Shown here in pieces: positions 1 to 64,000 of a stretch of DNA of 64,000 nt. Below the pieces are notes generated by a model. The model saw only the letters and a program-made list of their open reading frames with translations, was not told the DNA's origin and did not search any database. The stretch covers positions 8,384,582 to 8,448,581 of the forward strand of contig OZ004583.1 of assembly GCA_963924555.1 (NCBI GenBank), in the 5' to 3' direction. How positions within the stretch are numbered: position 1 is the stretch's first letter; each line of letters opens with the position of its first letter. A program made the translations under genes and the position numbers. Origin of the DNA: Crambe crambe (taxonomy: Eukaryota > Porifera > Demospongiae > Poecilosclerida > Crambeidae).

Positions 1-1
1 G

Positions 2-1777
2 TGCCGGCAGCTGGAAGGTATTCGAGCTATAGGAACGGATGGAGAGCAGGCATTGGTGGATGCTTTTAAGCACTAGTTTGGATTCGCTCAGCATATGACG
101 TGCTTTATTCATGTTCGAAGAAACGTGAAAGATAAGCTCCATGAGTGTAATGTACCTACACAAGTAGGCACTGATATTATGGATGATATATTTGGGAAAA
201 GGCTTGGGTCTGATTATATCAAAGGGCTAGTGGATGCTAGTGATACCATAGACTTCCAGGAAAAGATGCAGAGGGTAGTGGAGACTTGGCGAAATATAGC
301 TATTCCCAGTTCAGCTAATATGGATCGTTTCGTTACTTGGTTTGTTGAACACAAAGCCCCAGTAATTCGAGACTCTATGCTTCAATCAGTGAGGGAAGAA
401 TGTGATTTAGGTTTGCCACCCACTCCATTCACTACCAATGCTTGTGAAACAGCGAACTCCATGCTGAAGAATCAGACCAAGCACAAGCGGAGTGAGATGC
501 TCGAGTTCCTTCAGAAATTGAAGGATCTGATTTGTGAGCAAGAACGAGAGATGGAAAGATCGATCGTAGGTCGTGGCAAATATGAGCTTAGACCACAATA
601 TCAGGCATTCCAAGTCCCTGAAAGAAAGTGGTTCGTCATGACTGTCTCCCAGAGAGAACATCACCTCAAAAAGTTTGCGAATGCTGCCCTATCAGATGCT
701 ATCCCCTCTAATGATTTATCACAGAGTTGTGATGTTGATGATACACAGTCTAGTTGCCTTGGACGAGATATTACAGCTTCTTCTTTGAGCATGGATGCGA
801 AGGCTGTAGCTGATTCTGTACGAATTCCTTTAAATTGTTTGGAGGGGATATGGAGTAAAGCTGCTGAACTCTTGAGGACAAAAGATTCGATTGTTTCAGC
901 TCCTGGTGTTGGGTTAGGTGCCAAGTTCGTTTTAAGCTACAGTGGGAAGAGGCCACACTTGGTTTTACCTAAGAAAGGTGGTTCGTTTGTTTGTGATCAA
1001 GATTGTTCTAATTGGAGAGCACTACACATTTGTGCTCACTCTGTAGCTGTAGCTAATCTATGTTCAAAGCTTCCTGAATTTATAGCATGGTTAAAAAAAT
1101 CTAAAAAGACTCCAAACTTGACAAATATGGCCGAGACTACAATGCCCAAGGGAAGAGGACAGAAAGGAACCCGTTGTCCCAGAAAGAGGAAGTCTATGGG
1201 TGTAATGGAAAAATCATTTGAATATCCTTCTATGGTTCACTCCTCTTCCAGTGATACACAAACCACTCCTTCCTCTTGCTCGTTATTGCCAGCATCAGTT
1301 GCAGCTGTGTCACATGTCAGCAATTTTCAACTTCCTGCAGTAACTCACATATCCAGCTTCCCCGGTTTTCAAACCCAATTGCCATATGGACACTACAGTG
1401 TACCATATGCATATGACTTTTCGACTCTGCCATTTTCGCCAGTTCCACCGGTACCACATTCTGTGCCATTTACTTTATGCAAGATCAGTGGCAATATCAG
1501 CATTTGTGCCGGTTGCCGAAACAAGTACCCCAAGCACCCAACTCCACCTGATGACTTGTGCATTCGACACCAGGAGTGGAGAGAGTACATACCAACTGGA
1601 TCTCAGGTGCCACAATCTCGCTTTGGTAATACATACTACCACTTCAGTACTTTGTGTGTAAGAATGCGTTGTCCAGAATTTGTCCCAGTTCTACTGGATA
1701 TCCCTCGAGAAATTTTATTGGAATTAGATCATGTTCATAAGGAGAGATTACAGTTTGAATTTCAAATAACATTGTGA
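2..1777 (+). pseudogene. MULE-like transposase, 3' part, with in-frame stop and SWIM finger
   Basis: An open frame of 560 codons runs from 95 to 1777. The same frame is open upstream to the window edge except for one TAG at 74-76. Across that stop the reading (IGTDGEQALVDAF ... FAQHMTCFIHVRRN) fits the catalytic-core end of Mutator-like (MULE) transposases, where the stop position would normally be Gln or similar, so CAG to TAG is the simplest reading. Around residues 300-330 of the ORF a Cys/His cluster (CDQDC then HICAHSVAVA) matches a SWIM-type zinc finger, which follows the transposase core in this family. The C-terminal 200 residues are Ser/Thr/Pro-rich and end in a Cys-containing segment (ICAGCRNKYP). 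The 5' end lies outside the window. It is probably a decayed or recently inactivated copy. I am sure of the transposase and SWIM assignment but less sure of the exact superfamily. Confidence 0.75.
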
Positions 1778-1872
1778 ATTTTAGTTCTCCCTTATAATAA
1801 TTCATTTATGGAAGGCGACATTATGTAATTTATGCGCATGCGCATTAAACCGAACGGGACAGTTGGGAGTAG

Positions 1873-2141
1873 TACAGAGGTTTTAGGGAATCTTGCAAAA
1901 ATTGGTCGTCAGGCCTCGGACTACTACGCATGTGCATTGCTTGAATTTTTGAAATTGTGCTCAGATTTGTTCAGGACTTTAGAGAAGTAAGCTTTGAAGA
2001 GCTAGCTAGTGACTGTTCTAGTATAGTTCTAACCTATTAGTATGCTATTCACCATCTCCGGTGAGATTTTCGAGGCTCAAAAATTGAGCATGCGCGAGAA
2101 TGCACACTCAGCATTTTGCAAGATTCCCTAAAACCTCTGTA
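1873..2141. mobile_element. 269-bp MITE with 26-bp inverted repeats and TA flanks
   Basis: Bases 1873-1900 and 2114-2141 are perfect reverse complements (28 bp, including a TA at each outer end). The repeat starts CAGAGGTTTTAGGGAATC. A TA target duplication plus a short terminal repeat beginning CAG fits a Tc1/mariner-type non-autonomous element. The interior has no coding potential. Confidence 0.8.
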
Positions 2142-2154
2142 CATAGCGTCACTC

Positions 2155-3590
2155 ATTGTAGTCTTGACCCAGCCCACGCCCCCAGGAGAGGGGTCTGGTG
2201 ACTATATGCATAAATCTTGGTTTTGCTGACTCAGCTACGTGCGCAGCGAATGTCTAGTGACAAGCAGGGTAAGCTTCGATCCAGGCAAGCTAGCTATCAA
2301 TCGATCCCACTAAATTGACAGTTAGTGCTATTCTGATTGGTGCGATTTTACAATTTGGGCCCAGTTGGTGGGGTCAAAGGTCAGCATTTAACCCTTTCAA
2401 CCAGATGGCTTTCCCACGACTTTGGCGGGAATTTCAGCTATGCTATTGAGAACCAAGAGGCCCATGCTGTAGCCAGGATTTTATGGCTCAGGAGGACCTC
2501 AAAGATTAATTATAATGTTACTCAGCTATTAAGGTATTTTCAATGCTAATACGAACTATATCAATTCAGCAAACTAGTGCAAGTGACTAAGCTATATATA
2601 TTTCCATCAAAGGGGGGAGGGGCTCAAGTCCATTGAGTCGCCTGCTGGCTACAGGCCTGTCTATCCCTCCCACAAAACACCAGAAGGGATCAGAGGAGGT
2701 TGATTTGAGCATTGCAAATTATCCACCAGGTGTAACGTGCCGGACTGGCCCGCTAAATGCTCTGCTTCTCTTTGCAGTAATTATAATGGACTGATGACTG
2801 ACTGACAGACAGGTGATGATTGCACAAAACAACTGAACTCACAGACTGACAAGTGCACACTGTTAATATACTAGTGGCCGGCCCAATGGTTGGGGCCTGC
2901 GCTCCTAATGACATACTTAATATGACATACATAGTAGCTAACTATAAAGTCAATTATTGATAAATTCTTCCAACTGCTTTACACCCTTGTTCAGCGCCTG
3001 TTGCACAACCCTCACTTCAGAGATGCAATGAATAAAATATACATTTCTCATCCTGACAGCCTTTGCACCTAAACATGTAGTTAGATATGCACATAGTGAG
3101 CTAGCTATCATGTTCATCACAAAGTTACACCCTTCATTTGTCACAAGATCAGACATCCGAGGGATGTACACTTATGAGACTACTAGTGAAGGCCTGGGTG
3201 GTTACACAGGAAATCCTCTTCTCTCTTTTCAACCATGGCTACTTTGTTGCAAGAAGACTTCTACTATCCAGAAGAGTAGCTATCTCCATCACTTTAAAGA
3301 GAAACTGATCTTCACCATGCTAGAAAATACTTGCAACTTACTCCTCCTCGCTGATTAGGATGTAGTAGACACTAAGACTTAGAGACCTAGGTAGTTAGTG
3401 TAGCATAGCATATTAAATCTAGATCGGAGCAGAGTTAAATATCATGACCTTTAACCCCAATGTGACCTTTGACCCCACCAACTGGGCCCAAATTGTAAAA
3501 TCGCCTGATGGGTTTACTCTTAATACTGCTGAGTCAGCAAAACCAACATAGTCACCGGGTGGGGGCTGGGCCGAGACTACACTCATTGTG
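2155..3590. mobile_element. about 1.4-kb element bounded by diverged inverted repeats
   Basis: The left arm (about 2155-2383) and right arm (about 3463-3590) are inverted copies of each other. The innermost 42 bp (2342-2383 versus 3463-3504, containing CAATTTGGGCCCAGTTGG) match exactly, and the outer parts match with indels. The 1.1 kb between the arms holds only short spurious frames. It looks like a non-autonomous foldback-type DNA element. I could not fix the outer ends or a target duplication. It lies directly beside the truncated 3' end of the P-element gene, so the right arm may have landed in it. Confidence 0.55.
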
Positions 3591-3626
3591 GTAGAAGCGT
3601 AATGACAATCATGCATGTGATCAGAT

Positions 3627-6237
3627 TCAATGAAGAGGCTTGCATGAAAAAAATATATTGTGCATTAAGCCTTGTGGGGGTGAAAGGTCAGTCCAGTAGT
3701 CCAGTCCAGTGAATAGACACTGCCCCAAGTCCGAGTCCTCCCAATCTTGGAGATACTTCAAGAAACCATCAACAAGCCACTACAGAAAGAGAATTGTGTC
3801 GTATAAAAAAAGTTCTTGGTATTAAAAGGTAATTTAATTACCGCTAATCTTGAATCACAGGGATCTCTATAAGGTCGAAGGTCCGGCTTTCTTTTCTTGA
3901 CACACTCAGAGATACAACGGACGTTAAAACAATCGAAGAATCTGTCAAACACTTTGATGAAGTTTATTGTCTCCATAGTGTCATCATCCCCATAATATTC
4001 AAGGGCATGAGCAACCTGATACATATCATCAACACTACTAAATATAACCACATTTACACTGACATAATTATTCTTACTTGAGCAGCCAAATTGACTTTCA
4101 TCCTTGAATAGGATGTCAAATAAATATGGTCCCTACGTAACTTAGGAACAAGGCTGAGTCCAGATGCTGTCCTGTTTTGATTATAAGTGATAAGATGATT
4201 CCAACTGATGTGCCTTCCATCTTTCTAAACAGAAAAAAAAATAATACACTAGATAATTGTACTTACCCAAAGAGCTTGTGAGTGCTTGTTAGCAAACGAG
4301 TTAGCCCAGCAATTTCGGGTGGTTTTGATTAGGTGGGGTACATCACATATAAAGAATATTTCTCTGCCTTCACAGAAAGGGTTAGAAGTCTTGTAGGTAA
4401 GCCCAGATGATGTTCCATGCATCTTGTAGAATTTGCGGTTTGCAGATGCACCGTCACAACAGAACGCTATTACAGTCATACCACAAGATTCCAGCCGCTG
4501 CACTGCCTCCCATACAATGGGGAAAAGAGAATCAGCAGATATCCCTCTTGTAGCGAAGTGGGCATAAGGGAATTCAAGTGTAGTAAACATTCCCCTTACC
4601 ATGAATAAAAGCATATGAGTGCCAATGTTAGAATGAGACTTCCTACATACATCAAGTTGCTGTTCCATCTTGTCCAATTGGTCATTGATATCTCCGGTAT
4701 TTGTAAACCCCACAAGACTACAACTATGTTTATCGAAAACCAAACTCTCTTTAATTCGCATTTCATCCCAAGAAAGCACAACTAACCTATCCTTCTCTGA
4801 AATTATGTTCGCTTCCTTCACCAATTGAGCGTCCACTTCTGGAATAAAGCCAACACCAGCACGGATCCAGTGAGTATAATCCCTTAAAGTCCTTTCAGAT
4901 GGCAAAGTTATAAGCCCACTAGTATGACGCAAAGCATGGTACCCTCCTGACGAAATAAACTTTAAATGTAAGCACCATTTGATTATTGCTGGGTGCCATC
5001 GAATCTGTCGGGCATCTCTCAGGTTTGTAGCTTTCAGCTGCTGATTCCAGAATAATTGTTTAAAAGAATCTTCAGCACACTCCTCATTAACTCTTTTTGA
5101 CATCTCACCCATTATTGTCTTGAAATCTGATTGTAGAGTTGGATCTAGAGTTATATGATCCCTTTCCATCATCACATTGATCTTTTCTTTTAGACGTTTT
5201 ATTTTTTTTGATTCAGCATCTAATCTGGTTCGAAGTTGAGAATAACGCTTGCTCTTTTCTGGAGTGCTGAGCCATCTCAGGTTTGTTTTACTTCTAGTAG
5301 ACAGCCTCCTTGAAGGAGATAGAGGCTTTTGTTTTAACCAACGATGGTACATACTACGTAAAGAATTTCGATACGATACACATGAAGTGCACTTCCTTCC
5401 TTCCACTAACAACTCACAGGTGGACACCCGAACAGTTTTGGCATACTTTTCCCCATTTAAAAAAACCGGTGAAAAGGAGTCTACAGTTGCTATGAGGTTT
5501 TGTCTGTTCTTGGACATCAACTGCCCCTTTTTTGCTTCGACCATTTCTATATAGCCACTGTCAGGATTTCCAGGACAGATATTATACTTATCAAGAAGCT
5601 TCAGGAACTCTTCCAAAGAACTCGGACTCAGTATTTCAGGAATGCCAGTCAATAACGTACACTTCAGAGAATCAACTTGAGAACCATGAACAAACAAATT
5701 CCAAGACAGGTTCTCCTGAATTCTAACAGAGTGTGTGACTACCAAAGGTGAAGAGGGATGAGTGGATGTCTTGTATACAGCAATATTGTTCGTCCCTTGA
5801 CCCTTGATGATCCATTGGTTGCTAGGCAATACAAAATTTCTTACAAGTGCCTCCAAACTACCTGTTAACGATGAAATATCAGCAGCTGGATTATAAAAAT
5901 CTGGTGATGCCAAAATATGATTACTCTGACTATAATGGGCATTTAAAGGCATTAATGATGATGAAACTTCATCACTACTAGAAATTGAAGAAAATGAACC
6001 ATTTTCACTGGAATTTGTTAGCAATAAGGAATCGACATCAGAAGAAACTGAATCTACACCGTTATCGGTACTACTGCCAGGAGAAGACACCGAATGGTGT
6101 GAAGATATTGAAGTAGTAGTGTCACTATTATCTGAAACACTTGGGTTCTTACATGGTCTTCCCACTGGTCTTTGACCTTTATTTTTTCGTTCAAAGTTCT
6201 TTGGCAAATAACTGAGCCTAAATTTTCGACGACCCAT
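3627..6237 (-). pseudogene. P-element (THAP9-like) transposase without THAP domain, multi-exon, 3' truncated
   Basis: Exon 1 (6237-4267) starts at an ATG giving MGRRKFRLSYLP and ends at a GTAAGT donor. It carries a basic start, a Ser-rich linker, a coiled-coil stretch, then the P-type core: RWHPAIIKWCLHLKF, SWDEMRIKES (first catalytic Asp), FCCDGASANRKF (second) and CDVPHLIKTTRN. Exon 2 (4224-4078) follows in frame and adds GLSLVPKLRRDHIY. Exon 3 (about 4045-3842) gives ALEYYG and VFDRFFDCFNVR. Exon 4 (from 3779) starts WLVDGFLKYLQDWED. The likely acceptor before exon 3 leaves one unmatched base, so the frame does not join. After about 3720 the reading stops resembling the family and ends at 3627. 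No THAP zinc finger is seen at the N-terminus. Family assignment is firm; activity is unlikely. Confidence 0.75.
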
Positions 6238-6960
6238 ATTTAACCTACAGAAAGTGTAAAATTTTCAAATAAGCAGCTAATTAGAGAATACAAGTATCAA
6301 ATGAACCAATGCTATAGTTAGTATCAAGGAATACTCATTTGTGAGATGAAAAAAATCCCACAGGTTACATCACACAAAATCATTGCGTATCGTGTTCATG
6401 GGTACCTAGGGCAGCTGAAAATTTTTGCTAACCCAATCAGAGCAGACTCATACTACCAAAGTCCCTAACTCAACTGAAAAGCTGACTTGATTTACAACAA
6501 CTACATCAGCAGAATCCCACAAAATCTACAAGTAACTCACAAGCGTTAAAATCAGCTAAAAAGAAGACAAACTGCTCACTTCACCTTCTTTGTAACACGT
6601 GGAAGTCCGTTTTCTAAAAAATACAAGCTTAGGTGTACGAAAAACGAGCAGTACACAGTTATAGCCGGCAGATCAAGCGGGTGAAAAAGAGGCGTGGCCA
6701 TACTTAGCAATCGCCGTGACGTCACTATTGCCGTTCAATAAACGTTTCCAATCCCTCCTCTTTTCTATTATCTCTGATTAAGAGAAAGATCAAGAAACTG
6801 GCAAAAGGTCCTCAAGTAACAAACAATATTTATATGCGAACGAAGCGCTTTTTAAAGTTAATTACTTTACCAAGTTACGATACTTTACCAAGTTATCGTG
6901 GGCGACCGGCCATTAACCTTTCTGGGTAAGGGTCGCCTCGGGCCGCCCAAATCTATGAAC
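6238..6960. other. non-coding stretch upstream of the P-element-like gene
   Basis: No coding exon or repeat recognised. It should hold the 5' end of the P-like element, but I could not identify its terminal repeats. Confidence 0.4.
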
Positions 6961-7220
6961 ACAAGTGAATGCAAAAAATTTCTTCTAAATAAAAAGGTTA
7001 AGTAGGGATAGCTTAAAATCTAGCTGGGCTATATAATGTACTGCAGCCTCGTATGAAAACAATCCCTACATTTACATCCACTACCTATAGCTAGCTATGG
7101 CAGTTGTAAAAGTAGGGATTGTTTTCATACGAGGCTGCAGTACATTATATAGCCCAGCTAGATTTTAAGCTATCCCTACTTAACCTTTTTATTTAGAAGA
7201 AATTTTTTGCATTCACTTGT
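6961..7220. mobile_element. 260-bp palindromic MITE with perfect 109-bp arms
   Basis: Bases 6961-7069 are an exact reverse complement of 7112-7220, with a 42-bp spacer. The arms end in ACAAGTGAATGC. Perfect identity over 109 bp suggests recent insertion or ongoing arm homogenisation. A diverged single arm of the same family lies at about 9104-9190, and a related but longer palindrome at 7919-8685. Confidence 0.85.
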
Positions 7221-7871
7221 TTCTATCCTTTTTTCTTAGTGCTTGAAGTTGAATGTAAGTTGTGTATGTAAAGAATTGAGTGGCAGTATTGACTGTCACT
7301 TCAACTGAGAGTATGCATGCAGTGATTATTAATTTGACACGAGTCTACAGTACAGTACTATACAAAGCCAGCTCTACATAAAACTTATCTTTTTCTTTTG
7401 TAGGTACATACACAGTCTCTGGTTGAAGAATTTGTTTAGCTATTTAAGTTTTGTCTATTATTTAATATGAAACTTTACAGCAACAGCAATGTAGCTTAAT
7501 GACATGTGCATGGCATGGTGAAGTGAGCTGACTACACTACAGCCAAGTACTGGCTATAATACTACTATAAGATGAGCATCTGTACTGCAATTCAGCAAGG
7601 AGTGACTGGAACATCATCAGATAAGAATAATAGCTAGCTAAATGAAGACCTAGCTAGCTAAGCTTACGTGGCTCCGCCCATAAGCCCCGCCCCCTACCAA
7701 CGTGCGCTTCAAAATGGCGTCGAAAGATTAGCTAGTGTTCCGAGTGCTCGAATAGTGAAGTAGAGCCTTAGTCAAAACTAATAGCAAAAGATCAGCCTCT
7801 AGGTGCCGCTCTAACAGATGGCCAAAGCAGAATTTTGATGACTATAGCCAGTAAGCCGGTACGTCGATCTG

Positions 7872-7872
<1 letters not shown>
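7221..7872 (+). repeat. direct repeat copy 1, promoter-like segment
   Basis: This segment is repeated at about 9187-9716 with small indels. Both copies contain TGGCTCCGCCCATAA followed closely by CCCCGCCCCC (GC-box-like) and TTCAAAATGGCGT, which resembles a core promoter with a YY1-type AAAATGGCG motif. Only a five-codon frame follows that ATG, so I do not call a gene. It could be a duplicated promoter or first non-coding exon (GTAAGC donor-like string near 7850). Confidence 0.6.

Positions 7873-7918
<46 letters not shown>
7873..7918. repeat. (ATT)n microsatellite
   Basis: About fifteen ATT units lie directly before the left arm of the next palindrome. Confidence 0.9.
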
Positions 7919-8685
7919 GAATGCAAAAAATTTCTTCGAAATAAAAATGTGAAGTAGGGATGCTATTATAACTGCAGCTTCATTATGAAAACCAAGTACT
8001 GCAGCATCGAAGCAGTATGGCCCAAAAATCTAGCTGGAATATGTATTATAACTGCATGCAAGAGAGTGAACTTAGTGAAGTGACCCTTACCCATCATCAA
8101 GTACAAGATACTATTCCTACTTCACTCCCATGATCAAGCAGGGGCGGATCCAAGGGAGGGGCATTGGGGGCAGATGCCCCCCCCCCCCTTTATAGTATAG
8201 CTTGACTAGCTAACCTTCACTCCTGCAGCCAGCGGTGCAAATTTGCGGTAGCTAACTAGCTAACCTTTGTTCCTGCAACTAGGCACGGTGTAAGTTCCAG
8301 TAGCTTAACTAGCTAACCTTCGCTACAGCCAGGTTTGTTTTATAAAGCACATCCTATTAAAGTGCTAATTAAAAGTGGGCATGACCGGTCTTTGAAAATT
8401 TTCTCCGCGCTTACGCGCGGATAAAAATGCCCCCTCCTTTGGAAATCCCTGGATCCGCCCCTGTCAAGGGCCAAGGGAGTGAAGTAGGAATAGTATCTTG
8501 TACTTGATGGGTAAGGGTCACTTCACTAAGTTCACTCTCTTGCATGCAGTTATAATACATATTCCAGCTAGATTTTTGGGCCATACTGCTTCGATGCTGC
8601 AGTACTTGGTTTTCATAATGAAGCTGCAGTTATAATAGCATCCCTACTTCACATTTTTATTTCGAAGAAATTTTTTTTAGCATTC
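7919..8685. mobile_element. long palindromic element with arms of about 210 bp, split by a nested insertion
   Basis: The left arm 7919-8130 and right arm 8475-8685 are near-exact reverse complements, apart from short indels near the ends and one three-base difference (CATCATCAAG versus CATCAAG). The centre is occupied by the insertion at 8139-8463. The arms share the end sequence GAATGCAAAAAATTTCTTC with the 109-bp palindrome at 6961-7220, so both belong to one MITE family. Confidence 0.8.
8139..8463. mobile_element. 325-bp hAT-like MITE nested in the palindrome
   Basis: The ends are inverted: CAGGGGCGGATCCA at 8139 and its complement ending at 8463. TCAAG occurs immediately outside both ends. 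This terminal sequence is typical of hAT-type non-autonomous elements, although hAT normally makes an 8-bp duplication and only 5 bp are obvious here. A C-tract follows the left end. Confidence 0.7.
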
Positions 8686-9103
8686 ACTTGTTTGCATTCT
8701 TTTTCTTTGTGATTATGAAAATTGATAGACACTAAAGGTATAGCTAATGCTTCCTTGATTGAACTAAATTTATTTAATGATCAAATTTTATAGTATTTCA
8801 TTCTGTTCCGGGAGGAGAGTTTGAAGGATGATCATCTGCAGTGTAATGGAGTACTGAAAGGAGTGAACATTTTAAAAAGTGAACAGCATTAGCTAATTGT
8901 TACATATGTGATCACTGAAATAATTATTGAGATGGTACGTATGTCTTGCTTGAGGGAGGAGTATGGGGAGTTTATGCATTTGGTGTAGTGATCATAATAG
9001 TGGATGCCATCAAATGGCCACATCCTGTGGAGGTGTTATATGAGAAGAACTGCTATTAATTGCCCCACCCCTTTTATGAGGTAATATCGCGAAGATTTTT
9101 TTC
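8686..9103. other. spacer, nothing recognised
   Basis: AT-rich spacer between the palindrome and the second copy of the duplicated segment. No convincing exon or repeat seen. Confidence 0.4.
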
Positions 9104-9716
9104 ATACGAGGCTGCAGCACATTATAGATAGCCCAGCTAGATTTTAGGCTATCCCTACTTAACCTTTTTATTTTTTACGCTCACTTGTTTCTATCCTTTT
9201 TCTTAGTGCTTGAAGTTGAATGAGGGAGGCTACAGTACAGTACTATACAAAGCCAGCTCTACATAAACCTCTTTTGTAGGTACATACAGTGTCTCTGGTT
9301 GAAGAATTTGTTTAGCTATTTAAGTTTTGTTGATATAAAACTTTACAGCAACAGCAATGTAAATGACATGTACACGGCATGGTGAAGTGAGCTGACTACA
9401 CTACAGCCAAGTACTGGCTATAATGCTACTATAGGATGAGCATCTGTACTGTAATTCAGCAAGGAGTGACTGGAACATCATCAGATAATGAATGAAGACC
9501 TTGGCTATAGCTAAGCTTACGTGGCTCCGCCCATAATCCCCGCCCCCTTCAAAATGGCGTAGAAAGATTAGCAGCTGTGTTCCGAGTGCTATCGAATAGT
9601 GAAGTAGAGCCTTAGTCAAAACTAATAGCAAAAGATCAGCCTCTAGGTGCCGCTCTAACAGATGGCCAAAGCAGAATTTTGATGACTATAGCCAGTAAGT
9701 CGGTACGTCGATCTTA
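9104..9716 (+). repeat. direct repeat copy 2 (solo MITE arm plus promoter-like segment)
   Basis: It begins with a single diverged arm of the 6961-7220 palindrome and continues with the same GC-box and AAAATGGCG segment as copy 1. Several deletions relative to copy 1 are visible, for example loss of CTACCAACGTGCG before TTCAAAATGGCG. Confidence 0.65.
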
Positions 9717-9723
9717 TTATTAT

Positions 9724-10185
9724 AAAGAAAAAGAACGAAAAGTCAATTTTAGAACTCGTTTTTTTCTTATGTTGGCGAATGAATTTTTGGCTTTTGAACA
9801 TTCTCCTCTCTTCTTTGTAGATATAATAATTCACTGTAGCCTTCTGAGAACCTGTAGAGTAAGGGTAGAAGAGAAAGAAGAGTTTTTAGTTTATACTGTC
9901 CTATGGACTTTGACCTGCCATCCCTACTTAGAGAGTGCTACCGCACTCTCTGATAAAGAAAAAGAACAAAAGTCAATTTTAGACATCGTTTTTTCTCATG
10001 TTAGCGAATGAATTTTTGGTCTTTGAACATTCTCCTCTCTTCTTTGTAGATGTAATAATTCACTGTAGCCTTCTGAGAACCTGTAGAGTAAGGATAGAAG
10101 AGAAAGAAGAGTTTTTAGTTTATACAGTCTTATGACCTTTGACCCGCCATCCCTACTTAGAGAGTGCTAGCGCACTCTCTGATAA
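9724..10185. repeat. 231-bp unit duplicated in tandem, each ending in a hairpin
   Basis: Units starting AAAGAAAAAGAAC at 9724 and 9955 align along their whole length. Each ends in a stem-loop, AGAGAGTGC then TAGC (or TACC) then GCACTCTCT, at 9931-9952 and 10159-10180. The short reading frames in it are not supported by any domain. Confidence 0.75.
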
Positions 10186-10523
10186 TTCCATCATGATATA
10201 ATATTGATAAACAAGTACCTACAGTCAGTAATGGCAAAATTATTTTGCAGATGTTGGGACAGTTGAGTTCAATGTGTTGTCACTGTGTGTGGAAGGAGAA
10301 TTTCAATAAACAGCACCTGATGACGAGGGTTTTGACAGGGTGGCTTTACATTCCCCACACTACTCCACACTACTCTTAATGCTACACAAGCTTCACTTGT
10401 AGAGTTCAGATTTCTGGTCTGGTAATCAATTGTTATTCAGAACATTAGATTCTGTTTGGATTTGAGACTTTTAATCTGGTGATTCTTATGAGAACCATGG
10501 CTCTGCTTGTATAAGTAGATTAC

Positions 10524-10730
10524 ATAGGTGTAGGAATAGGGGGGGGGCATGGGGGGCACGTGCCCCCCCAACCAAATCATAAACACATTGTATAATGCCA
10601 ACCTGTAGGGCAAGAAACAATGTGCATGCAATGCAGGTTTATTGCTTGTCCCTCTCAGAGTTTACAACATTGAGTGCCCCCCCCCCCCCCCCCCCCCCCC
10701 CCAATAAAAATTCTGTTCCTACACTTATGG
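10524..10730. mobile_element. about 200-bp MITE-like element with a 26-base C tract
   Basis: ATAGGTGTAGGAATA near 10525 is inverted relative to TTCCTACACTTAT near 10714. The interior has G-rich and C-rich blocks, including an unbroken run of C at 10677-10702. Similar G/C runs occur inside the insertions at 48235-48470 and 58800-59040. Confidence 0.55.
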
Positions 10731-11126
10731 ATTAGACCCTGGTGTTATATCTAGGTCAAGGATCTAAACACGTGCCCTTTTCTTTGTAAAGAGTGGCTAT
10801 AGATTCAATACACAGTGTGTGAAATTGATACTCCTCACTAGCAACTGTAGGGTCGTGCACACAATCACATGATTAGCAATTTTCGTAACATTTTGAATCA
10901 CCCAATTACTGAGTACTAGTGAGAGTTTCAAGGACCACAACAACTCTTGTTATGGAAATGTACAAAGGGTATCGTATCCATTCAGTTTCCTAAACTGTGA
11001 AGCACTACTCCCTTCAGTTGTCAAGCATTGTATGCATGTGGTGGTATTGAAATACTGTAAGATATTTAATACGATATTTGATTAGTGGGATATGACCACT
11101 CTAACTGTATTTATTTCTTACTGCAG
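10731..11126. other. non-coding; no P-loop exon found
   Basis: I looked here, and from 9.7 kb onward, for the missing 5' exon of the Rab32-like gene (a GxxxxGKS/T motif) and did not find one. Confidence 0.5.
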
Positions 11127-13245
11127 TTGAGTATGGAGTAAAAGTCTTCAGAAGAGAAGAAACTGAGATCAAATTAATATGTGTGAGTTCTCATCGTAAT
11201 ATATACCTCAAATAAAAGGAAATGAAAGTCCCAAGCTGTTTCTATAATGGTTGAACTATCTCCAAGCCAAATTTCATATTACATGAGTTATGGAGAGCTA
11301 AAAGTGGCCAATGAAGTACTTTTGAAAACTGTCGAAGTGCGTTTTTCTGCCTTAACAGGTTCTAGCTAAGACTTGTTGACATAAGTTCAGTGGTCATAAT
11401 GTTTGTTTATTCTTTCTTTAAATGCATATCTTCTTTTTCTGGCTTTCAAAGCTGTGGGACATAGCAGGTGAGCAGTAATAATGGATTGAAACAATCATTT
11501 GGTAAAGGGTTAGATATGGTATGGGGTTGATATGGTAAAGGGTTGATGATTAAAGGGTAACAATGTGGTAAAGGGTTGAATGGTAAAATTTTTGTGAAAT
11601 TGGTGACCAATACAGTGGAAAAGAGGATAAACCTCAACAGTAATAACTAAAAGTACCTTTGTATATATACTAGGGGATATGCAACCTAAGGACAAAAGGA
11701 TGGGTCCCAAGTGTGTTCATTCACTGACAAGAATGAGTCCTAATGAAAGATGTGTAGAGTAAAGTACATTGAGGATAAATATTTTTTTCAGGTCAAGATC
11801 CCTTCAGGGACCTGATGCCTCAGTACTCGCGTTGGTCCTCCTCAGCCATAGTGATGTGTGATGTAATGAGAAGAGAGACCATGTACACGGGTGCTAAGGA
11901 ATGGAAAAAGTCTGTCGACAAGTCAGTTTACCTGCCAAATGGACAACCCATTCCCTGCATTCTGCTAGTCAACAAGGTGCGTACAAGATCTTGAGAATGT
12001 CTCAGTGGCTGGGTGTTGGTTAAGTGAATGCTTATGTAGAGATACAGTAATTAATTAGAAGCAAGAACTAATGAGCTTGGACAGTGTACATTGATGAGTG
12101 TGTGTTTATTTAGGGCATCGTGGCATCATTCTATCATAATAGAGGAAGTGAGTTTGGGAAAACCTATATATAGCCAATTGCTGAGCAGTGGTTAAAATTA
12201 GATTGAGTAGTGGGTAAGTTCCTGGTAAGATAACTGCCGGTTTATGGTCAAATTAAAATAACTGTGTACTACTTATCAGGTTTGGGTATCACTGTATCAC
12301 TGCCAGATGGCTTGGGAAAGACCTTGCTATTCCATGGCCTTTTTGAATCAATAAATCATTCCCTTACGGAAACCCTTCAGCCTGTTAACTATTGTAAAGA
12401 TGGTAGGACAAAATCATTGAAAAGCCATAAATTGCACAAAATTTTTGCCCATTAAAAACTAAACTCTTCTATAAGTTGTGCAGTACTCTATCTTGTTTCT
12501 ATTGTATGTAGTGTGATTGCCCAAAGAGTCAGTTTCAAATCACGAAGCCTTCACATTTGCCAGAGATCACGGTTTTGTCAAATGTTTTGAGACCAGTGTC
12601 AAGGATGGAACCAATATCAATGAAGCATTAGAGTAAGCTGACTCTTTTATCTTATCTCATCTGCTCTTTGTCTGGATATACCCATCGTGGCCAGTGGTGG
12701 CTAGTTTAATAGACTTAAAATTTTAAATTTAAACTTCACAGAATTCCTAGTAGTGTAGATATATTGGGCCTGAGTTGCTTAGTGGAATGTAATGCCAAAC
12801 TATCTAATAACTGCCCTGCATTTTCAGGAGTGAGCATTAAATAGAACTCTTACAGGAAGGGATTCACATGATACACACAATCAGGCCACATGCACTTGTA
12901 CCCACAACTCTAAAAGATGTGGGAATCTGAACAGTCAATGGTAATGTTGGACACTGTTTTCTCACAGGCATATGAATATTATACAGTACAGAGTGCCCCA
13001 CATACATATGCACGAGGTCCACTGGTGTATTGTTCTTTTTTTTGTGGACAATAATTATGTTGGTCATGTGTTCTCTCATGCATAGATATTTAGTGGGTGT
13101 AATAATGGCATATGAAGAAGATGGGCAAGTTATTGGCCCAGACTATGATGATGGAATTCAACTCCGATCGTATCGTCAAGGTAAAAGACAAAGCAATGGA
13201 GGATGTTGCAGTGTCAGTGAACCCTCTAGTCCAGGAGTAAGATAA
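11127..13245 (+). pseudogene. Rab32/Rab38-like small GTPase, lacking P-loop exon and frameshifted
   Basis: Five exons can be placed: 11127-11182, 11452-11467, 11792-11976, 12512-12632 and 13086-13245. They read EYGVKVFRREETEIKLIC, then LWDIAGQDPFRDLM (G3 motif WDxAGQ, here with D for E), then LPNGQPIPCILLVNKCD (G4 NKxD), FARDHGFVKCFETSVKDG (G5 region) and a tail ending GGCCSVSEPSSPGVR. The pattern LWDIAGQ plus LPNG(K/Q)P is characteristic of Rab32/38, which act in lysosome-related organelle traffic. Two defects are clear. No upstream exon with the nucleotide-binding P-loop is present. Exon 4 is one base short just after NKCD (about 12517), so the frame changes. The C-terminal CC is followed by eleven residues, unusual for a prenylated Rab. 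A split gene with a distant first exon and a single assembly error is possible, but a dead duplicate is simpler. Confidence 0.7.
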
Positions 13246-13787
13246 CCAGAGAAGTTCAATGTCATTTTTATTATTATTATTATGACTACATGATAAGGAT
13301 TTTTTTTTTTGTATTATTTTGCTGTTCTTTCATCACATGTTACATCACTGATATTATCATTATGCCAGCTGCGTTTCCTTCAACTCTGATTTCATTGCAT
13401 ATAGCAATCCTCAGCTTCCCTTTCCCCCCATTCTTGGAAAAAAGGTCACACTGTCAGCTTATCTGTGTGTGGTTTAATTTGCAATCCATGCATGATTGAG
13501 TTTACTAACTGTGCATGACATGTGATAACAAGTGTACCACACACGTCATGTGATCAAATATATATAGAGCCTCGATCCACGTGGTACTTTGCCCCTTTCC
13601 TTTGATGAGAGACTACAAGTGAGAGAGGAAGGCCTGGGAACGAGGCTAGTGCATTACTAATAATAAGGTCACATGCACTAGGTCTAGAACTATGAATATC
13701 ATTGATATTCATTGGTGTATTTTTTTCCCTCACAATTTAAACTAATGACCTCTGACGTTTGTTTGTTTGTGTTACTGTAGCTATGGT
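13246..13787. other. intergenic, 3' of both flanking genes
   Basis: It contains a short ATT run and, near 13640, CCTGGGAACGAGGCTA, which recurs in inverted form at 38473. That is a small dispersed repeat. No exon recognised. Confidence 0.4.
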
Positions 13788-14369
13788 TCAGAGTGCAGTT
13801 ATTTCGGAGTAGATCCCCACAAATCCCGAATTCTCTTGAGATCTTTCTCCTGTTTGGTTCCCATTCATTGCAATAGTGTTGCCTTGAGCAGTCCCACCTC
13901 CCCGTGCTTGAACCTGCATGCATCGATTCCAATCAGTAGCTTTTTTTTTAGTCCTTGCTCTAGAAATATTACTTAAGAGATCTCACTTTAGCCAGCTTTG
14001 AAGGGATTGAATAACTCGGCTCTTGTGATCCTGGTTCCTAGAGGATGAGGGTATTGATAATACGACTGTAACAGTGCAGCCTCTAAATTAGGGATGTTAT
14101 TGATGGATTGCAGAATGTGCAATAATAATGGACTGGGAAAACTTGCTATTTTGGTACATTGAAGGGTAAAGTCCTTTTCCACACACCATAGCTAGCCTGG
14201 GTAAACACCAATATTGAATCAAGACCTACATTATTGTGATTCCTGTCCAGTTCTGATGGAATGGAGTAGCTTGGCTCATCCATTTGAGGTGGAGGTATCA
14301 TCCTCCCATTAGCACCGCTAGCCTGTCGAGTGGATATATATAGACAGCTATTAAGTATGGTGCTGGTTG

Positions 14370-14441
<72 letters not shown>

Positions 14442-17070
14442 GCATTTCTGTTCTGGTTTGATAGGACAGAGTAGCCTTCCAATTCAGGATCCTGAGTTGG
14501 TGGGATACTACCATCCTCTCTTGGATTTCTTCTGACCTATGAATAATATTAGTTTGGAATGAAGACTAATATAGTTCACATGCATGCATGGATAAGACTC
14601 AGAGGTATCCTGACGTTTCTTGCGAGGCTAGAGTAGTCTTGCTGAAGCTGTTGAGTGGGCAGGACATTGTCATGATTCCTTGCATCTCTTCCTCTAACCT
14701 GCAAGAGGGTGAAAGGTGAAAGGTGAAAGGATACTCATAATAACACTATGTAGGATAACACCCCATTCAGACTGACGTTATTCCTTGTTAACTCTGACAC
14801 GACTGAGTATCCTGATTCTTCCATTTCGGGCTCATCAGGTGATTGATAAATTTTCTGTGTGCTATTGGCAATAAGAATAACAATTTTAGTTTCACCATAA
14901 TAAAAAACATGATTAGCAAAGTTAGGTCAGTAATACATAACTTTGGAAGAATGCTTAATGGTTTGGCTATAATAACAATCATGATTATAATTATCAAGGG
15001 AATAGCTGTGGTTTGGTGTAGAATATGATGGATATTTCTACATAAATTAACATTAATTTCCTGGCCTTTGCTTCCTGATGAAAATCAGAACTCTCTCCCT
15101 CTATTTGTATCCTGCTAATAATTATGCGGGTATTCTTACCGTGAGATTGTGTGTAGTCATTGTAATGAATGCTTACCTGATATCTGACAATGATGGGACT
15201 GCTTGGAGTGTGTGGAGTACTACTATCACTGGACCTGTAGCTGGAGGGGGAGAAGGGGATTGAGGGATCGATTAGATATTCCGGGAAAGGGGAAAGTAGC
15301 TACATAGTGACTTGATCTGTATCATAGTAACGTTTTGATGTACTGCAATTTAGACTATTAAAAATGTACCTTGGTACTTGAGCATATGAGGTTTCTGCTT
15401 GTCCAGGATGTTTAGCTACAGGTGAGATATTAACCAGCTGTCATAGCATGTACATCATGACATGATAATATGATTAAAATCTTACGTAAGAGAGATAACT
15501 TCAATCTGAGAAGTACAATCACTGCTATAACAACAACTGAAATCAGCAGGAGTGCAATTACTGCTGATGCACCACCAATCACTGCTCTGACTGTATCATT
15601 GATACCTATATGTAGTTATAAGGTGATAAGAGAGAAGTTAGTAACCCCTTTTCAAAGCAGTTTACCTACACTTTCTCGTTCTGTGGTCTGTGTTTGATGA
15701 CCTAAATGACAATTTAGAAGTTAAATAATGCTGTAAGAATAGTATATAGCTGTTCTTCACCTCCAGTTACTTGCTCTGTGGATGGCATTATACAATCACT
15801 TTGAGGTATATACATCTCCATGGAAACGCTCTCACTCTTCAGAAATGAGTCACAGTTGGTGGAAAACAGGTCCACAAAGTACGTCATGTTATATTCCAAT
15901 GATGTAGTGAAGTTTCTGATATTGCTATCCAGTAGTGTTGCGATTTCCTCATAGGAATCATCCATTGGTGTTATTGTCAAGTTATATAGCTCTGTGGTGG
16001 TCCGAGCATCCGTAGGGGGTAGCCAGTGGATGTGGATGTCCACTGTGGCATGTGAGTCAGTGCAACTCTCGCTGTAGTTGTAGGACAGAGAGGAGGGAGG
16101 GGATGGCCATCCTGTATAAGGGAAAGTTCATTGGAAGTGGAGGGAGGAGATAGTTACACACAACTGCAAACTTATCACTGGGCATTCATCCCATTAGAAT
16201 ATGGTTGTCCCCTCCCCCCATAACCCCATAACACCTTATGCATGTGATGTACCACCTGTCAGTGAGCTGTACAAGCTATTTCTTCACTATTGTTATATTT
16301 CAGAGGTTTAGGTTACATGACAAAGTAATACTGTTTAACTAGTTAAGAAGCATGATTGCGGCACAAAATGAAACTGAACCACCATAGCTACATGTTTATC
16401 TTTAGAAACCATGTATTTGTGTTTGTATATCCATGCATGCATGCATGGATGTGCACATGCATGTGAATGTTTTTCAGCAATCCAGATATGATCATGGGAG
16501 AAGTCAGTAACCTAGCAACATTCAGGGTTTTCAGAATTATCTGGTCCAGTGGTTGTGTGTGTGCAATAAGTGAGTGAAGTCAATCACCTGGCACATCCAG
16601 ATATCTGTAATTTTTTGAGTCTTCACAGTCAATCTTGAGAGTGCATGCAGGAATAGTTAGACCTGAGTACAGTGATGCTCATGTTGCTTAGTGTCGTGGC
16701 GTTAATATGTTTGAATGTGAGCAATGCTGTGAAGCTAAACATTTCTCCTTCATCTGTGGCACAATCATGTCGTATTTCTTTGCTGTTATTGTTTATAGAT
16801 TCAGAATAACCAGGATATTCCTAACCAGGGCATATGAAATGCCACGTAATGGATGAAAGTGTCCCTGTGGAGTGACAGGAATACTGAACTGTACTTCCAG
16901 GACAAATTTCCATCCTTACATCCTCAGGATAAATAGTAGTGTTTCCAATGGAAACTAGATCAAACAAGAAGTATGTATCATAACATCTCTCCTAGGACTT
17001 TTTATAGTTTACCTTTGAGCAAGAAGTACAAAGTTAAAATCCTTGGCAGTAATATTGAGGCCACCATCAT
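13788..17070 (-). pseudogene. receptor A: Ig-FN3-TM with six tyrosine-motif tail exons; Ig exon broken
   Basis: Thirteen exons can be placed by homology to gene B and by splice phase: signal peptide 17070-17013, Ig-like 16954-16588, FN3-like 16111-15761, linker 15701-15666, TM 15605-15486, then tail exons 15415-15370, 15234-15177, 14854-14777, 14698-14615, 14536-14444, 14322-14230, 14037-13987 and 13913-13788 with a TGA stop. Extracellular introns are phase 1; the last six tail exons are joined by phase-0 introns. The tail reads TSYAQV (ITSM-like), ESGYSVV (ITIM-like), QDYSSL, LEGYSVL, EPSYSIP twice and GIYSEI. The 14444 donor is GC rather than GT. The Ig exon has TAG where gene B has CAG (CPGQEYPGY) and an 8-base deletion near 16645, so no full receptor can be made from this copy. 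The tail itself is open throughout. Confidence 0.7.
14372..14438. repeat. (GA)n microsatellite in a tail intron of receptor A
   Basis: Uninterrupted GA dinucleotide repeat of about 67 bp, just downstream (minus strand) of the GC donor at 14443-14442. Confidence 0.95.
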
Positions 17071-17563
17071 AATCACTGTGATAACGACTGTCGTATAAAG
17101 AAAGAAATTTACTAGCTAGACAACTTGCGCTACGTGTACTGAAATAGCTACATTGCATAACCAAAGAGTAAAGTTCATCCTGAAGTTATCAGTTACTGGC
17201 CAAAGTTCAAATAATTGATCATAATCATTATAAACTTGGGAATGATGCCATTGGATTGTACACAGTTTGTTTACTAACTGTAACCATGTATAGTGATTAT
17301 ATATTATTATAGGTGTGGCTATAGTTGTGACTTTTTTTGTTTTGCAATTGGTTAATGTGCAATGTTTCATTAGGTATCTATTTGGTAATCCATATCAGTT
17401 AAACAGTTGTTTTTGAACAGAATCCCTAACAGGAAGTAGCTAATGCTTTTCAACCATAACTAAACATACATGTTTAAGAAAGAGAAAGTTTACTGAAGGG
17501 TTGAAAGGTTATGAATCATTAAACTTTTGATAGCTTGGACACACTGATATCTGTTTGTGATAA
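17071..17563. other. intergenic spacer between receptors A and B
   Basis: Presumed promoter of A and 3' flank of B. Parts are repeated at 19310-19400 and 21470-21600 (for example CAAAGAGTAAAGTTCA), as expected for tandem duplicates. No exon seen. Confidence 0.5.
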
Positions 17564-19294
17564 CTAATGGTATAGAGTCACATTATTCTGTATTTGGTTT
17601 TCGGAAATAGTGACACACGAGTATGCCACATTGTTATTGAGTTGGATATCTTCCCCACATACATGTTCTAAAATCACAGTCTCATACTCATGCCCTTGAG
17701 CATCATCATCATCATGCCCTTGAGCATCATCACCATGCCCTTGAGCACTGCTGTCATATCTTCGAGGATCACCTTGTCCATATAACTTCAATCTGATATG
17801 TATGATCAGTGCTATGGCAGTAACTGAAGTTAGCAAGAGTGCAATTATTATCACTGCTGATACACCACCGATCACTGCTCTGAGTGTATCATTGATACCT
17901 GTAGTTATAAGGTGGTAAAAGAAAGTTAGTTATCCCTTTTCAAAGCAGTTTACCTCCACTTTCTCGTTCTGTGGTCTTTGTTTGATGACCTAATGAAAGT
18001 TTAGAAGTTAAAATAATGCATAAGAGTAGTATATATAGCTGTTCTTCACCTCCAGTTACTTGCTCTGTGGATGGCATTATACAATTACTTTGAGTTATAT
18101 ACATCTCCATGGAAACACTCTCACTCATCAGAAATGAGTCACAGCTGGTGGAAAACAGGTCCACAAAGTACGTCATGTTATATTCCAATGATGTAGCAAA
18201 ATTTCTGATATTACTATCCAGTAGTGTTGTGATTTCCTCATAGGAATCATCCATTGGTGTTATTGTCAAGTTATATTGTTCTGTGGTGGTCCGAGCATCC
18301 GTAGGGGGTAGCCAGTGGATGTCCACTGTGGCATGAGAGTCAGTGCAACTCTCACTGTAGTTGTAGGACAGGGAGGAGGGAGGGGATGGCCATCCTGTAT
18401 AAGGGAAAGTTCATCGGAAGTGGAGGGAGGGGATAGTTATACATAACTGCAAACTTACGTATAATGGGCATTCATCCCATTAGAATATGGTTGTCCCCTC
18501 CCCCATGAAACCCTGATGCATGTGATAATACCTACACTGATCATGATTAATTTTATTCCCTACTGTTTATTTGGCATCATAAAATCACCATCAAAATATA
18601 CTTGTTTATCTTCAAAAGCCATTATGTATTTTGTGTTTGTCCATGCATGTGCACGTGCATATGACTCTTTTGGATATTTTTTCAACTATCCAGCTATGAT
18701 CATGAGGGAAATCAGTAACCCAGCAACCGACACACTGCAGAATTATTATACCATTATCTAGCCCAGTGGTTGTGTGTGTGCAATAAGTGAGAAGTGAAGT
18801 CAATCACCTGGTACATCCAGGTATCTGTAATTTTCTGAGTCTTCGCAGTCAATCTTGAGAGCGCATGCAGTCACTATGGAGTTGTTAGACCTGAGTACAG
18901 TGATGTTCATGTTGCTTTGTGTTGTGGTGTTAATATGCTTGAATGTGAGCAATGCTGTGAAGCTAAACACTTCTCCTTCATCTGTGGGGGGACAATCATG
19001 TCGTATTTCTCTGTTGTTATTGTTTATAGATTCAGAATAACCAGGATATTCCTGACCAGGGCATATGCAACGCCATGTAATGGATGAAAGTGTTCCTGTG
19101 GAGTGACAGGAATACTGAACTGTACTTCCAGGACAAATTTCCATCCTTACATCCTCAGGATAAATTGTAGTGTTTCCAATGGAAACTAGATCAAATAAAA
19201 AGTATGTTATAATAGCTCTCCTAGGGGATTGTTTACCTTTGAGTAAGAAGTACAAGGTTAAAATCCTTGGCAGTAATCTTGAGGCCGCCATCAT
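17564..19294 (-). CDS. receptor B: Ig-FN3-TM receptor with ITIM-like tail, intact
   Basis: Five exons, all joined in phase 1: signal peptide 19294-19237 (MMAASRLLPRILTLYFLL), Ig-like 19185-18808, FN3-like 18394-18050, 12-residue linker 17989-17954, and TM plus tail 17898-17564. The Ig-like exon starts IYPEDVRMEICPGSTVQYSC and has further Cys and Trp residues in an Ig-like spacing, with several N-glycosylation sites. The FN3-like exon has the Trp (IHWLPP) and the Tyr-rich strands (EQYNLTITPM, EYNMTYFVDLF). The TM helix is VIIIALLLTSVTAIALIIHI. The tail has two to three DDAQGH repeats, HEYETVIL and NNVAYSCVTI; VAYSCV fits the ITIM consensus. A GTG six bases upstream also opens the frame, but the ATG at 19294 aligns with gene A. 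This is the cleanest copy of the four-gene subfamily. Ligand and function are unknown; a cell-surface recognition receptor is inferred. Confidence 0.75.
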
Positions 19295-19425
19295 AATCAC
19301 TGTGATATCTATCGTAAAAGAAATTGACTAGCTAGATGACTTGTGCTACATGTACTGAAATAGCTACAGCTCATACCAAAGAGTGTTTTGTTGGTCAATT
19401 GTTATTATTCATGTTATTATTATTA

Positions 19426-21449
19426 TTATGTATCCATGCATGGTAAATCATAATAATAATCACTCAGAATCCCCAACTTGAATGGGAAGTAGCTAATGCT
19501 TTTCAACCATACCTGAAGAGCTGAAGGGTTATGAATCATTATTAAAACTTTGATAACTTGGACACACTGATGTTTGTTTATGATAATTAATGGGTAATTT
19601 TTATTGATGTGTATTTGGTAGCAGATGATCTTGACGCACGAGTATGCCACATCATTATTGAGTTGTGTATCTTCCCCACATACATCTAAAATCACAGTCT
19701 CATACTCATGCCCTTGAGCATCATCACCATGCCCTTGAGCATCATCATCATGCCCTTGAGCATCATCATCACCATGCTCTTGAGCATCATCACCATGCCC
19801 TTGAGCATCATCATCATGCCCTTGAGCATCATCACCATGCCCTTGAACATCATCACCATGCCCTTGAGCATCATCATCATGCCCTTGAGCATCATCACCA
19901 TGTCCCTGTGCTGTCGTGTCCTTGAGCATCACCTTGCCCAGATAGCTTCAACTTGATATGTATGATCACTGCTATGGCAATAACTGAAATCAGCAAGATT
20001 GCAATAATTATCACTGCTGACGCACCACCGATCACTGCAGCTCTCAGTGTATCATTAATACCTGTAGTTAAAAATATAAAGTAACCTCATGCAGCTTTAT
20101 GCATGATACCAGTTGTATAATATTTATAATAGCTGGCTGTTGTTCACCTTGTTCTGTGGACTGTATTTGATAACCTACGTAATAGTAAAGCAGAGCATAT
20201 TAACTAGTTGAGCTATGTATATAGCTGTTCTTCACCTCCGGTTACTTGCTCTGTGGATGGCATTGTATAATTACTTTGAGGTATATACATCTCCATGGAA
20301 ACGCTCTCACTCTTCAGAAATGAGTCACAGTTGGTGGAAAACAGGTCCACAAAGTACGTCATGTTAATGTAGCGAAGTTTTTGATATTACTATCCAGTAG
20401 TGTTGTGATTTCCTCATAGGAATCATCCATTGGTATTATTGTCAAGTTATATTGCTCTGCGGTGGTCCGATCATCCATGGGGGGTATGTCTACTGTGGCA
20501 TGTGAGTCAGTGCAACTCTCGCTGTAGTTGTAGGACAGGGAGGAGGGAGGGGATGGCCATCCTGTAATAAGTACATGTATGCATCAGCAAGTAATTATAA
20601 TATGTAGCTACACTTAGCCTCTTCCCCAGGCTAGCTACACTTAGCTACTAGCTTAATTTTATGCTGTGCATGCTTGATCATGATTTTTTTTGGAGATATT
20701 ATTCAAAGCTGCTTAGCTAGTTGCATAATATTGATAGGCATGCATGTTGCAGCAAAAATGAAATTGGTTTTGAAAGATGTAGCTATGTTTACCATAACTT
20801 GTTTTCAAATCACCATGTGAAACATGACTGTGCAATTATGTGATCACTAAATTTTCAATAAACATGCTGTGACTGTATGGAATGTTTTGTTTTTTTTCCA
20901 GTTATGGAGTAAAAGTAACCCAGCAAAATGCAGAACTAAACTTGCAGAATATTTTGTTTGTAAAAGTACCTGGCATATCTAGGTATCTGTAATTTCCTGA
21001 GTCTTCACAGTCAATTCTGAGACTCCATGCAGTCACTATGGAGTAGTTAGACCTGGGTACAGTGATGCTCATGTTGCTGTATGTTGTGGAGTTGATATGC
21101 TTGAATATGAGCAATGCTGTGAAGCTAAGCATTTCTCTTTCATCTCTGGCACAATCATGTCGTATTTCTTTGCTGTTATTGTTTGTAGATTCAGTATAAC
21201 CATGGTCCTGATTAGGACATATGAAATGCCACGTGATGGATGAAACAGTCCTTGTGGAGTGACAGGAATACTGAACTGTACTTCCATGACAAATTTCCAT
21301 CCTTACATCCTCAGGATAAATAGTAATGATCCCAACTGAAACTAGATCAAACAAGAAGCATTTTCAAAAGAATTACTAATGGCTGTCCAATAATTATTAC
21401 CTTTGATTAAGAAGCAAAATATTCTCAGCAGTAATATCAAGGCCATCAT
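19426..21449 (-). pseudogene. receptor C: Ig-FN3-TM paralog with frameshifts and expanded tail repeat
   Basis: Exons match gene B: signal peptide 21449-21401 (MMALILLLRIFCFLI), Ig-like 21341-20970 (open), FN3-like 20561-20236, linker 20174-20148 and TM/tail from 20061. The FN3 exon has lost about ten bases where gene B encodes SLEYNM, giving an early TGA, and has an in-frame loss of three residues at HWL. At the TM/tail junction about five bases are missing relative to gene B, so the GHGDDAQ repeats are read in another frame from the helix. The repeat array in the tail (19709-19925) is about four times longer than in B. The tail end again contains HEYETVIL and DVAYSCV. Confidence 0.7.
19709..19925 (-). 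repeat. minisatellite encoding (D)DAQGHGD repeats in receptor C tail
   Basis: About eleven 18- to 21-bp units of the type CATCATCACCATGCCCTTGA, coding on the minus strand for an Asp/Gly/His/Gln-rich stretch. Units differ by whole CAT codons (18 versus 21 bp), so length changes keep the frame. Confidence 0.85.
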
Positions 21450-21925
21450 TGAATCACGACTGTGATAAATGGACCAGTTAGCTACAATTATAGAAGACCT
21501 GCAAACACTTTATTAGATTAGTAAAAATAATACCACCAAAGAGTAAAGTTCAAGTTGTTCTCACCAAAGTTCAAATCATGATTATTATAAATTTTAGGAA
21601 TGGTTCCATGGGATGATACACAGTGAGTTTACTTCACTACTAGCAAAGAAACATTGTTTACTGTTGGTGATTCTGTTCAGAAAATGATTGTTCGAGAGAA
21701 GTAAAATGCATTGTGAACTTAAAAGAGACATGATAATAAAGAGCATACATGTTAATTTAACAAGGGGAAAACAAAAGAAAAAAATTCTTCAACCACAGCT
21801 ACGTATGTGGGAGAAATGAAGGGCTGAAGGGTTGTGTGAATGATTAAATATTTCAAACAACTTTGTTAGCATGTTAATACCAATGTACTGATGTCTGTTT
21901 ATGATAACTGATAATTTGTAGATTA

Positions 21926-24900
21926 TTATTTTGGTAGCAGATGAACTTTGGGAATAGTGACGCACGAGTATGCCACATTGTTATTGAGTCGGATATCTTC
22001 CTCACGTATATCTAAAAACACAGCCTCGTATTCATGTCCTTGAGCAACATGTCTCTGAACATCATGTTTTGTTGAGGCATCATATCCTTGAGCACGTCCT
22101 GTGACATCACCATGTCCTCCCATATTGTCATTTGATAAACCACTCGAATGCATTTGAGAGAGAATCATTTCCTTAGCGAGGGCGAGCTTCTTCTGTCTTT
22201 CCTTATACTCAGCCACTTTCCTGGTTCGTGAGATCACCAAACAGCAGGTGTAGATGAGGTACGTTATGAGGGAGAAAGCTAAGGAGCTGCACAGAAACAC
22301 TGACACACTCACAGCTATAATAACTGTCATGCTAACATTCGGTGTAGGATCTGGAGATAAATACAAGTTGTGGAATGCACGTCAACTAGTAACATAGCTA
22401 GAACATTGAAATATGAACCATAATAGTTCTTATGTATGTTTCAATGGTGAAATGCACAGCTAAGCTTACCTGTGCCACTTGTAAGGGTTGTCTCTGTGGA
22501 TGACTCATTTGTAGTACATTGAGCTGATGATACATAGACTTCCATGGAAATACCCTCACTTGTTTGAAGTGCCCCACAGATGGTAGTGCGTAGGTTCATG
22601 ATGTACGCTATGTCGTATTGTAGAGCTGCTGGTGTGTTCCTAGTGTTGCCATCAAGTAAGAATGTAAATTGTTGATGCGAATGATTTATTGGTGTTATTG
22701 TCAAGTTATATTGCTCTGTGGTGGTCCGAGTGTCCATGGGGGGTAGCCAGTGGATGTCCACTGTGGCATGTGAGTCAGTACAGCTTCCACTGTAGTTGTA
22801 GGACAGGAAAGAGGGAGGGGATGGTCGTCCTGTATAAGGATATGAATAACCAACCATGTACAGTAAGATATGACATTATCTAGTCTATTAATTGTGTGTG
22901 CACAATAATAATGTGAAGTCGTTTACCTGGCATATCCAGGTATCTGTAATTTCCTGAGTCTTCACAGTCAATTCTGAGACTGTGTGCAGTCACTATGGAG
23001 TAGTTTGACCTGAGTACAGTGATGCTCATGTTGCTTTCTGTTGTAGAGTTTATTTGCTTGTATGTGAGCATTGCTGTGAAGCTAAACATTTCTCCTTCGT
23101 TTGTGGCACAATCATGTCGTATTTCTTTGCTGTTATTGTCTATAGTTTCAGTATAACCAGGATATTCCTGACCAGGGCATATGAAACGCCACGTAATAGA
23201 TGAAAGTGTCCCTGTGGAGTGACAGGAATATTGAACTGTACTTCCAGGACAAATTTCCATCCTTACATCCTCAGGATAAATAGTAGTGATTTCGATGGAA
23301 ACTATAGATCAAATAACAACAACAGTGATTTATTAACCACGACTAGCGTAAGCACACCTATTATCGCCATGTTTTTGTCCACACCCTCTATATATCCTCC
23401 ATACTTAGTGCTATTAACAAAGTTCAAAGGCCAACTGGAAGGGAAATTACCTGGTTATGTCAGGTAGCTGAATAAGCACTTCATTATTTGCCACATTCAA
23501 CTATTAACCCTTTGTAGTCTAGTAGGTGAGGTTGGCGATAATAGGAAGATTTTACCTATTTCCGCCACCCCATAAAACTGTTATATAAAATGGCAAGACA
23601 TTATTATAAATTTGAATTAGAACATTGCTGACACACATACTTTTTGGAAACACTGTTTTTGCCAAAAACACACTTGTTATGTGCCCATTTGTCACATTTC
23701 TCACAATCAATCCAAAAAATCACTTCATCTTTAACATCATCAGGCTCCTTAAGGCCACAAATAGCACAGAGTATTCCATCATCTTCAGGCTCTTCAGCAT
23801 CTTTTCGAAATCGAGCTGGCAGATTTCGTCTAAGGCGAGGTCGATTACTGCTGGCAAGGCTATCAGAGCCTGCTGCTTCATTTGTTTCTGTTTCAGGCAC
23901 TTCATCTAGATCTGTTTCAGGCACTGCTCTTTCATCATTGGCTTCTTCAGCTTCATCATCAGCTTCTCTTTCATCATCAGAGTCACTCTCAATAATCACC
24001 CTACGCTTCTTCAACGGGCCTTTTCCTTTTCCTCTTCCTTTACCTCGCTTCCTGGCAGCTTGATCTTTCTTCTTTTTTGCTTTCTCCAGTTTCTCTAGTT
24101 TTTTTTTTCTCTCTCTCTTCTTTCTTCTGCTGCTTCAGTTCTTCAGCTTCTTTCTTCTTCCTTTCATCTTCTAGCAGCATCTGGTGATAATCATCAGCAG
24201 TGAGATCCCTGGCACCAGTAATCCGTTTTGTACGTTTCTTCTCAACTGCTGCATCTGGAGGAGGAATTGCAAGAATATCTGAGAGGTCATCTGGAATGAG
24301 GCCAGCAGACACTAAGGGGTTCACTATTGGAGTACGACGAATACTGGATAATGCCTGTGGAGTCGAGGTACTAACAGGCGGAGTTGAGGTATTAACCGGT
24401 GGAGTTGAGGTACTAACATGTGGAGTTGAGGTACTAACATGTGGAGTTGAGGTACTAACGGGTGGAGATGAGCAAGGAATCGAAATACTGGGGGAGCTGA
24501 GTAATGGTGGTGACACAGATGCTGAACTAATGCCAGAGCTTGATGGGAATGCAGATTGAATTGAGGACTGACTTGAAGGAGTTGATTCAAGAGTCTGTGA
24601 GCTTGAAGGAGTAGATTGAGGTATGACGGAGTCAGAAGAATCTACAGAAGATTCTAATGAACTTGATGTTCCATGTAAAGTTGAGGGGACCATTTTTTCT
24701 TTCGAAATTGCACTTGGGTTGAAGGGATGAATCCCACATTTCATAAATCCGGCTTTTATGTTACTTATCGAAAAAGCACGCTCAAATGGTACTTTAACCA
24801 CTTTAGCAAATTCTCTTTTTGTAACAGTGAAGTTGTGCTTTTTGAAGCAGAGAGCACGAACCGTTTTTGAAAAATTATCTTTCAGAGATTTGAAAACAGA

Positions 24901-26342
24901 TACGTCAAGTGGTTGTAAGGCATGAGTAGTATGTGGTGGTAAGCAGAATAGAATTACATCATTAGAACGGCATATGTCAATGGTATCAATTGTCAAGTGG
25001 GACTTGTGTCCATCGACTAATAGTAGAAGTGGCCTTTGTGGAACAGCATACTTCAAGAATATCTTTGTTAACCATGACAAAAATAATTCCGAATCGATCC
25101 ACCCAGATTCTGACTTTGCGTACAATGCATCGTCTGGACCTTCAAACCGATATCTTCCACCTGGAAAGGATTTCGCATAAATTATCATCGGAGGATGGAG
25201 AATGCCCGCTGCTGAAGCACAGCACAGCACAGCATAGTTATATGATCACTTGTTCCAGTAGCTTGACTGTACACAGCTTTAGCTCCTCTGACAGTTACGG
25301 CTTTTTCTCTGGTATAGTCCAAAGGTAAAAATGTTTCATCACAATTATATATCTGTCTTGGCTTATTTTTAAGCTCGTGCTCATCAAGCTTTTCTTCCAA
25401 TTTTTTGAAATAATCATCTACAGTTTCCTGATTAAACGCCTCTGCTCTGTTACGTTCAAGGGAGTCGGTTTTCCGTAGTGTGAGTTTAGGGTGTCTTTTT
25501 GTAAAATTAGACCACCAATGATCACTTGGGCCGAGTTCTGGGTTAAATCTGTGATCATTTCCAGACCTTTTAGCTATGGCCCAGGCAAAAGCTTTCACCA
25601 TAGTACGAGTTAATGGAAAGCCTCGTTGAGCCATGTAAATGAGGTAAGAAACGAGACCATCTTCCTCAGTCTTTGTCAGTGCTGTCTTGACTCCAGGGTG
25701 GCTTCCATGCTCCACTCGTCCTCTAACTCTGTCCTCAAGTGTTTTGCGTGGCACATTACACTTCAAAGAGGCTCCCCTTATTGACATTCCTTCTTCCACA
25801 TATTCCATGGCTTTTTCCATATCATCATCTTTCCAAAGCTTACGCTTTTTTGGAGGCATTCTGTAAGGCACATAAAAAGAGGCTACTTAGATGACTAGCA
25901 CAGCCTAATTCAACCTATTTCACTGTAAACACACCTTAAAGTCCCTAGTACCAAAACTATCTCAAGTTAGACAGCTATACACATACCTTATCTCCTCAAA
26001 GTAGCCTTGCACTAAGGTAAGTGCTGTGGACAAACTAAAGAGGACGTAGAAATGTATATTGCTTCACTAGATCTAGCTTTTCTTGGCGTCTGAAGCAGTT
26101 AGAGCAGTCCAAAATACACCAAAAGAAAGCATGTGCTCTGTGCTATTCACTGAGCATGCTCATTGATGATTATTACACACCCACAAAAAGATAATTGGCT
26201 ATTGGCGATAATAGGGAGCACTTCCTGTATGGCGATAATAGGTCAGCTTACGCTATATTAACCACGACTGTAACAGTTACAATAAGTCACCTTTGACTGA
26301 TAAACACAGAACCACAGTCTTTAACAATGCTGAGATCACCAT
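21926..26342 (-). CDS. receptor D: Ig-FN3-TM receptor, intron 1 carries a pogo element
   Basis: The signal-peptide exon is 26342-26291 (MVISALLKTVVLCLSVK). Intron 1 holds a complete pogo-type transposon (23346-26253). The remaining exons are Ig-like 23301-22927, FN3-like 22829-22470 and TM plus tail 22350-21926, all phase 1 and all open. The short linker exon of genes A-C is absent. The TM helix (VIIAVSVSVFLCSSLAFSLI) and following basic segment are unlike those of A-C, but the tail end HEYEAVFLDIREEDIRLNNN followed by VAYSCVTI is the same, with an ITIM-like VAYSCV. So the extracellular modules and tail end are conserved while the membrane segment was exchanged. Whether the 2.9-kb insert is spliced out cleanly cannot be told from sequence. 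Confidence 0.7.
23346..26253. mobile_element. pogo-type DNA transposon inserted in receptor D intron 1
   Basis: Terminal inverted repeats start GCGTAAGC and contain ACCTATTATCGCC; a TA lies just outside each end (23344-23345 and 26254-26255). The 12-mer GGCGATAATAGG occurs four times near the ends (23357-23368 inverted, 23534-23545, 26204-26215, 26231-26242), probable transposase-binding repeats. Outside the TA, the 13-mer TATTAACCACGAC occurs on both sides. The right flank continues as the receptor D signal-peptide exon region. Confidence 0.8.
23604..25871 (-). pseudogene. pogo/Tigger-like transposase with C-terminal PHD finger, two frameshifts
   Basis: Three overlapping minus-strand frames make one protein. 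Frame 1 (25871-25185) has a basic start (MPPKKRK), a psq/CENP-B-type helix-turn-helix (GMSIRGASLKCNVPRKTLEDRV) and the first catalytic Asp in IYNCDETFLPL. Frame 2 (to 24040) has LLLLVDGHKSH (second Asp), CLPPHTTHALQPLDVSVFKSLK (third acidic residue), a Ser/Pro-rich linker with STPPVST repeats and a Lys/Glu coiled coil. Frame 3 (24014-23604) has an acidic region and a PHD-type finger, CAICGLKEPDD ... CEKCDKWAHNKC ... CQQC. The first break is a 5-base gain in a CTGTG run near 25215; the second is one extra A in a ten-A run near 24110. Both are slippage-type changes, so this looks like a recently dead element or assembly slips. Confidence 0.8.
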
Positions 26343-26429
26343 CACTGAGTTGAGCAAGTTAGTGTGGATGAGGCTAGAGCTACGTAGTTATCACCAGTCC
26401 TCTTGCTAATGGTTAGCTACAGTATAGCT

Positions 26430-26640
26430 GTTAGTAAACAAAGTGTTCGTATAATAGCCAACTATGATAGATCACTGTGCTACTGTGACATAAGAGCATT
26501 ACATCATGATTCCCAATGTGTATTATATACGTAACATGAGATTTTCTACTAGCCATCCTTGCTGGCTATTATACACATGTGGCTATCATGCAAGGGAAAG
26601 TAGGGAGATGAATTCATGTTATGATAACACACACCAAAGT
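26430..26640. repeat. conserved intergenic block, copy 1
   Basis: This stretch (AGCATTACATCATGATTCC ... CAAGGGAAAGT ... GATAACACACAC) recurs at 32910-33065 and 48876-49060, each time beside a receptor gene or fragment. It is a duplicated gene-flank, possibly promoter. Confidence 0.6.
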
Positions 26641-26670
26641 AGATAGCTATAAACATAATAATCATTATTA

Positions 26671-28499
26671 TTAATAATTCTTATTGGTCTGATTTACTGA
26701 GTAAGCTACATTCTCAGTCACTTCAATGTTTCCAGGAACTACTTCTTCATACACTGGAACAATTGGAGCGAGGTTTATCACATGTTCCCCTGACTCCGAG
26801 TGTGTAATGGTTGGCAAGGGTTGCATCCTCAATTGCTTCTTTCTACACTTCTTTCCCAACAGTATAAACCCCAAGAAAATTATCATGATGATAAAGAGGA
26901 CAAAACTGGTTGATATTCCAATCAATGCTGATATCAACATTTCCACCTTGGCATTGTGTTCACTCATAGGCATACAATTCTCTGTGAGATTAAATAAAAC
27001 CATATCATTGCCACACTCAGAGTGATATGCCATGGTATATCCCTTCCTCCTAAAAGAGAACATGCAGCTCTCCTATCTAGTGCTGTTAAGAATGAAATGG
27101 ATCATGCATCACCATATCCAGCATAATTATAGCCATTGCAATCATACTTGTATTTGGAGTAGTTGTGATGTTGTCTGTACGATTACACTGAGGGAGTGGT
27201 GTCCAATTCCCATTAGTACAGGTGACAGTTGTCTTATTAGTGGGGAAATACCCTTCATCACACTGGAAGGTCACACTAGCCCCTTCAGTTGTGCTGGAAA
27301 AGTTCCCCAACCGACCAATTGTGAGAAGTATGAGAGGGTCACATTCTTAATGAGGAGGGAAATTATTATTAAAAGTGACATCATTACTTTTATGCATTAC
27401 CTTCAATGGGATTGACACAAATGCTGTCATCAAGACTTGAGTTCCATCGTCTGTTTATTCCACACTCCACCATGACTTCCCTTCTACTGTTATTACACTG
27501 AAGGACTAGAGTCTCTCTTTGTGTCGTCGAGGAGTAATAATGGTGTGTGATAATTGAAGTATTTAGTGGACCAAGCAATGGGCAATGACCTGTGCAAATA
27601 ATTCATGGAAATAAAATAGCCACAATATGTATACGTTACTACCAATTGAGAAATGTGATGATGTATCATCTTGTGATATTCCATGACAGTAAGAGGTAGT
27701 GATGGTGATGTTGTAGAGTGTATTATTTCTCAGTTGAAGAGTTGCTGAGGAGTTGAAGGTGGTGAAGTCACCCCTGCCTGATGGTGGGGAAGGAGACACT
27801 GTGATGGAGTAACTGTCAACTCTCTCTGAATGTATTGAACTCCAAGTAGCCATTAAGGACTGCACACTGTCATTCACTTCGTCTAGAGGCAGCAGACTCA
27901 GACTTGAAAAATGTGAGTCTGGAACTGAATTGATATCATTTCATTGGATGTTGGTTAAATTGTATCTATGTAGCTAGCAAGAAGCTGAGCCCCATACATT
28001 ATTATACTCACAGATGATATTGAGTATGGCTTGATCATCTCCGTTACATGTGATTCTGGTTCCATTGAGTTGGAGTGCCACTGTTATGTGAAGTGTTGAG
28101 GTGAATGTGGTGCCATTCATGGAGGTGAACTCAGCTCTAACTGGAGAAGATGCTAGTGCATTATTGTAGATCATTCCAACTGGATCAAGTTCAGTGTCAA
28201 TAACAATATTAATGGTCTGCATATGTGGAACTGACAGCATCCACACTACAAGGAAGTCATTGACAGTGCAGATATAGACTACTTCATCACCAGGACAGAG
28301 AATAGTGGTCTCATTAATCCTGATGAGGTCTGCAGCTATACAAATTCAGTGTACATAACTAACTAGATATAAACTACAGCTAATTATTAGCCTATGACTG
28401 TATGTTGCTATTACCTGATCTTGTCAGTATCAGATTTAGAATGCAGACACAGCATATCCATGCAGCAACTTGAGATATAGCTGTAGTCATGACAGACAT
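26671..28499 (-). CDS. receptor E: Ig-FN3-sushi-sushi-TM receptor, intact
   Basis: Six exons: signal peptide 28499-28415, Ig-like 28329-28012, FN3-like 27924-27643, sushi-like 27589-27401, sushi 27345-27148, TM plus tail 26981-26671. The Ig-like exon has ILCPGDEVVYIC and ITVALQLNGTRITC. The FN3-like exon has MATWSSIHSERVDSYSITVS and NNTLYNITITTSYC. Each sushi (CCP) module has four Cys with the expected late Trp (ECGINRRWNSS; CDEGYFPTN then CTNGNWTPLPQC). The helix is LISALIGISTSFVLFIIMII, followed by KKCRKKQLR. The tail has PIVPVYEEVVP and TENVAYSVN. All reading frames are open and splice sites canonical; I estimate about 460 residues. Family-level similarity is to animal complement-control and Ig receptors; no vertebrate orthologue is recognisable. 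Role inferred as a surface recognition receptor. Confidence 0.75.
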
Positions 28500-28731
28500 A
28501 CACTCAATTCAACTTGAACTCTATAGTGTAGCCTATAAGCTATACTAGTTATTAAGCACAGTTTATGATATGGGGACATGGGAATTAATAATAATTGTTC
28601 CAAAATCTGCTACGTAATATTTTCTGGATGTTAATTTCTTTGATGAACTGCATGCATGGTTTAATAGAGCTAGCTAGTTACTTTTGAAGTCTATTGATAA
28701 AAAAATAATAAAACAGTATCTATAATAAGTA

Positions 28732-30419
28732 TTATAATAATAATTCTGTTGTTAGCTTTACATTTATGTAGGCAATATTCCCAGTCACTTTAATGCTCTC
28801 AGATTTTTCTGGAACTATTTCTTCATACACAGGAACAAGTGTCTCTGCATTCTCCCTTGAGCCTGTGGTGTTTTGCTCTGAGTGCTCAACGGCTGACACA
28901 AACTTAGTCCTTAATTGTTTTTGTCCACATTTCTTTCCCAAAAGCAGTCCCAGGATAAAGGTCACAATATTGAAAGTAAGAAAACTGATGGATGCTCCGA
29001 TTAACACAGAAATTGGCAGTTTCACCTAAACATTGTGATTACTCGTAGTCATGAAATCTCCTTGTATTGAGGAGAGTAAAGAGAGAAGAAAAAGAGAGAA
29101 AATGACCAAATTAAGACTCGACTATAATAGCATGCTAGTTACATGTAGCTAGCAACACTTCAATTTATGCTCACCAAGGGACTGTGTGGCGTTCTGTTGG
29201 GTTTCAACAGAGGTACAAATTGGGGTGCAAATGTGGTGTTCTGGAAGTGGTTTCCAATTCCTATCAATACAGAAAGCAGCCATCTGATGGAAGGAGAAAA
29301 TTCCTTGTCACACTGGAAGGTCACATTGGCCCCCTCAACTGTACTGGAGTAGTTTCCCAGCCAACCATGCAAGGGAGGTATTGGAGGACCACATTCTTGA
29401 TGGGGAAAATAAAGTATGTAAAACATTTTTTATCTAGCTAGCTAGCTAGCTATACCTTTGGAGGAATTGATGCACACATGGTTAAGAGTTGAGTTCCATT
29501 GTCCATCTATTTCACACTCCACCATGATATTCTCTTCTCTACTATCATTGCAGTTTAGAATTAAAGTCTCTCTTTGTGAATCAGATATGAAGGTGTGATA
29601 ATGGACAGTACTTGAAGGCCTTGGCAATGGGCAATGACCTGCAAGAATTATTAAATTATTAAAGGGAAAATTGGTTTAGTTCATACCAATGTATCGTCTT
29701 GTGATATTCCATGAGAGTAAGAGGTAGTGATGGTGATGTTGTAGAGTGTGTTATTTCTCAGTTGAAGAGTTGCTGAAGAGTTGGAGGTGGTGAAGTCTCC
29801 ACTGCCTGATGGTGGGGGAGGAGACACTGTGATGGAGTAACTATCCACTCTCTCAGGATGTATTGAACTCCATGTAACCATGAAGGACTGCACACTCTTA
29901 TTTACTTCTAAAGGCAGTAAATTTAGGCTTGAAGGATGTGAGTGAGGATCTGAAATGATAATGATTATAATTTTGTAGATAATTCTAGATATATACTCAC
30001 AGATGTGACTGTGTCAGTCCTGCATGTGATTCTGGTTCCATTGAGTTGGAGTGCCACTGTTATGTGAAGTGTCGAGGTGGCTGTAGTGGTATTCATGGAG
30101 GTGAACTCAGCATATATCGGAGAAGATGCTATTGTAGACCATTCCCACTGGATCTAATTCGATATCAACAATGATATTTATTTGCTGTCCATTTGGAACT
30201 GATAAATCCCATTGTATGCTCAGCTGTTCATTGAGAGTGCATACATATATCACTTCTTCACCAGGACAGAGAATATTTGCTTCATTCATAATGATGTCTG
30301 TACATGATTATCATAGTCGAGCATAAAGCATCAATAACATTCATACCTGCTTTTGTCAGTAACAGATTCAATCCAATGTTGATAATGCCGAAAATCAAGC
30401 TTGTCATTATCTTCATCAT
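28732..30419 (-). pseudogene. receptor F: Ig-FN3-sushi-sushi-TM paralog with several deletions
   Basis: Exon positions follow gene E: signal peptide 30419-30347, Ig-like 30297-30001, FN3-like 29949-29687, sushi-like 29638-29456, sushi 29395-29175, TM plus tail 29025-28732. In the Ig exon eight bases are missing after DPVGMVYN, which shifts the frame into a TGA. The end of the FN3 exon has lost about 16 bases, and the second sushi is frameshifted after FQCDKEF. The tail is still open and reads LVPVYEEIVPEK and TGNIAYINVKL; IAYINV fits the ITIM consensus better than the other E-H tails. It is the most diverged of the E-H set and probably dead. Confidence 0.7.
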
Positions 30420-30954
30420 GTAACCCAAAGATGCACACTAGCTAGTACTGGACTAAGAACACAACTGCGTGTAGCTACAACTTCTACGTACGTAGCTTAT
30501 AAACTATGACATAAAGGAGTGACCTAAAACCAAAAGTAGTGCTAATAATCTGTTATGCATCAGTTTTATTACCGTTGCTTCACAAACATTATTGACAATA
30601 ATTATCAATGAGCTAATCATTATCATCAATAAACTGATTCAATCCTTTTATGAAGAAACATGTTGTCATTGACTAGGAATCCTCAGTTGCAGCAACCATA
30701 GCTACAGTCAAGTCTAACTTAACTTAGTCTTTAATGAACCAAAATTCCAAAAAACTGGATAACAAACCCAATTAGCTACAATGCATGCATGCATGCAGGA
30801 TTAATGCAGATTCATGAGTTTTTGCTGCCTCTCTGTAAGTGGTGATCCTGTCATTGTTGAGTCATGAGCTGAATGAGTAGGAACCATGGGGGCCTGCATG
30901 AGGGCCCTTGCTTCCCCTATCCCCACCCACAATTTTTAAAGAAACACACCAAAA
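30420..30954. other. intergenic spacer between receptors F and G
   Basis: AT-rich, with a GCATGCATGCATGC run near 30782. No exon recognised. Confidence 0.4.
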
Positions 30955-32869
30955 TCATAAACCTTCATTATTCTTATTGATCCGATTTACTGAGTAAGCT
31001 ACATTCTCAGTCACTTCAATGTTTCCTGGAATTAAATGTACTTCTTCATACACTGGAACAATTGCAGTGAAGTTTATCACATGTTCCCCTGACTCTGCTC
31101 TTGGAGTACTTTCCTCCGAGTGTGTAATGGTTGGCAAGGGTTGCATCCTCAATTGCCTCTTTCTACACTTCTTTCCCAAAAGCATAAACCCCAAGAAAAA
31201 TATCGCAATGATGAAGAGGACAGAACTGGTTGACGTTCCAATCAATGCTGATATTAACATTTCCATCTTGGCATTGTGTTCACTTATAGGCACAAAATTC
31301 TCTGTGAGATAATTATCATAAGATAAAACCACATCTGACTCTTATAGCTACAGAGAGAAGGATCATGTGCTACGTAATAGCCATTATCAGCTGTGGCTTT
31401 TCCTTCCTCCTTGAAGAGGAACATGAAGCTGCTCTCCTAAGTAGCTATGGTACGCATGTCTGACATAATTTTGTAGCCATTACAATCATACTTGTATTTG
31501 GAGTAGTTGTGATGTTATTTGTATGATTACACTGAGGGAGTGGTGTCCAATTCCCATTCGTACAGGTGACAGTCGTCTTATTAGTGGGGAAATACCCCTC
31601 ATCACACTGGAAGGTCGCACTACTAGCCCCTTCAGAAAAGTTCCCCAATCGACCATTGGTGAGAAGTATGAGAGGGTCACATTCTTTATGAGGGGGAAAT
31701 ATTATATTTAAAAGTGACATCATTTAATACTTTTATGGTTACCTTCAATGGGATTGACACAAATGCTGTCATCAAGACTTGAGTTCCATTGTCTGTTTAT
31801 TCCACACTCCACCACTTCATCTCCACTGTTATTACACTGAAGAACTAAAATCTCTATTTGTGTTGTCAAGGAGTAATAATGGTGTGTGACGATTGAAGTA
31901 TTTAGTAGACCAAGCAATGGGCAATGACCTGTGTACATGGAAATAAAATAACTAGTTAAAACACAATACGTTAGTAGTACCAATGGAGAAATGTGATGAT
32001 GTATCGTCTTGTGATATTCCATGACAGTAAGAGGTAGTGATGGTGATGTTGTAGAGTGTGTTATTTCTCAGTTGAAGAGTTATTGAGGAGTTGGAGGTGG
32101 TGAAGTCTCCACTGCCTGATGGTGGGGGAGGAGACACTGTGATGGAGTAACTGTCCACACTCTCTTGATATATTGAATTCCATGTAGCGATGAAAGACTG
32201 CACACCGTCATTTACTTCTTCTAGAGGCAGCAAACTCAGACTTGATGGATATGAATGAGGGTCTATGATTATACACAGCTCAAATTTTATAACTGCTATA
32301 ATGAGTCAGTATACTACAGCATGCATACGTAGGTGAATTGAATCAACTTTTAAAATTTGCCTCCAACATCTCAGTCTATAATCACTAGATACATTTAAGC
32401 TAAGTGCTCATACTCACAGATAAAATTGAGTGTGGCTTGTGCTACACCTCTGCTACATGTGATTCTGGTTCCATTGAGTTGGAGTGCCACTGTTATGTAA
32501 AGTGTTGAGGTGACTGTGGTGGCATTTATAGAGGTGAACTCAGCATATATTGAAGAAGATGCTAACTCTTCATTGTAGACCGTTCCCACTGGATCAAAGT
32601 CATGGTCAATAATGATATTTACACGCTCTCCATTTGGAGCATATAAGTCCCAGTCTAAGACATGATCAGAACCACCAACGGTGCAGACATAGACTACTTC
32701 TTCACCAGGACACAGAATATTGCTCCCATTAAGCCTAATAATGCCTGTCCATCAAAATACGTAAAGTGACAATAATGATCAGTCTATAGCTAAAGAACTA
32801 GGACATTTACGTACCTGCTTCTGCCAGTATCAAATTCAGAAGCACTACACTGAGCACTTGCTCCTCCAT
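30955..32869 (-). CDS. receptor G: Ig-FN3-sushi-sushi-TM receptor, intact
   Basis: Exons: signal peptide 32869-32815 (MEEQVLSVVLLNLILAEAG), Ig-like 32744-32418, FN3-like 32262-31981, sushi-like 31928-31743, sushi 31683-31492, TM plus tail 31301-30955. All are open and joined at GT-AG introns in the same phases as gene E. The second sushi has lost the STT of gene E (GNFSEGASSATFQC). The membrane-proximal and tail parts read LISALIGTSTSSVLFIIAIF, then KKCRKRQLR, IVPVYEEVHLIPG and TENVAYSVNRI. The signal peptide is nearly identical to those of H and J. It is part of the tandem series E-H; the conserved block at 32910-33065 lies just upstream. Confidence 0.75.
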
Positions 32870-32909
32870 GAGTTGACTCTGCTCTGCAGCTGACTACTAG
32901 GGATGCACT

Positions 32910-33065
32910 AGTATGTAAACAAAGTGTAATGATAGATCACTGTGCGAGCATTACATCATGATTCCCAAAGTATCATAATAGTGGAGTTGGATCTACTAAC
33001 CTACATGTGGTTATCATGCAAGGGAAAGTTGGGAGATGAATTTATGTTATGATAACACACACAAA
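32910..33065. repeat. conserved intergenic block, copy 2
   Basis: Matches 26430-26640 and 48876-49060. Here it sits between the start of receptor G and the end of receptor H, so it could carry G's promoter. Confidence 0.6.
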
Positions 33066-33087
33066 GTATGTATACAGATTATAGTTA

Positions 33088-35098
33088 CTAATTCTTATTG
33101 ATCTGATTTACTGAGTAAGCTACATTCTCAGTCACTTCAATGTTTTCTGGAATTACTTCTTCATACACTGGAACAATTGGAGCGAGGTTTATCACATGTT
33201 CCCCTGACTCTGCTCTTGGGGTGCTTCCCTCCGAGTGTGTGATGGGTGGCAAGGGTTGCATCCTCAATTGCTTCTTTCTGTGCTTCTTTCCCAGCATAAA
33301 CCCCAAGAAAAATATCACAATGATGAAGAGGACAGAACTGGTTGATGTTCCAATCAATGCTGATATCAACATTTGCACCTTGGCATTGTGTTCACTCATA
33401 GGCACACAATTCTCTGTGAGACAATTATCATAAAATAAAACCACATCTGACTCATTGCTAGTATTATAGCTACACTCATTATAGAGAGAGAAGGATTCAG
33501 TTGTGGCTCTTATTTCCTCCTTGAAGGGGAACTCTCCTACGTAGTTATGGTACTGATATACCATGCACTGTGAAAGTGTGTACTACACATTAAATTGTCC
33601 CAATACACACACCAAAAACAAAAAAGTGTGTGTCATTGGGACAAAATGGTGTGCAGTAAACACTTTTGTTTTTACAGTGCATGTCTGACATAATAATGTA
33701 GCCATTGCAGTCATACTTGTATTTGGAGTAATCGCGGTGTTGTCTGTATGATTACACTGAGGGAGTGGTGTCCAATTCCCATTAGTACAGGTGACAGTTG
33801 TCTTATTAGTGGGGAAATATCCCTCATCACACTGGAAGGTCACATTAGCCCCTTCAGAAAAGTCCCCCAATTGACCATTGATGAGAAGTATGAGAGGGTC
33901 ACATTCTTAATGAAGGGGAATTAATATTTGAAAAGTGACATCATTACGTTTTATGGCTATACCTTCAATGGGATTGACACAAATGCTGTCATCAAGACTT
34001 GAGTTCCATCGTCTGTTTATTCCACACTCCACCATGACTTCATCTCCACTGTTATTACACTGAAGGACTAGAGTCTCTCTTTGTGTCGTCAAGGAGTAAT
34101 AATAGTGTGTGATAATTGAAGTATTTAATGGACCAAGCAATGGGCAGTGACCTGTGTAAATAATTCATATAAATAAAATAGCTAGTTAAAACACGATACG
34201 TTACAACTACCAATGGAGAAATGTGATGATGTATCATCTTGTGATATTCCATGACAGTAAGAGGTAGTGATGGTAATGTTGTAGAGTGTGTCATTTCTCA
34301 GTTGAAGAGTTATTGAGGAGTTGAAGGTGGTGCTGCCTGATGGTGGGGGAGGAGACACTGTGATGGAGTAATTGTCCACTCTCCCTGGATGTATTGAACT
34401 CCATGTTGCCATAAAGAACTGCACACTGTTATTCAGTCCTTTTAGAGGCAGCAAACTCAGACTTGATGGATATAAATGAGGGTCTAGGATTACAATAGCT
34501 CTATAGCTACATAACTTTGCTAGATATATTGAGTCAGTACAGCAACAATTTAAATTCCCACACATTATGATAGTTGATTGTCTCCAACATCTGATCACTA
34601 TAACTAGCTATATGCATAAGTGCTCATAGTTTTACTTACAGATGATATTGAGTGTGACAGTGTCAGTTCTGCTACATCTGATTCTGGTTCCATTGAGTTG
34701 GAGTGCCACTGTTATGTGAAGTGTTGAGCTGATTGTGGTGGCATTCATGGAGGTAAACTCAACACTAACTGGAAAGGATGCTAGCATTCTATTGTAGACT
34801 GTTCCCACTGGATCCAATTCATAGTCAACAATAATATTTAATTCCTGTCCACTTGGAGAAAATAATTCCCAATAAAAGTTCAAGTCATTATCATCATCGA
34901 TAGCACAGACATAGACCGCTTCTTCACCAGGACACAGAATATTGCTCCCATTGAACCTAATAATGGCTGTCCATCAAAATAAAGTAAGGATACTGTAAGA
35001 ACAAGAAGAATAAGAAGCTGACTTGCTCTATAGCTACCTGGTTTAGCCAGTATCAAATTCATTAGCACTAGGACTACACTGAGCATCTGCTTCTCCAT
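33088..35098 (-). CDS. receptor H: Ig-FN3-sushi-sushi-TM receptor, intact
   Basis: Exons: signal peptide 35098-35038 (MEKQMLSVVLVLMNLILAKPG), Ig-like 34966-34640, FN3-like 34483-34211, sushi-like 34151-33963, sushi 33905-33717, TM plus tail 33413-33088. All frames are open. The FN3 exon is nine bases shorter than in E and G (in frame, at GSTTFNSS). The Ig-like exon ends TLNIIC like its paralogs. The TM reads LISALIGTSTSSVLFIIVIF and the tail has APIVPVYEEVIPEN and TENVAYSVN. The intron before the TM exon contains a small palindromic MITE. Paralog of E and G; same inferred surface role. Confidence 0.75.
33563..33682. mobile_element. about 120-bp MITE in receptor H intron
   Basis: CATGCACTGTGAAAGTGT at the left end is inverted relative to ACACTTTTGTTTTTACAGTG at the right end, with an inner palindrome around TTGTCCCAAT / ATTGGGACAA. 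It is absent from the same intron of E and G. Confidence 0.7.
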
Positions 35099-35716
35099 TA
35101 TTCACTGACTCGCTGTGTCTCTGCTACCTGTGACATTACATAATTATAGAGCCAGAAGGGCCAGTCTACAGATGCACCTGGCCAGACAGCTGAAGACTGC
35201 AAGTCCCAAAGGATTAACTGCACCTACTAAAGGTCACATGATGATAAAGAGGACAAAACTGAGAGATGTCCCAATCAAAGCTGATATCAACATGCTGCAT
35301 ACGCATAGCTATGTATAGCTAGTGAGATCATAATAATCAGCTAAGTAGGAAGATCTTAACACTGCCAAGTGCTAGCTTGCTCCCTGATATAATTGAAGAG
35401 TGCTAGCTAATACTTAGTCTACTATTGACATAGCGACACATGCAGCTATTGCAATCATTCATGTTGTTTATTCTTCTGTTGTATTGCTATATATAGTGGT
35501 TTTCATAAGGTGCATACAGTTACACAGATGACAAAGGGGAAGAAAAAAATTGGCATGAACTCAACTAGCTATTAGCTAGGGAATGGTGGAATGTGATACT
35601 GGAATGGAATGCTGCCTAAAACATTCAATATCTTCCTGGGAAACTTATTACTCTTGGAGTATCATGTAGGAATAAACCTTAAGCATTCTCAGGGAGCTGG
35701 TGGTGTTATACAGCTT
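35099..35716. other. receptor upstream flank with tail/TM fragment
   Basis: A short stretch near 35230-35295 (GATGATAAAGAGGACAAAAC ... CCAATCAAAGCTGATATCAAC) repeats part of the TM exon of the E-H genes on the minus strand, a relic of another copy. From about 35580 the sequence matches 49310 onward (segmental duplication). Confidence 0.55.
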
Positions 35717-36309
35717 GCTAATTTGCATCAACTCCCCACTGTAATGTACACAGTATACATAGCATTGTATATAAGGGAAAAACATTTCTGTGAAATGAAA
35801 AAAAAATGTAGGGAGTGATGACCATTGCTCAAAAAAGCAAGGAAACAAGGGTAGGGATGAAGGATGGAAGGATGGAAATGGGATTGTGTGTATTATTGGG
35901 TGGATATACAGAACAAAGATTGATCCCATTTCCATCCTTCCATCCTTCATACTTACCCTTGTTTCCTTACTTTTTTGAGCAATGGTGTTCTTTCCCTTAC
36001 TTGTTCCTGGTCTTTTTTTCCTCTCTTTTATGGTTTTATGTATAGAGTTCATTCTTCTATGTGTATGCAGGGATAGATGAGAGAAGAATAGTTCTCCAAT
36101 AGCAATAGCATAGCAGCCCAATGATCAAGGCTTGAAGTGTTGAGCTATACTTGGAGGTCGAGGATGCAAATGAATCTCAAATAGAGTCTACGGATTGGTG
36201 AATCTGAAATCCCCGAGTTGATTGAGTAGTCTAGGATCTATGGTTCAACCGTTGCAATAGAGAATCCAGTGATTTACTCTGATTACAGTGGGGAGTTGAT
36301 GCAAATTAG
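35717..36309. mobile_element. element with CTAATTTGCATCAACTCCCC inverted ends
   Basis: Left end 35717-35740 and right end 36287-36309 are inverted copies of a 23-bp sequence. The same ends form a compact 84-bp hairpin at 49957-50040, so here the hairpin has been opened by later insertions, including the 166-bp palindrome at 35821-35986. Confidence 0.65.
35821..35986. mobile_element. 166-bp palindromic MITE
   Basis: Arms of about 60 bp beginning ACCATTGCTCAAAAAAG are near-perfect inverted copies separated by about 40 bp. Both strands give spurious short frames. Confidence 0.75.
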
Positions 36310-36395
36310 AAAAACTGAATGAACCAGTAAAAATCCAAATCATTATCTAAACAACTCTTTAAAAGGAATTATAGGCTAATAAGAAGTAGTTTTAC

Positions 36396-37258
36396 CTATA
36401 GTAGTATGCCTATGATGAAAATGGCTACAAGAAAAGCAACTCTATAAGGAACTACATAATACAGTGCAGAATTCAATGCCACCATCTCTATTCTAAGAGT
36501 TGTTCTTTGGTCATCTAATATGGCTTGTGTAGAAATGGGTCTTGAGGTAGTTTGAGTGGATACTGAGTAGCTATAATTATCGTCTGATTCCCAGATTCAC
36601 CTATACATTGGATGGATCTCCGTCTAAATTCATTCGAAAGGATTAGTAATGAAGTACGTTCGGTCTTGTTCATATTATTTTGTCTTCTTGACAGAAGAAT
36701 TGAGCTATAGTGTAGCACAGTTCCATCAACATTGGTACTCTTTGTTGAATTTCCAGGTGCTTCGTGGCCATTGAACAGGCCAATGGTTCTGCCATCAATA
36801 CGCCATTTAAGATATCTCCCAGAAGCATTACAGAATAGAAATGTGTGAGGGAGTTCTGCCAACCTATGAATATGCTGTTCTCCTATTAATGGGAAATAAT
36901 CAGCATCTTGAATTCTTCCACTCTTACATTGGATAGAATTTCATTGTGATGAGTAATCTTCAGATAGAAATAGCACAGAGCTTCGCTGGGTACTGTTGGC
37001 ATTGACTTTTTGCTCCAGTAGGACTGAAGCATAACTGACTCTCGTTCCATCAGGATTGGTGCTTTTTATCAGCTGACCAACTGTAGAGCGACCGTTGAAC
37101 TTGGCTAAAGTTATGGAGCTGTTAGCTCTCTCACTATCTATGACTCTCCAATTGAGGCTGCACCCTGTGGCATTACAGTAGTAGAGAAGTAAGGATCCTG
37201 TAGCAGCTGCAGCATTAGAGCTCAGCAGTGACAGTACTAACAATACATTAAGCTTCAT
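36396..37258 (-). pseudogene. receptor K': two-Ig membrane protein, nonsense and frameshift copy
   Basis: It aligns along its length with the intact gene K at 50124-51023. The start MKLNVLLVLSLLSSNAAAA is a signal peptide. The first Ig-like unit runs to EDYSSQ, where TGA (36941-36943) replaces the CGA of gene K. The second unit (FLFCNASGRYLKWRIDGRTI ... NEFRRRSIQCIGES) is open. An extra eight bases near 36565 then shift the frame, so the C-terminal TM segment (YRVAFLVAIFIIGI) is read only in another frame. The two lesions are independent, so this copy is dead unless recoded. Confidence 0.8.
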
Positions 37259-37284
37259 TTTTGCTAAAGTCAACCTAGTACTCA

Positions 37285-38464
37285 CTGTAGTGATACCGGA
37301 TGGCGGGGGGGTCAATTTTTTATACGTAAAAATAATACTACAGGACGGACTGTGACAACGGCACCAAAAGTGACCAAGATATAACCTGGCTGCAAAGGTC
37401 CAGATCCAAAGAAATCCAGAAAAAAAGCATATCAACAGAACCCTATTCTAGAGAATCTAACTGTGATAGTTTCTTTTAGATATAGTGCTAAAATTAGATT
37501 TGATGTTCAAAAACATATTTAAATTCGATTTTCTTATGATATAACACTTGAATAGGTCATGAAACCATATTTTTTGGAAACTGCATCAAAAACTGATTCT
37601 GGTACCTTGGATAACTTCAAGAAGGACTGATAGGTCAAAGTACACGACCTCGACCCTTTCCCGCTAAATTTGAATCTGTGCTGCCTCAGGTGAATAGCCT
37701 AACCCCCCCTCATCCCCATAGTACACATTTTAATGTAAAATAAAAGCTGTGAAAAAGGTTTGAATTCTGAATCAATCTCTGAACAACACGGCTTTGCTAT
37801 ATTTTAGAATTTGTGGCATTAAACCTGCAATTTCTGCTTCCAAGCTTTGCAGTGGACAGTGATTGATGTTCAAAGTCATGTACAGGATCTGAGAGCTTTG
37901 CTGTTATTAAGGAATTCAGACTGCAGCATATCAACTATGACTCCACAGCCAGTAATACAGTAAATTTGAAATGAGCAACCAAAAACGCATTTTAGATAGG
38001 GAGGGTAGGCTTACTCAAGTTCCTAACTTTGTCAATGTTGTGTACATTCAGAACAGGGACAGACTCTAACAAATTAACAACGATTGTACAACAGTTCCTA
38101 CTAGTCTGGTGTAGTCCAGACTACATGGCCTATTTTTTAAAATTTACCCTTAGTTCTTACTCTTCCATATGAACTTTGTTTGAAGAAAATCCATCCAGTA
38201 GATCCTAAGATACGAGCAAAAGATTGCAGTACTATTAGCCATTATGACCTTTAACCTACTTTGGAAAGGTGCCATTTTTTAAATTAAAAAGAAAGTAAAA
38301 TTTTCCTGTACAATTTCAATTGTAAAATGTTACGTATCTCTGCTTCTACTGGATGGATTTCTATCGGATAAAGTTTATCTGGCTGAGGAAAGAGAGCTCA
38401 ATATTTTTAAGAAATGAATTAATAGTTTCATTGTATTTTTAAAAATAGCCCGGTATCACTACAG
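37285..38464. mobile_element. about 1.2-kb non-autonomous element with 15-bp inverted ends
   Basis: CTGTAGTGATACCGG at 37285-37299 is the exact reverse complement of 38450-38464. The interior has no credible coding region. No target duplication identified. It sits just upstream of the dead K' gene. Confidence 0.6.
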
Positions 38465-38780
38465 TATAGCCTCGTTCCCAGGCTCTCAGTGAAACGGGAA
38501 ATGTGGGGGTGGAAAGGAGAGCCTGGTTTCTACTGCACGCACGGGCGTGTAAATTTTGACCACATAATTATATTCATAACACGATTGATGATGTAATTAT
38601 TAAGTAAACAGTCCGCGATCCGCAGGCCAGCGTCCCCGCCCACTCAAATTTACTTGCATCCGTAGAATGACGTCATAGCCGTGTCAGGTGAGCTTCCTGT
38701 TTGTGCTGATCTTTTTGGACCGCTGCCTGTTCCAGAAGACTCTGCTGGGATGCTGGGATGATCTTCGCGCTGATTCTAGC
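38465..38780. other. spacer with dispersed repeat
   Basis: Contains AGCCTCGTTCCCAGGCTCTC (also at 13640 in inverted form). No exon apart from the doubtful frame noted at 38673-38969. Confidence 0.4.
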
Positions 38781-38969
38781 TAGAGTAAGCAATCGATTTC
38801 CGGCCACTATGGATATTCGGACGCCTCCCTGAAAAACAGGGTACAGGCAGGCTTCAAAATTTTTATATGAGCATGGGCCTCTATCCAAGTTGTACTTCAC
38901 CCTGCACTGTTGTAGCCGTGCTCCTTGAAACGGGGACGCTACAGCACAAAGAACGGCGCCGCCTGACAA
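38673..38969 (-). other. unexplained ORF in left inverted repeat
   Basis: An ATG-initiated frame reads MSGGAVLCAVASPFQGARLQ, continues with CSYKNFEACLYPVFQGGVRI and leaves the repeat at GNRLLTL. An almost identical frame begins in the right repeat at 44222 (+) and diverges at the same point. I do not recognise it. It could be an outward-reading first exon or simple chance conserved by repeat identity. Confidence 0.3.
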
Positions 38970-39770
38970 TACGTTTTAACGGACTTTTCGATCTACTCCC
39001 GTACAAGAAGAGAGAAAAGCTATGAAATGATGGACAATCCAACCCTCGCTGCACACGTAGGTAGCTTTGTCTTACAACTGCTAAATGCCAAATACTTACA
39101 TTCTACACTCATAGTTTTTGCGTGGCAGCTTGACAACCATCTGCAAGCTCAGTCAATCATTAATCGGCCACACTCCAGGCAATCTAACCTCTTGTAATAC
39201 AACCGGTAGCCTGTATTAAGCTATAAAATAGCACAACAAGATGCATTGTAGTTCATAGCAGCATAGCAGCTGCACACAAACCACGCCCCCTAAAGTTTGC
39301 GCATGTGCATTATTATTGAAAGCCACGTGACGTGCAGCTAATTACTTGAATCATAGAATCTATCATCTATGCCTGAATTCCTCGAAGCTTTGATAAGGTA
39401 AAGCCTCTATTTAGATGTTTCTCTCATCCTTTTAACTTGTGTTCACTCTTACAGATACTAAAAACTCCGCCAACACTTCATGGCATCCAGAGTGAGCAGT
39501 CATCATCATAAGGCATGTTGAAGTTGAAATTAATTATGCTGCAGATCATTTTTAGTTAATTCACCCTAGCACATGTTACAAATTTGGTTGTTGGGAAGAG
39601 TCGCCTAATTATGGCTGGACACAGAATCTGTGGCCAATGAGCACACAGGATGTGACTCTTTCTTGATAGAGCATTGCCATCTTATTAACTTTACCCTTCC
39701 CTTGTTGCAGTTACCTTCTTATCCCCCACTTCACGAGCGAATAATAGGACATAGAATAACAGCCAAGAAG

Positions 39771-42700
39771 ATGACTGGTGCATCTTGCCAGGATGGATCA
39801 ACATATCGTGATCGACCTTCAACTTACAAAGGTTGGGATGACCTGGCAATGCAAGAGGCTCTCACTGCAGTGAACAGGGGGATGTCGGTACGTCGTGCAG
39901 CCCTCACACACAATGTCCCGAAGTCGACGCTTTCAGATCGGGTGACTGGGAAGGTGATACATGGGATTAAGTCGGGACCTCAACCCTACCTATCATTGTC
40001 CGAAGAAGAGGAGCTCGTGTCTTTCTTGTTGGGGTGTGCTGCTATAGGCTATCCCAGGACAAGAAAAGATGTTATAGCACTAGTCCAGGATATTCTCATC
40101 TCAAAGGGGAAAAGTGGTGTTGTCACTGACGGTTGGTGGACAGGGTTCAAGAATCGCCACTGCGAAATAACACTGCGATCAGCAGTGCCACTATCACTAG
40201 CTAGAGCCAAAGCTACTGACCCAGCTGTGATTGAAAAGTATTATGATTTATTGGAGAACACTTTGTGTGAAAATAGTCTTCTTGACAAACCATCACAGAT
40301 TTTCAACTGTGATGAGACTGGTATCCCGCTGTCGCCTAAGTCCCATAGAGTTATAGATCATATTGGATCGAAAAACCCCAGCTATGTGACAAGTGACAGT
40401 AAGGAGCAAGTAACGGTCTTGGCATGTGTCAGTGCTTCTGGCTATTGTATGCCACCATTTGTTCTATTTGCACGAAGGAAGTTGAATCCCGATCTGGTCC
40501 GACATGAAGTCCCTGGGACATTATATGGTATGTCCAGCAAAGGGTGGATGGACCTGGAACTTTTTAGTGAGTGGTTCGCCCGACATTTCTTGGTTCATGC
40601 CCCATCGGCAAGACCTTTGCTTCTGTTGATGGATGGGCACTCGTCCCATTTCTGCCCCGATATGATTGCAAGAGCAGCAGCAGAAAAGGTAATATTGTTT
40701 ACGCTCCCCCCAAACACAACTCACCTCACTCAGCCATTGGACAAGTCTGGATTTAGTCCATTAAAATCAAAGTGGAAAGAAGCATGTCACAAATTTTTGA
40801 TACGTAAGAAGGGACGAACGATTACTATTTACGATTTTTCAGAGTTATTTGTGGAAGCATGGGAAGATTCAATGAATATGAAGACTATTACCAGTGGTTT
40901 TGGAGTTACAGGCATTTATCCTTTTAATAGGAGTGCTATAACACAGTCTGAAAAGTATAAGATGTTTAATCCGTCATCTCTCGCAGTTAAGTCTGGTTTA
41001 GCATACATTCCTTTTTACAGTCCACATCCAGTACGATTGAAGTCAAGTGTCACCACACAAGATTCTCCTGTTTCTTCTTCTACTCCATTAAGAAGTACTT
41101 TTTGTCATGATTCTCTCATTCAGAGATCTCATTCATTGAATCGAAGTTATTCATCTCCTGCACTCAATAGCAGTAATGAAGCTGAAGCAGATTGTTTAAT
41201 TTTAAGTGCCCATTGTCTTAGCAAGTTTTTAACATTACCAAGTCCAAACAAGGTAAAGTCAAGGGACCCAAAACTATCTGGAAGAGTTTTGACAAGTTCT
41301 GAGAATCTAGCTCAGATGAAGGAGCTTCAAATGAAGAAAGAGCGTGAAAAGAGGGAAAAGGAAGAACGGAAGCTGTTGAGAGAGCAGAAAGCACAGCAGA
41401 AAAGGCACGAAAAAGAAGTGATGAGACTCCGGAAATTACATAAGAGGACTGGTAGCAACAGTTCTGGTAAGAGGAATAAGGATTTGTTGAATGCTAACAT
41501 TTATGTTATATGTGAGTAGTGCAGTTCTCAGAGGAGGAGTTATCTCTCTTCAAGAAACGCTTTGATAATGGGTATGATCTGAAGCACGATGAGCGATATA
41601 ATCTATGGCTGTGCCAGAAAGATTCTTTCACAATGGATTGTGAGTGTTATTTGTTCATAGGGTTATTATACCACTGCAGCTAATATGTGTGTACAGTGGA
41701 CCCTCCCTAGCTTGGGACCAGAGCCATTTGGATTAGTTAAAGATTTGATTAGTGAATAGATCCACTTTCTAGTTTCCACTTAACACACCTCATGGATATG
41801 TGAAGGTTCTTATTAGTGAGGGTTAACTGTTAATCGGGGCGAGCACAGCTAGCCAGTTAATGAATATTATGTGCTGTGTTGGCATAGGTAGGAAGTGTGC
41901 TGTTAGAGGTGACCAAGATACTGATAGTGGTGAGTTGATGGGACTCATGTTGTAAGAAGTCATCAGCTGCCAATATAATCACCCTTTCACACATGCATGC
42001 AACAGTAGCAACCACCAAACTGCTAAATTAAATGCTCAAGTTATGTTATTTTAATTTTATTCTTTCAGGCAAAAAGTTGGCAACCAGAACTGTGAGGACC
42101 AAGAAATCGAGTACTATGGATGATGGTGAGTGAATATGTAGTAAACGCAGTGGCCATACAGATTACAGTGAGTGATCTTAATGAGTTGTCTATGCTAATG
42201 GAATGCTTTTTATTTTCATTCAGACACACGGAAACCCACCAAGTCCAAGAAATCAGCATATGGTGAGTGATCTTTAGTGATTCAACATCTTATAGCAGTA
42301 ATGGAATGTTCTATTTTAATACGCATTCAGATACACGGAAACCCACCAGATCCAAGAAATCAGATGGTGAGTGATGTTTAGTGTATATAACATCTTATAG
42401 CAGCTAGTGGTGGATTCTATTACAGAGTTGTCTATTATTTTGTATTCAGATACACAGAAATCTAATCAAGCCAGGAAATCAGATGATGGTGAGTGGTCTT
42501 TAAATGGAATATAATATGCATTCATAGCAGTGTTACAACGAATTTTTCAGTCACACAGAAACCCAGTTGTCACAAGAAAGCCAGTACTATGGATGATGGT
42601 GAGTGTCTACAATTAGCTGTGAAAAAATAAGCACTAAGTTGCTTGTCCAGAAATCGAGGAGGATAAAAATTGTGATGTGAAATCCTGCAAAATTCACAAG

Positions 42701-42817
42701 TCCAGTGAAGTGTCCCCTTTGTGGATAGGGTGTGATTGTGGTCGGTGGTTCCATACATTTTGTATTGGCATGAAAGAAATTGACAATTCCTTTTTATGTG
42801 AATATTGCAAAGTTTAA
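39771..42817 (+). CDS. pogo-like transposase with tandem microexons and C-terminal PHD finger
   Basis: Exon 1 is 39771-41511. It begins MTGASCQDGSTYRDRPSTYK; an upstream GTG also opens the frame but lies within the terminal repeat. It has a psq-type helix-turn-helix (GMSVRRAALTHNVPKSTLSD), a CENP-B-like region, and DDE/D core motifs IFNCDETGIPL, LLLLMDGHSSH and TTHLTQPLDKSGFSPLK, then a Lys/Glu coiled coil. Exon 2 (41532-41639) gives EEELSLFKKRFDNGYDL. Next come five small Lys/Arg-rich exons, 42069-42125, 42224-42262, 42331-42366, 42450-42488 and 42551-42598, three to four of them clear tandem duplicates of one RKPTKSKKS-type exon. The last exon (42651-42817) encodes a PHD-like finger: CDVKSCKIHKSS ... 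WIGCDCGRWFHTFC ... FLCEYCKV. The main frame is intact, so this could be a functional transposase. Splice joins of the microexons are inferred from matching GATG|GTGAGT donors. Confidence 0.75.
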
Positions 42818-43039
42818 TAATTATATATGTAGAATTCAAGTTTAATAATTAAAACAATTATATTGAACTAACCAAAATTTACATAGCCTCCTTTCAAGTA
42901 GCCCAACTCCAAAGCCACAGTTAACCTTTCTATCAATCTGTAACAAGCTTAACTCTTTCTAGAAGTTATCAGAACTTGACAGGTCTTTGACATAGATTTG
43001 GTATTGAGTGCATGAGATGAATAACTTCAATGAATGAGA

Positions 43040-43508
43040 AATTGGATACATGGGAGAATACAATTGCATGGTGGACAGAACTTTTCAGTACCTAGTACAC
43101 CCGACATTTCTTGGTTCATGCCCCTTTGCTTCTGTTGATAGATGGGCACTCAAAGGGGAAGTGGTGTTGTCGCTATCTAGTGTCATTGATGCTTCCATTT
43201 CTTCTACTCCATTACTTGGCTGCTATTCCATGTCCTATTATTCGCTCATGAAGTGGGGGTAACTGCAACAAGGGAAGGGTAAAGTTAATGATGGCAATGC
43301 TCTATCAAGGAAGATCGAGTCACATGCACCCTTCCCAACAAACATGTGCTAGGGTGATTAACTGATCTGCAGCATAATTAATTTCAACTTCAACATACCT
43401 TATGATGACTGCTCACTCTGGATGCCATGACCAAAAAGCAAAATGTTGGCGGAGTTTTTAGTATCTGTAAGAGTGAACACAAGTTAAAACGATGAGAGAA
43501 ACATCTAG
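43040..43508. repeat. rearranged scraps of the pogo element
   Basis: 43087-43160 repeats pieces of the transposase ORF (CCCGACATTTCTTGGTTCAT, then GCTTCTGTTGATAGATGGGC) in plus orientation. 43230-43508 is an extra, partly deleted copy of the inner terminal repeat that begins again at 43508. This shows internal rearrangement after insertion. Confidence 0.75.
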
Positions 43509-44221
43509 ATGGCAATGCTCTATCAAGAAAGAGTCACATCCTGTGTGCTCATTGGCCACAGATTCTGTGTCCAGCCATAATTAGGCGACTCTTCCCAACA
43601 ACCAAATTTGTAACATGTGCTAGGGTGAATTAACTAAAAATGATCTGCAGCATAATTAATTTCAACTTCAACATGCCTTATGATGATGACTGCTCACTCT
43701 GGATGCCATGAAGTGTTGGCGGAGTTTTTAGTATCTGTAAGAGTGAACACAAGTTAAAAGGATGAGAGAAACATCTAAATAGAGGCTTTACCTTATCAAA
43801 GCTTCGAGGAATTCAGGCATAGATGATAGATTCTATGATTCAAGTAATTAGCTGCACGTCACGTGGCTTTCAATAATAATGCACATGCGCAAACTTTAGG
43901 GGGCGTGGTTTGTGTGCAGCTGCTATGCTGCTATGAACTACAATGCATCTTGTTGTGCTATTTTATAGCTTAATACAGGCTACCGGTTGTATTACAAGAG
44001 GTTAGATTGCCTGGAGTGTGGCCGATTAATGATTGACTGAGCTTGCAGATGGTTGTCAAGCTGCCACGCAAAAACTATGACAGTGTAGAATGTAAGTATT
44101 TGGCATTTAGCAGTTGTAAGACAAAGCTACCTACGTGTGCAGCGAGGGTTGGATTGTCCATCATTTCATAGCTTTTCTCTCTTCTTGTACGGGAGTAGAT
44201 CGAAAAGTCTGTTAAAACGTA

Positions 44222-44515
44222 TTGTCAGGCGGCACCGTTCTTTGTGCTGTAGCGTCCCCGTTTCAAGGAGCACGGCTACAACAGTGCAGGGTGAAGTACA
44301 ACTTGGATAGAGGCCCATGCTCATATAAAAATTTTGAAGCCTGCCTGTACCCTGTTTTTCAGGGAGGCGTCCGAATATCCATAGTGGCCGGAAATCGATT
44401 GCTTACTCTAACGATAGTTTTACTACCTACTGATGGAGTGGTTAGAGGTAAAAGTAAGACTAGAAATCAGGAAAAGTGCGTAGAAGGTGCTTTTGAAGGA
44501 TTAATGGCGCCCTAA
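44222..44515 (+). other. unexplained ORF in right inverted repeat
   Basis: Twin of the frame at 38673-38969: MSGGTVLCAVASPFQGARLQ with one substitution (Ala to Thr). It diverges after GNRLLTL, exactly where the inverted repeat ends. Unknown function; low confidence that it is coding. Confidence 0.3.
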
Positions 44516-44690
44516 CCCCGGGTTCTCTACTGCGATCTTCTCCATGATGATTGACCGAACGCAGTTAAGTTTGTGGTAGAATGTATATTACTATAGCTAA
44601 TTCATTCATGTTAGTGGTAGTATTTTAACTGTAGTTCTTGCAAAAAAAAAAATGGCCCCATCGCAAAGTCTACTAGGTAGCTGTTAATAG

Positions 44691-47479
44691 CTAGTCCTCT
44701 GCTTCTGAGTCACTACCAAATACTGATTGGATTATTTGTTCTGTTTCAGAGTCCACGTCTATCTCACTCAAGTCATCATCGCTATCTTCAACAAGTTCAT
44801 TTTCATTGTCTGTCATCGTCATCTCGGCTTCTAATGCTCTCAGCTCTTGTGGCAATTCAGGTACCTTCACTCGATTCACATTAGTGCATAAGAGGCATCT
44901 GCATCCTGGTCCACACTTTTTCCCTTCTTTGATGCATTTGCATCTTCTTGTTCCACACCCCTTTTTACACTTGCAGCCAGAGAATGTATATTGGATTCTT
45001 TGTTGGACCTTTGCTATGTTTTCTGGCACTTGCCATCACTCCTTTTCCAGCCAAATTTTTCAAGACCTGTACATGCAACTATACCTGTCAATGTAGGTAC
45101 CAATACTGAAATTATTAATCCAACTTACTCGGTAAATCCAATACATTCTGTAATGACTGGTGCCACATTTCAATTACCCATAGACATCTTGTCCAATGTA
45201 ATATCAATGCCTCTGTAGAAGGTAACATTTTGTTTTCACTCTCAGCACGTTCCCATACAACCTGTCTGATTTCAGCTAGCCATTTTGAGTGTTGGTCTAG
45301 TGGTGTGATATCTCCTTGAATGGAATAAAACATAGCTTCAGGTGTATGATGCCTAAAGCTGGAGATATTGGCTTTGAAATATGCACATCCAACAAGGCGA
45401 AGGAATGAGTATAACTCTGGGTTGGAAGGAAGTAGAGTTACAGTGCCTATAGACCCAGGAATATTGGGGTCCCCAGCAATAAAGTTGACATGTTGAAAAA
45501 GGTAGCCAAAAAACTTATTTTTCCTATGCCCTGGAAGTATGATATGTAGTCACATCCTGTAGACACATACAATGATTGCAGTATTTGTGGACGTGTAGCA
45601 CAATTGGTAGTTGCTAGGTCTGGATCAGTATCGAGAGCTTGGAGTAATCCATTGAGGTGAATATATTTTTGATCCTCCATTGTACTCTTGTTCAATTGTA
45701 TCATGATGTCACATGATGGGATAACCCGAGCAATTGTGAGTCCAATGTGGTAGACATCAGTATCTGGACTGAAAATGAGCTTTTTTGTCCCATAAGAGCA
45801 TTGACAGTGAAGCCACACCCTTAAATCAGCTTCATTGGCATTCGAACTGAGTGTGTGATTCTGTGTTGGGGTCGTAGAATTAGCAGACACTCTGAGTGCA
45901 TGTGTCCCAATGTTAGTTATGACTGCTTGTGTACCTTTGAGGTAGGGTGGAGATAGACGGATCATCTCAGATGCAACATAGACGATAAGATTGTTCTTGC
46001 ACTGTCTGCAGCCAAGGGTTGATTTCCAGTCTCGAGGTGTTTTGGAAGAACTTTGAAACACTGCACAATCATGGTTTTCTGTAGTAGCTGTTTGGTCTCT
46101 TCTAAACTGCTCTATCTCTTTTGGAGACTCAGTTTGTGAGCTAGGATTGTCAAATACGATATGGACTTCTGTTGCCCCTGCAAATAAATGAGGACATACA
46201 TATTTCTGTAGTAGCAGCTTTGCATATGAGTCCATGGTCTCCATGTGGGAAAGAGGATAGGTTTGTATCATGAACATGCCCTCTAGTATGACTGAGTCAG
46301 GAATCCAGTTAGATGGCAGAGTGTGGAGGACCACTGATATGCTACTGTAGCGCCTCTCTAGGTAGGCTGTAGCAGTGTGTTTGGCTGATTTGTAGGGAAG
46401 CCCATTTGAATCTGTAAATGCTCTTGGGATCGCTGATATTGGTCCACAGAGTAATTCTGGGTCTATCTGTTCCTGTCCTGGGTTGTTAACAAGCTTTGAA
46501 AGGTGACATTTCAGGAAACGCTGAGTGAGTTTCCTCTCCCTGTCAATCTGTTTCACCCTCTGTTTCTCCTTTTTTGAAACAGTGAATGTACACAACTTTT
46601 TTTCCTTAAAGGAGCCTTTGTGCTGACTTGCTTGAGGATCTTGCCAGAAACGTATGTCTCAAACCCTACCTGGCCAATTTCTCTGTAGTTTAGCATGTCA
46701 TGTGACTGCAGCTTTATAATCAGTGAAAATATTCCAAAGCCCTTGGTTTTCATCACACTCATGAAACATCCCATGCTGAAGTATTCTGTCCAGCATAGCT
46801 TTGATGTTAGTGTCCTCTGTTTTCTCTTTTCCAGTTATGAAATTCAGTTTTGTGGGTGTTACGCTCCGATTGCTTCGCACATTTATAACATGAAGTCATC
46901 GCCCCTGCATGCTGTCCCCTCAGGTGAATGTTGAAAAATCAATGTTTGTGCATTTTGGCTTAGATTTCTGAAATATTTGTATTTCATGGAAGCATTTCAT
47001 AGTTCCCAACTGTCCCGAAACGTCCGGGACAGTCCGGATTTATCAGCTCTGTCCTGTCCCGCCACGGAAGTGTAAACTGCCTATTGTTTGTCCCCCGGAA
47101 GCTTCTTTTTAGCACTACTGACTATGGTAGTTTGTTTACTTAACAGCATAATCAGAGCCACTAATGAATGCACGACATCATTCAGACAATGCAGTAAGCT
47201 AAGACAGCTGCATGTATCAATCAACAGTGCACAAGGTCGATGTCCAGTTGATGAAAACTGTTCTTCTCCACAGTTCTTGAGTCCTTCTGTCTTCAGTCAG
47301 TGGCCAGAATATAGGCGTGGTACATGGGCGGGACTTCAAAAGTAGGTGTGACTTGTGGTAAAATTTAGTGTCCCTGAAGTTAGTTTCTCAAAGTTGGGAA
47401 CTATGGCATTTCCACACAGAATACATGGTCCCTTTGAACTAGTCCCCACCTTCACCTCTGACTCACTTGAACTTGTCAT
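44691..47479 (-). pseudogene. multi-copy invertebrate ORF with PIN-like core and C-terminal CXC domain, broken
   Basis: The start (47479, MTSSSESEVKVG then KGPCILCGNA) is cut by a 408-bp MITE at 46998-47405. Downstream pieces read KLNFITGKEKTEDTNIKAML, then the main frame 46595-45447. That has ANEADLRVWLHCQCSYGTKK, FSPDTDVYHIGL and STGCDYISYFQGIGK, which look like a FEN/PIN-type nuclease fold (D..TD, GCDY). Further pieces lie at 45450-45120 (PELYSFLRLVGCAYFK) and 45029-44691, a CXC (tesmin/TSO1-like) Cys-rich domain, GCKCKKGCGTRRCKC, with an acidic tail. Frames are lost at a six-A run near 45510, at a missing GCAAGTG repeat near 45035 and in the 5' part. I recognise it as one of the repetitive uncharacterised families of cnidarian and sponge genomes, probably carried by a mobile element; I cannot name the element. 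Confidence 0.6.
46998..47405. mobile_element. 408-bp MITE with 6-bp target duplication inside a coding exon
   Basis: CATAGTTCCCAACT at the left end is inverted at the right end (AGTTGGGAACTATG). GCATTT lies directly outside both ends (46992-46997 and 47406-47411). Removing the element and one GCATTT rejoins the host reading frame exactly, proving an insertion into the CXC-family ORF. The superfamily is unclear. Confidence 0.85.
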
Positions 47480-47902
47480 CCTGTGAATATTATTGCAGTA
47501 GTAATATTAATTTTTTGTTGTGTTCTTTTTGACAGGATTATGAAGTGTCTACTTGGAAAGTCTACACTATAGATTGATTGTACACACAGCTGCAATGTTA
47601 CCATTCGATTAGCTGATCAATGCACATGCACTAGTGATGTATTTTAAACAATTGTGTGCTTTCATTATAAAAGAAGTGGGTGGACACAATTTTTATGCTG
47701 TTCTATATGTTAATTATTGGTACAATCATTCATATTTACCTTCAAATTTCCAGTGTACTGTGCAAAAAAAAACGGCCCCACTGAAAAGAACTTGGAGTAG
47801 AAAAACAGTAAATGCACTATAAAACAAACGGTTATTGTCTGCAGGGTTCAATTTATCGCAGAAATGAATGTCAATGCACTCTTAACCCGTAGTTGCATGC
47901 AC
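47480..47902. other. spacer, nothing recognised
   Basis: A run of A followed by CGGCCCCACTG near 47763 resembles GCAAAAAAAAAAATGGCCCC near 44640, in the same orientation on both sides of the CXC-family ORF. It may mark the ends of the unit that carried that gene. Confidence 0.4.
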
Positions 47903-48840
47903 CTTCAATAGGATATTGCCACAAATGCTGTCATCAAGATCCATTGTCCATTTATTCTGCACTCCACCATGACCTCATCTCCACTGTTATTACACTGAAG
48001 AACTAGAATCTCTCTATGTGTCATCAAAGAGTAATAATGGTGTGTGATAATTGAAGCATTTAGTGGACCAAGCAACCTGTGCAAATAATAAAATAAGTTA
48101 AGACTCAATACGTTACTACCAATGGAGAAATATGATCTTATGATATTCCGTGACAGTAAGAGGTAGGTAGTGATGGTGATGTTGTAGAGTGTGTTATTTC
48201 TCAGTTGAAGAGTTGCTGAAGTCTCACCAGGATTTTCAGAAAGGGGGGGCACATCAGAGATATCTCTGGGCACATCCGTGCGCTTGTGCACGAAAAAATT
48301 TTTTACTCAGCTTTGGCCTTTTTAGGAAAACTGTGCCCACTTGATGATTAGCCAGTCTGCAGGTAACTTGCAAACTGTTGTAATTCTTATAAGTGGCCAC
48401 ACCAAAAAGGGGGGGGGGGGGGGGGGGGGGGGGGTGCATGTGCCTGAAATGCCCACTCCTAGATCCACCACTGCTGATGGTGGGGGAGGAGACACTGTGA
48501 TGGAGTAACTGTCCACACTCTTGATATATTGAATTCCATGTAGCCTGCACACTGTCATTTACTTCTTCTAGAGGCAGCAAACTCAGACTTGATGGATATG
48601 AATGAGGGTCTAGGATTACACACAGCTCAAACAATGATCAAATTTGCCTCCAAGCTATAGCTAACTTAGATGTTGAACCAACGGTGCAGACATAGATTAC
48701 TTCTTCACCCATTACTAATAATGCCTGCATGTCCATCAAAATCAAGTGATAATAATTATAATGATCAGTAGACTCTCTAGCCATATCATATTCAGCCTCC
48801 ATCATGAGTAGACTCTGCTTTGTAGTTGACTATATAATAG
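47903..48840 (-). pseudogene. receptor I: remnant of Ig-FN3-sushi gene
   Basis: Minus-strand remnants in the order of genes E-H. There is a start of the Ig-like exon near 48730-48675 (GGTGAAGAAGTAATCTATGT), with most of that exon deleted, then an FN3-like exon 48614-48125 interrupted by a foreign insertion at 48235-48470, and a shortened sushi-like exon 48076-47903. The second sushi and TM exons are absent. The FN3 part still shows YSITVSPPPPS and NNTLYNITIT. It is clearly non-functional. It lies at the corresponding place to gene H in a duplicated block. Confidence 0.7.
48235..48470. mobile_element. insertion in receptor I FN3 exon with 26-base G tract
   Basis: The inserted DNA separates two halves of the FN3-like exon. 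Its right end, read inward on the other strand, is CAGTGGTGGATCTAGG, typical of hAT-like non-autonomous elements. It contains an unbroken G run at 48409-48434. The left end does not match well, so the element is decayed or another end was lost. Confidence 0.6.
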
Positions 48841-48875
48841 GGATGCACTAGTATGTACAGTGACTCTAGCTGGTA

Positions 48876-49060
48876 GTAAACAAAGTGTAATGATAGATCA
48901 GTTCATTGTGCTACTGTGACATAGAGCATTACATCATGATTCCTAAAGTATTATACAAGTGGAGTTTCTACTAGCCTTGCTGGCTATAATTAGCTATTCT
49001 ACATACTCATTTAAGGGAAAGTTGGGAGATGAATTTATGTTATGACAACACACATGCCAA
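48876..49060. repeat. conserved intergenic block, copy 3
   Basis: Matches 32910-33065 and 26430-26640 and lies 5' of the dead receptor I, as copy 2 lies 5' of receptor G. Confidence 0.6.
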
Positions 49061-50123
49061 CGCATTGTTGATACAAACTCAACTATTGGCTAGCCATATT
49101 AGCTATGGCTATACTTGGTCAAAATAATTATGGTAATAATTATGGGGGAAACTCTTTCCACAATAGCCAGTTATCGTGTGCTTTTATGATTAATCATATA
49201 CTTTTCTGATGCAACAGATGGTTAGCTAAACATAATATACCATGCAGCACTATCTAGTCCCAAATAATTCATTCAAGGATGCATGCCCAAGATAACTAAA
49301 TTGTAGGCATGTGGATTGGGAACAGTGGAATGTAATACTGGAATGGAATGCTGCCTAAAACATGCAGCCATCAGAGTCTCAGTTTTTTTCCGGCATTATA
49401 GCTAATCTTATTGCAGTTGCTGTCATTGGTAATTGAAACACCTGAAGTGATATCATGGTGTATCTTCCTGGGAAACTCGTTACTCTTGATGGGGTATCAT
49501 GCAGGAACCATAGTCATTGCTCAATATAAGCATCCTCAGGGAACTATTGTTAATGTACATGGTAATCTGACTAAGTAAATATACTCTGCATGCTCCCATC
49601 TCCACCTCCTCTTGTTCATTCCAACCTTCTGTGAAGCAATCCTTTCATGCATGCTTAGGCCATGTTCATGTCTGCCATGGTTATAGACAAAGATACTATC
49701 ACTGCATCACAAGCTTCGCTTCACTGATGCATCACAAAAGCTTCACTGATTCCTGCAGGTACATGCAAAATGTTGCCAGCAATCATAGATTTTGTAACCC
49801 ATGCATGTGATAATGGTGGTGGAACTTATTTAAAGCCCAGGAGCTAAGTTATTTTGTATAGCTGCATGCATGCCAACTGTCCAGGGTTTCTGGACCTTGC
49901 ATTTAGCTAGCTAAATGGGGATGTAATTAACAAGTTATGAACTTATGATTTTTCCTTATAGCTAATTTGCATCAACTCCCCACTGTAATTAACATAATCT
50001 ACATTGTACATTAGTGGGGAGTTGATGCAAATTAGCTATAAAGAAAACTGAAGCAGGAAAACTCCAAATATTATCCAAACAACTTTTTAAAAGAGCTATA
50101 GTAGACTATAAGGAGTATATTAC
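49061..50123. other. duplicated non-coding flank of gene K
   Basis: From about 49310 the sequence parallels 35585 onward (TGGAATGGAATGCTGCCTAAAAC and further matches), showing that this block and 35.6-37.3 kb are copies. No exon recognised apart from the small hairpin element noted separately. Confidence 0.55.
49957..50040. mobile_element. 84-bp hairpin MITE
   Basis: Perfect 28-bp arms (TATAGCTAATTTGCATCAAC at the outer end) around a 28-bp loop. The same ends bound the 593-bp element at 35717-36309 beside the paralogous gene. Confidence 0.85.
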
Positions 50124-51023
50124 CTATAGTACATGTATTGTGCCTATGATGAGAATGGCTACAAGAAAAGCAACTCTATAAGGAACTATGTAACACAGTG
50201 CAGAATTCAATGCCACTGTCTCTACTCTAAATGTTACTCTTCGGTCACCTATGTCTAGTGTAGAAACGGGTCTTGAGGGAGTTTGAGTGGATACTGAGTA
50301 TATCGGCTGATTCCCAGATTCACCTATACACTGGATGGAACTCTGTCTAAATTCATTCGAAAGGATTAGTAATGAAGTACGTTCAGTATTATTCAAGCTA
50401 TTTTGTCTTCTCGACAGAAGAATTGAGCTACATCGTAGTGCAGTTCCAGCAGCATTGGTACTCTTTGTTGAATTTCCAGGTTTTTCGTGGCCATTGAACC
50501 GGCCGATGGTCCTGCCATCAGCACGCCATATAAGATATCTCCCTGAAGCACTACAGAATAGAAATTTGTAAGGGAGTTCTGCCAACCTATCATTACTCTG
50601 TTCTCTTATTAATGGGAAATAATCAGCATCTTGAATTCTTCCACTCTTGCATTGGATTGAATTTCGTTGTGATGAGTATTCGTCAGACACAAATAGCACA
50701 GAGCTTCGCTGGGTACTGTTGACATTGTTTTTTTGCTCTAGTAAGATTGAAACATAAATGACTCTCATTCCATCAGGACTGGTTCTTTTCATGAGCTGAC
50801 CAACTGTAGAACGACCGTTGAATTTTCCTAAAGTTCTCCCACTATCTATGGCTCTCCAAGTTAGGCTATTCCCGGTCCCGGTACCTGACTCCGCTGAGGC
50901 ATTACAGTAGAGAAGTGTGTTGTTGTCATTCAGCAGCAAACGTAACGGTAAGGACCCCGTAGAAGAAGTTCTTGATAACGCAGCATTAGTGCTCAGCAGT
51001 GACAGTACTAAAAAAAGCTTCAT
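50124..51023 (-). CDS. receptor K: two-Ig-like type I membrane protein, intact, single exon
   Basis: A 299-codon frame from ATG at 51023 to TAG at 50124. Residues 1-16 (MKLFLVLSLLSTNAAL) form a signal peptide. Two related Ig-like units follow. The first runs roughly 36-130 (LLYCNAS, LTWRAIDSGRTLGKFNG, SIQCKSG) and the second 145-245 (FLFCSASGRYLIWRADGRTI, LLILSNEFRQSSIQCIGES). Each has two Cys, the WR after the first Cys and many N-glycosylation sites; the units clearly arose by internal duplication. Residues about 280-299 (VPYRVAFLVAILIIGTIHVL) form a C-terminal TM or lipid-anchor signal with almost no cytoplasmic tail. The gene has no intron, unlike its neighbours. A GPI-anchored form is possible. 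Function unknown; the glycosylated two-Ig ectodomain beside other receptor genes suggests cell recognition. Confidence 0.75.
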   Translation of the reverse strand: MKLFLVLSLLSTNAALSRTSSTGSLPLRLLLNDNNTLLYCNASAESGTGTGNSLTWRAIDSGRTLGKFNGRSTVGQLMKRTSPDGMRVIYVSILLEQKNNVNSTQRSSVLFVSDEYSSQRNSIQCKSGRIQDADYFPLIREQSNDRLAELPYKFLFCSASGRYLIWRADGRTIGRFNGHEKPGNSTKSTNAAGTALRCSSILLSRRQNSLNNTERTSLLILSNEFRQSSIQCIGESGNQPIYSVSTQTPSRPVSTLDIGDRRVTFRVETVALNSALCYIVPYRVAFLVAILIIGTIHVL

Positions 51024-51520
51024 TTTCAGTGCATAGATAGCTATAGACGCCTATAGCTATGTTCTGACAGTATTTGAAAGAACCGCTGCACCAGGGATGG
51101 GAAATTCAAATCGTGAGAAATTCAATACACAAATCGTGCGTGGGAAACAACTCGTTCTAAATAACGCACACCAGCCGAGTCCTACACAAACATTTTGTGT
51201 CTAGCTGGACAGGCTGTCAATAACTCCCAAATCTAAGACTAGGAGATCAAGATTACCTCTGTTGAGGCGGAGGCTCATTAAAGGTGAATCAGACTAGAGG
51301 CAAGTAGTTATGTCAGAATGGTCGGAGCAGGAATATAAACATCTTGTACAGCGTATACCGATGGTAAATATTGGATATCTCGGTATCAAAATGTTGCCTT
51401 TTGGGATAGTGCTGGAAAGTTTATCCAGTCTCAAGCACTAGCCATTAGGGAGAGGAAGTTAGCATATGATATTCATAGCTTTTTAATGATATTCATAGAT
51501 ATGTCTATGCTACTATCTCA
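51024..51520. other. spacer upstream of receptor K
   Basis: Presumed promoter region of K. No motif or exon I can support. Confidence 0.4.
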
Positions 51521-51529
51521 GTGACAGTA

Positions 51530-54500
51530 CACTCTGGTTCCTTGGGTTCCTCTGGTTCCATGAGTTCCTCTGGTTCCATGGGTTCCTTTGGTTTCTTGGG
51601 TTCCTCTGGTTCCATGAGTTCCTCTGGTTCCATGGGTTCCTCTGGTTCCTTTGGTTCCTCTGGTTCCATGGGTTCCTTGGGTTCCATGAGTTCCTCATGT
51701 TCCATGGGTTCCTCTGGTTCCATGGGTTCCTATGGTTCCTTGGGTTCCTCTGGTTCCATGAGTTCCTCTGGTTCCATGACCTCTGGTTCCATGGGCTCCT
51801 TTGGTTCCATGAGTTCCTCTGGTTCCATGAGTTCCTCTGGTTCCATGGGTTCCTCTGGTTCCATGGGTTCCTCTGGTTCCATGGGTTCCTCTGGTTCCTT
51901 GGGTTTCTCTGGTTCCATGAGTTCCTCTGGTTCCGTGAGTTCCTCTAGTTCCATGAGTTCCTCTGGTTCCATGGGTTCCTCTGGTTCCTTGGGTTCCATG
52001 TGTTCCTCATGTTCCATGGGTTCCTCTGGTTCCTCTGGTTCCTCTGGTTCCTTGGGTTCCTCTGGTTCCTCTGGTTCCTTGGGTTCCTCTGGTTCCATGA
52101 GTTCCTCTGGTTCTATGGGTTCCTCTGGTTCCTTGGGTTCCCCTGGTTCCATGGGTTCCTCTGGTTCCTTGGGTTCCTCTGATTCCACGAGTTCCTCTGG
52201 TTCCATGGGTTCCTCCAGTTACATTGGTTCCTCTGGTTCCTTGGGTTCCTCTGGTTCCATGAGTTCCTATGGTTCCATGAGTTCCTCTGGTTCCATGGGT
52301 TCCTCTGGTTCCTTGGGTTCCATGTGTTTCTCATGTTCCATGGGTTCCTTGGGTTCCTCTGGTTCCTCTGGTTCCTCTGGTTCCTTGGGTTCCTCTGGTT
52401 CCATGAGTTCCTCTGGTTCCATGGGTTCCTCTGGTTCCTTGGGTTCCTCTGGTTCCATGGGTTCCTCTGGTTCCTTGGGTTCCATGAGTTCCTCATGTTC
52501 CATGGGTTCCTCTGGTTCCATGGGTTCCTCTGGTTCCTTGGGTTCCTCTGATTCCATGAGTTCCTCTGGTTCCATGGGTTCCTCTGGTTCCTTGGGTTCC
52601 TCTGGTTCCATGGGTTCCTCTGGTTCCTTGGGTTCCTCTGATTCCATGAGTTCCTCTGGTTCCATGGGTTCCTCCAGTTACATTGGTTCCTCTGGTTCCT
52701 TGGGTTCCTCTGGTTCCATGAGTTCCTCTGGTTCTATGAGTTCCTCTGGTTCCATGGGTTCCTCTGGTTCCATGGGTTCCTATGGTTCCTTGAGTTCCTC
52801 TGGTTCCATGAGTTCCTCTGGTTCCATGAGTTCCTCTGATTACTTGGGTTCCTCTGGTTCCATGAGTTCCTCTGGTTCCATGAGTTCCTCTGGTTCCATG
52901 AGTTCCTCTGGTTCATGAGTTCCTCATGTTCCATGGGTTCCTCTGGTTCCATGAGTTCCTCTGGTTCCATGGGTTCCTTGGGTTCCTCTGGTTCCATGAG
53001 TTCCTCTGGTTCCATGGGTTCCTCTGGTTCCTTGGGTTCCATGAGTTCCTCATGTTCCATGGGTTCCTCTGGTTCCATGGGTTCCTCTGGTTCCTTGGGT
53101 TCCTCTGATTCCATGAGTTCCTCTGGTTCCATGGGTTCCTCCAGTTACATTGGTTCCTCTGGTTCCTTGGGTTCCTCTGGTTCCATGAGTTCCTCTGGTT
53201 CCATGAGTTCCTCTGGTTCCATGAGTTCCTCTGGTTCCATGGGTTCCTCTGGTTCCATGGGTTCCTATGGTTCCTTGGGTTCCTCTGGTTCCATGAGTTC
53301 CTCTGGTTCCATGAGTTCCTCTGGTTCATGAGTTCCTCATGTTCCATGGGTTCCTCTGGTTCCATGAGTTCCTCTGGTTCCATGGGTTCCTTGGGTTCCT
53401 CTGGTTCCATGAGTTCCTCTGGTTCCATGGGTTCCTCTGGTTCCATGGGTTCCTATGGTTCCTTGGGTTCCTCTGGTTCCATGAGTTCCTCTGGTTCCAT
53501 GAGTTCCTCTGGTTCCATGGGTTCCTCTGGTTCCATGGGTTCCTATGGTTCCTTGGGTTCCTCTGGTTCCATGAGTTCCTCTGGTTCCATGAGTTCCTCT
53601 GGTTCATGAGTTCCTCATGTTCCATGGGTTCCTCTGGTTCCATGAGTTCCTCTGGTTCCATGGGTTCCTTGGGTTCCTCTGGTTCCATGAGTTCCACTGG
53701 TTCCTTGGGTTCCATGAGTTCCTCATGTTCCATGGGTTCCTCTGGTTCCATGCGTTTCTCTGGTTCCATGAGTTCCTCTGGTTCCTTGGGTTCCTCTGGT
53801 TCCTTGAGTTCCTCTTGTTCCATGGGTTTCTCTGGTTCCATTAGTTCCTCTGGTTCCATGGGTTCCTCTGGTTTCTCTGGTTCCTTGGGTTCCTCTGGTT
53901 CCTTGAGTTCCTCTGATTCCATGAGTTTCTTTGGTTCCTGGGTCCCTCTGGTTCCATTGAGTTCCTCTGGTTCCTTAAGTTCCTCTAGTTCCATGGGTTC
54001 CACTGGTTCCATGAGTTCCTCTGGTTCCCTGGTTCTTGGTTCCTTGAGTTCCTCTTGTTCCATGGGTTCCTCTGGTTCCATGAGTTCTGGTTCAACCTAG
54101 TTCCACGGGTTCCTCTCGTTCCACTGTTTCCATGGGTTCCTCTGGTTCCATTTGTTCCTCTGGTTCCTTGGGTTCCTCTGGTTCAATGAATTCCTCTGGT
54201 TCCATGAGTTCCTTTGTCCCTTGGGTTTCTCTGATTCCATGGTTTCCTCATGTTCCATGAGTTCCTCTGGTTCCATAATTCCATGGGTTCCTCTAGTAGT
54301 TCCTCTGGTTCCATGAGTTCCTCTGGTTCCATGGGTTCCTCTGATTCCTTGGGTTCCTCTGGTTCCATCAGGTTCCATGTGGTTCCTCTGGTTCCTTGGG
54401 TTCTTCAGGTTCCATGGGTTCCTCTAGTTCCATGAGTTCCTCTGGTTCCATGGGTTAGTCTGTTCCTTGGCTGATTCTTCTGGTTCCAAGGGTTCCTCTA

Positions 54501-55090
54501 GTTCCATGGGTTCCTCCAGTTCCATTGGTTCCTCTGGTTCCATTGGTACCTCTGGTTCCTCTGGTTCTATGGGTTCCTCTGGTTCCTTGGGTTCCATGTG
54601 TTCCTCTGGTTCCTTGGTTTTTCTGGTTCCATGGGTTCATGGGTTCCTCTGGTTCCATGGGTTCCTCTGGTTCCATGGGTTCCTCTGGTTCCATGAGCTC
54701 CTCTGGTTCCTGATTTCTGGTTTCTTCTGGTTCCATGGGTTCCTCTGGTTCCATAGGTTCCTCTGGTTCCATGAGCTCCTCTGGTTCCTGATTTCTGGTT
54801 TCTTCTGGTTCCATGAGTTCCTCTGGTTCCATGGGTTCTTCTGGTTCCATGGGTTCCTCTGGTTCCCTGGTTCCATGAGTTCCTCTGGTTCCTGGTTTCT
54901 GGTTTCTTCTGGTTCCATGAGTTCCTTTGGTTCCATGGGTTCTTCAGGTCCCATGAGTTCCTCTGGTTCCCTGGGTTCCTCTAGTTCCTGGTTTCATGAG
55001 TTCCTCTGGTTTCATAAATTCCTCTTGTTCCATGGTTCTCGCTGTTCCTTTCGTTCCTCTGGTTTTATTTCGTTCCTCTGGTTCTAGTTC
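51530..55090. repeat. 3.5-kb minisatellite of 9-bp units (GGTTCC + NNN), coding-like on both strands
   Basis: Built from GGTTCCTCT, GGTTCCATG and GGTTCCTTG units with higher-order repeats; the string TCTGGTTCATGAGTTCCTCA recurs at about 52911, 53324 and 53601. The plus strand is open for 465 codons (51521-52918) as Ser/Gly/Met repeats but has only a GTG start and no known domain. The minus strand reads Met-Glu-Pro-Glu-Glu-Pro repeats ending ECTVTEIVA and a stop at 51505, and is interrupted by TAG codons (CCAGAG to CCATAG) and single-base losses. If coding, the minus frame (Glu/Pro-rich acidic repeat) continues the character of the neighbouring ORF at 55881-56582; a single gene is possible but unproven. 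I annotate it as a repeat. Confidence 0.8.
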
Positions 55091-55800
55091 AGTGTACTGG
55101 TTACTCTGGTTACACAAGTTCCTCTAGTTTAGTTGGTCCAATTGGTCAAGTTTCTCTGATTCCTATGGTTCAATTTCTGTTTATCAGTTCCTCTTGCTTA
55201 ATGCTGTGTACTCTCTAACATCAGGCATAGTGCTTGTAAATTTGTAGAGTTCCTATACATGCAAAGCCTCAAAGGTTAAAATAACTATTTATCATCATAA
55301 AAATTAATTGTTATAGCAAATGAAGGTCACATTATAATTATAGATGTAGCTAATGAATGCATTCACGCAGCTGCTTATATCCTATAAGTGCAGTGCATAG
55401 TACATCATAGCTGAACAATCTATAGCAACATTATTAGCTCTGACTCAGTCTCTGAGTAGCTATGGTTGGAGAATTTTCTAACAATGAAAAACAATGCTAG
55501 TGGCCCCTCTTCACATAATAATTATTATGACAGACTGTTTTGATAGTGAGTAGCTATATGTATGAATAACTGTCCAAATTTCATCCACAGCACAATGATC
55601 ACTCTACAGGTTTGCTTTCTTTCGAGTATTTCTTGCAGTGTATGTGTATTGCTTTCTCTTTCCTACGTATAAGAGTTAAAATTCATAATTAATATTCCTC
55701 ACATTTTGCATACGAATCTCATTAAATTCCTCCATGGAATAGGTCTACACATTATAGCTACAGGCCTTTTGTAAAACATGCCCATGCCCATATTGCCTAT
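55091..55800. other. spacer between the two minisatellites
   Basis: The first part is the degenerate edge of the 9-bp array; the rest is AT-rich with no clear exon. A donor-like GTACGT at about 55818 on the minus strand follows the 27-bp repeat ORF, so an intron here is conceivable. Confidence 0.35.
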
Positions 55801-55880
55801 AACAATACACAATGTCATACGTACTTGTCCTTTTTGGTCTGGCTGATTGAGACTCATTGGCTGGTTGGGTCACTTCGGTG

Positions 55881-56582
55881 TCACTCCTCTCCAACATTCT
55901 TTCTGGCTGGTTGGGCTTGGCTTTTTTCTTCTGGTGGTCCTTCCTGGCTTTCTTCTTCTGGTGGTCCTTCCTGGCTTTCTTCTTCTGGTGGTCCTTCCTG
56001 GCTTTCTTCTTCTGGTGGTCCTTCCTGGCTTTCTTCTTCTGGTGGTCCTTCCTGGCTTTCTTCTTCTGGTGGTCCTTCTGGCTTTCTTCTTCTGGTGGTC
56101 CTTCCTGGCTTTCTTCTTCTGGTGGTCCTTCCTGGCTTTCTTCTTCTGGTGGTCCTTCTGGCTTTCTTCTTCTGGTGGTCCTTCCTGGCTTTCTTCTTCT
56201 GGTGGTCCTTCCTGGCTTTCTTCTTCTTCTGGTGGTCCTTCATGGCTTTCTTCTTCTGGTGGTCCTTCTGGCTTTCTTCTTCTTCTGGTGGTCCTTCCTG
56301 GCTTTCTTCTTCTGGTGGTCCTTCCTGGCTTTCTTCTTCTGGTGGTCCTTCCTGGGTCACTTGGGGTTCTCTGCCTGCTGGTTGGGTCACTTCAGTGTCC
56401 TTAATATTGCCTTCCTCTGATTGGGCTTGGCCTTCTTCTCCTGGTGGTTCATTCTGCACTTCCTCGGGTGGTTTGGTGAGTACTTTCTCATCCTGACCTT
56501 CTCCAGCTGCTCTATCCAGGCCTCCAGCTGAAAGAAAACAGTAAAAAATGCACAAGACAAAAAATAAACCAAAGCTAATCAC
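55881..56582 (-). CDS. repeat protein with 27-bp units (EGPPEEESQ), possibly secreted
   Basis: A 233-codon frame from ATG 56582. Residues 1-20 (MISFGLFFVLCIFYCFLSAG) look like a signal peptide, but a strong polypyrimidine tract and CAG acceptor sit at about 56529, so these residues may instead be intron sequence read through. An acidic unique part follows (DTEVTQPAGREPQVTQ), then about sixteen 9-residue units. Single-base changes inside the array switch the reading from EGPPEEESQ to KDHQKKKAR to RTTRRRKPG and back to EGPPEEESQ, without a stop. After the array an alternative frame reads SDTEVTQPANES, matching the segment before the array, so the true downstream frame may differ and end in a GTACGT donor near 55818. 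No known domain. Moderate confidence that something here is translated. Confidence 0.5.
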   Translation of the reverse strand: MISFGLFFVLCIFYCFLSAGGLDRAAGEGQDEKVLTKPPEEVQNEPPGEEGQAQSEEGNIKDTEVTQPAGREPQVTQEGPPEEESQEGPPEEESQEGPPEEEESQKDHQKKKAMKDHQKKKKARKDHQKKKARKDHQKKKARRTTRRRKPGRTTRRRKPGRTTRRRKPEGPPEEESQEGPPEEESQEGPPEEESQEGPPEEESQEGPPEEESQEGPPEEKSQAQPARKNVGEE

Positions 56583-57240
56583 GGTTACAATTAAAATTTA
56601 CCATGCTTTTATTCCTTTCTCTAACAAGAGTTAGAAGGCCCATAGATGGCCACTACTATTTAGTTGCAAGCACTGGCAGTCCTATATTTGCGATAATAAC
56701 AACTTGAGCCATCCATATCTCTGTTGACCCCTTCTCCTTCCAATGGTCACTCAAGCAAGTATCTTTTGGTGAGTCAAACACCAGTTAACTACTACCTGTG
56801 ACTGTTTAGGTTGTTTTCTCTCCATTGCAGATTTTTAACAGTCCTTAAAGATGAAATTTTACCACTAAAGATGGAATATTCTGTGATTCTCTCAGGGAAA
56901 AAGTAGCACCAACTCAACTAAAGAGAGACATGCATATCTACCTTTTGTCAATACAATTCTTTGTACCTTTTGTCAATTCAATTCTTTTTATCATATTATG
57001 TCTTGAAAAACTTCCAGATTTGTTGTGAGCTTCAGCAAAGAAATGTTTTATTTGTGCATGACCCTTGTTTAGCTGCTGCTCAGTTCATAATGGCTTTACC
57101 TGGAAAAGTGACCTCTTAGGTTAATAGATGTTGTAATGTCCAATTGTGAGGTGGGCTGCATATACGCATGCGCATTCGTGTCCCACAATTTTTTTAGATT
57201 ATACACAGACAAACAAACAAGTCCAAGTCATGGCACTCCG
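56583..57240. other. spacer, nothing recognised
   Basis: AT-rich non-coding DNA upstream of the repeat ORF. No repeat or exon seen. Confidence 0.4.
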
Positions 57241-57339
57241 TCTAGAGAGGGGGGGGAGAGTCCTGTCACGCGAAATCCGGTCCCCCCCAAAAGCGGTCCC
57301 CCCAGACCAAAAGTAGCTGCCAAAATCAGTCCCCCGGAC

Positions 57340-57535
57340 CAAAATTGACTGCCAAATACAGTCCCCCCAAGCAAATTATGGTCCCCCTCCTGGACCACCT
57401 GGACCAAAATTGGCTGCCAAATACAGTCCCCCCAAAGCAAATTATGGTCCCCCTCCTGGACCTCCCGGACCAAAATTGGCTGCCAAATACAGTCCCCCCA
57501 AGCAAATTATCCTGTCATGGCAAAAATGGTCCCCC
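57340..57535. repeat. three 66-bp tandem units inside the Ulp1-PHD element
   Basis: Units starting CAAAATTG(A/G)CTGCCAAATACA at 57340, 57406 and 57471; the third is shortened. Rich in GGTCCCCC. Confidence 0.8.
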
Positions 57536-57673
57536 CAAAATTGGTCCCTGGACAAATTTTGGCAGCCAAAATCAATCCCCAGGATCAATTCTGACTGCTT
57601 TCTAAAGGGGACCAATTTTTGCTGCCAATTATTAGTCCCCCAATACTGTTGAAAATGTTAATGTCAAGAAAAG

Positions 57674-59511
57674 TTATTTACAATTACAACATAGCCATGA
57701 CTTCTTAGAATCAAATGCCTTCTTTGGTATATTTTTATAACAAGAAACATGAAACCATTGTTTACAGTTGGTGCATTCTATCATAAATTTTCCCATCTCA
57801 GGCATCCTGCACGAGCAATGGACAGCAACTTCTTGTACAGCCTTTATCATACTTTGCCTTATTCTTCATTTATGCAGGGTTGGGAAGAGTGTCATATTTT
57901 TATTTTCCAAGCATTTAAACAAATGACTCCTCATTTTCTTTTGGTCAAAACAAAAATTCTGAGACATACATTTCCCCAAAAACTAGAGCTGTAGCATATG
58001 CTATAGCGAAGAGGCCACAATCAGATGATCTAGATTGAAGCTGAACATCGATAAAATGAAGAATAATTGAAGAATGTGGTGTTATAAGAATAGAAGCAAT
58101 TTGTTGTTGCAATTCATCACATGCAGCACTATCATAAATATTGACAACAGGATGATCAGTGCCTATAGTTGAAATAGTGACCCGATGACCAGCTCCAGTA
58201 TTAAGAATTTGAATAAATTCACCACGTTGAACTTCAAAAATAAGAGTCATGCCGAGTGAAACTTTCTGCAAACCTTGAAATGGGCAGACTTTTTTAAGCA
58301 AAATCTGGGCAGCATCAACTATGTTGTCATTAAGCCAACCTGTTTCACTTTGTAATACTTTCTTGTCAAATTTTCTCAAGCCTAATTCTGGAATCCACAT
58401 ATATCTATTAGATATCCTTGCTCGATTTGATTTCCTTCTTTTAGAAAAAGCTGATTTAATTGAAGAGGTGATGTTGGAGATAACTGAACAGGAAGCAATT
58501 TAGAAGACGGTGGAGGCAAATGAGTGGGAGGTGACACAGTACCTAAAGATGGTGAAAGTAAATTAACTGGAGAAGGCGAGTGAACTGGAGAAGGTAGCAT
58601 TTCCAACTCAAGAGGGAAGAAATCTGTATAGAGCTCTCGTTTTGGTTTTGGAGTGCTTGTAAAAATCCCTTTATCTACTGCAGGTTCATAGTCGGAAGTA
58701 GTGCTTTGGGAGGTGGTGAAGGAGGGAAAATCAGTGCTGGCATGGATTTAGCAGAAGCAATTTGGCTACATACAGTAACATAGGAAGATGATTTTGAATG
58801 AGGGGGCCCCACCTAAGTTTTAGTTAAGACCACGCCTATTTCACTGGGAGGGGGGGAGGGTGCGGGGGGGGGGGGGGGGGGGGGGTGGCACTACCGACTA
58901 GGTTTTAGAAAAAATCAAACTCCAAACTATTCGACATTCAGTCCTAGTACTTTATAATTTGACGAAGGGAGCGTTCTACTGTGGTAGCTATAGCAATAGC
59001 TGAACATAGGGAGGCCCCCTTGTTCCTACGCCAGTGATATACGTACCGTGAGCTTTACTCCATTGAATAGGGCTTCAGCACTTGATGAGAGTGGAGAAAA
59101 TTGTAAAGAATCTTCCTCAGAAGAAATAGTCAACTGTTATAATAAGATCATAACAATGCAAGCACACACACCCACACCCATACACACCTGATTTCCACTA
59201 AGGATTTCTGGACTTGACAAGAGTTCTCCATAAATTAAAAAAACAACAACAAACCACCAAACAACTGAACCCTGATTCTATATGCTTACCAGGGGGCTAA
59301 ATGTTCTGTTTCTCAAAGAACGTTAGCATGGCTGGTGATATAGGTATCTACTATCTCAAGCTGATTTACTACTGGCTGTATGGCTAGCAATAGACTCTAG
59401 TTAGTAGTTAGAACATTACCTGGAGGGTAAATAGCATTCTGAAGGTATTGCACCGCATCCCTCACCAATACAGCTTCTCTATCTTCTTCAGTCTCAGAGC
59501 ATGAATCCATG
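57674..59511 (-). pseudogene. Ulp1/C48-like cysteine protease with C-terminal PHD finger, broken
   Basis: Putative exon 1 starts at 59511 (MDSCSETEEDREAVLVRDAV, donor near 59418), with another exon near 59140-59036 (LTISSEEDSLQFSPLSSSAE). A Pro/Ser-rich part lies at 58606-58500, and the protease core at about 58460-57945. The core has KRRKSNRARISNRY (basic), GWLNDNIVDAAQILL, GHRVTISTIG (catalytic His region), NIYDSA (Asp) and SRSSDCGLFAIAYA (Gln/Cys box, here with Ser before SDCG), the order expected for Ulp1-type peptidases. A frame change follows VSEFLF, then KMRSHLFKCLENKN, an in-frame TGA near 57866, and a PHD-like finger: HCSCRMPEMGKFMIEC, CKQWFHVSC, WLCCNCK to the stop at 57674. Ulp1-like genes are common cargo of invertebrate DNA transposons. 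At least two lesions make it non-functional as read. Confidence 0.65.
58800..59035. mobile_element. MITE-like insertion with 22-base G tract
   Basis: GGGGGCCCCACCTAAG near 58803 and GGGAGGCCCCCTTG near 59010 bound a segment not present in the protein reading. It contains a G run at 58864-58885. Ends are only roughly inverted, so the call is tentative. Confidence 0.4.
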
Positions 59512-59704
59512 ACACAGCCAGACACCAAAAATGACAGAGAACTAGCCGAGTACGCTGTATGCGCAAAGCTATTGTGCACGGTTGCGCAAGGGGACCAATT
59601 TTTGCAAGGGGGGACTGATTTTGGCAGCTACTTTTGGTCCGGGGGGACCGCTTTTGGTGGGGGACCGGATTTTGCGTGACAGTCCCACAATACGCATGCC
59701 CAGT

Positions 59705-59766
59705 GAAAGTTCCGTTCCGTGAAATAGGGTCCCGGAACCGTTCCGTTCCGTTCCGTTCCGTTCCGT
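59705..59766. repeat. (GTTCC)n pentanucleotide repeat
   Basis: Short run of CCGTT units, partly degenerate, beside the right end of the Ulp1-PHD element. Confidence 0.8.
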
Positions 59767-60036
59767 AGAATAGTGAGGCCCCACTATTGCGGTTATAATT
59801 TCCGAGTTGATCTACTAATTTCATGCGATAAAAGGCATCATATAAACAGTTCAAAACATTACCATGCCGAAACTCGCTCACAAAGACATTGCATAGCAAC
59901 CCGGATGTGTCGCGAGGATTTAGCGCTAATGGGCGCACGTGAGCTGTTTGCTATGCTGCTATAGCGCGCGCTGCTTACTACACCGGCACGCCCCTTGAAA
60001 TCAAAAATTTATGCTAAAGCTGCAAATCGTCAAGTC

Positions 60037-63000
60037 ATGGAGAAGCAGATGCTCAGTGTAGTGCTTCTGAATTTGATACTGGCAGAAGCAGGTAGCTACA
60101 TAACATATTATTCAAAAGCATGTATATTATGATTTGATGGACAGGCATCATTAGGTTCAATGGGAGCAATATTCTGTGTCCTGGTGAAGAAGTAGTCTAT
60201 GTCTGCACTGTTGGTTCTGATGGCTTAATTTGGGACTTATCTGTTCCAAATGGAGAGGAGATAGATATCATTATTGACCATGAATTGGATCCAGTGGGAA
60301 CAGTCTACAATATAGAACTACTATCATCCTTTCCAGTTAGTGCTGAGTTCACCTCCATGAATACCACCACAATCATCTCAACACTTCACATAACAGTGGC
60401 ACTCCAACTCAATGGAACCAGAATCACATGTAACAGAGATGATATAGTCACACTCGATATCACCTGTAAGTAAAATCATGATAGCTATAGCTATCAGCTA
60501 GTGATTAGATATGGTTCATGTGTAAGCTGTACTGACTCAATATAGCTAGCTATCTAGCAAAGTTGAGCAGTGTATTGTAATCCTAGACCCTCATTCATAT
60601 CTTTCGAGTCTGAGTTTGCTGCCTATAGAAGAAGTGAATGAGAGTGTGCAGTCCTTCATCGCAACATGGAGTTCAATGCATCCAGAGAGAGTGGACAGTT
60701 ACTCCATTATAGTGTCTCCTCCCCCACCATCAGGCAGTGGAGACTTCACTACCTTCAACTCCTCAGCAACTTTTCAACTGAGAAATAACACACTTTACAA
60801 CATCACCATCACTACCTCTTACTGTCATGGAATATCACAAGACGATATATCATCACATTTCTCAATTGGTAGCTAGTAGCTAACAGCTAGCTATTTTATT
60901 TTGTGATTTGAATGATTTGCACAGGTCACTGCCCATTGCTTGGTCCCCTAAATGTTTCTTCAGACTATTCTTACTCCTTGACGACACAAAGAGAAACTCT
61001 AGTCCTTCAGTGTAGTAACAGTGGAGATGAGGTTATAGTGGAGTGTGGAATAAATGGACGATGGACCTCAAGTCTTGATGAGAACATTTGTGGCAATTCC
61101 ATTGAAGGTAATGCAATAAAAGTGACGATGTCACTTTTAATAATAATTTTCCCCTTCATTAAGAATGTGACCCTCTCATACTTCTCACAATTCGTCAATT
61201 GAGGAACATTTCCAGCACAAGTGAAGGGGCTAGTGTGACCTTCCAGTGTGACGAGGGGTATTTCCCCACTAATAAGACAACTGTCACCTGTACTAATGGG
61301 AATTGGACACCACTCCCTCAGTGTAATCGTACAGACAACATCACAACTACTCCAAATACAAGTATATAAATAAACTTCATCTAGGCTATAGCTATAATAA
61401 TTATTTCCTTCATAGTTATAGCTCCAGGCCATAGAGTTTTGATCATCAGTACAGTTTCTGCATTATTGGTTGTACTTCCTGCCTTCACCATAATATTATG
61501 TGTGATATGTTTGAAGTATGGGCATAAGCATTGCAGCAGTAAATCAGGTATATTGTGTGTAGAAATCATAACTAAAAATCATAACAACATGAGCCTATTT
61601 TCTAGTCCAGAGATATGAAAGCTCAAATGTGAGGTATGAAGGGAAACATTTAGCTAACTGAAACTAGTTAATAATGTATGATATCTCCAGATTTCAGCAA
61701 ACGTCTTTTGTCCAGACTCCTGAGTTCCAGGTCAGCCAAATTAATTCACACTTAACTTGGATTTACCCTCCCAACAGGACCCAGTGTCGTATCACACTCT
61801 TGTGCACAATAATGGCAACCCATCAAAATATGATGAGGTCTCATTGGACAGAGATTCTTATCACCGCACAATACATCAGATCAGTAACACATGCAATGTC
61901 AATCAGGTATAGTTTAGATGTAATAAAAAGTTTATTATTACATGTACAGTTGATATGTATGGCTCTCTACAATTGATATAATAGGAGAGTGAATACAGTT
62001 ATGTTAACCCTATGACACTACAAAAGACAACAAGTATAAAGGTTTGTAATAATAATTATAATAGCTATAGCTGCAGTGGAACCTTCAAATGATGGAAATA
62101 CTTACAACCCAGCCTCTTGTTGTTTATGAGAGGTCATTTTGGGAGGTTATTTTCTAGATTGTCCTTTAGAGTGTGGAGGTTCTACTGTATACATACTTGA
62201 TATAATAATAAGCCTGTACTTAACTTGATCCAATGTCCAGCATGATCGTGGATATGGTCTTCTGGACACATCTAGCACAAGAAATACAGAAGCACTAAAC
62301 TCTGCTAGTACTGATGCTGGAGTTGCAGTGTTGACTGGTTGCTATTCTATTGACCCACAAACAGTTATGCACTCTGGAGAAATCAATCCTGGCCCTCAAG
62401 GTAATTCCCAAACTCCCCCAAAAACATAACAAGAGAGTTCAGAAAAGCCCATACCATATACTGTACCTCCGATGGAGTTAATTACCACAGCATTTCATCC
62501 TCTCACGTTATAGCTATAGCAGTCTCAGTGTTAGCTATGAAATTAAAGATCCTCAGAAATCGCCATGTGTAATAGCTATAATTATACTGGTGTAAATCCT
62601 TTCAGCCAGCTAAGATGCTGCCAGATACATCAGGGTGCAGTTAGCTTACATATGATATTTATGCATACAGATGTAGTCTATAGTAAACGAAAAAGTCTTA
62701 TTTCTCATAACTGCAATGATTAAGTTGACATAGCCAACATAATACTGCTAGTTTTCATTACTGATTACCATCTCTATAGCAAAATTATTGTAACCAAATA
62801 GTTAATAGTTGTGTATACAGGCCTGTTATCGGTTGTTAATTTACTCCCAACTTTCCAGGTACTATACCTGTTATGGATTCGGTCACAATAAACTTTCAAG
62901 ACGACTCATCTCTGATGCCACCAGATGATAATAGTAGGGGTCAACCCATTCAGTATACTACAGGGACACCATCTCAGTATATCTCTAACCCCCCTCATGG

Positions 63001-63259
63001 TCATGATGGCAATGAACATTTGCAAGAGACTGGTGTGGTTCCTTTATGCACTGCCACTACTGATAAGAGTGATAGTTGTCATGTGAATCAAGATGCTGAT
63101 GAGTTACCTGTTCCTCCAGACATACTGTCATTCAGCAAGGGATCCCTTCTCCATCCTGTACCTCCAAAGCCTGCACCAAAGCCAGCACCAAAGCCTGCAC
63201 CAAAGCCAGAACCTTGTCATCTTAAAATACTTGTTACAACTGAACAACAACAACAATAA
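60037..63259 (+). CDS. receptor J: Ig-FN3-sushi-sushi-TM receptor with long multi-exon ITIM-rich tail
   Basis: Twelve exons join in frame: signal peptide 60037-60091 (MEKQMLSVVLLNLILAEAG), Ig-like 60145-60465, FN3-like 60587-60868, sushi-like 60925-61107, sushi 61164-61361, TM 61416-61547, then tail exons 61606-61633, 61691-61730, 61778-61906, 61985-62041, 62241-62400 and 62859-63259. The ectodomain is closely related to G and H. The TM exon is unrelated (VLIISTVSALLVVLPAFTII, then KYGHKHCSSKS). The tail has VSYHTL, SKYDEV and SEYSYV (all fit the ITIM consensus), YVNP (Grb2-SH2-type YxN), and PPKPAPKPAPKPAPKPEP (SH3-ligand-like), ending in a short Gln run. This is the only receptor on the plus strand. 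All exons are open with GT-AG introns. The tail predicts phosphotyrosine signalling; ligand unknown. Confidence 0.75.
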
Positions 63260-63325
63260 TAACAATAATAACAACAACAACAACAACAACAGCAACAACA
63301 ACAACAACAACAATAATAACAACAT
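63243..63325. repeat. (CAA)n microsatellite overlapping the 3' end of receptor J
   Basis: CAA repeats interrupted by TAA. The first TAA terminates receptor J after four Gln, so repeat length changes could alter its C-terminus. Confidence 0.9.
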
Positions 63326-64000
63326 TGCCTTAATTAAGGTGAAAAGTGAAAAGCACTTAAGTGCTACCCCTCAGTGCACAATACCTTATTTATTTTCATA
63401 CAGCATTAACGGCTTGGTTTTTATACCATTAGCTAGCTGTGTAGAGGGTGATTAGTAACTTTTCATGTATTAGCTAATAGCTACCACAAAAATAAAAAGA
63501 GAGCTACCAGTGCATGTTTATGTTAACATTAGTATCAGTATGATCTCTGTGTCTGCAGATACAGATCACTGATGACAGTCCACATTAATTTTGGCATGTG
63601 CCACACCCCCACAAACGCATGTGCACTAGCAAGTCTGATAAATCAATGCTTGTTGCTTCTCGTGTTGCTTCTCTTCAGTCAAAATGGCTTCCATCTAAAG
63701 AGCATCTTCTAGTACAGCTCTGCATGTGGACTATACATCGAATTAGTAAGGTAAGTCAGGGTAATCCATTTACGCACAGGTTTTTCTGGTAATCACTATA
63801 TGAAGAAACCAGTAGCAAATCTTTTAATCCACTGAAGATCATACGCAAGGAAAAACCACACTGAAATGTTCTGTGCAGCAGGCAACTTCTAAGCTAGGAC
63901 ATGATTCTCCTCTCTACCTGGCAACTGATTTTCTTCCAGGCAAAAGAGTCCTCATTATACTAAGACAAAGATAAAGACACTAATTAAGGAACTGGCAAAA
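63326..64000. other. 3' flank of receptor J
   Basis: No convincing exon. A short frame at 63598-63792 contains a GTAAGT-like donor (63751) and could be an exon of a gene continuing beyond the window, but nothing is recognisable. Confidence 0.35.

What the first reader, a model, noticed from the sequence alone, without database searches (positions are those of the whole stretch)
13788..63259. Cluster of Ig/FN3/sushi receptors with tyrosine-motif tails: candidate recognition complex
Seen: eleven receptor loci (A-K) plus the dead two-Ig copy K'. A-J share a common exon plan with signal peptide, Ig-like and FN3-like modules on phase-1 introns, with or without two sushi modules, a TM helix and a tail with YxxV/L motifs. 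B, D, E, G, H, J and K read as intact; A, C, F, I and K' are broken. Tandem duplication, birth-and-death pattern, variable ectodomains and inhibitory-type tails are the features of allorecognition and innate-receptor complexes in other animals (for example the Hydractinia alr region). Function here is inference.
Basis: partly seen in the sequence, partly recalled or inferred. Interest (0 to 1): 0.9.

Follow-up and report, generated by a model that had tools for sequence, protein, structure and literature searches.

The report
Sponge complex of tyrosine-tailed receptor genes
A stretch of chromosome in the sponge Crambe crambe carries dozens of fast-changing copies of cell-surface receptor genes with a variable outer head and inner tyrosine signals, the kind of gene set other animals use to recognise self or microbes, though its job here is unproven.

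Summary
In detail: of the 12 loci, 7 read as intact and 5 are broken. The genome is the demosponge Crambe crambe (contig lengths equal the published assembly's, one to the base). Corrections: D's signal exon lies at 26291-26342, cut off by a pogo-type transposon. "Ig" has weak profile support only, FN3 is below Pfam's cut-off, sushi-2 passes. The strict ITIM occurs in J (three), B and D (one each), not in E, G or H. The window shows part of a larger complex: 29 loci over about 151 kb, with a related Ig-FN3-sushi array about 130 kb further on. Among nine K-type genes (the E/G/H/J kind), the front half of the head diverges more than the sushi-plus-tail body in 30 of 36 pairs (extreme 29.6% against 0.9%). 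Pooled dN/dS is below 1. J joins a K-type ectodomain to a tail found nowhere else in the genome. The genome also holds an ordered SH2-SH2-phosphatase locus, the expected reader of such tails. Best reading: a turning-over family of tyrosine-signalling recognition receptors, analogous to, not shown homologous with, Hydractinia Alr and Botryllus FcoR. Allorecognition is possible but untested; the deposited alternate haplotype allows a direct test.

The parts
13788..17070 (-). Locus A: A-type (Ig-FN3-TM) receptor, broken ectodomain; several tyrosine-motif blocks (such as TSYAQV, SGYSVV, QDYSSL, EGYSVL, IYSEI) downstream of the TM exon
   Evidence: Ig split at a TAG and a small deletion; tail blocks read by eye, splice plan not resolved
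17564..19294 (-). Locus B: A-type receptor, intact; SP-Ig-FN3-short exon-TM-tail, tail motifs HEYETV and VAYSCV
   Evidence: 5-exon model, 383 aa; one dominant TM; strict ITIM x1
19612..21449 (-). Locus C: A-type receptor, broken in FN3; tail repeat expanded (ends approximate)
   Evidence: FN3 hit split into two frames; 21-base repeat 19707-19907
21926..26342 (-). Locus D: A-type receptor, intact, with a transposon in intron 1
   Evidence: 4-exon model, 403 aa
26291..26342 (-). Signal-peptide exon of D, stranded about 3 kb from the Ig exon
   Evidence: Aligned to two copies where the exon sits next to Ig
23346..26284 (-). pogo/Tigger-type insertion inside D intron 1 (ends approximate)
   Evidence: Absent from copies at C5:8304481 and C5:8341748; Pfam DDE_1, HTH_psq, HTH_Tnp_Tc5
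26671..28499 (-). Locus E: K-type receptor (SP-Ig-FN3-sushi-sushi-TM-tail), intact
   Evidence: 6-exon model, 462 aa
28732..30419 (-). Locus F: K-type receptor, Ig broken; tail keeps VPVYEEI and NIAYINV
   Evidence: Ig split into two frames; sequence
30955..32869 (-). Locus G: K-type receptor, intact
   Evidence: 6-exon model, 462 aa
33088..35098 (-). Locus H: K-type receptor, intact
   Evidence: 6-exon model, 454 aa
36401..37258 (-). Locus K': two-domain intronless gene, broken by TGA (lower end approximate)
47894..48830 (-). Locus I: relic of a K-type receptor (ends approximate)
   Evidence: Fragmentary Ig and FN3, partial sushi-1
50124..51023 (-). Locus K: two-domain intronless cell-surface gene, intact; hydrophobic C-terminus with 6 residues after it (GPI-like or tail-less)
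   Evidence: 299-aa frame
60037..63259 (+). Locus J: K-type ectodomain with a unique long tail over six exons
   Evidence: 12-exon model, 661 aa; the tail's three matches in the genome are all this locus
61778..62041 (+). J tail exons holding VSYHTL, SKYDEV and SEYSYV
   Evidence: Three strict ITIMs; 0.48 expected, P=0.011 by residue shuffling

Best explanation
The locus is a young, unstable complex of type I cell-surface recognition receptors in a demosponge. Each intact A- or K-type gene encodes a signal peptide, a membrane-distal Ig-like head, an FN3-like module, none or two sushi modules, one membrane helix and a tail with spaced tyrosines. Most likely the head binds a cell-surface or microbial ligand, a Src-family kinase phosphorylates the tail, and SH2 proteins dock. 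J, B and D fit recruitment of a tandem-SH2 phosphatase (an inhibitory signal); the YEEV/I tails of E, G and H fit docking of a Src-family-type SH2 domain (motif preference recalled). Gene number, order and head sequence change by tandem duplication and by exchange that homogenises the membrane-proximal body while distinct heads are kept or swapped. Shown: anatomy, copy number, head/body pattern, tail motifs, an ordered SH2-SH2-PTP locus in the genome. Inferred: ligand binding, phosphorylation, polarity, any immune or allorecognition role.
For: Six spliced models and one intronless frame. 29 loci over ~151 kb. Head diverges more than body in 30 of 36 gene pairs after Bonferroni correction; k1/k2 29.6% in the front half of Ig against 0.9% in sushi1+sushi2+tail, P=1.5e-32. 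k2 and J are 94.0% identical in the front head, but J has no K-type tail hit and its own tail occurs once. Tail motifs are kept: VPVYEE[VI] in 11 of 14 K-type tail rows and [ND]VAYSCV in 9 of 10 A-type rows; the other four rows end before or at the motif. SH2, SH2 and PTP hits in order on C18:6540942-6539084. K-type and A-type heads score above all 20 column-shuffled controls against the genome's own Ig profile (23.4 v 16.0; 20.3 v 13.8) and align to each other over 69 columns.
Against: No expression, protein or binding data. Ig and FN3 stay below Pfam cut-offs; hhalign probabilities against the Ig profile are only 26% and 10%, and sushi-1 and the K-type tail, which should not match Ig, also edge above their own shuffles (14.8 v 14.3; 12.5 v 11.5). 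Pooled dN/dS is below 1 in every module. Fourfold sites are also raised in the head (20.6% v 6.5-11.4%), so homogenisation of the body alone can explain the contrast. In 6 of 36 pairs the head is not significantly more divergent, and in k2/J it is less so. ITIM counts in B and D are within chance (P about 0.18), and E, G, H have none. The PTP match of the SHP-like locus reads through five stops, presumably introns.
Confidence: 0.66

Rival explanations
1. Allorecognition complex: the heads discriminate self from non-self conspecific tissue, as the Hydractinia and Botryllus complexes do, with J or B/D sending the inhibitory 'same self' signal and K possibly a membrane-anchored ligand.
For: Clustered tyrosine-tailed receptors with many pseudogenes match what is described for Alr (PMC11067881 passages) and FcoR (PMC12065747 passages). 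The organism is a demosponge, and demosponges discriminate self from non-self grafts (PMC5450542, abstract start). A linked two-domain gene without a cytoplasmic tail exists.
Against: No polymorphism, expression or linkage data. The main text of a graft transcriptome of another demosponge has no occurrence of immunoglobulin, sushi, fibronectin or receptor. No positive selection shown.
Confidence: 0.27
2. Innate receptors for microbes or symbionts: head diversity tracks foreign ligands, not self.
For: Expanded multigene surface receptors are a common innate strategy (general knowledge). The wider Ig-FN3-sushi superfamily is large: 75 matches to one distant head.
Against: Nothing here separates it from the allorecognition reading; no induction data.
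Confidence: 0.35
3. Ordinary adhesion or signalling family duplicated neutrally; the tyrosine motifs are incidental and the head/body contrast is only gene conversion.
For: Pooled dN/dS below 1; fourfold sites also raised in the head; transposase frames in the window; ITIM counts in B and D within chance and none in E, G, H.
Against: Heads escape the homogenisation that reaches sushi and tail within about 2 kb; tail motifs are kept in the rows that reach them; a near-identical front head is joined to a second, unrelated tail in J.
Confidence: 0.24
4. Assembly artefact: part of the apparent gene number is two haplotypes laid end to end.
For: F and its copy at 8.315-8.317 Mb are 98.6% identical over 1.6 kb and the match runs on into the next gene (94.5% over 3.1 kb); G and k5 are 98.8-100% identical in FN3, sushi and tail.
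Against: On the other side the two contexts differ: E lies beside F, a repeat-like stretch beside its copy. Most other best matches between blocks are 84-95% identical. J's tail and K occur once. The assembly was purged of haplotypic duplications and the second haplotype deposited apart (PMC12166358 passages).
Confidence: 0.1

Closest known systems
Botryllus fester co-receptors (FcoR), fuhc locus (PMC12065747, passages)
   Same: Type I receptors in a multigene cluster; Ig plus sushi ectodomain; tails with ITIM and core YxxI/L/V motifs; birth-and-death; SHP-type phosphatase in the genome
   Different: FcoR has V-Ig, sushi and two C2-Ig domains and is paired with fester; here Ig, FN3-like, none or two sushi. 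A fester-like partner was not sought. Sequence homology not tested
Hydractinia Alr family, allorecognition complex (PMC11067881 passages; Huene et al. 2022 not held)
   Same: Large family of Ig-superfamily receptors in clusters, many pseudogenes; tyrosine motifs reported in tails (PMC12065747 passage)
   Different: Alr ectodomains are tandem Ig-like (recalled); the FN3-sushi stalk differs; polymorphism and function are established there, not here
Vertebrate paired immune receptors (KIR, LILR) (recalled; PMC11999971 passage on LILRB)
   Same: Clustered Ig receptors, ITIM tails alongside other tail types, gene-number turnover
   Different: No FN3 or sushi (recalled); no evidence of common descent
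Receptor at C5:8.602 Mb of the same genome (locus L035) and its array
   Same: Ig-like, FN3-like, sushi, TM in the same order; Ig detectably similar
   Different: 26% identical in the head; the unit is repeated about every 1 kb in parts of the array, so longer proteins are likely; different tail
Geodia cydonium receptor tyrosine kinase with Ig-like domains (PMC12018476 passage)
   Same: Sponge surface protein with Ig-like domains linked to tyrosine signalling
   Different: A kinase, not a tailed receptor family; no FN3-sushi plan known to me

Membership tests
Immunoglobulin superfamily (head module) | Ig profile match above curated cut-off | tested here: not met
   0 of 8 K-type members (best C2-set_2, E 0.064, in 2 of 8) and 0 of 6 A-type members
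Immunoglobulin superfamily (head module) | Profile-profile similarity to undoubted Ig domains | tested here: inconclusive
   K-type and A-type beat all 20 shuffles clearly, the two-domain gene barely (17.0 v 16.0); but sushi-1 and the tail also edge above theirs, and probabilities are 26% or less. Solved-structure hits are mostly antibodies (5 of 6, 2 of 2, 10 of 10), none significant (best E 0.16), and the K-type hits are out of Ig register
Fibronectin type III (second module) | fn3 match above cut-off (25 bits) | tested here: not met
   K-type 4 of 4 score 15.2-17.9 bits; A-type 0 of 2 match; not separated from shuffles
Sushi/SCR | Pfam Sushi above cut-off (20.7 bits) | tested here: met
   Second module 2 of 2 tested (G 29.8, J 36.4 bits). 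First module 0 of 3
ITIM-bearing inhibitory receptors | [SIVL]xYxx[IVL] in the cytoplasmic tail | tested here: met
   J 3, B 1, D 1; E, G, H 0 of six models tested. Only J exceeds chance
ITIM-bearing inhibitory receptors | Phosphorylation and SHP/SHIP recruitment | not testable with these tools
   An ordered SH2-SH2-PTP locus exists; binding unknown
Botryllus FcoR | V-Ig, sushi, two C2-Ig, TM, ITIM/hemITAM tail | tested here: not met
   One Ig-like exon and an FN3-like exon, no C2-Ig pair, in the six models
Hydractinia Alr | Clustered Ig-like type I receptors with pseudogenes | tested here: met
   29 loci, about 151 kb; Ig label itself inconclusive
Hydractinia Alr | Tandem Ig-like ectodomain and sequence homology | not tested
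   No Alr sequence was compared; plan differs
Allorecognition locus | Head polymorphism and control of fusion or rejection | not testable with these tools
   One haplotype only was held; the second is deposited as GCA_963924525.1
Positive-selection signature | dN/dS above 1 in the head | tested here: not met
   Pooled: K-type Ig 0.72 (bootstrap 0.52-1.03), A-type Ig 0.51 (0.33-0.71). Three of the 20-codon head windows exceed 1 (1.56, 1.42, 1.68), without a test and on low dS (0.05-0.09)

The most novel reading that the evidence does not exclude
Chromosome 3 of Crambe crambe, about 8.30-8.65 Mb, is the self/non-self recognition complex of a sponge: a hypervariable-head receptor cluster with inhibitory and non-inhibitory tails read by an SHP-type phosphatase. 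Tyrosine-motif allorecognition would then reach back to one of the earliest animal branches, with heads exchanged between receptors carrying different tails (as k2 and J suggest).
Probability: 0.22. Interest if true: 0.92.

Novelty: new variant of a known kind. Interest (0 to 1): 0.65.

Why it matters
The receptors behind self/non-self recognition in sponges are, to my knowledge, not settled (recall). [quoted passage not shown] A mapped cluster in a named demosponge, with variable heads, conserved tyrosine tails and an ordered SH2-SH2-phosphatase locus in the same genome, gives a concrete interval and genes to test; a second haplotype of the same individual is already public. My searches with sponge plus ITIM, Ig, sushi or allorecognition terms listed no paper titled for such a cluster; the library holds open-licence papers only and searches listed 20 of 40, 15 of 128 and 10 of 37.

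Tried and rejected
Positive selection on the heads: not shown by Nei-Gojobori dN/dS; some 20-codon windows exceed 1 (K-type Ig columns 71-90 1.56 and 81-100 1.42, A-type Ig 41-60 1.68, K-type tail 71-90 1.89) on very few synonymous changes and without a test. Retrieval of relatives from the large protein set with the J protein: 8000 candidates scored, none at E<=0.001. Four solved-structure searches gave nothing significant. A classical ITAM was considered for the two-tyrosine tails; by eye the spacing is 12 residues or more and the second module lacks the +3 hydrophobic residue in E, G and H, so I did not adopt it. Uncollapsed haplotypes as the whole explanation: not adopted (see rivals). Because the organism is now settled as a sponge and the assembly as purged, I moved the odds slightly: allorecognition 0.25 to 0.27, novel case 0.20 to 0.22, artefact 0.15 to 0.10, neutral family 0.25 to 0.24, interest 0.62 to 0.65.
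Full report
What is there. The window is C5:8384582-8448581 of a 143.1 Mb genome in 119 contigs. Profile searches with exon seeds taken from the window recover two related receptor kinds and a separate pair. K-type: signal peptide, Ig-like, FN3-like, sushi, sushi, TM, tail (E, F, G, H, I, J). A-type: signal peptide, Ig-like, FN3-like, TM, tail (A, B, C, D). Two-domain intronless genes: K intact, K' broken. Models for B, D, E, G, H and J are open from ATG to stop; every intron up to the TM exon is phase 1, and J's later introns are mixed in phase.

Which animal. The genome is Crambe crambe, assembly odCraCram1.1 (GCA_963924555.1): its published scaffold N50 of 7,656,483 bases equals the length of contig C11 to the base, and its chromosomes of 9.57, 9.49, 8.84, 7.66, 7.63 and 7.57 Mb equal C1, C5, C9, C11, C12 and C13 (PMC12166358 passages). 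C5 is then chromosome 3. The held copy is slightly smaller (143,139,886 bases in 119 contigs against 143,197,480 in 124). Crambe crambe is a demosponge of order Poecilosclerida. The mitochondrial COX1 read with TGA as tryptophan at 7 places, with five tRNA genes on one strand nearby, agrees with this as far as I recall.

D and its transposon. D seems to lack a signal exon, but alignment with two other copies shows it at 26291-26342, separated from the Ig exon by an insertion at about 23346-26284 that those copies do not have. The insert carries pogo-type transposase domains.

Module identity. Pfam supports only the second sushi module (29.8 and 36.4 bits against 20.7 in 2 of 2 tested); the first fails in 3 of 3. 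FN3-like exons score 15.2-17.9 bits against 25 in 4 of 4 K-type copies, and 0 of 2 A-type copies match. No Ig model passes in 8 K-type and 6 A-type heads. Against 30 Ig domains of the same genome, K-type and A-type heads score well above 20 column-shuffled versions of themselves (23.4 v 16.0; 20.3 v 13.8, the latter over only 28 columns) and align with each other over 69 columns; but the hhalign probabilities are 26% and 10%, the two-domain gene is barely above its controls, and sushi-1 and the K-type tail also edge above theirs, so the control is not clean. FN3-like modules are not separated from shuffles (the FN3 reference held 5 of the 8 fn3 loci fetched). I treat Ig as likely, FN3 as plausible.

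Size of the complex. Genome searches with one head of each kind return 22 and 15 matches; 15 of 22 and 15 of 15 lie in C5:8.298-8.445 Mb. A third two-domain copy lies at C5:8377652-8378485. Reading 8296862-8345346 and 8376152-8379985 together with the window, I count 14 K-type, 12 A-type and 3 two-domain loci, 29 in all, in three repeat blocks (k6's Ig and FN3, 1.4 kb apart, counted as one locus, and one locus at the edge of the read stretch is partial). The Ig exon is at least 90% complete in one frame in 9 of 14 K-type and 9 of 12 A-type loci. Bases 8345347-8376151 and 8379986-8384581 were searched but not read. More distant relatives with Ig, FN3-like and sushi in the same order lie elsewhere (loci L031, L034, L035). 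The L035 head has 75 matches, 44 of them on C5:8.578-8.652 Mb, many about 1 kb apart.

Variable head, homogenised body. For the 9 K-type genes with a complete Ig (the other 5 of 14 loci dropped), I compared the first 70 alignment columns of Ig with sushi1+sushi2+tail. The head diverges more in 30 of 36 pairs after Bonferroni correction. The pairs share genes and sites are treated as independent, so the count is descriptive. k7 and J have no K-type tail row, so their body is the two sushi modules. The extreme pair k1/k2 differs at 55 of 186 bases in the head and 6 of 654 in the body (P=1.5e-32). The six other pairs include k2/J, where the front head differs by 6.0%, the rest of Ig by 20.2% and the body by 10.0%; J's tail has no K-type match and occurs once in the genome, so a head seems to have been exchanged between genes with unrelated tails. 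Fourfold-degenerate sites are also raised in the head (128 of 622, 20.6%) against 6.5-11.4% in other segments. Exchange that homogenises the body, with heads escaping it, explains the data; amino-acid selection on the head is neither shown nor excluded. Pooled dN/dS: K-type Ig 0.72 (0.52-1.03), FN3-like 0.46, sushi1 0.52, sushi2 0.32, tail 0.57 (0.35-1.10); A-type Ig 0.51, FN3-like 0.43, tail 0.36; two-domain 0.36 (only copies covering at least 90% of a module in one frame). Four of the 20-codon windows exceed 1, untested.

Tails. Three tail types occur. Short two-tyrosine tails carry VPVYEE[VI] (11 of 14 K-type rows) followed in most by NVAYSVN, or HEYE[TA]V followed by [ND]VAYSCV (9 of 10 A-type rows), with GHEYEKM at one copy; rows without the main motif end before or at it. 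J has a long tail with VSYHTL, SKYDEV and SEYSYV (3 found, 0.48 expected, P=0.011). A has further tyrosine blocks downstream (by eye). B and D each have one strict ITIM, which about 18% of shuffles reach; E, G and H have none.

A reader for the tails. SH2, SH2 and protein tyrosine phosphatase hits lie in that order on C18:6540942-6539084, minus strand, the plan of SHP phosphatases (one SH2 match is partial and the phosphatase match reads through five stops, presumably introns). Three strong SH2 hits in frames of about 400 codons on C15:2.907-2.912 Mb could be Src-like kinases; this is inferred from hit strength and frame length only.

How it most likely works, and comparison. Head binds ligand, tyrosines are phosphorylated, SH2 proteins dock; J, B and D probably damp signalling through the SHP-type enzyme. 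This works like Botryllus FcoR and Hydractinia Alr as described in PMC12065747 and PMC11067881 (passages), but the ectodomain plan differs from FcoR and homology to either was not tested. The main text of a demosponge graft transcriptome has no occurrence of immunoglobulin, sushi, fibronectin or receptor (PMC5450542 passages), which neither supports nor excludes a role. I rate a recognition-receptor complex 0.66 and allorecognition as such 0.27.

Noticed in passing
C9 about 2.34-3.53 Mb, C12 0.07-0.39 and 2.5-3.2 Mb, C13 3.59-3.87 Mb (same genome): Dense runs of fn3, I-set Ig and tyrosine phosphatase hits (capped lists), suggesting a large expansion of Ig-FN3 receptor phosphatases.
   Followed up: no
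C5:8578779-8652104 (same genome): 44 matches to the L035 Ig-like head, many about 1 kb apart; L035 shows Ig, FN3-like and sushi repeated before a TM.
   Followed up: partly
C5:1417826-1522148 (same genome): 29 SH2 hits on one strand, a tandem array.
   Followed up: no
38781-39682 and 43507-44410: Inverted repeat of about 900 bases, 99.6% identical, one arm reaching into a pogo-type transposase frame at 39609-41519.
   Followed up: no
51532-54988: 18-base tandem repeat, about 194 copies, strongly T-rich on the + strand, giving long open frames on both strands by repetition alone.
   Followed up: no
35240-35296: Orphan fragment of a K-type TM exon upstream of H.
   Followed up: no
19707-19907: 21-base repeat expanded within the tail exon of pseudogene C, coding AQGHDDD-like repeats.
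   Followed up: no
C1:1107529-1107615 and C1:1118827-1118916 (same genome): Short matches to the hydrophobic C-terminal end of gene K only, 62-63% identical, with stops.
   Followed up: no
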